DNA from: Candidatus Methylobacter titanis
GTDB lineage: Bacteria; Pseudomonadota; Gammaproteobacteria; Methylococcales; Methylomonadaceae
Length of the DNA stretch: 35,922 nt
Reading direction: 5' to 3'
Assembly (NCBI GenBank): GCA_029946125.1
Contig: JAQSDX010000037.1
Coordinates: 1-35,922, forward strand
Shown: positions 1 to 35,922 of the stretch, piece by piece
Layout: each line of letters starts with the position of its first letter
Numbering within the stretch: the first letter of the stretch is position 1
Position numbers and translations under genes: made by a program
The notes under the pieces: generated by a model
What the model was told of the DNA's origin: nothing
What the model saw: the letters and a program-made list of their open reading frames with translations, nothing else
The model's database searches: none

Positions 1-85
1 ATGATAAATTTAATGTTAGGGCGACTTTGCGACTGACTTTTAAAACACGCACTTAGAGTAATCGACAACTTTGGAGTAGGCATTG

Positions 86-1072
86 TTATATAAAACTTCT
101 AATATATGCGTCTCTTATTCTCCGTTGTGCTATGCGCTGAGTCGAAGAAGTACAAGCATTGTAAAACTTGATATCCTCTTCATTTTTATTTTCATCCGAG
201 TTAAATCTAGTGTCTATCTCGACAACCATTCTTTCTAATTGATCGGTCGAGATATGATTAGAATCAAGAACTAATAGAAACGAGAAAAAAATCGGCTGCC
301 TGCTAAAAATGGTATCTGCTATTTTCCCGGGATCTATTGACGCAACCGTATCAAATACTTTCTCTATACGCTCAGAAATTTCGTTGGCATCTTTGAATTC
401 TTCATCATTCTCTTTGTACAGGGTGTCAATATTGTTAGCGCTATAATCTGACAACCCATTCATCAAGTTGTAAATTACATCAGAAATAAACTGTACTTCA
501 TTCATCCTAGAAATATCATTGGCTGTAAAGATTCTGTAACTTCGCCAAAATGATATCCGGCTAGAAGCCTGTTTAAGGCAAAATTGTTTCATTTCTCCAC
601 TGTATGCTGCATTTCTTTTCTCTTGGGCATTTAGAGATTTACTAATGGAGTTGATTCGCCCAAAGATGTCTATAACATCAGAATCGGATGCTCCGAGGAG
701 GTATCCAACTGGAACAGCTGTTAAAAGATATTTTTGCTGCTCATCCCTTTTTAACTGCGAAAACTTTACCTTTTTCTCATGCGCCGGATGTCTTGCTGTG
801 AATTTATCAGAACAATACTCTAAGATTGTCCGGGTTCTCTGCTGACCATCAACTATCTCCTTTATGCTTTTGGATGATTCGAGATCAAGGGAATGTCTTA
901 TATATATAGCAGGGATGGGTTTTTGCTCGTGCAGTGTATTAATTAGGTAAGACTTTTGTGCTGGATTCCAAACGGAACGCCGCTGATACCACGGAGACAG
1001 GTTAATTTCATCTGCTTTTTGCAGATTTATCAAGTCCTGAATTATTAATGTTTGATACTCTACTCGATCCAT
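86..1072 (-). CDS. DUF262 domain protein (GmrSD/ParB-like fold), stand-alone
   Basis: A 328-residue protein with the DUF262 signature: YQRRSVW at residues 29-35 and the DGQQR motif at 75-79, preceded by a segment typical of the family (NTLHEQKPIPAIYI). DUF262 is the N-terminal, ParB-like half of GmrSD modification-dependent restriction enzymes; in that fold the DGQQR motif is part of an NTP-binding/hydrolysis site. No C-terminal DUF1524 HNH nuclease half is visible, and nothing in the first 85 bases supplies one, so this is a DUF262-only protein. Many such proteins are found in defence regions but their role is mostly unknown. It sits next to a mazEF pair, which fits an accessory or defence neighbourhood. 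The family call is firm; an anti-phage function is only inferred. Confidence 0.85.
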   Translation of the reverse strand: MDRVEYQTLIIQDLINLQKADEINLSPWYQRRSVWNPAQKSYLINTLHEQKPIPAIYIRHSLDLESSKSIKEIVDGQQRTRTILEYCSDKFTARHPAHEKKVKFSQLKRDEQQKYLLTAVPVGYLLGASDSDVIDIFGRINSISKSLNAQEKRNAAYSGEMKQFCLKQASSRISFWRSYRIFTANDISRMNEVQFISDVIYNLMNGLSDYSANNIDTLYKENDEEFKDANEISERIEKVFDTVASIDPGKIADTIFSRQPIFFSFLLVLDSNHISTDQLERMVVEIDTRFNSDENKNEEDIKFYNACTSSTQRIAQRRIRDAYIRSFI

Positions 1073-1111
1073 TTTTTATCTCTCAATTTTGAATATTACG
1101 TAACTTTGTAG

Positions 1112-1136
1112 GTTGGGCATACTGTTTATGCCCGAC
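1112..1136. repeat. Imperfect inverted repeat between mazF and the DUF262 gene
   Basis: The arms GTTGGGCATA (1112-1121) and TATGCCCGAC (1127-1136) pair with one mismatch around a 5-base loop. No T-tract follows on either strand, so it is not a clear terminator. It may be a short dispersed intergenic palindrome. Confidence 0.4.
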
Positions 1137-1189
1137 ATTCCCATGCTTCAATATGGTGACGGATTTCGGGTTTAAGCACCCTATCGGCC

Positions 1190-1510
1190 TTACATCTCAA
1201 AAATATCAACCAACGTTGCTGAAATCATTTTTTGTGTTTTGGCATCTATAGTACCCAGCTTTTTAACCAGCCTGGACTTATCGACCGACCTTAATTGATC
1301 CAGCAAAACAAGCCCGGTCTTATCCTGAAACTGAAGCTCGACCCTTGAGGGCGCATGAAACCCTTTAGTAGTCATGGGTGCGATTAAAACAGTTTTCAGG
1401 CAATTCATTTCATTGGGCGAAACGATGATGCAGGGTCTGGTTTTTTTAATTTCACTGCCAACAGCGGGATCAAGTTCGATCAGATAAACGTCAAATCGTT
1501 TAACTACCAT
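1190..1510 (-). CDS. mazF: MazF/PemK-family mRNA interferase toxin
   Basis: A protein of about 106 residues with the PemK/MazF fold: the N-terminal strand KRFDVYLIELDPAVGSEIKKTRPCIIVSP carries the conserved G-S-E-x-x-K-x-R-P motif, and LIAPMT and the C-terminal LDQLRSVDK block follow. MazF toxins are ribosome-independent RNases that cleave specific mRNA sequences when their labile antitoxin is lost. The open frame can begin at a GTG (1516), but ATG at 1510 gives a normal MazF N terminus (MVVKRFDVYLIEL). Either start overlaps the end of the upstream antitoxin gene, the usual sign of translational coupling in toxin-antitoxin operons. Catalytic Arg (GSEIKKTRP) and downstream Thr (MTTKG) positions are present, so it looks intact. 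Confidence 0.9.
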   Translation of the reverse strand: MVVKRFDVYLIELDPAVGSEIKKTRPCIIVSPNEMNCLKTVLIAPMTTKGFHAPSRVELQFQDKTGLVLLDQLRSVDKSRLVKKLGTIDAKTQKMISATLVDIFEM

Positions 1511-1770
1511 TCCCACGCCTCGCCGGTAAGAAGTTCTGCGCTATGGTCAAGATTGCTATGGGTGTTGTTAAAATCTTGCTCGATTTGAGCCGCTGTAATG
1601 CTTTTGAATTGCTCTTCCCAGCCTTGTCTGGTTTTTTTTATCGGCGTGATTAATAAGCCGTTATCGACAACGTGTATTTCAAACTCCTGATCTTGAAGAT
1701 TGGCTTGTTTAATAAGCGGTTGCGGTATCCTGATTCCTTGAGAATTTCCTATTTTGATTAAATGCGCCAT
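1504..1770 (-). CDS. mazE: MazE-family antitoxin (AbrB-type DNA-binding N terminus)
   Basis: An 88-residue protein starting MAHLIKIGNSQGIRIPQPL, the classic swapped-hairpin AbrB/MazE DNA-binding motif, followed by an acidic, probably disordered C-terminal tail that would wrap around the toxin. The open frame extends upstream to 1839, but ATG at 1770 is preferred: the AbrB motif begins right there and an AGGT Shine-Dalgarno-like sequence lies just upstream. The gene precedes mazF and its last codons overlap the toxin start. MazE normally neutralises MazF and represses its own promoter, so autoregulation is expected from the family, although no operator is obvious here. Confidence 0.9.
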   Translation of the reverse strand: MAHLIKIGNSQGIRIPQPLIKQANLQDQEFEIHVVDNGLLITPIKKTRQGWEEQFKSITAAQIEQDFNNTHSNLDHSAELLTGEAWEW

Positions 1771-2070
1771 ATTTGACCTACTCTTTGTTGCTTGAAAAAA
1801 TGTAGTTACATTGTAATTACTTTTGAAGTCGGAGGTCAAATAGTTCCGTTAGCGCCGATTCCTAAGCTCCAACCTTTATTACTAAACACCAAGCCGCCCC
1901 AGAGTCGTCCATACTGGCAGGGATGCCGGTATCCAGCGCCATGGACGGTAACTTTCGAAATTGTAAGACGGTATCTGTCGGTATGACGGTGACCCGAAGA
2001 CGCTTGGCGTATACCGAGGATTGCTCCAGTTTGGAAGAAACAGCAACTTGACCTATAAATTTACCTCATG
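1771..2070. other. Gene-free stretch with a degenerate repeat-like segment
   Basis: About 300 bases upstream of mazE and beyond the end of ilvC. I see no supported gene. Positions 1909-1990 have the look of a dispersed intergenic repeat: CTGGCAGGGATGCCGGTATC (1914-1933), in which GGAT and ATCC arms flank GCCGGT, then several GACGGTA-like units. Similar 'CTGGATACCGGCATCCC' sequences are scattered in many proteobacterial genomes. The mazE promoter must also lie here. Confidence 0.4.
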
Positions 2071-2072
2071 GC

Positions 2073-2104
2073 AAAAAAAAGCCCATCATCAAGACGGGCT
2101 TTTT
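2073..2104 (-). terminator. Rho-independent terminator after ilvC
   Basis: Read on the minus strand, AAAGCCCGTC and GATGGGCTTT form a G+C-rich hairpin followed by a run of eight T. It begins 23 bases past the ilvC stop and would end the ilvBNC transcript. Confidence 0.85.
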
Positions 2105-2126
2105 AAACGCTTAAACCGACTTAAGA

Positions 2127-3702
<1,576 letters not shown>

Positions 3703-3703
<1 letters not shown>

Positions 3704-5439
3704 TACGCCAATTCCCTGTCGGTCGATGTGCCTGGCGCAACTCTTAAGGTCATGTCATGATGGCCTTTGCCTGATTCAATCATCGGGTAAACATTTTCGG
3801 TTCTGTCGGTCAGGATGTCCAAAAATACCGTACGGTCTTTCATTGCAAAGGCCTCTTCCAGCGCCGGTCTGACTTCTTCGGGTTTATCAATACGCATGCC
3901 GACATGGCCATAAGCCTCTGCCAGTTTGACGAATTCCGGAATGGTATCCATGTACGAGTGCGAGTAACGGCTTTCATAGGAGAATTCCTGCCATTGCCGA
4001 ACCATACCCATGTAGCTGTTATTCAGGTTGATAATTTTTACCGGCGTTTTGTATTGCAGAGCGGTCGACAATTCCTGAATACACATCTGAATGCTGGCAT
4101 CGCCGGTAACACAGGCAACTTCCGAGTCAGGAAACGCCAATTTGACGCCGATAGCCGCCGGCAAACCAAAGCCCATGGTGCCCAAGCCGCCGGAGTTAAT
4201 CCATCGGCGCGGTTTGTCGAACGGGTAATACTGGGCTGCCCACATTTGATGCTGACCCACATCCGAGGTGACATACGCATCGCCTTTAGTGACTTCGTAC
4301 AGCTGCTCAATCACATATTGCGGTTTAATTAACCGGCTTTCGCGGTCATATTCCAGGCACTTAACCGCCCGCCATTGGTCAATCTGGTTCCACCAGCTTT
4401 CCAATGCTTTTTTAGACGGTTTCTTTTTGCTTTCCCTAATTATTTCAAGCATCTGATCCAATACTTGCTTAACTTGGCCGACGATAGGAATAGCCACTTT
4501 AACGGTCTTGGAAATTGACGCCGGATCAATATCGATATGGATAATTTGGGCATACGGGCAAAACTCGTCGAGCTTGCCGGTGACGCGGTCATCAAAGCGT
4601 GCGCCGATAGCAATAATCACATCGCTCTCGTGCATCGCCATGTTGGCTTCATAGGTGCCGTGCATCCCCAGCATGCCGACGAACTGTTTGTCAGTTGCAG
4701 GGTATGCGCCCAAGCCCATCAAGGTATTGGTAACCGGAAAACCCAGCGTATGGGCAAATTCGATTAATTCTTTGCTGGCTTCACCCAGAACTACGCCGCC
4801 GCCGGAATAAATGATCGGTTTTTGTGCCGTCAATAATAAATCCACGGCTTTTTTAATCTGCCCTTTATCGCCGAAAACCGCCGGGTTATAAGAGCGGATA
4901 GAGACTTTTTTAGGGTATTTATAAGGTATTTTTATCCTGGGATCGGTTATATCTTTAGGTATATCAACGACAACGGGGCCAGGACGCCCGGTGGTCGCCA
5001 CATAAAAGGCCTTCTTGATGGTTTCAGCCAGTTTGGTAACGTCTTTTACCAGAAAATTATGCTTTACGCAGGGACGGGTAATGCCGACCATGTCGACTTC
5101 CTGAAACGCATCGCTGCCGATAACCGGCGACGGCACCTGACCTGAAATAATCACCATAGGGATTGAATCCATATAAGCAGTGGCGATGCCGGTTACCGCA
5201 TTGGTGGCGCCCGGCCCTGAAGTGACCAGTACCACGCCCGGTTTGCCGGTGGCCCGTGCATAGCCATCTGCCGCGTGCGTAGCGCCCTGTTCGTGGCGAA
5301 CCAGAATATGCTTGACATCGTCCTGCTGAAAAATTGCATCGTACAAATGCAATACCGCCCCACCGGGATAGCCAAAAATATATTCTACGCCTTCGTCTTT
5401 AAGACTCTGAATTACGATTTGTGCGCCGTTTAGCTCCAC
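3703..5439 (-). CDS. ilvB: Acetolactate synthase large (catalytic) subunit
   Basis: A 578-residue thiamine-diphosphate enzyme that condenses pyruvate with pyruvate or 2-oxobutyrate, the first committed step to valine, leucine and isoleucine. The N-terminal PYR domain holds the catalytic Glu in [22 protein letters not shown]; the central FAD-binding-like domain follows (~190-330); the C-terminal PP domain has the ThDP/Mg motif [29 protein letters not shown]. Translation starts at a GTG ([11 protein letters not shown], the conserved N terminus) with GGGGG about 9 bases upstream. First gene of ilvBNC; a structured leader precedes it. Paralogues of this enzyme are named ilvB, ilvI or ilvG; the symbol is by role. 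Confidence 0.96.
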
Positions 5440-5743
5440 GCTAATACCCCCAAATAAACTGTCGAATTAAGCCGATTAACTGCGTTTTTAAACATTCAAA
5501 ACCCAAATACCCGGTTTAATTTTTAAAGACGGCAGATAATCTGCTGCTGGCAGCCGTCTTTTCAGGCGGCATAATGTGAGCATTTTACTAGGTTTTTGGT
5601 CAGATTGTACACGCCTCTGTTGTCCTTTTTCATTCTTGTCTGGCCGGTAACAACCGATTATTCGTTTTTGTTAAACGGTGTTATCGGTGGATTTGCGCAA
5701 GCCGATCTTGAGCTTGGTACGAATCGCTGCCTTGACTCAGGTT
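5440..5743 (-). promoter_or_regulatory. ilvB leader region with hairpin (possible attenuator)
   Basis: This 300-base gap separates ilvB from the stop of the DUF2797 gene. On the minus strand a hairpin has perfect 9-base arms AAAGACGGC and GCCGTCTTT (5553-5561 and 5525-5533), enclosing a second perfect palindrome GCAGAT-T-ATCTGC. A weak A/T-rich tail follows, so it could be a leader terminator 85 bases before the ilvB start. A 23-codon frame ends just before the hairpin but contains only two Leu and two Val, scattered, so classical leader-peptide attenuation is not well supported. A TAAAAT -10-like box lies upstream near 5585-5590. Confidence 0.4.
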
Positions 5744-6571
5744 CTATGCCGAAAATTCAACCTCATAACCGGCAAATTTGCGGATATTAATCACACCCGT
5801 ATCCAGTAATAAATATTGACCTTTTATGCCATGCAGCACCCCTGATACTTCGGGGCTCTTATCAAGATTAAACGACTTAACCTTCACGGGATAACTGTCC
5901 ACCGGAAAATGAATGTCCACAGGCGACGCATCGACTAATAATTCAATCGCATCTACCCCAAAACGTTGGCTAATGTCAGCCAACTCCACAGCACATACAG
6001 CAATTAATTCATCCCGTTTTACCACCAGATCGACGGGCTCGGCCTTCATTTTAAGCATTTGCTGCCAGCTGGTTTTATCGCTGACATGCTTGGCAATGGC
6101 GATTTCGACCAGACCTGAAATATAGCGCGACTGCACTTTAAAAATCGGCATCGCCTGCACCGCACCTTGATCTATCCAGCGTGTCGGAATTTGAGTCTGC
6201 CGGGTAATGCCGACCTTAATACTGCTGGAATTAGCCAGATAAACCACATGCGGCTGCAAACAAAATGCCTCGCCCCATGAGGGTTCCCGACAGGTACCTG
6301 CTGCATAGTGACAGGTTTCCGGTTTCATAATGCACATATCGCACTGCGCCAAGGAAATAAAACAGGGATAGCAGTAGCCCTGATTAAAACTCTTTTTAAT
6401 TGACCTGTTGCAGTGTACGCAACAGATTTTACCCGTATAGCTCAGCTTAATTGACTTACCGATCAGCGGATTTAAAGCGATCAATTGCACGCCCAACGGC
6501 AACTCATACTGAACCGGCTTTGAACTGTCTGGTTCCAGATGGGCGTGCATTTTTCTTAATGGTCCCTGCAT
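5744..6571 (-). CDS. DUF2797 family protein (Cys-rich zinc-finger)
   Basis: A 275-residue protein of the DUF2797 family, recognisable from its start (MQGPLRKMHAHLE...VQYELPLG) and from the Cys-rich section around residues 50-105: CCVHCNRSIKKSFNQGYCYPC, then CDMC, ETCHY and TCREPSWG, which should bind zinc. The HVVYLANSSSIKVGITR segment near residue 108 resembles a GIY-YIG-like strand pair. No biochemical role is established for the family that I know of. Start ATG agrees with the conserved N terminus. It is on the same strand as, and just after, moaE-moaD, but 38 bases apart and functionally unrelated as far as can be seen. Confidence 0.85.
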   Translation of the reverse strand: MQGPLRKMHAHLEPDSSKPVQYELPLGVQLIALNPLIGKSIKLSYTGKICCVHCNRSIKKSFNQGYCYPCFISLAQCDMCIMKPETCHYAAGTCREPSWGEAFCLQPHVVYLANSSSIKVGITRQTQIPTRWIDQGAVQAMPIFKVQSRYISGLVEIAIAKHVSDKTSWQQMLKMKAEPVDLVVKRDELIAVCAVELADISQRFGVDAIELLVDASPVDIHFPVDSYPVKVKSFNLDKSPEVSGVLHGIKGQYLLLDTGVINIRKFAGYEVEFSA

Positions 6572-6608
6572 TCAGGTGGTTCCTATAAAATTCATAACAA
6601 CGGGTCGG

Positions 6609-7055
6609 TTAAAGATAACCGTCGGTATTCTTTACTAGCCAACGCTCGGCTTGGGATTTTAACCGCTCTTTTTTCCAGAAAGGCGCTCTCGACTTTAACG
6701 CCTCCATAATGTATCGACTCGCATCAAACGCATCGCCACGGTGCGACGTCCATACCGCTACCAGCACTATTGGCTCATTAGGCAGAATATCACCCACCCG
6801 GTGCACCACCAGCGCATTGATAATCGGCCATTGTTGCAAAGCTTCGGCAACGATTTTTTCCAGCTGCTTTTCGGTCATACCGGGATAATGTTCCAGCGTC
6901 ATGCCCTTAACATCATCACCGTCATTGAAATCGCGCATCGTGCCGATAAAAACACTGGTTGCGCCAAACTTTCCGGCTAAATCCTTTGCCAAATGCTGAT
7001 GCACCTGAATTTCCTGCCAGGGATCAAAAGCTTCTGCACAAATTTTTATGTGCAT
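6609..7055 (-). CDS. moaE: Molybdopterin synthase catalytic subunit MoaE
   Basis: A 148-residue MoaE, the large subunit of molybdopterin synthase, which transfers sulfur from the MoaD C terminus to cyclic pyranopterin monophosphate (cPMP) to make molybdopterin. Conserved blocks: GATSVFIGTMRDFNDGDDVKGMTLEHYPGMTEKQL, VVHRVGDILPNEPIVLVAVWTSHRGDAFDASRYIMEALKSRAPFWKKE, where the Lys pair of FWKKE supplies the catalytic lysine. Starts 2 bases after the moaD stop, as expected for a co-translated heterotetramer. No anomaly. Confidence 0.96.
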   Translation of the reverse strand: MHIKICAEAFDPWQEIQVHQHLAKDLAGKFGATSVFIGTMRDFNDGDDVKGMTLEHYPGMTEKQLEKIVAEALQQWPIINALVVHRVGDILPNEPIVLVAVWTSHRGDAFDASRYIMEALKSRAPFWKKERLKSQAERWLVKNTDGYL

Positions 7056-7057
7056 GA

Positions 7058-7291
7058 TCAGCCCCCGGTTACCGGCGGAAAAAAAGCCACTTCATCGCCG
7101 TCCTTAACTGCACTATTCAATTCGACATAGTCCATATTCACCGCCGCCAAACTATTATCCGGCAATGCTTTATTCGGATTAGCGTAGCGCCATACATCAG
7201 CGACGGTAGCCAAACCGGTAATCTCCAGATGGTCATTCGAGCGACCGATACTTTCTTTCAAACTGGCAAAATAACGCACCTTAATTGACAT
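7058..7291 (-). CDS. moaD: Molybdopterin synthase sulfur carrier subunit MoaD
   Basis: A ubiquitin-fold sulfur carrier of about 77 residues (MSIKVRYFASLKESIG...VAFFPPVTGG) ending in the diagnostic Gly-Gly tail, which is adenylated and thiocarboxylated before donating sulfur in the MoaE active site. The frame allows starts at GTG 7300, ATG 7297 and ATG 7291; I prefer 7291 because MSIKVRYFA matches the family N terminus and GAG lies at suitable spacing. Divergent from moaC across a 150-base shared promoter region. Confidence 0.94.
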   Translation of the reverse strand: MSIKVRYFASLKESIGRSNDHLEITGLATVADVWRYANPNKALPDNSLAAVNMDYVELNSAVKDGDEVAFFPPVTGG

Positions 7292-7372
7292 AATCATCAC
7301 TCAGTTACAAAAAAATAAAGTTGGTATAAAAAGACCGATTAACGGCTTTTTTAAAAAAGCGCATAATTTCGC

Positions 7373-7405
7373 CTTGAACCTTGAACTCTGAACCTTTGTT
7401 ATAAT
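7373..7405 (+). promoter_or_regulatory. moaC promoter with extended -10 and three 7-base direct repeats
   Basis: TATAAT at 7400-7405 is preceded by TG one base upstream (TGtTATAAT), an extended -10 element. Immediately upstream are TTGAAC (7374-7379), TTGAAC (7381-7386) and CTGAAC (7388-7393), spaced exactly 7 bases apart. None is at the ideal 17-base distance for a -35, so they could be an activator site or a slipped -35. The moaC ATG follows 40 bases downstream. Confidence 0.5.
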
Positions 7406-7445
7406 AAAACGTGCTTGCCTCTTTCATTAATAATTTTACAGAAAA

Positions 7446-7928
7446 ATGACTGCATTAACTCACTTTAATCAATCCGGCGAAGCTCACATGGTTGACGTCG
7501 GCGAAAAAGCGATCACTCAGCGTACCGCCGTCACCGAAGGCTATATTGACATGCAGCCGTCTACGCTCAAATTGATCGTAGACGGCGGACACAAAAAAGG
7601 CGATGTGCTGGCCATAGCTAGAATTGCCGGCATCATGGCCAGTAAAAAAACGGCGGAGCTGATTCCGCTCTGCCATCCGCTACCCCTGACGCATGTGGAA
7701 ATCCAGCTGAGCGCAGAAATCGACAACAACCGGATACGCTGCCAGACCACGGTAAAAACCAACGGACAAACCGGTGTAGAAATGGAAGCACTCAATGCCA
7801 CGCAGATTACCTTGCTTACCATTTACGATATGTGCAAAGCCGTAGATAGAGGTATGGTTATTCAGTCAGTCCGATTACTGGAAAAAGATGGCGGCAAATC
7901 GGGACACTGGCATTGCAATCAACAGTGA
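7446..7928 (+). CDS. moaC: Cyclic pyranopterin monophosphate synthase MoaC
   Basis: A 160-residue MoaC. Working after the radical-SAM enzyme MoaA, it rearranges the GTP-derived intermediate into cyclic pyranopterin monophosphate, the substrate of MoaDE. The conserved stretch [36 protein letters not shown], the [16 protein letters not shown] block and the catalytic region [13 protein letters not shown] (Asp-Arg) are all intact, as is the C-terminal [12 protein letters not shown]. It starts ATG 7446 and is transcribed divergently from moaD. moaA is not in the window. Confidence 0.97.
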
Positions 7929-8110
7929 TATTTGGCTGCTAGAAAGCAGAAAAATAACACTGATTCGGTTACATTTAAAACCCTTATCAACCAGTATGGG
8001 CAACCAATCCAGCTAATGTGTTTGTTTATTGGATTTGATACACTAAACTTATATTGCCAACAACGTGCCGACTAGTTTGGCGCTATGTATAAATAACAGC
8101 AGAGATAACT

Positions 8111-9151
8111 ATGCCGATTATATTAAAAGAACTTGCCGATTTTTGTAGCGCGCGGATTGAAGGCGGCGACCCAACGGCAACCATCGAATCAGCGGCAGAG
8201 ATTACCTCTGCACATCAGGGTCAAGTAACACAGCTGACCAACAGTCGCTATGCTCGGCACATTAAAGGCTCAACCGCTTCCGCCTGCTTTATTGCAGAGG
8301 GTTTTGGTGTTGAGAATGTACCTGAAGGCATGGCGCTGTTAGTTTGCTCCGACCCGGAACTCAGTTTCATTAAGGCCGTCGAATTACTGCATCCTGCCAG
8401 AACTTATGATCGGCAAATTGCAACGCAGGCAGTGCTTGGAGCTAATGTGACCTTGGGCAATAAGCTGTATATCGGCCCTTATGCGGTAATTGGCGAAGAT
8501 TCAAACTTAGGCGATGGCAGCGAAATCCACGCAGGCGCCTATATTGGTAGCAATGTAAAGATAGGTCAAAACTGTCGGATTCATCCTTATGCAGTTATTT
8601 ATGACGATGTCGTCGTGGGCAATAATGTCATCATTCATTCCGGGGCCATTATCGGTGCCGATGGCTTCGGTTATAAGTTCAGGAATAACGAGCACGTTAA
8701 GGTTCCTCAGGTCGGTAATGTAGTCATTGAGGATAATGTCGAGATTGGCGCTAACACCTGCATAGACAGGGGCGCATTGGGCAGCACATCAATAGGCGCG
8801 GGCAGCAAAATCGATAATCTGGTACAAATCGGGCACAACAACAAAGTCGGCAAACACGTCATCATGTGCGGTTTAACCGGCGTTTCCGGCTCATGTAACA
8901 TTGAAGATTATGCGATTCTGGCCGGCAGTTCAGGTATTGCCGATCACGTTACGATTGGTAGCGGTGCTGTAGTCATGGCGCGTTCCGGCGTAGCTGGCGA
9001 TGTCAAAGCGGGTATGCAGGTTTTCGGCAGTCCGGCAAAAGATAAGAAAACGGCTTACAAAGAGCAAATCGCAATCAGCAAACTGCCAGAGCTATTGAAA
9101 AGAGTAAAAATGCTGGAAGAAAAAATCCAGATATTGGAAAAAGAAGCGTAG
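8111..9151 (+). CDS. lpxD: UDP-3-O-acylglucosamine N-acyltransferase LpxD
   Basis: A 346-residue LpxD, which adds the N-linked 3-hydroxyacyl chain to UDP-3-O-acyl-glucosamine in lipid A synthesis. The N-terminal uridine-binding domain (residues 1-100) is followed by a left-handed beta helix of hexapeptide repeats (~105-300), containing GADGFGYKF and the catalytic His in [18 protein letters not shown], and a C-terminal helix that looks like a coiled coil ([19 protein letters not shown]). It is not beside lpxA/fabZ/bamA, where the main lpxD normally sits, so it may be a second copy. That cannot be settled from this window. Confidence 0.95.
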
Positions 9152-9313
9152 TTAATGCCACGAACTCAGGCTAACTGACTCAATTTCGAGCTACGTTGAA
9201 CTATTCAGGGGGGGCGTTTTTGAGAGCGTTTGACAGGATACAAGCTCGATACTTTTGTGGCTTATACAGGATAGACTTGCGGTTGCAGACTCAGGATACT
9301 GGAATGTAACAAC
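9152..9313. other. Short gap after lpxD, no feature seen
   Basis: About 160 bases between the lpxD stop and the terminator. No open frame or structure I can support. Confidence 0.4.
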
Positions 9314-9350
9314 ACCCCCCGTCATTTTTTATAACGGGGGGTATTATTTT
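9314..9350 (+). terminator. Intrinsic terminator between lpxD and the convergent small gene
   Basis: Perfect arms ACCCCCCGT (9314-9322) and ACGGGGGGT (9334-9342) are followed on the plus strand by ATTATTTTT. It best serves lpxD. Because it lies 8 bases from the stop of the convergent 66-residue gene it may work in both directions, although the minus-strand tail is weak. Confidence 0.75.
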
Positions 9351-9550
9351 TAGTTACCTACGTTACCAGTAACGTTGCTGGTTTTTCTCTTCTCTATGTT
9401 CGAGAATGTTTCTTTTTGAAGCTCAGCAACAGCGCCACTTTGCAAATGCTTAGTTTCATCTTGTTTTAGCAGTACAACTAATAGAATAACAGCAGCAATA
9501 GCAACACCAGCGATCAACCATGTGTTGTCTTTTTCTTTTTCTTCAGCCAT
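9350..9550 (-). CDS. Small single-pass membrane protein, unknown function
   Basis: A 66-residue protein: a charged N terminus (MAEEKEKDN), one clear transmembrane helix (TWLIAGVAIAAVILLVVLL, residues 10-28), and a polar C-terminal tail. A good Shine-Dalgarno (CGAGGA, about 8 bases upstream of the ATG) supports translation. I do not recognise the family. It is monocistronic, with a convergent terminator after it and two adjacent hairpins upstream. Topology could be either way round; N-in by the positive-inside rule is not obvious because the N terminus has both charges. Confidence 0.65.
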   Translation of the reverse strand: MAEEKEKDNTWLIAGVAIAAVILLVVLLKQDETKHLQSGAVAELQKETFSNIEKRKTSNVTGNVGN

Positions 9551-9922
9551 TTTAAAATCCTCGAATGTGTATTTAATTATATTATTTTATTCCCTTTCCT
9601 CAAAGGGGTTACTCAATAAATGACTTTATTGAGTAACTTGTCGAATTAACTAATAAACGACAGGCTACTTTTTATCATGAGATACAGCATCATGTCAAAG
9701 CTATAAAAAAAAATACCGCACATATCCGCATTGATGATATCAGGAAAGTTAATTTTAATTGGGCATTAGCAATGCTTAAAATAAACTAACATATTGAAAA
9801 TTAATACCAATATTTTCTTAGGGCGGATAAAGAAACTGAACAAGCAACAGATATGTTCAACAACAAAATATTGCAGCCTAGAACATGACGACTTGAAATC
9901 AAGTCATCGGGATTAAAGCGAA
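9551..9922 (-). promoter_or_regulatory. Gap with two adjacent hairpins ahead of the small membrane gene
   Basis: On the minus strand, a perfect 13-base inverted repeat (arms GTTACTCAATAAA at 9608-9620 and TTTATTGAGTAAC at 9625-9637, 4-base loop) is followed directly by a second hairpin, CCCTTT/AAAGGG (9592-9607), about 40 bases before the ATG of the 66-residue gene. Neither has a T-tract. The rest of the gap is A/T rich. A further palindrome, GACTTGA-AA-TCAAGTC (9889-9904), lies just past the regA stop and may be its weak terminator. Confidence 0.5.
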
Positions 9923-10471
9923 TTATGCTCTGACCGGTTTTTTATCCAGCTTCCGTTGCAAGGTGCGCCTGTGCATGTTTAACGCCCTGGCAGCCGCCGA
10001 AATATTGCCATCGTGCTGCATCAGCACTTTTTGTAGGTGTTCCCATTCCAGGCGTTTTACCGATAAGGGATTTTCACTAATCAAGACCGATGAATCGCCT
10101 TCATTTTTATGCAGAGCATTAACAATTTCATCCGCATTGGCCGGCTTGGTTAAATAATGAGTGGCACCTAGTTTTATGGCTTCAACCGCTGTGGCAATAC
10201 TGGCAAAGCCGGTTAACATCACGCAAGTGGTATTGTCATCCAACGAGATCAGCTTTTTCACCAGTTCCAGCCCTGATTCATGCCCGATACGCAAATCAAT
10301 CACCGCATATTCGGGTAGATAGCGCTCGGCAAATGCTATTCCGGTTTTGACATCGTTAGCAACCAGTACCTCGTAATTTCTTTTTTCTAATGCGCTTTTC
10401 AGCACCTTGCAAAAGGTCTCATCATCATCCACCAGCAATAGCCGTGGCTTATCCATTTCCTGAGTTGTCAT
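9923..10471 (-). CDS. regA: Response regulator of the RegA/PrrA/ActR family
   Basis: A 182-residue two-domain regulator. The receiver domain (residues ~9-125) has the acidic pocket DDD at 15-17, the phospho-acceptor Asp59 in YAVIDLRIG, Thr in MLTGFAS and the LTKP lysine. The C terminus is a Fis-type helix-turn-helix (WEHLQKVLMQHDGNISAAARALNMHRRTLQRKL). The RegA helix (ALNMHRRTLQRKL) is nearly invariant in this family. RegA/PrrA controls redox-dependent genes for respiration, photosynthesis and carbon or nitrogen fixation in proteobacteria. Its ATG overlaps the end of regB by 23 bases, so the pair is co-translated. Confidence 0.93.
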   Translation of the reverse strand: MTTQEMDKPRLLLVDDDETFCKVLKSALEKRNYEVLVANDVKTGIAFAERYLPEYAVIDLRIGHESGLELVKKLISLDDNTTCVMLTGFASIATAVEAIKLGATHYLTKPANADEIVNALHKNEGDSSVLISENPLSVKRLEWEHLQKVLMQHDGNISAAARALNMHRRTLQRKLDKKPVRA

Positions 10472-11831
10472 TATTGCTCTCTGTATTCAAAAGGGGCAGG
10501 GTAATTTCCACGCACGCTCCACCCAGCTCGCTATTGTAAAGGTTGATTTTACCGCCCAAGCGATTAATAGAAGAATAGGCTAAAAATAAGCCCACACCCA
10601 AACCACGCTTTTTGCTGATAACGGGTTGCTTACCGGCAAAATTGATTAATTCCGACGACAGACCGGGGCCAAAATCCCTGATTTTAATCATAGCGCTGTC
10701 CAAATCCCATGATGCGTGAAATTCAATCCCTTTTTCCGGCGGCGATGCTTCAGCGGCATTATTCAAAATATTAATAATCGAGTGAGTCAGCGTAAGTTCG
10801 GCAACAATTTTTGCCTGCATGGCGACTTCAGGATTGATAATAAAATTTAACTTTGCAGTCGGCTTGTGAGTTCGCCATTGATTGATGACTTCATCAATAT
10901 AATCAGTCAGCAACATAATTCCTCCCGATTCGGCGCGCATTTCACCGGCAGAAGCTGACATCACCGATAAGGCTGTTTTGCACCGATCAACCTGCTGTTG
11001 CATGATCAATAATTTCTCGTGTAAATCCGGAAAACGATGAACCGGATACTCTTGCTCAAGTTCATGAGTCACTATCGCGATAGTACCTAATGGCGTCCCC
11101 ATCTCGTGAGCAGCACTGGCTGCTAATGTACCCAGCGAGACAACACGCTCATCCCTTAACGCATTTTCTCGGGCTTCAGCCAGATTTCTCTCCTGAGCTT
11201 TCAGCGTTTTAGCCAGTTCAACCACGAAAAATGCGACCAAACCGGCACTGAACACAAAACCAAACCACATGCCAAAAATATGAAGGTTAAAATAATGACT
11301 GTCACTCATAGCGTGAACCTGGCGGAGCAACTCATAATTTTTTGTATCGGCATACAACATTGCCGAATCGGGCATGTGCGGTTCTATCGACGGCAAAGGA
11401 ATATTGTAGGCCATTAATGCTGTGTACATGGATGTGGTTAAAATCACCATATACCAGGCATAGGATTGGTGCAGCATAATGGCTGTAATAATAAGAGGTA
11501 ACAGAAATACCCAGGTAATGGGATTTGATGCACCACCGGTCAGGTACAGCAATGCTGTAATAGCAAAAACATCCATAACTAACTGAGAAAAAATCTCTAA
11601 TTCGGTAACCGGATCTTCTGTTTCTAAACGAATCGACGTATAAATATTCACTATAACTATCGACAATATAACCAGCCAGAGCTGCTGCTCCGGTAAACGA
11701 ATATTAAGACCATATACGGATAAAATAATCAGTATAACCTCGCTGAGTATCATCAAGTTCCTGAGGATAAACAGCCACTTCAGGTTTTGTCTGGCAGAAA
11801 ATTCGGATTTAGTTGAGGCGTATGAGAGCAT
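10449..11831 (-). CDS. regB: Redox sensor histidine kinase of the RegB/PrrB family
   Basis: A 460-residue membrane histidine kinase. The N-terminal half has about six transmembrane segments (residues ~20-200) with GGASNP at 99-104, matching the quinone-sensing motif of RegB. The dimerisation domain has the phospho-acceptor His242 in LAASAAHEMGTPLGT, the RegB-specific H-box. Cys284 in QVDRCKTAL appears to match the redox-active cysteine of RegB. The ATPase domain has NILNNAAEAS (N box), IRDFGPGL (G1) and GLGVGLFLAYSSINRLGG (G2). It would phosphorylate RegA when the quinone pool is reduced. An IS200/IS605-type relic ends about 20 bases upstream of the start, so its native promoter may have been displaced. 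Confidence 0.93.
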   Translation of the reverse strand: MLSYASTKSEFSARQNLKWLFILRNLMILSEVILIILSVYGLNIRLPEQQLWLVILSIVIVNIYTSIRLETEDPVTELEIFSQLVMDVFAITALLYLTGGASNPITWVFLLPLIITAIMLHQSYAWYMVILTTSMYTALMAYNIPLPSIEPHMPDSAMLYADTKNYELLRQVHAMSDSHYFNLHIFGMWFGFVFSAGLVAFFVVELAKTLKAQERNLAEARENALRDERVVSLGTLAASAAHEMGTPLGTIAIVTHELEQEYPVHRFPDLHEKLLIMQQQVDRCKTALSVMSASAGEMRAESGGIMLLTDYIDEVINQWRTHKPTAKLNFIINPEVAMQAKIVAELTLTHSIINILNNAAEASPPEKGIEFHASWDLDSAMIKIRDFGPGLSSELINFAGKQPVISKKRGLGVGLFLAYSSINRLGGKINLYNSELGGACVEITLPLLNTESNNDNSGNG

Positions 11832-11850
11832 TTTTTATCCATTTTGTCCG

Positions 11851-12056
11851 TAAAACCCCTTCCTTCAGGTGGGGGATGTAAGGATGCTCTTGATCTTGCC
11901 TTTGCATCCGTGTACGATTTTTCCCGTGCTGATAATTCAGCCTGCCGGAGGGAATATCCGGTACTGTCAGTCGAGGGACTTTAGACTCCGCATTATGCCG
12001 AGCATCACCCCGTTGAAGCTGGAAGCGCCTTCCTTTAGGTAGGCGTAATTCACAAA
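11851..12056 (+). mobile_element. Relic of an IS200/IS605-type element (tnpB 3' end and hairpins)
   Basis: Two hairpins bound about 200 bases. The left one has CCCC/GGGG arms around TTCCTTCAGGT (11857-11875), the right one CGCC/GGCG arms around TTCCTTTAGGT (12026-12045), followed by GTAATTCAC. This right-end form with 'GTAATTCAC' is characteristic of IS200/IS605 (IS1341-like) elements. Between them a frame stays open from 11884 to the TAG at 12042 and ends SRDFRLR...LKLEAPSFR, which resembles the C-terminal tail of TnpB proteins, whose coding end overlaps the right-end hairpin and the guide (omega) RNA scaffold. No TnpA or TnpB core is left. It lies immediately upstream of regB. Confidence 0.6.
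11884..12042 (+). pseudogene. tnpB remnant (C-terminal ~52 codons)
   Basis: A 52-codon open frame inside the IS200/IS605-type relic. Only the last third (YCQSRDFRLRIMPSITPLKL, then EAPSFR) looks TnpB-like; the zinc ribbon and RuvC residues are absent. It is unlikely to be expressed as a functional protein. Its sequence also covers what would be the omega-RNA scaffold in an intact element. Confidence 0.5.
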
Positions 12057-12161
12057 AGCAGTGTGTTGTAGACGTGCATTAAAATAAGAAACCATTCAGC
12101 ATTCAAGTACATGCATTATCGTTTTTTTTATTATAAATTAAACCAAAAAATAGCTGCGACA

Positions 12162-12174
12162 ATATGTCACATAT
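12162..12174. promoter_or_regulatory. Operator-like palindrome
   Basis: ATATGT-C-ACATAT is a perfect 13-base palindrome, flanked by a near-symmetric GCGAC/GTTGC, just before a leucine-rich micro-ORF. It could bind a dimeric regulator. There is no independent support. Confidence 0.35.
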
Positions 12175-12175
12175 T

Positions 12176-12208
12176 ATGTTGCAATATTTATTGCTACTAT
12201 TAACCTAA
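12176..12208 (+). CDS. Leucine-run micro-ORF (possible leader peptide)
   Basis: Ten codons, ATG to TAA, reading M-L-Q-Y-L-L-L-L-L-T, with five consecutive Leu codons (TTA, TTG, CTA, CTA, TTA). Directly downstream come a small hairpin (AGCTC/GAGCT, 12216-12230) and a strong terminator (12274-12304). This is the arrangement of an amino-acid attenuator, but there is no Shine-Dalgarno sequence and no plus-strand gene downstream, so translation is unproven. It could also be chance or part of a small RNA. Confidence 0.25.
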   Translation: MLQYLLLLLT

Positions 12209-12273
12209 CTTTTAAAGCTCTTGTAGAGCTCCATAGCTGGGAAGTTGCGTTATATTCATCCTAAAGATATTCC

Positions 12274-12304
12274 AAGGCGGTTTTTATAAAACCGCCTTTT
12301 TTTT
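12274..12304 (+). terminator. Strong orphan intrinsic terminator on the plus strand
   Basis: Arms AAGGCGGTTTT and AAAACCGCCTT enclose a 3-base loop, followed by a run of eight T on the plus strand. No recognised plus-strand gene precedes it, which implies an unannotated transcript (small RNA or micro-ORF) between about 12060 and 12304. It lies 11 bases from the msrA stop but points the wrong way for msrA; the minus-strand tail has no T run. Confidence 0.75.
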
Positions 12305-12314
12305 GTCCTTCGTA

Positions 12315-12944
12315 TCAGAAATCCACACCTAATCCCCCTAAACCGCAGTAACCCATAGGATTCTTGGCCAGATATTGCTGATGGTAATCCTCGGCATAAT
12401 AAAATTCGCTTGCGGTCATAATCTCGGTGGTTATTGAGTTAAAACCTGCTTGACTGAGTTGTAGCTGATAGCTTTGTTTTGACGCTAGCGCTTCCTCGAG
12501 TTGTTGCTGAGAATAGGTATAAATCCCGGATCGATATTGCGTACCGATGTCATTGCCTTGTCTCATACCTTGCGTGGGGTTGTGGGATTCCCAAAAAAGC
12601 CGAAGTAATTCACCGTATGAAACAACAGCCGGATCATAAATGACTTTGACAACTTCATTATGCCCGGTTAAACCGGTGCATAATTCCTCATACGTCGGAT
12701 TAGGCGTGCAGCCGCCGATATAACCGACTGCTGTGCTAAACACACCGCGACATTGCCAGAATTTTCGCTCCGCTCCCCAGAAGCAACCCATGCCAAACAG
12801 TGCCTGCTCCAGGTTTTCCGGAAACGGCGAAACTATCGGGTTGCCTGTTACAAAATGCCTGTTTGTAACCAGCATAGGCGTACTCCGTCCCGGTAAAGCC
12901 TCTTTAGAGTCGGGTAAAGTCAATTTTTTTGATGAAAAGATCAT
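12315..12944 (-). CDS. msrA: Peptide methionine (S)-S-oxide reductase MsrA
   Basis: A 209-residue MsrA that repairs S-form methionine sulfoxide in proteins. The catalytic motif [13 protein letters not shown] has Cys54 as the nucleophile; [44 protein letters not shown] and [12 protein letters not shown] are the standard downstream blocks. A C-terminal Cys (about residue 200, in GYCGLGGLG) is suitably placed as the resolving cysteine for thioredoxin recycling. There is no signal peptide, so it is cytoplasmic. Divergent from hslO, another oxidative-stress gene, with a palindrome in the shared upstream region. Confidence 0.96.
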
Positions 12945-12978
12945 GGGCTGTGGTATTTTTATAAGACGATTTAGGCAA

Positions 12979-12993
12979 GGATCATTATGATCC
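12979..12993. promoter_or_regulatory. Palindrome in the msrA-hslO divergent region
   Basis: GGATCA-TTA-TGATCC is a perfect inverted repeat placed between the two divergent oxidative-stress genes. A shared operator is possible; I do not recognise the motif. Confidence 0.3.
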
Positions 12994-13031
12994 TGATGCC
13001 ATAAAATGCACTACTTTTTAACGGGAGAAAC

Positions 13032-13901
13032 ATGATAGAGCAAGACTTATTACGCCGTTTTTTATTTGAAGAACTGGGCGTTCGCGGGGAATGGGTCAAA
13101 TTAACCCACAGTTGGCAAGCGGCAAAATTTCATCAGCGCGGCTCTGAAAACGTGCAACAGCAGTTGGGACAGGCACTTGCGGCCGTAGTCATGTTATCGG
13201 CTACGGTCAAGTTTACAGGCTCGATGATCCTTCAGGCCCAAGGCGACGGTGACATTAAAACCTTGGTTGCTCAGGCGACGGATCAGCGAAAAATAAGAGG
13301 TTTAGTGCGAGGCAAGGAAAACGTAGCCGAAGGCTCCTTAGAAACCCTATTCGGCCAAGGGCGACTGGTATTAACCATAGAATCAGAAAATGGTCAGCCT
13401 TATCAGGGCATCGTACCTCTCCGGGGCAGCAATTTAGCCGCCGTCGTGCAAACCTATTTTGAGCAATCCGAGCAACTTAAGACTCGCTTATGGCTATTTG
13501 CCAATGCAACGCATGCGGTAGGATTATTATTGCAGGAACTGCCGACACCGGAAGATCATGAGGCTGATTGGGAGCACATCGAAATACTGGCAAACACAGT
13601 CACTGAACAAGAATTGTTCGACCTGGATTGTGAGCAGCTGCTGTACCGATTATTCAATGAAGAAAAAGTCAGATTGTTTGACCCAGAGCCCGTTGAATTT
13701 AGCTGTGCCTGTTCACGGCCAAACATCGAGAAAACATTATTCGCTATGGGCCGGACTGAACTGGAGGACATTCTAAAGGAACAGGACATTATTGAAGTCA
13801 ACTGCGAATTCTGCAGTGAACAATACCGCTTTGATAAAATTGATGTCGAGAATATCCTGTCACAGCACAGTAATGTTAATACCTCCGAAACACGACATTG
13901 A
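13032..13901 (+). CDS. hslO: Redox-regulated holdase chaperone Hsp33
   Basis: A 289-residue Hsp33, a cytoplasmic chaperone that is switched on when its zinc-binding cysteines are oxidised, protecting unfolding proteins during oxidative stress. N-terminal fold: FLFEELGVRGEWVKLTHSWQAA; central GTLVAQ-like block FKTLVAQATDQRKIRG. The C-terminal redox switch is intact: Cys225-x-Cys227 (SCACS) and Cys258-x-x-Cys261 (CEFC). GGGAGA sits upstream of the ATG. It is followed after 9 bases by a lipoprotein gene, so the two are probably co-transcribed. Confidence 0.96.
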   Translation: MIEQDLLRRFLFEELGVRGEWVKLTHSWQAAKFHQRGSENVQQQLGQALAAVVMLSATVKFTGSMILQAQGDGDIKTLVAQATDQRKIRGLVRGKENVAEGSLETLFGQGRLVLTIESENGQPYQGIVPLRGSNLAAVVQTYFEQSEQLKTRLWLFANATHAVGLLLQELPTPEDHEADWEHIEILANTVTEQELFDLDCEQLLYRLFNEEKVRLFDPEPVEFSCACSRPNIEKTLFAMGRTELEDILKEQDIIEVNCEFCSEQYRFDKIDVENILSQHSNVNTSETRH

Positions 13902-13910
13902 AACAATCCC

Positions 13911-14696
13911 ATGAAAACCGGAATCATTAAACGAAGTCTTCGCCTTGTTTTTTTGCTGACACTGACAGCGTCATTATCCGGTTGCATGTACTGGATTCGG
14001 GCTTATCAAGTCTACTTGCAAATGGATGAATTCGATCGCAACTTTTCCGTCGAGGCCGATGATGAATTTACCTTGCGCTTCAAGCATCCTATTCTTTACA
14101 GTAAAGACTTTGTTTCCCTGTCCAAACTTTATGCCAGCCAGGACGACCCAACGACGGACGGCAGACGCTGGCGCTACTGGTTTCGTAAGGTTGACGGTAA
14201 CAATGAACCGATCAAACCGGAAGTGAAATTTTATTCTGCTTTAAATTTCAATAAAGAAAATAGATTAATTGCCTGGTCGTTTTCTTCACTTTTTTTGGCG
14301 ATTGCCCCGCCCAAATTTTTAGAGATTTCTTTACGCTCTATTGGAGGTGCCGAGATTGATAAGGAAAAACAACAACTCAAAGCCAACCCGGCATTACTGG
14401 AAAAAATTTCCGCAGATTTGCCCAAAAAACCGGCTGTTCTTGCGCAGTTGGGCGAGCCTTTTGAAATCAAAGATGAAGCGGAGCAGGAAGTCTATATTTA
14501 CCGTTTTCTGCTGGAAACCAACCATATAGAAGAAGGTTATGAGGATCGCGCCTTAAACGAGGTTAAAATTACCTTTGATAAAAAAACCCAGGAACTGGTT
14601 AGAATGGCAGGGCGTTTTGCAGGGCTTAAGGTTTCAATTAATTATCGAAAGTTTCTGGATGAGTCACAGGATGTCGCACAAAACAAACCGGAATAA
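13911..14696 (+). CDS. Predicted lipoprotein of unknown function
   Basis: A 261-residue protein with a type II signal peptide: basic start (MKTGIIKRSLR), hydrophobic core and lipobox LSGC at residues ~22-25, so lipidation at Cys25 is expected. The residue after Cys is Met rather than Asp, which would suit outer-membrane sorting. The mature part has no motif I recognise; it is rich in charged residues and mixed alpha/beta in look. It starts 9 bases after hslO and ends before a strong bidirectional terminator, so it shares the hslO transcript. Confidence 0.75.
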   Translation: MKTGIIKRSLRLVFLLTLTASLSGCMYWIRAYQVYLQMDEFDRNFSVEADDEFTLRFKHPILYSKDFVSLSKLYASQDDPTTDGRRWRYWFRKVDGNNEPIKPEVKFYSALNFNKENRLIAWSFSSLFLAIAPPKFLEISLRSIGGAEIDKEKQQLKANPALLEKISADLPKKPAVLAQLGEPFEIKDEAEQEVYIYRFLLETNHIEEGYEDRALNEVKITFDKKTQELVRMAGRFAGLKVSINYRKFLDESQDVAQNKPE

Positions 14697-14735
14697 ACTA
14701 TATCACTGCTCCCACACACTTTCCGATTAACCATA

Positions 14736-14773
14736 AAAAAGGCTTAGGCAATAAATGCCTAAGCCTTTTTTTT
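14736..14773. terminator. Bidirectional intrinsic terminator
   Basis: Perfect 15-base arms AAAAAGGCTTAGGCA (14736-14750) and TGCCTAAGCCTTTTT (14756-14770) with a 5-base loop. T runs on both strands end the hslO-lipoprotein transcript and the convergent peroxiredoxin transcript. Confidence 0.9.
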
Positions 14774-14820
14774 ACAATACGCAGCGGTGTTAAGGCGGCG
14801 CACTAATGATCAGCGATAAA

Positions 14821-15426
14821 TTACAGCTTATCGGCATTTCTATCCAGATATTCTGCAACACCGACAGGGTTTGCATTCATGCCTGAATCGCCTTTTTTCC
14901 AGCCGGCCGGACACACTTCGCCGTGTTCTTCGTGGAATTGTAACGCGTCAATCATGCGCAACAATTCATCCATATCACGACCTAAAGGCAAATCGTTAAC
15001 AACCTGATGCCGAACTATTCCTGAGCGATCGACCAGGAAAGTACCGCGATAAGCAACGGCTGGGCCATTCGCTTCAACATCATAATCCTTACAAATAGCA
15101 TGCGATATATCTGCAGCCATGGTGTAACGAACAGGACCTATGCCGCCTTTATTAATAGGGGTATTACGCCATGCGTTGTGAGTAAAATGAGAGTCTATAG
15201 ACACGGAAATCACTTCAACATTACGGCTTTTGAATTCATCAATACGATGATCTAAAGCGATCAATTCACTTGGACAAACAAAAGTGAAGTCTAATGGGTA
15301 AAAAAATACTACCGCATATTTTCCGCTAGTCGCCTCAGAAAAACTAAATGAATCAACTATTTGACCATCGCCAAGAACGGCAGGAACTGTAAAATCAGGT
15401 GCTTGTTTACCGACTAATACGCTCAT
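14821..15426 (-). CDS. Typical 2-Cys peroxiredoxin (AhpC/Prx1 class)
   Basis: A 201-residue peroxiredoxin that reduces H2O2 and organic peroxides. Peroxidatic Cys51 lies in FYPLDFTFVCPSE; the resolving Cys at about 172 is in EVCPAGWKKG, and a GGIGPVRYTMAAD loop gives the typical 2-Cys (Prx1/AhpC) signature. The C-terminal tail runs on past the resolving Cys (...AEYLDRNADKL). A GGAG Shine-Dalgarno precedes the ATG. A perfect inverted repeat lies 47-66 bases upstream. Convergent with hslO. No dedicated AhpF-type reductase is nearby, so reduction by thioredoxin is likely. Confidence 0.95.
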   Translation of the reverse strand: MSVLVGKQAPDFTVPAVLGDGQIVDSFSFSEATSGKYAVVFFYPLDFTFVCPSELIALDHRIDEFKSRNVEVISVSIDSHFTHNAWRNTPINKGGIGPVRYTMAADISHAICKDYDVEANGPAVAYRGTFLVDRSGIVRHQVVNDLPLGRDMDELLRMIDALQFHEEHGEVCPAGWKKGDSGMNANPVGVAEYLDRNADKL

Positions 15427-15472
15427 TGATTATCTCCAATAAATAGTAAAAAAAGACTGTTAACTTAATGTT

Positions 15473-15492
15473 AGCCATTGAAAGCAATGGCT
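15473..15492 (-). promoter_or_regulatory. Inverted repeat upstream of the peroxiredoxin gene
   Basis: AGCCATTG (15473-15480) and CAATGGCT (15485-15492) are perfect arms with a 4-base loop, in the 5' untranslated or promoter region of the peroxiredoxin gene, 15 or so bases downstream of a TACAAT -10-like box on the minus strand. It could be a repressor site or a leader hairpin. Confidence 0.4.
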
Positions 15493-15693
15493 TGCTAAAA
15501 TTGTACACCAAATTAGTCGGGAATTGGAGTGTGTTGTTATTTTGAGCTTGATTTAATTTTAATTTTATCCATAATTTGTCGTCAATAGCTTACAATATCT
15601 CCAAAGATTTACCCTATATGGGGATTTTGAAAGCTAGTCGGCCTAACATGGCTGTTAAATTCACATAGCTTATTCGTTTGATGAGGTTCTATC

Positions 15694-16209
15694 ATGGCAA
15701 AAAATAAACATATTACCGAACCTGATGTGTTCGGTTTTCAGGTACGCATCGTAAGGCGCGGCAAAGAAAGCAGTCGTTATTTTTCACATAAATTATGGGG
15801 CAATAAAGGCAAGTCTTTAAAGGCAGCGATTACTTGGCGCGACCAGATGCTGACCGTGTTAAAGGGCAGCAAGACACGGTTTCTTAAACCGCCCAAAAAT
15901 AAAACGACTACTGGCGTCACGGGCGTGTCCAGAACCATCAAGTATGATCATCGTAAAGATAAAAGTTATCTTTGCTATACCGTTTTTTGGGTCAGTAATT
16001 GCAAATCCAGAAATAAAACTTTTCAGGTGGGTAATGTCGATAAAGTCACGGCGGACGACGAGTTGCATGCGTTTCGTACGGCCAAGCTGTTCAGAAGTTG
16101 CTATGAGCATTCAATCGATAATGACCTTGAATTTTATGACAGCAAATTTGCCGGATGGAAAAAACTACGCTTGTATGAAGACGAAAATTTGAACGCCGTA
16201 GCCGTGTAA
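15694..16209 (+). CDS. AP2-like DNA-binding domain protein
   Basis: A 171-residue basic protein. Residues ~70-145 (TTTGVTGVSRTIKYDHRKDK, then YTVFWVSNCKSRNKTFQVGN...) match the bacterial AP2-type three-stranded DNA-binding domain, usually found in phage and homing-endonuclease proteins. The N-terminal part (VRIVRRGKESSRYFSHKLWGNKGKSLKAAITWRDQML) looks like a second, divergent copy of the same fold. No nuclease or integrase catalytic domain is present, so it may be a free-standing regulator. It stands alone between the peroxiredoxin and the tonB operon. Family call moderate; role unknown. Confidence 0.6.
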   Translation: MAKNKHITEPDVFGFQVRIVRRGKESSRYFSHKLWGNKGKSLKAAITWRDQMLTVLKGSKTRFLKPPKNKTTTGVTGVSRTIKYDHRKDKSYLCYTVFWVSNCKSRNKTFQVGNVDKVTADDELHAFRTAKLFRSCYEHSIDNDLEFYDSKFAGWKKLRLYEDENLNAVAV

Positions 16210-16332
16210 AACAAAGTTTTCATGTTAGAAGTTCGTTATACGGTGTTGGATAAAAAAACCGATTCAAAACGGCAGCCTCAGCAACTATTAAGTAATGCAT
16301 CGACTGCCGCAACAAAAATCTAAGCCGTTAAC

Positions 16333-17073
16333 TCATTTTGTTAGCTTGAATTGCAAGGTCTGAACGGCTCTTTGGGTAACCCTGACACCATTAACCATTT
16401 TCCCCTTGAATTTCCACCGACTAATAGCCTGTAGCGCGGCATTATCAAAGATATCGGCAGGTTGAGCCTCTATAACCACGGCATCTTCAACATCTCCGTC
16501 TGTGGTGATGGTAAATTCGACTTTAACCCAGCCCTCAATATGACGGTTAGCCGCCCCCCTCGGATATTTGGGCGGAACCCGTTCCAGCGGAATAACACCG
16601 GTACTGTCTCCACCAGAAGCGGCGCCCTTACCATCGACATCGCCTTGTGCATTGCCGGTTTCCCCAGTACCGCTTGCTGTCCCTGCTGTTCCTGCTGTGC
16701 CTGAGGCGTTCACCGCAGGCCCACTGGATTTTACCGCTTGTACCGGTATATCCAGCTTGGGCACATCCATAGCAGGTATTTCCTGCTTTACCACGGGCGC
16801 CTTTTGGATTACCGGCTGCTTTTTGGGCGGCGCTTTCTGACGTTGAGGAGGCGGCGGCTTATCCTGCACCTGCTCCACCTTTTTTTCCGGCGGTTTTTCG
16901 ATTTTAGGCTTTGGCGGTGGCGGCTCACGTTTTAAGCGCACAAACTCCATCATATTCAGGTGTTCGGTTTTTTTAACCACATGCTGGTTACTCATCAGCA
17001 TGAATTGCATCAGCCAGAACAGGCCCAGCGAGACAAGAATACCGGTCAATAAGGCGGCAACAGACGACTTCAC
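16333..17073 (-). CDS. tonB: TonB energy-transducing protein
   Basis: A 246-residue TonB. An N-terminal membrane anchor (residues ~7-27) is followed by a Pro/Lys-rich spacer (REPPPPKPKIEKPPEKKVEQ and on to ~100), a flexible Gly/Thr/Ala stretch and the C-terminal TonB domain (~160-246; ERVPPKYPRGAANRHIEGWVKVEFTI). It couples the proton-motive force from ExbB-ExbD to outer-membrane receptors. Start overlaps the exbD stop (ATGA). It is the last gene of DUF3450-ttpC-exbB-exbD-tonB, and by position is the obvious partner of the receptor at 25.3-27.6 kb. Confidence 0.94.
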   Translation of the reverse strand: MKSSVAALLTGILVSLGLFWLMQFMLMSNQHVVKKTEHLNMMEFVRLKREPPPPKPKIEKPPEKKVEQVQDKPPPPQRQKAPPKKQPVIQKAPVVKQEIPAMDVPKLDIPVQAVKSSGPAVNASGTAGTAGTASGTGETGNAQGDVDGKGAASGGDSTGVIPLERVPPKYPRGAANRHIEGWVKVEFTITTDGDVEDAVVIEAQPADIFDNAALQAISRWKFKGKMVNGVRVTQRAVQTLQFKLTK

Positions 17074-17486
17074 TGAGACTCCACTTCGGTAGCAATAGAA
17101 GCATTATTGATACCGGCCAGGCGAATCTGATCCATAACGCTGACCAGAACATGGGTTTTGGCCTCCCTGTCAGCGGTAATGACCACCGAACCTAACGGAT
17201 TTTCAGCATGCAACCTGGCGACATTGGCTCTAACCGCACGAATATCGACGACCTTCTTATCTATCCAGATTTCACCGGCTGGGCTAATCGCCACAATAAT
17301 ATGCGCCTGCTCCAGTTTCTCGGCAGTTTTAGCTTGAGGGCGATTAACATCAAGCCCTGATTCCTTAATCGAGGAACTGGTCACTATAAAAAAAATCAAC
17401 ATAATAAAAACGATGTCGAGCATCGGTGTCATATCAAGCTCAGCATTCTTGTCAGCTGAGGCACGGCTATTTTTGCGGCGCATCAA
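17070..17486 (-). CDS. exbD: ExbD/TolR family proton-channel subunit
   Basis: A 138-residue ExbD. A short cytoplasmic N terminus leads to a single transmembrane helix with the essential proton-carrying Asp24 (AELDMTPMLDIVFIMLIFFIVTSS), then a periplasmic domain (VVITADREAKTHVLVSVMDQIRLAGI). With ExbB it forms the motor that energises TonB. Starts 5 bases after the exbB stop and overlaps tonB by 4 bases. Confidence 0.95.
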   Translation of the reverse strand: MMRRKNSRASADKNAELDMTPMLDIVFIMLIFFIVTSSSIKESGLDVNRPQAKTAEKLEQAHIIVAISPAGEIWIDKKVVDIRAVRANVARLHAENPLGSVVITADREAKTHVLVSVMDQIRLAGINNASIATEVESQ

Positions 17487-17491
17487 TGCTC

Positions 17492-18016
17492 CTAGTGATA
17501 TTTTAATAAATCGGTCAGGTGATGTACTTCATCATTGACCAGTTCTTCAATACGTTTGCTGAAATAAAGTCCGCCTATCGCAATAATCATGCCGGCCATA
17601 GTCGGTATGGTGGCCTGGGATACGCCGGATGCCATGGCCCTGGCGTTGCTGGTGCCGGTCACCGACATCACGTCAAAGACGCTAATCATTCCTGTTACCG
17701 TTCCTAGCAAGCCCAACAACGGACACAAAACCACCAGCATATTGATAATAGCAATGGTTTTGCTCATTTTGATTTTAGCCTCAGAAATAATACATTCCCT
17801 GATGGATAAGGCATGTGGCGTATGCCGGTCTTCCCGGCTGTTCCACTGGTCTACCCAGAGAACCTTAAGTCCGGGATAGGTCAGCCTGAAAAAAAGGAAG
17901 CGCTCTACCACCAACGTCCATAAACAGATGGAGGTCAGCAGAATCATCCATAGCACATCGCCGCCGGTATTTAAGAAATTGCGTAGCGACTCCAGCAACG
18001 TTAACAACGCAGACAT
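17492..18016 (-). CDS. exbB: ExbB/MotA/TolQ-family proton channel subunit
   Basis: A 174-residue short ExbB (ExbB2 class). Transmembrane segment ~20-40, then the conserved pair of helices KTIAIINMLVVLCPLLGLLGTVTGMISVFDVMSVTGTSNARAMASGVSQATIPTMAGMIIAIGG that carry the polar Thr residues of the proton path. Its start overlaps the upstream ttpC stop by one base (TAATG). Presence of both a large TtpC and a short ExbB identifies the TonB2-type system. Confidence 0.94.
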   Translation of the reverse strand: MSALLTLLESLRNFLNTGGDVLWMILLTSICLWTLVVERFLFFRLTYPGLKVLWVDQWNSREDRHTPHALSIRECIISEAKIKMSKTIAIINMLVVLCPLLGLLGTVTGMISVFDVMSVTGTSNARAMASGVSQATIPTMAGMIIAIGGLYFSKRIEELVNDEVHHLTDLLKYH

Positions 18017-19344
18017 TACTTGCCTGCCCGGCGGCTGATTAAGCCGGCCGTCTGCTCATCGAGAATTTGCACCAATACCCGGCTGCGGGAAGCCACAATG
18101 CTGTGCAGAAACAATAAGGGAATGGCGACAGACAATCCCTGCACGGTAGTCACCAGCGCCTGAGAAATACCCTCAGCCATCAGTTTGGGGTCGCCGGTGC
18201 CGAACAAACTGATCGATTGAAACGTCACAATCATGCCGGTCACGGTGCCAAGCAATCCCAGCAAGGGCCCTACGGCAGCCACCAACTTAAGAATCGACAA
18301 GCCTTCTTCCAACGGCGGCACTTCCCGGGTAATCGCCTCATCCAGCAATAACTCCAGATTATCGGTATCCTCAGCATTGCCTTTCTCGACAACAGCAAAA
18401 ATGCGTCCCAGCGGATTGTCCTCATTAGCAACGGAGCTGTTCATTTGTAACGCCATTTTCCGGCTGACTGACGATAATTGAACCAATCTGACCATGCCAT
18501 AAATAAAACCGACCACACCCAAGATCATGGTTATGTAACCAATCAATCCGCCTTGCTGCAAACGTTCAATGAAACTCGGCGTTTGAATCAGCATGCCGAG
18601 AATAGCGCCCCGGGTAGGATCAAGGGCAATATCGGCTTGTCCTGATGTAGACTCTGCGAATTCTTCAGCCAAATCAAGAAACTTGCCTTCCGGTTGACGC
18701 GGCAGATCGGCCAGTTTCCCGGTTTCCGGCAAATAGCGCAAATATTGACCATCGGCCAGCGCATTGAAGACACCCACCCGCACCACTTTTGCCTGGCGCG
18801 GCTCGCCGGCTGCCGACAGGATTTCAGCATCGTAATGGACAACTTTGCCGGATTCGGTCATTTCCTGTTGCAGGGTAAACCATAATTGCTCCATCTGCGC
18901 CATGGACGGCAGGGCTTTGTTATCGGCAATCGCAGATAACACGCCAGTTCTGTCAGGGAACTCCGCAGAAATAATAGAATTTTTCAAGTTGGCTTTTAAA
19001 TCACCGGCGACTTGCCGGGCGACGCCGAATAGTTCGCCCAACGGCCCGCTACGCTCGGTCAGTTTGGCTTCCAGCTGGTTTAACTGTTCGCTGTTGGCCG
19101 TCAGCTGCGCCGTCAGTTGACTGCCGATGCTTTCCTGTTTACTCAGCTCCGCTTTGGCAGCGTCTACTAATTGTTGCTGTTTGCCGGGGTCGGCAACAAA
19201 CTCGGCTTCCCGAGCAGCATTGACTTTGCCTTCCTCGCCTTGAGTTTGTTTAATTTCCTGTAATAACTTATCCAGATCCAGGTGATCGGCAAAAGCAGTA
19301 TTGCAAAGCAATAGCATTAAAAAAACAAAGATCAGCTTATTCAT
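18016..19344 (-). CDS. ttpC: TtpC-like large MotA/TolQ/ExbB family protein
   Basis: A 442-residue protein: signal peptide (MNKLIFVFLMLLLCNTAFA), a ~230-residue periplasmic extension rich in charged residues and predicted coiled coil (AREAEFVADPGKQQQLVDAA, SKQESIGSQLTAQ...), a transmembrane helix (~272-292) and a C-terminal ExbB-like double helix (LKLVAAVGPLLGLLGTVTGM and LMAEGISQALVTTVQGLSVAIP). This matches TtpC of Vibrio TonB2 systems, which is needed for energising some receptors. It overlaps DUF3450 by 4 bases (ATGA) and exbB by 1 base. Confidence 0.9.
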   Translation of the reverse strand: MNKLIFVFLMLLLCNTAFADHLDLDKLLQEIKQTQGEEGKVNAAREAEFVADPGKQQQLVDAAKAELSKQESIGSQLTAQLTANSEQLNQLEAKLTERSGPLGELFGVARQVAGDLKANLKNSIISAEFPDRTGVLSAIADNKALPSMAQMEQLWFTLQQEMTESGKVVHYDAEILSAAGEPRQAKVVRVGVFNALADGQYLRYLPETGKLADLPRQPEGKFLDLAEEFAESTSGQADIALDPTRGAILGMLIQTPSFIERLQQGGLIGYITMILGVVGFIYGMVRLVQLSSVSRKMALQMNSSVANEDNPLGRIFAVVEKGNAEDTDNLELLLDEAITREVPPLEEGLSILKLVAAVGPLLGLLGTVTGMIVTFQSISLFGTGDPKLMAEGISQALVTTVQGLSVAIPLLFLHSIVASRSRVLVQILDEQTAGLISRRAGK

Positions 19345-20090
19345 TTGGCGGCCTCAGGTGCAGAAACGGGAACAATCAACATATCCGGCGCTGTTTCCTT
19401 GCGGGCAATACGCAAACCGTTACGAATCGAGTTGCTGTAACCGGAAGATAATGGTTGCCAGCGTTTTTCCTCTTTATCCCAGAAACCGGTTTCACTGCCG
19501 TCCAGCCGTTGGTAATAAAGGGCCACACGGCCCAGACGTAAAAAATCAACCGAACTGGTCACGCCGTTTAACTCGATATTCGCCTTATAGGCTTCAATCG
19601 TATTGCCGTATTCATTTTCAACCTGAAAGGCCTCCATAATCCGACGAAATTTTTCGGCATTGCTGACATCGGCTTTCGTGACCAGCTCTTTTAATTGGCT
19701 CAAACGCTGCTTGCGCTCTTTGGGTAAGAACGGCAAATCCAGCTGAATAAATTGGTCTAAGCTATCGAGCATGTGTACGATCAACGGCACGATTTCCTGC
19801 TTGGTGACTTCAATATCTTGCAGTTGTTTTTCCAGCGAGGCTTTTTCTTCAACCTGGGATGCCAGCATGTCTTTAATATGCTGATTATAGGTTTGCAAAA
19901 TATCCGTTTGCCGAGTAACTGAGTGGTATTGTTCCAGCAGCGTATTTTTTTGCTCGCCAGGCACCGCCGGCTGAGCTTTTGTTACTGCGGGCGCCGCAGC
20001 CTGTACCGATAACGCACAAACGCCTAGGAAAGCGGCGGCCAGACAGGTGTGATGTCGGCTAGAATTAAGCATAGTAGTCCAAATAGTCAT
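19341..20090 (-). CDS. DUF3450 periplasmic coiled-coil protein
   Basis: A 249-residue DUF3450 protein, regularly the first gene before ttpC-exbB-exbD-tonB. It has a signal peptide (cleavage around SVQA-A), a coiled coil (~60-115: VTRQTDILQTYNQHIKDMLA ... EKASLEKQLQDIEVTKQEIV) and a C-terminal part with GYSNSIRNGLRIARKETAPDM. ATG at 20072 is a possible alternative start with a slightly better upstream GGA; either leaves a plausible signal peptide. Its role is not established; the coiled coil may bridge TtpC to TonB. It begins 128 bases after the ABC permease gene on the same strand. Confidence 0.85.
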   Translation of the reverse strand: MTIWTTMLNSSRHHTCLAAAFLGVCALSVQAAAPAVTKAQPAVPGEQKNTLLEQYHSVTRQTDILQTYNQHIKDMLASQVEEKASLEKQLQDIEVTKQEIVPLIVHMLDSLDQFIQLDLPFLPKERKQRLSQLKELVTKADVSNAEKFRRIMEAFQVENEYGNTIEAYKANIELNGVTSSVDFLRLGRVALYYQRLDGSETGFWDKEEKRWQPLSSGYSNSIRNGLRIARKETAPDMLIVPVSAPEAAK

Positions 20091-20217
20091 AGTATGAAGT
20101 TAAGAAATTCCGACCGGAAAAGTCGTTTCGATTGCTGTCTATTATAAAGCCTGATCTGAGTTTATTATCAAGGTGTCAGCAAAATTACCCTGCCTGCATT
20201 GGCGTTTAAATCGTGTT

Positions 20218-21573
20218 TTACGGCTTTGCGAAGCGCTTGCGCAACATGATCAGCCCCCCTAATAAAAAAATGTCGGCCAGCAACTGCCTTACCAGCACCG
20301 TCCAAGCTGTGACCGCAGTCAGCAACGGTTTAAAGATCGGCTGTTGCTGATAATCCGAAGTCGACATGGCTTGCTTGCCGATGATTCTGCGGACAAAAAA
20401 CGCCCGCCACCGGTCTTCAAATTGATTAACCGTGTCAATGTATTCGGCATAACGGGGCGCATCGATACCCGCCAGACGGTCGGCCGTCAACACGACGGCC
20501 AAGCCTGGCGACAGTGCGGACCAACGCTCCATAAACTCGAAATGCGCTTTCCGAACCTCATCGAAACGATACATCAACGGCCGCACCTTACTATCAAGTT
20601 CCAGATTGGCGGGCAGACCGGCAATTTCGCGCGGAGGCTCTGTTACCGGAGGAATGTCGGGATGCGCCCGATACCAGACTGACAGCAATCCGGCTTGCTG
20701 TGTAGCCGTTTGCGCCTGAACACGCCGAATATCGACAATCGCTTCGAGCCGGGAGGGCATGGCTTGCTCGCCGTTTGCCGCCCAGCTTAAACCCGCCGGT
20801 AGCGCAAAGGTCGTGACCAGCCATACGCCTAGCAAGCCTACCGCCGCCGCACCCGATGAAACCGGCAGCAACAAAAACAGCCCGGCAATTGCAATCCACA
20901 ACCCGGTAAACAGCCCGACAAAAACCAGCCAATAACTTGCCGCGCAAAGGGTCGAACCGGAGTCCAGCATAAACGCAAACAGCGATGCCGCGACCACAGG
21001 CACCAGCACCATTACCCAACGCACCACGAGTGCGGTAAATACCAACCGCCAAGGCTGGGCCATTTGCGCGCAAACCAAACGCCAGACGCCCCGTTCCCGA
21101 TCTTCCTGCACCAGACCGTAACTAACCGCTATTACGGTCAACGGCAGCAATAACGCCAGCACAGTTGCAAAATCGGGCAAGCCCAGTTCGCGCAGCAGCG
21201 GATTGAACAGCTGATCGCTGTTACGGCCATCGGTATGACGACTGCGGCTTGAGATGCGCAGCTCTGAATCGAGCAAATCGACTTGGCGCACGCTCAAGGC
21301 CAAACCGCCCAGCGCCGGAAGGCGCACCGTTGTACTATCGGCCAGTTTGCTGGTATAGCCGCCTTGGCCGGTACCCGGCGCATCGTGCATTTCCGCCCGC
21401 ACCTGCGTGCCTGCGGCGGTGTGTTGCGACGGCAAGGCTCTGGCACGAAACTCACTGGCGGCAAGTCCCGAACTTATTGCGCTAGCCGCTAATAAAATAA
21501 AGAATGCGGCAATAATCCACAAATTGACCGGATTGCGGATGAAGCGCCGCCATTCGGTTGGTAACAACGGCAT
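20218..21573 (-). CDS. ABC-2-type transporter permease, DUF3526-like (second copy)
   Basis: A 451-residue membrane protein: an N-terminal helix (NPVNLWIIAAFFILLAASA, ~15-35), a large periplasmic loop (~40-140), then a block of five helices (~150-265), a second loop and a last helix near the C terminus. The EDRERGVWRLV motif is the usual ABC-2 coupling helix segment. The open frame extends to 21630, but ATG at 21573 makes a TAATG overlap with the upstream permease, so I use that start. It is the partner permease of the next gene and the ATPase, as in NosFY-type exporters. Confidence 0.85.
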   Translation of the reverse strand: MPLLPTEWRRFIRNPVNLWIIAAFFILLAASAISSGLAASEFRARALPSQHTAAGTQVRAEMHDAPGTGQGGYTSKLADSTTVRLPALGGLALSVRQVDLLDSELRISSRSRHTDGRNSDQLFNPLLRELGLPDFATVLALLLPLTVIAVSYGLVQEDRERGVWRLVCAQMAQPWRLVFTALVVRWVMVLVPVVAASLFAFMLDSGSTLCAASYWLVFVGLFTGLWIAIAGLFLLLPVSSGAAAVGLLGVWLVTTFALPAGLSWAANGEQAMPSRLEAIVDIRRVQAQTATQQAGLLSVWYRAHPDIPPVTEPPREIAGLPANLELDSKVRPLMYRFDEVRKAHFEFMERWSALSPGLAVVLTADRLAGIDAPRYAEYIDTVNQFEDRWRAFFVRRIIGKQAMSTSDYQQQPIFKPLLTAVTAWTVLVRQLLADIFLLGGLIMLRKRFAKP

Positions 21574-22985
21574 TATGGTTTCAGCCTCTTGGCGGAAAAC
21601 AGCAACGCAATCAGCGCGGCGACCAGCCAAGCCAGCAATACCAGCAGATCGGCCAGCGCATGATGCAACGCAAAGCCCACCGGGGGCGACTGATAACGGA
21701 ATGCCTTAACGCTGGCCCAGTCGTCATCATGGCCCTGAGCGCCGTGCTCCGTGCCGTGGCTGCGTTCACGATCCCAGTCATCGGTCAGGCCGATAAAATA
21801 ATGCCGGTAATTTTCGGCGGCATCCTCAAAATGACGCTGATGCGCCAAATCCATGCCCGACAATGTCATCGACACCGAGCGCATCGCGATGCTCGGGCCG
21901 AGCAGCGAGGCGATATGGATAAACCGGCTTTGGCGTTCGAACGCATCACTCAACCTGTCGAAATGCAGGGCATGAACCCGTGCGGAATAACCGTCATTAA
22001 AACTGCGTTTGAGCGCGGCATAGCCTACCGGCAAATCTTCAATCCGTGTCGCAGCGTACTGTTTTAACAGTTGAACATTGAATAACGCCTCCCGCTTTTC
22101 ATGATCGCCATCGTTATCCAGACCCTGCTGAATATCGTCTTTGATCGCCGCCCAAAACGCCGTCGCAGCGGGTATCGGCATCCACGCCTCTGCAGCAGCA
22201 GCGCCCAATCTCGGCGCAATCAGCACACTGCCCGACCAGAAAGCCAACAACGCAAACAAAGCCAGACGGCTGCTGTGAAAATGGATTGAGGTGGACATAG
22301 CCAAGGCCGCGAATACCGCATAATAGATAAAAAAACTAGCGCCCAACGCCAACAACCTGAGACTGTCGTCACCGGTGAGGTCGAAATTACGATACAAAAT
22401 AATCATCGCAAGCCCCATTGCCGGCAGCAACACCAGCAAAAAAGCCAGCAACAAACCGATAAATTTGCCCAGCAACAGTTGCATAGCCGATACCCCGAGA
22501 CTGTGCAACATGCGCAACGTACCTTGCTCCCGCTCCAAAGTCACCGCATTAAAAGCCAGCGCCACGACCAGCAGCGGCAACAATGCAACCAACACAAAAC
22601 CGGCGCTGGCCTGCCCGAAGCGACTGGCTAATCCCTGGTCGGCCGCCGGACTGAAACGCGCGCCGTTGCGTTTGTGCGGCTCCAGCCAGAGCGTTTGACC
22701 GGTATAGTGTCTCAAGCCGGGATCTATCGATGCCAGCGGCGAATCCGGCTTAAACACATAAATGCCGAAATGCGCCGCCGCATGCGGGTTTTTAACGCCT
22801 TGCGTATCCCATTGTTGCTTGGCGCTTGCGCCCACGGCTTGTTTTTCCTGCTGCAACTGCTGATGTTCGCTGATGGAAGCCAGAAAAAAGCCGCTTAATA
22901 GCGCGAACACCGAAAAGGCCAACACCAACAACCTTCCGTCCCGCACTACCGCCAACAGCTCCTTGCGGATAATCGCAACAATCAC
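21573..22985 (-). CDS. ABC-2-type transporter permease, DUF3526-like (first copy)
   Basis: A 470-residue permease of the DUF3526/ABC-2 class: one N-terminal helix (~22-38), a long extracytoplasmic loop (~40-125), five helices (~130-290) with the LEREQGTLRMLHSLG coupling segment, a second large loop, and a C-terminal helix. The second loop carries a cluster HGTEHGAQGHDDD (~405-417), a possible metal-binding patch that is not a general feature of ABC-2 permeases. The start codon is GTG overlapping the ATPase stop (GTGA). Similar permease pairs are seen with TonB receptors; substrate unknown. Confidence 0.88.
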   Translation of the reverse strand: MIVAIIRKELLAVVRDGRLLVLAFSVFALLSGFFLASISEHQQLQQEKQAVGASAKQQWDTQGVKNPHAAAHFGIYVFKPDSPLASIDPGLRHYTGQTLWLEPHKRNGARFSPAADQGLASRFGQASAGFVLVALLPLLVVALAFNAVTLEREQGTLRMLHSLGVSAMQLLLGKFIGLLLAFLLVLLPAMGLAMIILYRNFDLTGDDSLRLLALGASFFIYYAVFAALAMSTSIHFHSSRLALFALLAFWSGSVLIAPRLGAAAAEAWMPIPAATAFWAAIKDDIQQGLDNDGDHEKREALFNVQLLKQYAATRIEDLPVGYAALKRSFNDGYSARVHALHFDRLSDAFERQSRFIHIASLLGPSIAMRSVSMTLSGMDLAHQRHFEDAAENYRHYFIGLTDDWDRERSHGTEHGAQGHDDDWASVKAFRYQSPPVGFALHHALADLLVLLAWLVAALIALLFSAKRLKP

Positions 22986-23707
22986 AGCAAGCCCCGCGCG
23001 TGCGCCAGATATTTGTGTTCCAACTCATCGTGCGCCACGGTGTGTGCATCGAACTCTTCAACCAGACGACCGGCTTTCATGATGCCGATACGGTCGGCGA
23101 CCTGCTTGGCATTAAACAGATCATGAGTCGCCATCAGCACCGCCATGCCCAGATCGGCGGCCGCCCGTATGCGCCGGGCAAAATCATTGGCCGCACTGGG
23201 ATCGAGCCCGGAGGTCGGCTCATCCAGCAACATGACTTTCGCCTGTTTTGCCGAGGCGATAGCCAGACCGACTTTCTGGCGCATACCCTTTGAATATGTC
23301 GAAACGCGCCGGTCATGAGCATCGCTTTGCAAGCCGGTGTTCGCCAGCAAATCGTGCGCGTGCTGCCGGGATAGGCGGATATCAGCCAGCGTACAGAAAA
23401 AACTCAGATTTTCCACGCCGCTCAGGTATTCATACAACGCCACATTTTCCGGCAGATAGGCCAGCTTGGCGCGCACCACCGCCGGGTTTTGCTCAGGCGA
23501 TTCGCCATCAATAAAGACATTGCCGGAGGTCGGCCGATTGAAGCCCAAAAAGGTATTAATGGTTGAGGTTTTCCCGGCGCCATTGCCGCCCAGCAAGGCA
23601 TAGACGCAACCGGCCGGAACCGATAAATCGAGCCCATCGATTGCGCGATAGTTTTTATACTTGACCACCAGTTGTCTGGCCTCAAGCAGGGGTTTATTTG
23701 CAGACAT
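22982..23707 (-). CDS. ABC transporter ATP-binding protein (NosF/CcmA-like)
   Basis: An ATPase of about 241 residues: Walker A GGNGAGKT, Q-loop-like YLPENVALY, signature YSKGMRQKVGLA, Walker B VMLLDEPTSGLDP and switch His in ATHD. Close in type to NosF, which with NosY/NosD acts in copper-site assembly of nitrous-oxide reductase, and to other ABC-2 exporter ATPases. The frame opens at a TTG (23713), but ATG 23707 (MSANKPLLEAR) is preferred. Overlaps the first permease by 4 bases. Whether it exports a substrate or powers maturation of a periplasmic protein cannot be told. Confidence 0.92.
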   Translation of the reverse strand: MSANKPLLEARQLVVKYKNYRAIDGLDLSVPAGCVYALLGGNGAGKTSTINTFLGFNRPTSGNVFIDGESPEQNPAVVRAKLAYLPENVALYEYLSGVENLSFFCTLADIRLSRQHAHDLLANTGLQSDAHDRRVSTYSKGMRQKVGLAIASAKQAKVMLLDEPTSGLDPSAANDFARRIRAAADLGMAVLMATHDLFNAKQVADRIGIMKAGRLVEEFDAHTVAHDELEHKYLAHARGLL

Positions 23708-23787
23708 AATCAATTTTTAGATGATTCTGGAAAAATCATTTGATCCACGAAAATTATTTTGATGAGTTCATTATTGGAAATTAAGCC

Positions 23788-25041
23788 CTATTTATCAATA
23801 AGTTTCAATTGATAATCCTGCTGCTGCGTTTTCCAGGAAAGATACATCTTCTGCCCATCGCTGACCAGAAAGGGCTGATCGCCGGACAGCGCGGTTTCAA
23901 CAATCACTTCAGGCATCGACCAGCTTTTGCCGTCGTCGGCAGATTTGATCAGCTTGATAACATTGTGGGTGCCGTCAAACTCCTGCCAAACCACATTGAC
24001 CCGTGAACCTAAAGCCAGCACATGCGGATGGCCTGCGCCTTCTTTACCGAAATTAACCGGCGTAGAAAAATGCCGCCCTGAATCGGTCGAGTAGGCATAA
24101 AACAAGCCCTGATTGGTCGGTGAATTACTGAACCATACCGCATGATAAACACCGGAATCGGCAATCGACAAACCGGGACCGTGATGCGGGCAGGCATCGA
24201 TTTTCCAGTTATCCTGACCTAAACGGTGGGTATCGCCGGGGGTATTCCAATCGCTAAATTTGACCAGCGCGTGATCGCGTATGCCGCCTGCGAAAATATG
24301 CCGCCAAGTGACCACCGGCGTATTGTCAGGCGCTATTGCGGTATCCAATCGGCAGCATTCGCAGGTATGAGTGGCGATTCTTTTATTGGGATAAAAATGC
24401 GCACCGCCATCGTCAGACCAAGCGTAATACAAGGACAGTCCCTTAAAATCCTGCCCGGCTTTTTTAGCCGCCTCGGTATCGCGGGCATCCAACCAGGCGA
24501 TAAAAATCTCGCCGTTTTTGCCGACAGCCAGACTGTCGAAGCGATGCCTTATTACCTCGATATTATCGTTGACCGTGACAGGTTCCGAAAAACGTTTTCC
24601 ACCGTCATTTGACCGGCTAAAGCGCACATAAGTGCTGCGCTTTTTATCCAGCGTGAGTACCCAGGTTAAATAAATATTACCTTGTGCATCCAGCTTGATT
24701 TTCGGACGGCTTTCACCATCAGCCGCAATCGCTTCCGGTTTTGCGTTCACCCTAACAGGTGCCGTAAAGCTTGTGCCTTTATCGGCGGATGACTGCACAT
24801 AAAGATACTCATTGTTTACCCAGGTAATCCATAACACACCCTTGCCGTCAAAAGTGGCCGTTATGGTTTTGGCGCATTGGTTTGAAGGCAACGCGTTGGC
24901 ATCGGCGCAGACACCTTTTGCCTCGACAGAATGATGATCTGCATGCTGCTTGCCAGCACCTGCCGATTTTATCGTCGCTTCATATGCACAGCCGGAAACC
25001 GCCAGCGTTGCAAAAAACAGAACAGAGATCAGGAATTTCAT
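23788..25041 (-). CDS. BNR-repeat (sialidase-fold) lipoprotein with CECC and CPHH motifs
   Basis: A 417-residue protein with a lipobox (AVSGC, Cys18) and a six-bladed propeller made of BNR-type repeats (SADKGTSF, SNDGGKRF, SDDGGAHF, STDSGRHF, SADDGKSW). It has no sialidase catalytic triad that I can recognise. Unusual for a propeller, it bears HADHH at 33-37, Cys227-x-Cys229-Cys230 (THTCECCRLD) and Cys284-Pro-His286-His287 (DACPHHGP), which are candidate metal ligands. It lies between the TonB receptor and the ABC exporter, so a periplasmic substrate-binding or metal-chaperone role is plausible, but not proven. Confidence 0.8.
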   Translation of the reverse strand: MKFLISVLFFATLAVSGCAYEATIKSAGAGKQHADHHSVEAKGVCADANALPSNQCAKTITATFDGKGVLWITWVNNEYLYVQSSADKGTSFTAPVRVNAKPEAIAADGESRPKIKLDAQGNIYLTWVLTLDKKRSTYVRFSRSNDGGKRFSEPVTVNDNIEVIRHRFDSLAVGKNGEIFIAWLDARDTEAAKKAGQDFKGLSLYYAWSDDGGAHFYPNKRIATHTCECCRLDTAIAPDNTPVVTWRHIFAGGIRDHALVKFSDWNTPGDTHRLGQDNWKIDACPHHGPGLSIADSGVYHAVWFSNSPTNQGLFYAYSTDSGRHFSTPVNFGKEGAGHPHVLALGSRVNVVWQEFDGTHNVIKLIKSADDGKSWSMPEVIVETALSGDQPFLVSDGQKMYLSWKTQQQDYQLKLIDK

Positions 25042-25307
25042 GGATTACACCGAATTAAAAAGTCGAGCTGAATTATCAAAGAGAAATCAGGATAAAAAAA
25101 AGCAATATCTTTTCAGCCCATATGCAGTAAAGCCTGACTTGATAACAGTCAGGCTTTTTGTTTTTGCTTTTTACTTTATAAATAAACGTATCAATAATTA
25201 TACTTCAACCCAATAAAGTAATTGTATGGTGGGAAGAAGGGCATAGAGTCATCCTACAAAAATTATTGTCATTGTATTGATAAGATGCACATCCTGGTGC
25301 GGACCAA
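25042..25307. other. Gap between receptor and BNR lipoprotein genes
   Basis: About 265 A/T-rich bases. It contains the plus-strand-oriented hairpin described separately and a small GCAC/GTGC hairpin near 25285, just downstream of the receptor stop. No gene. Confidence 0.4.
25129..25160 (+). terminator. Plus-strand-oriented intrinsic terminator with no plus-strand gene
   Basis: Perfect 11-base arms AAAGCCTGACT (25129-25139) and AGTCAGGCTTT (25147-25157), then TTTTTG repeats on the plus strand. The minus strand gives only three T, so read-through from the receptor gene to the BNR lipoprotein gene is likely. It may stop antisense transcription. Confidence 0.6.
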
Positions 25308-27635
25308 TTAATATTTCAACGACGCGCTAACAAAATAAGTGCGTTGCGGATAAGGATGGTTTTCAAAGGCATTAGCATCAAAAACATTATCGATCCCCGC
25401 TGAAATGGTACTTTTTAGTTCCCGACTAATCGGTAACCTGTACGTGGTTTTTAAGTCGACAAAAGTGGATTCATCGGTGCCGCCCATGACATTAGCGGCG
25501 GTATCGTTATTCTCCAGACGCTGAAATGAATCACTGCGATAACGCACGCCTACCGCAGCATCCCAAGGTTGCAGAATATGGTAGGTTAATGTTGCATTGG
25601 CCTGTAAGCTGGGTATGCGATCCCATTCATTACCAACCAGCGACGGATTGTGGCTGTTTTGGGTAATTTGTTTATTCATAAAAATACCGTTAGCCATTAA
25701 GTCGACAGGCAGATTAAACACTTCGTTTTGTTGATAAGTCAGATCTACGCCGATAGCTTCGGTTTGTTCAATCGGTAAAAAGGTAGTAATGCTTTGTCCA
25801 TTGATAGTCTGCAAGGTACTAGCTATTTCGTTGTTGATTTGGTTGAAAAAGAAATTGGCGCGTACATAACCTCTGGGAATATCGTATTGGGTCATGAAGT
25901 TATGAAAATAACCATTCTCCGGCCCTAAATCAGGCGCTGAAATGCTTAAGTTATTAAGCCTGGAGACGCTAGCAAACATTTCTTCAGCAATCGGAAAACG
26001 ATACGCTTTAGAAAACGAGTAGCGGAAAATCCAGTTATCCGGTGAATATTCCAAAGACGCTTTAGGCGAAAAACGGGAGGCATCGCGGTCGGCGTAATTT
26101 TGAATGTTGTTGGTCGCGCCAAAAGTGTGCACATGGCCATCAAGCGCTTGCCAGTGGTCAAACCGCCCTCCGGCCATCACGCTCCAGTCCGGCAAAAACC
26201 GCCATTCCAACTGTGAAAAAGCGCTGTTGGTTTGAGTCGCGCCGCCGCTGTCGCCGGTTTTAACATCGGCAGTTCCAGCCACATAGTTATTGCTGGAGTA
26301 AGTATCCAGATTCAGGCTCGCATGGTTAAATTGATAGCCGCCCATAAAAGATAGGTCATCCCTACCCAAAAAATTATCGGTCGCCAATTTCACATCGTAA
26401 GTCGCCCACCAGGGTTTTTCATCCGCAACCTGGCCTTTGTTTTGATTTTGCGGATGGTTGGGATTCAGCGTTGAACTGATACTTCTGTCCTTGAACGCGT
26501 CATAATAACTGGCAGTAGTATCAATGCTCCAGTTATCCGAGATTTTTCCCTTTAACCCCAAGCCATAATTCAGGGTCTGGCGCTGCGAGTCGCTGACCGA
26601 AAAAACCGAACCTGGAACGGTAAAACGTTGTCCGTCCGGTGTTCTGTAGTTTTGGTTCGCTGACTGTCCGGCTGCTGTAGCACCTCCCCATACCGTATTG
26701 CCTGCGGCATTCCTTAACAGGCTGTTCGGATCGTCAACTTTGCCGACGCGATCTTCATAGGCAATAGTAAAACGCCCCTGCAGATCTTCGGTAAAGTCAT
26801 AACCGAATTTGGCTTTAAATAAATCCGTGGTTTGCCGAGCCACGCCAATATCACCATAAGCAAGCGCGGGCGCACCTTGAGGCGTTTGATAACTTTCGCC
26901 TCCGGCGACTGCGGTTCCGCCTGCCGCCGAACTTAATTGAGCGGCATTGATAGTCTGCGGCTGCCCCTCGTTTTCAAAACGGTTATAAGAGGCCCAAACA
27001 CTGAACTTATCGATCTTGTCGCCTGCAGAAATAAAAGTTTTATAACCCATCAACGTTTCATTCCGCCCTGACCGATGCACATCCTGGAACATGCCGGTAG
27101 CATCCATTTGAGCTTCAAATTTTTCCGGCATTTTAGTGTTCAAATTAACCGTGCCGCCAAACGAATTACCGCCATATTGCGCAGAAAAAGGGCCGTAAAG
27201 TACTTCCGCCGATTCGACTTCGCTGGGTGAAACCATTGACCATCTGGGCGCACCATTAAAACTGGTGCGCAATGGATTATGCAACGGCATTCCATCACCG
27301 AACACCATAGTATGTGCCGTCTGGAACACATTGGAGCCGCGTATGCCCAAGTTACCGTTGGGATCGCCCATGTAACGTTTGCGGACTAACAGGCCTGGGG
27401 TGAACTTTAAGAAATCTTCAACCGTAGTCGCATTCACTTTGGCTTCAACATCAGCTTTATCAATCGTATAGGTCGGAGTTGCCTTGGCAGTATCTGGAAA
27501 CTTTCTATCGGTCACCGCGCCGTAGGTGACCATGTCCTCGCCCTGATATTTATCGGTTTTAGTAGCCTTCACCGGTTCCGCCGCAATCCCGCTGCCTAAA
27601 TAACTCACTCCCAGCAATAGTAGGTATTTTTTCAT
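25308..27635 (-). CDS. TonB-dependent outer-membrane receptor
   Basis: A 775-residue receptor: signal peptide (MKKYLLLLGVSYLGSGIAA), a TonB-box-like segment GEDMVTYGAV (~33-42), a plug domain (~55-190; TVEDFLKFTPGLLVRKR, IRGSNVFQ, VLYGPFSAQYGGNSFGGTVNL), then a ~22-strand barrel ending YFVSASLKY with the terminal aromatic. It imports a scarce substrate across the outer membrane using TonB; the substrate cannot be read from sequence. The local complex (DUF3450 to TonB, 16.3-20.1 kb) is the likely energiser. A bipartite inverted-repeat element lies 220-250 bases upstream of the start. Confidence 0.95.
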   Translation of the reverse strand: MKKYLLLLGVSYLGSGIAAEPVKATKTDKYQGEDMVTYGAVTDRKFPDTAKATPTYTIDKADVEAKVNATTVEDFLKFTPGLLVRKRYMGDPNGNLGIRGSNVFQTAHTMVFGDGMPLHNPLRTSFNGAPRWSMVSPSEVESAEVLYGPFSAQYGGNSFGGTVNLNTKMPEKFEAQMDATGMFQDVHRSGRNETLMGYKTFISAGDKIDKFSVWASYNRFENEGQPQTINAAQLSSAAGGTAVAGGESYQTPQGAPALAYGDIGVARQTTDLFKAKFGYDFTEDLQGRFTIAYEDRVGKVDDPNSLLRNAAGNTVWGGATAAGQSANQNYRTPDGQRFTVPGSVFSVSDSQRQTLNYGLGLKGKISDNWSIDTTASYYDAFKDRSISSTLNPNHPQNQNKGQVADEKPWWATYDVKLATDNFLGRDDLSFMGGYQFNHASLNLDTYSSNNYVAGTADVKTGDSGGATQTNSAFSQLEWRFLPDWSVMAGGRFDHWQALDGHVHTFGATNNIQNYADRDASRFSPKASLEYSPDNWIFRYSFSKAYRFPIAEEMFASVSRLNNLSISAPDLGPENGYFHNFMTQYDIPRGYVRANFFFNQINNEIASTLQTINGQSITTFLPIEQTEAIGVDLTYQQNEVFNLPVDLMANGIFMNKQITQNSHNPSLVGNEWDRIPSLQANATLTYHILQPWDAAVGVRYRSDSFQRLENNDTAANVMGGTDESTFVDLKTTYRLPISRELKSTISAGIDNVFDANAFENHPYPQRTYFVSASLKY

Positions 27636-27974
27636 TTCTTTTAATTTTTATAGATGTGACTGATTGCTATTCATAAGCATTTTCCATGCCAAGCTAAAAA
27701 GCACATCAGAAGCCCCTCTCCGAACCACCTCGAAGATTACTTTGCTCCTTTATAATCAATTAATTATATTTCTATGACGCATTATTTGCCATCCCAATGC
27801 GTTGCGCCGGTAATGCGTGCCAGACTTTATTGTGAGCCTGTTTTTAATCAAAACACGGCATATAACCTATTTTAGTAGGTTATATGCCACAGTTTAATCA
27901 ATCTTCCTTGCTGGTTTAAACCTCGGCCTTTAGGCCATAGCTATCTACACAAGTGATCGATGTTCTGCGCTATA
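27636..27974 (-). promoter_or_regulatory. Receptor upstream region
   Basis: A 339-base gap between apbE and the receptor start. It has the shared bipartite element (27857-27898), an A/T-rich TTATAA region near 27750, and a small palindrome GGCCT-TT-AGGCC (around 27927-27938) after apbE. A long 5' untranslated leader is possible. I checked for a cobalamin riboswitch and saw no conserved core. Confidence 0.45.
27857..27898 (-). promoter_or_regulatory. Bipartite inverted-repeat element, copy A (upstream of receptor)
   Basis: Plus strand: GGCATATAACCTA (27857-27869), loop TTTTAG, TAGGTTATATGCC (27876-27888): perfect 13-base arms. Then CACAGTTTAAT up to 27898. A second copy of the same framework lies at 35549-35590 with identical 16-base spacing between the outer blocks. 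It is 220-250 bases upstream of the TonB-receptor start and could be a regulator binding site or a member of a dispersed repeat. Confidence 0.6.
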
Positions 27975-28901
27975 TCACGGCTGATGATTCCGACCCGACA
28001 ACGAACCGCCGGTTTCGCCCTGTACATTGACCCATAAATGGGGTAATCCCAAGCTTTCCAGCCAGTCGGGACCGCTACTTTCCTTGAGCATTGCGATGGT
28101 AGAAGCGCTGCCCGCAACTACACAGAAATCACCCACCACGCTAACCGCCGCCAAATACCGTACTGGCCAGCCGGTTTTGGGGTTGAGCACATGTCCGTAA
28201 CGTACGCCATCCACACTGATACAACGTTCGTAATCACCACTGCTGGCAAGCGCGCCTTCCCGCAATAAAATGGTTCGCATCACGGCTTCTTTGTTACGGG
28301 GATCACGGATACCGACTCGCCACGGACTGCCATCGGCGCGCGGGCCAATCACTTTTATGTCGCCGCCTAAATTAATGACGCCATGCCGGATTCCGGCTGC
28401 GCCACATAATGCGGCCGCACGGTCAACGGCGTATTCTTTGACTATGCCGCCAAAATCGATTTCCATGCCGGGGCTTGAAAATGCCAGCACGGGTGGTACC
28501 CAACACAATTTGTGCCAGCCGACTTTATCGAGCAATGCCTGAATTTGTGCCTGATCCGGCAATTTACCCCGATCAAAGCGCCAGGCGCGGCGCAAGATGC
28601 CGGAAGTGATGTCGAATAGGCCGTCGCTCTGTTCATAACAGGTTGCCGCATAATTCAATAATCCTGCGGTTTCATCATCGACCGTGATACGACCGCCGGT
28701 GGCCGCCACGCGATTAATAGCCGCAAGAAAACTGTCGCTACGGTAACGCGAATACAGCGCTTCGAGCCGGTATACATCGGTGATAGCCGCATCGGCAATC
28801 TGTTTGGCTCTGGACGGACTGTCGGCATAGAGTTGTAGGTCGCAAGGCGAACCCATCGCCTTGAAGGCATAGCGATAATAGCTCAAACGCTTGGCTGTCA
28901 T
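27975..28901 (-). CDS. apbE: ApbE-like FAD:protein FMN transferase
   Basis: A 308-residue ApbE-family protein. Conserved blocks: YSRYRSDSFLAAINR, DGLFDITSG, MEIDFGGIVKEYAVDRA, VINLGGDIKVIG, SGDYERC and YGHVLNPKTGWPV. ApbE moves FMN from FAD onto a Thr/Ser of target proteins, usually in the periplasm. Two oddities: there is no signal peptide or lipobox, and the segment that normally reads A-D-A-x-S-T near the C terminus, with a Mg2+-binding Asp, reads AGSASTIAML. It follows the DUF3570 gene by 30 bases, an arrangement commonly seen for this subfamily. Target protein unknown. Confidence 0.85.
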   Translation of the reverse strand: MTAKRLSYYRYAFKAMGSPCDLQLYADSPSRAKQIADAAITDVYRLEALYSRYRSDSFLAAINRVAATGGRITVDDETAGLLNYAATCYEQSDGLFDITSGILRRAWRFDRGKLPDQAQIQALLDKVGWHKLCWVPPVLAFSSPGMEIDFGGIVKEYAVDRAAALCGAAGIRHGVINLGGDIKVIGPRADGSPWRVGIRDPRNKEAVMRTILLREGALASSGDYERCISVDGVRYGHVLNPKTGWPVRYLAAVSVVGDFCVVAGSASTIAMLKESSGPDWLESLGLPHLWVNVQGETGGSLSGRNHQP

Positions 28902-28931
28902 GCTAAAAACCGCAAACCACCACAGCGCCGG

Positions 28932-31703
28932 TCAAAACGCATAACTCCAGGTAGCTGACAGTGCGCCCTCACGCGGTAGCTGATAACCGTTGACATCGTC
29001 GCTGACCGGCTGTAGCCATTCGAAACTGAGGTTGTTGCCCTGTAGACTCCCGGTTGGCACAAAAGCGTTAATACCAAAACCGGCATCCCAATAACGCCCG
29101 CCATGATTGCCGGGATAATCCACCGGCCCCAGTTTATTGAATGTCCCGTTATACTCGTTCCTAATCGAACCTTGTACGGTATAAACGCCGCGCACCGAGG
29201 TTGACAGCCAATTTAACAGGCTGTAACTGCCCCAGGCGGTGGACTGAAACATATCGCCAAAAGCGAAACCGGTTTCGTTGTTATGCTCAAGACGTACGGT
29301 GCCGTTAAGCTGTGCACCCCAGGAATACTTATCCAGTTTTCCGGTATAAGTAATGCTCGGCTTGAGATCCCAAGTGCCGCTGCCCAACTGCATACCGTAA
29401 TGCTGAAAACCGGCATCGATTCGATGGGTATCCCTGAATTTGACATCAACATCGCCGGTCGGCGCACTGACGCCCAAGGTGCCATGCAGATGATGACCTG
29501 CCTGATCGAACAGCTTGACCATCGCATAAATGCCGGTATCACCGATACCGCTGGTGGTGTGCTCATGCAAGGTGTGGTGATTGATCAGTGATTGCTGATC
29601 AAAAGTTGCCGATGGTGCGCCATTCAGCTCTCGTGTGGACATGTTCATATCGACGAACTGAGGCATCAGCATCAGTGTTAACCAATCGGTCGGGGCGTAC
29701 ATAAAATCGAGCATGATCATATTCATGTTCATTCCGCCCGGCGCGGTAAAGCAGGAATCGTCACCACAGCCATTTTTTACGATAGTTTGATCGCTGACCT
29801 TATTGCTACCCTGCAACATATCGCCAGACTGAGTGCTGTACATATAACGGGCGCCGAACATCACGTCACCGGCTTTATCCATCATGTGATCGAACATGAC
29901 ACCGGCGGGTGCGTGGCCGCCGTGATGACTATGCCCGCTATGTTCGCTATGTTCGCTACCGGCCAGAGATAGTGCGGATAAATCGACCTTCAGAACCGCA
30001 TTAACCGTGTAATAGTTGTAATCGGCATAAGCGCCCTCACCGCCACCGCCCAGTTTCATCGAGCCTGCGTGGGCATAGTATTCGGCAGCCGCCTCAAAAC
30101 TGACGCCTTTAGCGAATTGTTTGCTGACGGTAAGTCCGCCACTTAACGCGCCAAATCCCGATAGCCGATGGTCGCTGGAATAATGGCTGGGCAGTTTATT
30201 GCGGTCAAACGGAATGGTTTTATTGATCGGATTAACGGCAATTTCGTCGACTATTTTCCCGCTGGCATCCACCAAGTTAAAGTCTTTATCACGAAAATAA
30301 ACATTGCCATTATTGGGATTGCCCGCTTCAACATAAATAGGCCTTCCGCTTTGATCAACAGCGGCTTTACTGAGGGCCTGATGGGATACCAGGTAAGGCG
30401 TGTAAAAATCGGCGGCATCCTGCGAGTAATAACGCACTTTCGGAGTGAGCGTCCAACCATGACCCACCGGCTGAACCCAATCGGCTTCAAAGGTATGAGC
30501 ATTGACGCCCCAGTCATCGTGAAAAAAGCGGTAATCAAAATGCAAGGCCGCATCCAGACCATTGATATATTGAACATAACGCAAGTTTTCAGTCCATTGA
30601 TTACGCTCGTTGGGACGCTTTTCAAGTAAACCGATAGACACGCCCCTCAGCACTTCACCGGTCTGCGTCGGATCAATGAACGCCGCTTCCACCACCTTAT
30701 AGGGATTTGCCATATAACCGGTACTGCGGGTATAGCCAATGCCCGCTTCCAGTAGCGCGGTTTCGTTCAGCACCTGGGTCAGGCCCAGCGAGGTTCCCCA
30801 GTCCTGTCGATTGCCGCGTAGGACATTATTTCTATCCTCTTTTTGAATTTGGCCGCTGCCGGAGGTGTTATTGTAGGAGTCAAAGCCACGGCCGACATCA
30901 AAGATATAGGGCGTGGCATCATGATCAAGTATGGCGTGAGTATCGCTGTTGGTGTAACTCAAACCCAAGTTCAAACTGGTCAGCTTCTGGTTAAAATCCC
31001 AACGTCCGGCCACATTGCCAAACCGCGATTCATAGTCATTTTCCACAGAAATGCCGCCACCGACATCCAGCGCCGCCTCATCCCATTCGTAACTTAGTTT
31101 GACATCGCCTTGTTTGCGAATCTCTGGTGAGGCAGAAGAAAGCGTATGCACTAGCTGCTTGTCTTTTACATACTCTCCGGTTAAGGCATTCTGTCTCAAT
31201 GGGTTCAATTGTTTGTCGAACAGCACGCCATTGTTTTGCAGAAAAGGCGTTGCCCCTGAAATCACACCGCCTTCTTTATTGCCGCCGAAAGAAAGCGGCG
31301 CAGTTGCGATAGGCGTCGCCCCACTCCAAGTATCCTGGGTGTAATTAAAGGCAAACTTCAAGCGATCGGACAACTTGATTTTAGAGCTGCCCAACAGACT
31401 GTCCACGACAATCGGGTCAAACCTGCTGTTTTCACCGAAAAGATTACGATTGCTCTCTTCATAATAGCCATATAAAAAACTGACTTCTTCGTCCGCAGCC
31501 TGAGCCGTTACAGGCATCAAGCCGGGCAACGACAACGCAGCGGCGGTCAACATCTGCAATGATGCACTCACTGCCGCTACCGGTTTCGGCTTGGCTGTGC
31601 GCGCTAACAACCGCGCGCTCAGCTGCCTATAGCCCAGTGTCAATAGCGAGCTACCGGCGTTTTCGGCATGAAGCTTGGTGAATATGCGTTTAATAACAGC
31701 CAC
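28932..31703 (-). CDS. DUF3570 beta-barrel fused to a His/Met-rich outer-membrane domain
   Basis: A 923-residue protein. Residues ~50-575 are a DUF3570 barrel (MLTAAALSLPGLMPVTAQAA, then SFLYGYYEESN...), predicted outer membrane. At ~583-597 a His run (HSEHSGHSHHGGH) leads to a second domain (~600-923) with HMMDKAGDVMFGARYMYST, GGMNMNMIMLDFMYAP and PQFVDMNMS, matching the His/Met-rich putative transporter barrels found near copper genes. It ends in SATWSYAF with the terminal Phe. The frame reaches 31862, but GTG 31703, with GGAGG 8 bases upstream and overlapping the DUF4266 end, is the best start. Most DUF3570 proteins are ~400 residues, so this is an unusual two-barrel fusion. Confidence 0.82.
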   Translation of the reverse strand: MAVIKRIFTKLHAENAGSSLLTLGYRQLSARLLARTAKPKPVAAVSASLQMLTAAALSLPGLMPVTAQAADEEVSFLYGYYEESNRNLFGENSRFDPIVVDSLLGSSKIKLSDRLKFAFNYTQDTWSGATPIATAPLSFGGNKEGGVISGATPFLQNNGVLFDKQLNPLRQNALTGEYVKDKQLVHTLSSASPEIRKQGDVKLSYEWDEAALDVGGGISVENDYESRFGNVAGRWDFNQKLTSLNLGLSYTNSDTHAILDHDATPYIFDVGRGFDSYNNTSGSGQIQKEDRNNVLRGNRQDWGTSLGLTQVLNETALLEAGIGYTRSTGYMANPYKVVEAAFIDPTQTGEVLRGVSIGLLEKRPNERNQWTENLRYVQYINGLDAALHFDYRFFHDDWGVNAHTFEADWVQPVGHGWTLTPKVRYYSQDAADFYTPYLVSHQALSKAAVDQSGRPIYVEAGNPNNGNVYFRDKDFNLVDASGKIVDEIAVNPINKTIPFDRNKLPSHYSSDHRLSGFGALSGGLTVSKQFAKGVSFEAAAEYYAHAGSMKLGGGGEGAYADYNYYTVNAVLKVDLSALSLAGSEHSEHSGHSHHGGHAPAGVMFDHMMDKAGDVMFGARYMYSTQSGDMLQGSNKVSDQTIVKNGCGDDSCFTAPGGMNMNMIMLDFMYAPTDWLTLMLMPQFVDMNMSTRELNGAPSATFDQQSLINHHTLHEHTTSGIGDTGIYAMVKLFDQAGHHLHGTLGVSAPTGDVDVKFRDTHRIDAGFQHYGMQLGSGTWDLKPSITYTGKLDKYSWGAQLNGTVRLEHNNETGFAFGDMFQSTAWGSYSLLNWLSTSVRGVYTVQGSIRNEYNGTFNKLGPVDYPGNHGGRYWDAGFGINAFVPTGSLQGNNLSFEWLQPVSDDVNGYQLPREGALSATWSYAF

Positions 31704-31905
31704 AACCACCGCCTCCAGCAGCGCTGCTACCGGTAGCAGCCTCCCGGCTACCGTAAATATGCGCATTAAAAGTGCTTTGTAAGGGGTAAGGTTCCAAAGC
31801 CATCTGCGGCTTGGCAAGCGTGCCTCGCTGCCATGGCGCCACCGGGGAACAGCCCGAAACACAGATAGACAAGGCCAACAACAGCGCTTGCTGTATTGTC
31901 TTCAT
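31690..31905 (-). CDS. DUF4266 lipoprotein with C-terminal Gly/Cys tail
   Basis: A 71-residue lipoprotein: MKTIQQALLLALSICVSGC signal with lipobox VSGC, then PVAPWQRGTLAKPQMALEP, the DUF4266 signature, and the C-terminal tail GGGGCGCY. The two Cys plus the lipidated Cys are its only cysteines in the mature protein, and the flexible Gly/Cys tail is a likely metal- or flavin-associated site. The start at 31905 gives a proper signal peptide; the frame continues to a TTG at 31938 without good reason. It overlaps the DUF3570 start, so the two are translationally coupled. Family function is unknown. Confidence 0.85.
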   Translation of the reverse strand: MKTIQQALLLALSICVSGCSPVAPWQRGTLAKPQMALEPYPLQSTFNAHIYGSREAATGSSAAGGGGCGCY

Positions 31906-32005
31906 TTGTGGTTTCTCATCATGGTTGTTTTTCATCAAATGTTACATCGTTCCCACGCAGCGAGAAAATCGTGCCGCTATGAAAAACGGCTATTCAAATC
32001 ACCGC

Positions 32006-32521
32006 TTATTTCAGTTCCGGCTTCTCTGCCAGCAACTGCCCGGCGACAAGCCGAAGCTCCTCGGCTGCTCCCTCGCGGAACCCTAAATGGATATGACGAA
32101 TGACACCATTACGATCGACCAGATAGGCAGAAGGCATGGCTTTGACATCAAAGTCCCTGGCACACTGCTCACTTTCATCCGCCACCACGGTAAAATTGGC
32201 TGGATATTTAGCCAGAAACGTCTTGGCATCCTCGGGCGCCTGATCCAGATTAACCGCTATCATCTGCAATCCGCTATCGTTAAGATCACGATGCAATTCA
32301 TTCATGAATGGAAAGGATTTAGCGCAGGGAGGACACCAGGAAGCCCAGAAATCCACATAAACTACTTTGCCGTGGAATTGTTGCAGGGTATAGCGTTGTT
32401 TATCGTTGATCGACGACAGTTCGCAATCAGGCACTTTGCTACCAATCTCTGCAGCAAATACCGCTGGTATTTGGGTAAGCGCCAGCAGGGTGCAGAGTCG
32501 TATTAATATTCGTAGGTTCAT
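32006..32521 (-). CDS. TlpA/ResA-like periplasmic thioredoxin
   Basis: A 171-residue secreted thioredoxin-fold protein: signal peptide (MNLRILIRLCTLLALTQIPA, cleavage after VFA-A), catalytic WCPPC in VDFWASWCPPCAKSFPFM, cis-Pro region KAMPSAYLVDRNG. TlpA/ResA proteins reduce disulfides of exported proteins, for instance before metal or heme insertion. It carries a Glu-Gln-Cys (SEQCARDF) as an extra cysteine. Placed between the N-terminal-His protein and DUF4266, as is common in DUF3570 clusters; the Cys tail of DUF4266 is a candidate substrate. About 100 bases separate it from each neighbour. Confidence 0.92.
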   Translation of the reverse strand: MNLRILIRLCTLLALTQIPAVFAAEIGSKVPDCELSSINDKQRYTLQQFHGKVVYVDFWASWCPPCAKSFPFMNELHRDLNDSGLQMIAVNLDQAPEDAKTFLAKYPANFTVVADESEQCARDFDVKAMPSAYLVDRNGVIRHIHLGFREGAAEELRLVAGQLLAEKPELK

Positions 32522-32582
32522 CTAGGAAACTTTCTTTGATAAGCAGTGAGAACTGCGTCGACAGGTTGCTTAATCGTTTAAA

Positions 32583-32616
32583 CGGCAACGCCCGCGACTA
32601 GGCGCGTACGTTGCCG
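32583..32616 (-). terminator. Hairpin after the N-terminal-His protein gene (weak terminator)
   Basis: Perfect outer arms CGGCAACG (32583-32590) and CGTTGCCG (32609-32616), with an inner CGCG/CGCG pair, 11 bases beyond the stop codon. The minus strand has only TTTAAA after it, so it may be a partial terminator or an mRNA-stabilising structure within the operon. Confidence 0.5.
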
Positions 32617-32626
32617 AGATCAACTA

Positions 32627-33085
32627 TTATTGAATTTGCAATACAGTAATGTCAGTGCCTGTATGTTTGTTGTCACTGGTCACGCAATGCCAGATGACAT
32701 TGAAGTCCCTCGCGCCAGCGCTGGTTTTAGTGACCGATATATAGTACGTGCCGGGGCCGCCGTTAAGGCTGACACCCGGGCTATAGTTATCGTCTCCTGA
32801 AACGGGATCGGTGCTGGTCGTCATTTGTAGTCCCTTGTAAATATGAAAGTTCACCAATAACCCAGGTACCGGACTGGAAGAGTCCTTAACCTTACCGAAA
32901 AGATGGTGCGGCACACCGTTACCGTCGTCAGTACACGTTACTGCGGCAAGATCGGTAGCACTTGCATTATTTCCTGCAACATCTATTAACGCACCCGCGT
33001 CATGAGCAAATGTGATACCGGTATGCCCTACTGCGACCAAAATCGATAACGCTACAAACGCTTTTTTTAAATATGTGCTTTTCAT
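32627..33085 (-). CDS. Secreted protein with predicted mature N-terminal His, unknown family
   Basis: A 152-residue exported protein: signal peptide ending GITFA, so cleavage at TFA|H would leave His at the mature N terminus (HDAGALIDVAGNNASATDLA). The mature part has two Cys (VTCTDD and IWHCVTSD), likely a disulfide, and His residues in VPHHLFG, NFHIYKG and IWHCV. It has a beta-sandwich look. I do not recognise a named family. N-terminal His is a copper ligand in His-brace proteins (CopC, LPMO, YcnI), so copper binding is a testable idea. Good Shine-Dalgarno (GGGGA). Between STN-HEAT and thioredoxin genes in the island. Confidence 0.75.
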   Translation of the reverse strand: MKSTYLKKAFVALSILVAVGHTGITFAHDAGALIDVAGNNASATDLAAVTCTDDGNGVPHHLFGKVKDSSSPVPGLLVNFHIYKGLQMTTSTDPVSGDDNYSPGVSLNGGPGTYYISVTKTSAGARDFNVIWHCVTSDNKHTGTDITVLQIQ

Positions 33086-33202
33086 AAATATCCCCGTATG
33101 GCTAGCGTACTAGCAAAAAATAAACACTAAACAAGTATTGGTCGTCTCTTTCCCAAGCCATCGACTTAGGTAATCGAGCTGTTGTTAACTTACTGACAAT
33201 CA

Positions 33203-34057
33203 TTACAAAGCAGTAGCGGCTTTCTCAAGCCGTTTCAATCTTATTTCCGCCAACTGCCGTACCGTCGCATCGCTATCATTGAGCGCCTGTTGCAGCAAGG
33301 CTTCATCGCTACCGGCATTATCTACCGCCGTTAGCCGTACCGATACATGACTATCATGCATCGCCTCGCGCAAAGCAGTAGCGGCTCCAGCGCCTTCGCG
33401 TTGCGCCAGACTGGAAAGCGCGCGCACGCGTACCATCGCATCGGGGTCTGACAGCGCAGCTACCAGCGTTTGCTTAACGGCCGCATCACCTTTGCGCCCG
33501 CCTGCCAACAAACGCCCGATTGCCTCCACCCGTTCGGCAGGCGTGTTAGAGCTCGCCATTTTTAACAAGGTATCCGTTTGATCAGGCTCTGCGTTTGTAT
33601 TATCTGTCGTCAATGAGAATGGCTGCTGAGTTTCCGCTGATGCGTGCAAAAGCGAATTCTTCTTACCCGTTTCAGATTTTGCACCAATCACCCAAACCTC
33701 CTCAATCTGCCGCAGGCCATCAACGTTTGACAGTTCTCGTGCATAGCGAAAAACAAGGTCGGCTTTACCCACTAGCAGGCACTTCAGCACCTGTTTTACG
33801 CTGGTTCCTACACAATTTGCAGTCACCAAATCATCCGGCAATACCGAATAATTCATCCGTACCCCTGTTTTATTGGCTATGCTGTCAAGCACTTTAGCCA
33901 ATGGCGCCTGTCTGACTTTCAGTTGCAGCTCAGCATCCACTTCTTTAGTGATAACCAGCCAGCCTTGATCACCTGAATTTTTAATTTCTACAGCCGCTAA
34001 TAACGCCCCGGGCATCAACAGGGTCAAACAGGTCATCCAGAATTTAATTGCCATCAT
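33203..34057 (-). CDS. Periplasmic STN-domain and HEAT-repeat protein
   Basis: A 284-residue protein: signal peptide (cleavage near LLAA), an STN-like (secretin/TonB N-terminal) domain around residues 40-100 (LKVRQAPLAKVLDSIANKTG, VGTSVKQVLKCLLVGKADLVFRY), a Ser/Thr-rich linker, then HEAT/PBS-lyase-like repeats (165-284: AIGRLLAGGRKGDAAVKQTL, ALSDPDAMVRVRALSSLAQ, AMHDSHVSVRLTAVDNAG, ALNDSDATVRQLAEIRL). STN domains bind partners in secretins and in TonB-receptor sensing; HEAT arrays bind proteins. The combination suggests a soluble adaptor. Start ATG ATG is preceded by GGAGG. First gene after the terminator of the YcnI-like gene. Confidence 0.75.
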   Translation of the reverse strand: MMAIKFWMTCLTLLMPGALLAAVEIKNSGDQGWLVITKEVDAELQLKVRQAPLAKVLDSIANKTGVRMNYSVLPDDLVTANCVGTSVKQVLKCLLVGKADLVFRYARELSNVDGLRQIEEVWVIGAKSETGKKNSLLHASAETQQPFSLTTDNTNAEPDQTDTLLKMASSNTPAERVEAIGRLLAGGRKGDAAVKQTLVAALSDPDAMVRVRALSSLAQREGAGAATALREAMHDSHVSVRLTAVDNAGSDEALLQQALNDSDATVRQLAEIRLKRLEKAATAL

Positions 34058-34374
34058 GACAGCCCCTCCAGAAACTTAAGATCAACATTCCGACAGTCTG
34101 GCCTCACAGATGGATATAAACGCATTATCAAATAACCTAATATCATACCAAAAAGAGCGTGAAACACGGGAAGCTATTATAAGCCTTCCTGTGCTTCATG
34201 CTCTTTCAGGTAGTAAACCTGTACTTAATATAAGCTCAAGCCACTCATCGAAAAGTTCTCAAATCATCATTCATTTAACAAAATTTTTAGCATATTACTG
34301 CCTATTTACTTGGGCGGCAAACAAGAAAACGATAAATACGCTGAAGTTAACGCACTACGTTAGTAAAAAAGAAA
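34058..34374. other. Gap with a long imperfect inverted repeat
   Basis: Between the STN-HEAT gene and the terminator. It holds a 22-pair imperfect hairpin: arms at 34152-34173 and 34185-34206 (for example AAAGAGC with GCTCTTT and GGGAAG with CTTCC). It is best paired on the plus strand, where two positions become G-U pairs. A half-site resembling the shared element (TAGGTTATTTG on the minus strand, near 34128-34138) lies about 70 bases upstream of the STN-HEAT start. The 92-codon plus-strand frame through this region shows no sign of being a gene. Confidence 0.45.
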
Positions 34375-34402
34375 GTCTACGGCGATAGCTATCGCCGTAG
34401 AC
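34365..34402 (-). terminator. Strong minus-strand terminator after the YcnI-like gene
   Basis: A perfect 28-base palindrome (34375-34402; arms GTCTACGGCGATAG and CTATCGCCGTAGAC) is followed on the minus strand by TTTCTTTTTT. It separates the YcnI-like transcript from the downstream genes. Confidence 0.85.
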
Positions 34403-34505
34403 TGATTTCAGTATGACGACCCATATCATCATTGGTAATCATACTGACTACTGACGCAACCCGCGCGGTTGCCTGTAGTAACGCCTTAGATGAATATTGG
34501 GAACA

Positions 34506-35378
34506 TTAGTGCCAATAATTTGTGCCATTTTGATGCGTACCTGACCAGATAGGCATCTCGGCATTAATCTGTTTAGCAGATGGGTAAACATGAATATCAT
34601 CACCTGCACCCGCATTACCGGTACAGCCACTTGGAAGCGGATTTGTGGTCAAGTTTCTAGTTACTTTCAGAGTGGCTGGTGAACTCCAGCCATCGCCTTT
34701 AATCGTATGAGCGGCATCTTGATAACCATCAAAATTAGAATACTTAGCGGCAACATCAAAAGGTTGTCCGGGCACACCGGCAAAGTTGGGAATGGGCGAC
34801 CAATAAAGAACCTCTTCATCCGTGGCAACAGTGCTAGGCGTATCAATGGAGCAATGGTCAGAAATAGCTGCATAAAACGTTACTGTACGGGCACAGGATG
34901 CCGGTTTAATGGTCACAGCAGCTGAGGCGAACTCAACTTGAACGGGGGTGGAGATAGTTTGATCATAAGCTTTTCCGCCCGCCCAAAATCCATCGATATT
35001 ATTAAGAGGATCAGCTTTATATTGGTATTCAGGGAACGCGCCACCATTACGAATCATAACCCCGATACCCGCTAATGGAGCATAAAAATCAGTAGCTGCG
35101 GTGGTGCTATAGACTTTTCCTGCTCCTGAGTCTACGCCAATAACAGGCGTATAAGATACGGCATTCGGAAATATCACATTCGTTCCAAAGGTAGCTTTTC
35201 TAGCTGTACTAGGAGGGCAACCATGCCCAATATTTACAGCGTTGTGAACCTTGACGCCTTCGGCGACACTTGACGTTTCAAAACGGGTATGGGCAAACGT
35301 ACCCTGACTAACGAAGACCATCGCGGCAGTCGTTAGTGAGGATGCGACCAGTTTTTTAAAAGTTATTGGTTTTGACAT
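34506..35378 (-). CDS. YcnI/DUF1775-like secreted protein with predicted N-terminal His
   Basis: A 290-residue exported protein. Signal peptide ends VSQGTFA, so cleavage at TFA|H exposes His1 (HTRFETSSVAEGVKVHNAVN). The region NIGHGCPPSTARKATFGTNVIFP matches the 'vpHGC..sPT..v.v.iP' core of YcnI-like DUF1775 domains, in which the N-terminal His and a conserved Glu bind copper; Glu at mature position 5 fits. It is longer than a plain YcnI (about 130-200 residues). The C-terminal half has extra Cys (SCARTV, DHCSID, SGCTGN). Start 35378 has a strong AGGAGA; the frame upstream to 35465 is not needed. It carries its own terminator, and a bipartite element lies 170-210 bases upstream. Confidence 0.75.
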   Translation of the reverse strand: MSKPITFKKLVASSLTTAAMVFVSQGTFAHTRFETSSVAEGVKVHNAVNIGHGCPPSTARKATFGTNVIFPNAVSYTPVIGVDSGAGKVYSTTAATDFYAPLAGIGVMIRNGGAFPEYQYKADPLNNIDGFWAGGKAYDQTISTPVQVEFASAAVTIKPASCARTVTFYAAISDHCSIDTPSTVATDEEVLYWSPIPNFAGVPGQPFDVAAKYSNFDGYQDAAHTIKGDGWSSPATLKVTRNLTTNPLPSGCTGNAGAGDDIHVYPSAKQINAEMPIWSGTHQNGTNYWH

Positions 35379-35922
35379 GTAAACTCTCCTTAAGAACATT
35401 GCTGTTATTGTAATTTGACCATTTATTTGGCATGGATCCTTACGGGTTACCCATACGAAATACAAAGCATTTTCTGTGCCAACAACAAAACCTCCGCTAA
35501 TGCTGGCCTCCTGAAGGGATTCGTAAGTTACTTAACTAATAAAGTGTGGCATATGACCTATTAAACTGTGTGAAATAACACAGTTTAATAACGGGCAACC
35601 CTCATTCTGTTTTCAGTTGGGCTATTTTTCGGCTATTAAGGAGATATGAATTATTCGAGTTCAACGTTGCTTCATCCAGATGCTGTTTGCTAGTAGTTTA
35701 CCGTCATGCCGACATTGAACGAGCGACCCGGACACGGAACTACTGCTCCCTTGTGGTTCTATTTAGCTAACGCAAAACGTTTCGGAGGGGCAGCATGGCC
35801 TCGTTCAGCTCAGGCACCCTGAGTTTTTAGAAGGATTTAATCAGTACCTTCCTGCACGACTGCTTAACTGATGTTACGCAAAACCCAGCAAACCAGTTAC
35901 CATTAAGATCTGAGTAAAATTT
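35379..35922. other. Upstream region of the YcnI-like gene and window end
   Basis: About 540 bases with no gene I can support. It contains the second copy of the bipartite element, and on the plus strand a good AAGGAG (35638) before a 15-codon frame (ATG 35646), which ends in TAG and is too short to name. The last 250 bases look like non-coding DNA with no clear structure. Confidence 0.4.
35549..35590 (-). promoter_or_regulatory. Bipartite inverted-repeat element, copy B (upstream of the YcnI-like gene)
   Basis: Plus strand: GGCATATGACCTATT begins the element and CACAGTTTAAT ends it, with 16 bases between, exactly as in copy A at 27857-27898. Here the inverted repeat is different: ATTAAACTGTGT (35561-35572) pairs perfectly with ACACAGTTTAAT (35579-35590), 6-base loop. 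So each copy keeps the same outer blocks but folds them into a different hairpin. It is 170-212 bases upstream of the YcnI-like start. Confidence 0.6.

Follow-up and report, generated by a model that had tools for sequence, protein, structure and literature searches.

The DNA analysed here, referred to as the window, is a stretch of 35,922 nt from the forward strand of contig JAQSDX010000037.1 of Candidatus Methylobacter titanis (assembly GCA_029946125.1). Gene calls over the whole window place 17 consecutive genes, all on the minus strand, between 16333 and 35378. The chromosomal slot that holds this island is flanked by aroG-thiG-trmB and a peroxiredoxin gene. The features are listed below, starting from the upstream end.

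35868..35922, no strand: end of an insertion sequence at the contig edge, inverted repeat 35868-35883
35860-35867, no strand: 8-bp target duplication, same 8 bp on contig C139
35563..35586, minus: 24-bp palindrome, distal copy, upstream of the N-terminal-His operon (pattern match, PWM score 27.9)
35541..35564, minus: 24-bp palindrome, proximal copy, upstream of the N-terminal-His operon (pattern match, PWM score 23.4)
35465..35482, minus: sigma-54 -24/-12 element TTGGCACAGAAAATGCTT of the N-terminal-His operon (pattern match, 0 mismatches)
34506..35378, minus: secreted protein, 290 aa, His predicted as first mature residue (no Pfam match)
33203..34057, minus: HEAT-repeat protein (Pfam HEAT_2)
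32627..33085, minus: secreted protein, 152 aa, His predicted as first mature residue (no Pfam match)
32006..32521, minus: TlpA/ResA-like thioredoxin (Redoxin, AhpC-TSA; ResA model match below its cut-off)
31690..31905, minus: DUF4266 lipoprotein, CxC tail (GCGC) (PF14086, 2.8e-21)
28932..31862, minus: DUF3570 protein, two SGAT motifs, Met/His-rich C-terminal part (PF12094, 1.3e-119)
27975..28901, minus: ApbE-family FMN transferase (PF02424, 2.4e-74)
27872..27895, minus: 24-bp palindrome, distal copy, upstream of the receptor (pattern match, PWM score 24.2)
27850..27873, minus: 24-bp palindrome, proximal copy, upstream of the receptor (pattern match, PWM score 21.9)
27675..27692, minus: sigma-54 -24/-12 element TTGGCATGGAAAATGCTT of the receptor unit (pattern match, 0 mismatches)
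25308..27635, minus: TonB-dependent receptor, 775 aa, no Cys (Plug and barrel Pfam)
23788..25041, minus: BNR-propeller lipoprotein, conserved Cys/His set (BNR Pfam below curated cut-off; modelled propeller fold)
22982..23713, minus: ABC ATPase (PF00005)
21573..22985, minus: DUF3526 ABC permease A (Pfam)
20218..21630, minus: DUF3526 ABC permease B (Pfam)
19341..20090, minus: DUF3450 protein (PF11932, 1.4e-76)
18016..19344, minus: large ExbB-domain protein (MotA_ExbB), which we take to be of the TtpC type
17492..18016, minus: ExbB (MotA_ExbB)
17070..17486, minus: ExbD (PF02472)
16333..17073, minus: TonB (PF03544)

The island consists of two separable modules. Module A comprises the TonB receptor, the Cys/His BNR-propeller lipoprotein, the DUF3526 ABC transporter and the DUF3450-TtpC-ExbB-ExbD-TonB energiser, and module B the N-terminal-His proteins, thioredoxin, DUF4266, DUF3570 and ApbE. 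The first-pass annotation had described the run as a complete, dedicated uptake system for a metal, probably copper. Gene calls and Pfam bear out its inventory: all 17 genes are present, among them the receptor, the energiser (DUF3450, two MotA_ExbB proteins, ExbD and TonB_C), the thioredoxin-like and ApbE proteins, the Gly/Cys-tailed lipoprotein, the DUF3570/His-Met protein, the two secreted proteins with a predicted N-terminal His, and the propeller lipoprotein, for which conserved Cys/His columns are joined by a predicted fold. Two of its labels find no support: YcnI-like for the protein at 34506-35378, where a search down to E 0.1 gave no DUF1775 hit, and NosFY-like for the ABC system, where it is at best loose (below). 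As a separate observation, a true DUF1775 (YcnI) gene is found in genome G069, with the palindrome upstream, beside an OprC-family receptor.

Module B is a flavinylation cluster of a published kind, which the first-pass annotation did not name. The ApbE-DUF3570-thioredoxin-DUF4266 clusters of PMC8238504, as far as the accessible part of that paper describes them, have the same four proteins, two [S/T]GA[S/T] motifs in DUF3570 and a C-terminal CxC in DUF4266; covalent FMN was shown there for a Chlorobium homologue. Compared with that description, the island adds the Met/His-rich C-terminal part, the N-terminal-His proteins and the promoter type of copper-type receptors, and its 17 genes include no DsbD-type gene. 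Among the papers searched in full text, a single one mentions DUF3570, and it is also the one that mentions DUF4266. The SGAT motifs lie at residues 180 and 202 of the open reading frame 28932..31862, within which the true start of DUF3570 is probably located, and two such [S/T]GA[S/T] motifs occur in 15 of 25 clustered relatives. The C-terminal part (346 residues) has no Pfam match. It was considered as a relative of the barrel encoded upstream of BNR in four other loci (L076, L082, L086 and L212), but phmmer did not confirm the hint that tblastn gave in L076.

The BNR lipoprotein has a conserved set of C227, C229, C230, H257, C284, H287, H300 and H338, each of these columns being shared by 56-58 of 58 sequences. 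The AlphaFold2 model (mean pLDDT 87.8) is a propeller whose fold is shared, at low identity, with sialidases, PLL lectins and CylK. No copper protein was prominent in the best 50 rows of each structure search, which says little, and the A4 profile gave no match to PDB sequences. Among the matches listed, BNR genes lie near an OprC-like gene in four Methylobacter genomes and three betaproteobacterial loci.

A NosDFY-type assignment of the ABC transporter was rejected: the ATPase is nearer to ABCA ATPases (3e-51) than to NosF (1.3e-34), permease A has no PDB match, and the Pfam matches of the 17 genes include no NosD family. The DUF3526 permeases are of ABC-2 type by Pfam, and none of the papers searched in full text mentions DUF3526. 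TonB systems with DUF3450 and TtpC are known from Vibrio and Shewanella, and the gene order DUF3450-TtpC-ExbB-ExbD-TonB is the same here, whereas in several sister genomes a small ExbB/ExbD-like pair together with a TonB gene takes its place. A literature search combining DUF3450, copper and TonB found no paper.

The window receptor is not of the OprC type: it has no Cys, and TIGR01778 is not among its matches. Among family models it scores best, though far under the cut-offs, with those of haem/haemoglobin receptors, and in the PDB it matches siderophore and colicin receptors over the plug. It belongs to a different group from the OprC/NosA copper receptors. A gene of the OprC-like group is present on contig C139 (A3 profile score 1217.5 bits), and keeps the CxxxM and HxM motifs as CANHM and HSM; a relative aligns to OprC at 7.8e-22 and falls below the TIGR01778 cut-off. 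Because the 8-bp duplication made by one insertion-sequence copy is found both on C139 and in the window, the OprC-type gene is very probably the missing upstream end of the island, cut off from it by the insertion sequence, and the island would then have one extra gene. The two contigs do not overlap exactly at their ends, nor do they have a k-mer in common there. In genome G227, a single slot holds, in this order, the OprC-like, N-His305, HEAT, N-His152, thioredoxin, DUF4266, DUF3570, ApbE and energiser genes.

Each module starts with two tandem 24-bp palindromes and a sigma-54 element, so that both window units have a GG-N10-GC element with an upstream activator-type site. The four palindromes are the only ones of their kind in the window, and the pattern had no matches in 100 shuffles. 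In the organism's own genome it occurs in nine places (the reversed pattern in one). Seven of these are upstream of either window unit, of the OprC-type gene or of a TlpA-like thioredoxin gene, which is of a kind that often adjoins BNR elsewhere and has no sigma-54 element seen upstream; the remaining two are weak, on contigs C67 and C120, and have no recognisable partner downstream. Of the 82 genes in the receptor, OprC-like and N-His305 classes from Methylococcales loci, 44 are preceded by the sigma-54 element, against 47 of 1278 other genes. Element and palindrome together precede 42 of the 82 and 10 of the 1278; the palindrome model was trained on these same gene classes, a circularity that does not affect the sigma-54 counts. 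On 263 kb kept out of training, from loci chosen for holding genes of these classes, the site model found 20 sites, one of them off-target, and none in shuffles. Both elements are present at 12 of the 15 N-His305 genes that head module B in these loci.

A candidate for the activator is encoded on contig C69. It is a sigma-54 activator without a sensor domain, and its gene is directly downstream of that for a DsbD_2-type HCxGMCG membrane protein. This operon is divergent from an OprC-family receptor gene in seven genomes, with the palindrome between them in six; all seven receptors lack the CxxxM Cys. The C69 activator is our candidate for the protein that would bind the palindromes.

The strongest argument for treating the stretch as one system is the promoter type shared by the two units, which the first-pass annotation had no means of seeing. 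Among the matches listed for 19 Methylobacter genomes, BNR is found in 16, DUF3570 in 10 and both in seven, which is about the chance expectation. In five of the seven genomes having both, the two are at most 20 kb apart on the same contig. Outside the genus, judged by eye among the matches listed, the modules are far apart in most genomes, an outcome that the first-pass annotation had named as counting against its reading. There is no fixed gene set. Modules A and B occur independently in the genus and here share control; the unity is that of a regulon rather than of a conserved gene order.

One parallel is CRC1 of Methylococcus capsulatus Bath, which, in the accessible part of PMC4831470, rises in copper limitation and contains a TonB receptor, a MauG-family protein and sigma-54 promoters. 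That paper was the only match in a full-text search for MCA0440. OprC-like genes have the palindrome upstream in all four f4/g30 genomes, which we take to be Methylococcus, and in three of the four they stand beside multihaem cytochrome genes, a layout in which CRC1, going by PMC4831470 as available, resembles these loci. The place taken by the DUF3570 module in Methylobacter is held in CRC1, as described there, by multihaem surface cytochromes. In CruR-CrtA-CrpH of Bordetella (PMC9426467, PMC13038864, PMC12914433, each accessible in part), copper import is likewise TonB-dependent and has a membrane redox protein linked to it; relative to the system described there, the Pfam matches of the island's 17 genes include no DUF2946 leader and no PepSY_TM protein, and the promoter is of sigma-54 type.

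We conclude, with a probability of roughly 0.7, that the island belongs to a sigma-54-controlled copper-acquisition regulon of Methylobacter, including a flavin-based step that may reduce copper. The copper assignment of the first-pass annotation is retained as probable, with indirect support from the co-regulated OprC-type receptor, the palindrome in CRC1-like clusters, the BNR Cys/His site and the N-terminal-His proteins. The same parts could also handle copper for protection, export or cuproenzyme assembly, which we regard as improbable. Many ABC-2 type permeases export, and 57 of 123 unique BNR genes have no receptor-type gene directly upstream, as counted with a strict rule for neighbours by which receptors that are truncated or unclustered go unnoticed. 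Against this, TonB receptors with an energiser import, and both are present here. The rise of CRC1 in copper limitation (PMC4831470, accessible in part), in a layout like that of the related loci, also argues for acquisition.

Import of another metal or metal complex (iron-siderophore, haem or lanthanide), with the copper-type features being incidental, is unlikely, though less so. It is favoured by the haem, siderophore and colicin receptor matches of the window receptor, by the ferrous iron transporter in some DUF3570 clusters (PMC8238504, accessible part), and by the lanthanide receptor LanA of these bacteria (PMC12482762, likewise). A Fur box beside a sigma-54 site is reported in the accessible part of PMC4831470. 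When the best Fur match of upstream regions was compared with shuffled sequence (at most 13/19), most gene classes did no better than the shuffles; a few BNR regions (15, 15 and 14 of 19), one receptor (14) and one N-His305 gene (14) exceeded them by one or two positions, but within the window itself no intergenic region does better than 13/19, and the co-regulated receptor has the OprC copper motif. A very improbable reading is that two unrelated modules merely lie side by side, module B being a general extracellular electron-transfer system. The independence of the modules in the genus would fit this, as would the wide spread of DUF3570-ApbE-thioredoxin-DUF4266 clusters (PMC8238504, accessible part). 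It is opposed by the same rare promoter type on both modules, which most N-His305 genes heading module B also carry, and by genomes G120 and G152, where the DUF3570 module adjoins a BNR paralogue.

If the copper-acquisition reading is correct, copper scarcity would cause the C69 activator to bind the tandem palindromes and switch on the units. Copper would be collected by the N-terminal-His proteins, located on the cell surface or in the periplasm. Thioredoxin, DUF4266 and flavinylated DUF3570 would carry electrons towards the outside, perhaps reducing Cu(II) to Cu(I). The OprC-type and window receptors would import copper or a copper complex, powered by the neighbouring TonB complex, and the BNR lipoprotein would take Cu(I) on its Cys/His site, kept reduced by a TlpA-like thioredoxin. 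The role of the ABC transporter is the least certain step. A wider and distinctly tentative proposal is a single Methylococcales sigma-54 regulon for reductive copper uptake, in which thiol-fed, flavinylated DUF3570 might reduce surface Cu(II) for OprC-type and partner receptors, replacing the multihaem cytochromes of Methylococcus, and BNR might be a new family of periplasmic Cu(I) acceptors common to Gallionellaceae, Nitrotoga and sulfur oxidisers.

Particulate methane monooxygenase makes methanotrophs dependent on copper, and to our knowledge its acquisition has been worked out mainly for methanobactin producers. The proposed regulon bears on how these methane-eating, climate-relevant bacteria obtain it. 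A defined regulon, with an activator, a DNA site, receptors and periplasmic proteins, gives a short list of mutants and reporters, and would help to assign function to DUF3570, the widespread BNR family and DUF3526 transporters. If the flavin step is true, a flavoprotein would here fill a role that in a relative may fall to surface cytochromes.

The 17 minus-strand genes reported by the first-pass annotation were recovered with family assignments as an uninterrupted run from 16333 to 35378, and the island therefore stands as an observation. The window is the entire contig C77 of an assembly of 3.5 Mb. The claim that these genes form one system held for joint regulation but not for a conserved gene set, because the parts of the island behave as two modules. 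One contains the receptor (25308-27635), the BNR lipoprotein (23788-25041), the ABC genes and the energiser, and the other runs from N-His305 (34506-35378) to ApbE and includes DUF3570. BNR occurs in 159 and DUF3570 in 167 of 251 Methylococcales genomes; in the 19 Methylobacter genomes the figures are 16 and 10, with both present in 7 against 8.4 expected. In these seven, the two modules adjoin or almost adjoin each other in the genome studied here (G000), G074 and G241; they are separated by 7 kb in G214 and 17 kb in G210, and are on separate contigs in G112 and G172. The closest relatives of the BNR protein in GTDB contigs are mostly Methylobacter records (top match 84% identical), which assigns the window to Methylobacter. 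ABC genes are present in 9 of the 16 BNR-bearing Methylobacter loci. The energiser in these loci comes in two forms, the DUF3450 type and a TonB gene accompanied by a small ExbB/ExbD-like pair.

Sigma-54 elements (TTGGCAY-N5-WTGCTT, with GG-N10-GC spacing) precede both the receptor gene and N-His305. They are the only zero-mismatch matches in the window, which holds four matches with at most one mismatch compared to 0.46 expected. Above each element is a pair of 24-bp palindromes at a distance of 22 bp from each other (consensus of the model, AAACTGTGTTATATAACACAGTTT). The four palindromes score 21.9-27.9, the next-best window position scores 5.9, and none is expected in the window by shuffling. 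With two mismatches allowed, the palindrome occurs at nine places genome-wide. The window holds four of them and an OprC-like gene is preceded by two; one is on contig C119, and C67 and C120 each carry a weak one. One match was obtained with the reversed pattern. The C119 palindrome, which has a second site alongside, is roughly 55 bp ahead of a gene for a TlpA-like thioredoxin. Members of this thioredoxin family are directly downstream of BNR for 35 of 104 unique BNR genes outside Methylobacter loci, and for 0 of 19 within them.

Upstream regions were surveyed across de-duplicated Methylococcales loci. The sigma-54 element precedes 26/61 receptor, 6/6 OprC-like and 12/15 N-His305 genes, compared to 47/1278 others. 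Together with the palindrome the counts are 24/61, 6/6 and 12/15 compared to 10/1278, although the palindrome part of this comparison is circular, since the site model was trained on the same gene classes. In 263,049 bases outside the training set the model found 20 sites. Of these, 19 precede a gene of the OprC family, a thioredoxin gene or a DUF1775 gene, and the remaining one is elsewhere; these loci were selected for holding genes of these kinds, and it was the palindrome pattern that had led to the thioredoxin locus. Five mononucleotide shuffles of this set gave no sites. Palindromes also occur upstream of further secreted N-terminal-His proteins and an N-terminal-His MauG-type protein (loci L221, L223 and L222:3719-5977).

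The OprC-like receptor of this genome is encoded on contig C139, beside trmB-thiG-aroG (names assigned by reading their sequences), with its end near the contig edge. C139 and the window both terminate in an insertion sequence whose ends read CTGATGTTACGCA:

35868-35922 of the window: insertion-sequence end, with 8-bp target duplications

There are 17 such ends in the genome. Thirteen were read, none of them more than 57 bp from the border of the stretch retrieved, and matching of their 8-bp flanks gave three left-right pairs, one of which is C139 and the window (flank TTAAGCAG). Because of this pairing, the OprC-like gene is very probably directly upstream of the island. The insertion sequence interrupts many contigs (C1, C3, C5, C6, C83, C87, C100, C101, C124, C126, C137-C139, C143 and C144). 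The receptor retains CANHM and HSM, which match the CxxxM-HxM copper site of OprC described in a review (PMC7558416), and a relative of it aligns with OprC across the CxxxM stretch.

In several sister genomes the cargo sits between aroG-thiG-trmB and a hyp171-peroxiredoxin pair, and the same pair flanks the island here. In G227 the slot reads aroG, OprC-like, N-His305, HEAT, N-His152, thioredoxin, DUF4266 (these last two located by tblastn), DUF3570, ApbE, DUF3450, TtpC, ExbB, ExbD, TonB, hyp171, peroxiredoxin; the receptor-BNR-ABC part is absent. A strongly conserved protein of 171 aa (15694-16209), which gave a weak AP2-like hit, is the neighbour of the island in many relatives. At 86-1839 of the window there are, judged by eye, a DUF262-like gene and a MazE/MazF-like pair. 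A kinase and regulator pair at 9923-11831, which we take to be RegB/RegA-like, was covered by the Pfam search for the kinase only; a similar-looking kinase precedes the Sulfuricella BNR cluster (locus L193).

A candidate activator was suggested by genus g30, taken to be Methylococcus: in G021 and G049 a gene for a short sigma-54 activator lies close to the OprC-like gene. The genome studied here has the best match to this activator on contig C69 (57% identical, 319 residues), the runner-up being a longer protein at 47%:

35377-36333 of C69: short sigma-54 activator, downstream of a gene for a DsbD_2 membrane protein with an HCxGMCG motif

The C69 protein has a sigma-54 domain and a Fis-type helix-turn-helix, without a sensor domain, and is a likely candidate for the activator of the palindrome-bearing promoters. 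Relatives (E 1e-95 or better) occur in 218/251 Methylococcales genomes. In at least seven genomes, identified by eye (G057, G069, G098, G114, G190, G206 and G250), the DsbD_2-activator pair diverges from an OprC-family receptor that has HxM and lacks the Cys, and in six of the seven a palindrome lies between them. The receptor-BNR loci L072, L073 and L085 of family f7 have no palindrome site scoring 14 or more, and their genomes (G031, G006, G023) lack an activator relative at E 1e-95.

The palindrome is upstream of the OprC-like gene in all four g30 genomes examined (G003, G021, G041, G049). In G021 and G049 this gene is flanked by a multihaem cytochrome operon and a two-haem-motif protein, with an ExbB-like gene alongside; multihaem genes are present in G041 too, and none adjoin the gene in G003. 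The gene order in G021 and G049 resembles that of CRC1 of M. capsulatus Bath (MCA0421 to MCA0447), which contains multihaem cytochromes, the TonB receptor MCA0440 and the MauG-family MCA0444, is induced under copper limitation and has marked sigma-54 promoters (PMC4831470). From this layout we infer that these loci correspond to CRC1. DUF3570 is reported to be flavinylated at two [S/T]GA[S/T] motifs, with thioredoxin and DUF4266 as partners (PMC8238504). Both motifs are present in the island protein, for which a flavin step is proposed on these grounds; the substrate reduced would presumably be copper. The abstract of the same paper mentions functional redundancies of flavinylation and cytochromes from one species to another; cytochromes in CRC1-like loci and DUF3570 in the island agree with this.

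The link to copper draws on the co-regulated OprC-like receptor, on the palindromes before OprC-like genes in the g30 genomes with their CRC1-like order, and on three further lines. Among the matches listed, OprC-like genes are near BNR in four Methylobacter genomes (G054, G218, G222, G228) and, outside this genus, in Sulfuricella (L193), Sulfurimicrobium (L189) and a Nitrosomonadales MAG (L186). Both copper motifs are kept in all 12 such rows, some of which are the same gene in two loci. Alongside the BNR cluster and the OprC-like receptor, L193 and L189 have another receptor, a protein rich in His (weak DUF4198 match) and a DsbD_2 protein; L193 also has a NapH-like 4Fe-4S protein. Within BNR, C227, C230, H257, C284 and H300 are kept in 58/58 sequences, C229 and H338 in 57/58, and H287 in 56/58. 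A mature N-terminal His is a known copper ligand, as in the histidine brace (PMC10952591). A simple signal-peptide-like expression, X.X/H, matches 20/25 N-His152, 12/16 N-His305 and 6/6 proteins of a third family, compared to 21/219 signal-peptide-like proteins in a set that includes these families. The expression misses some proteins and takes a wrong position in others, including the two from the window, which by eye read TFA/H.

It is concluded that the island is real and jointly regulated, and that its role is most probably copper acquisition. TonB-dependent copper uptake is known; what would be new is the variant that the island represents.
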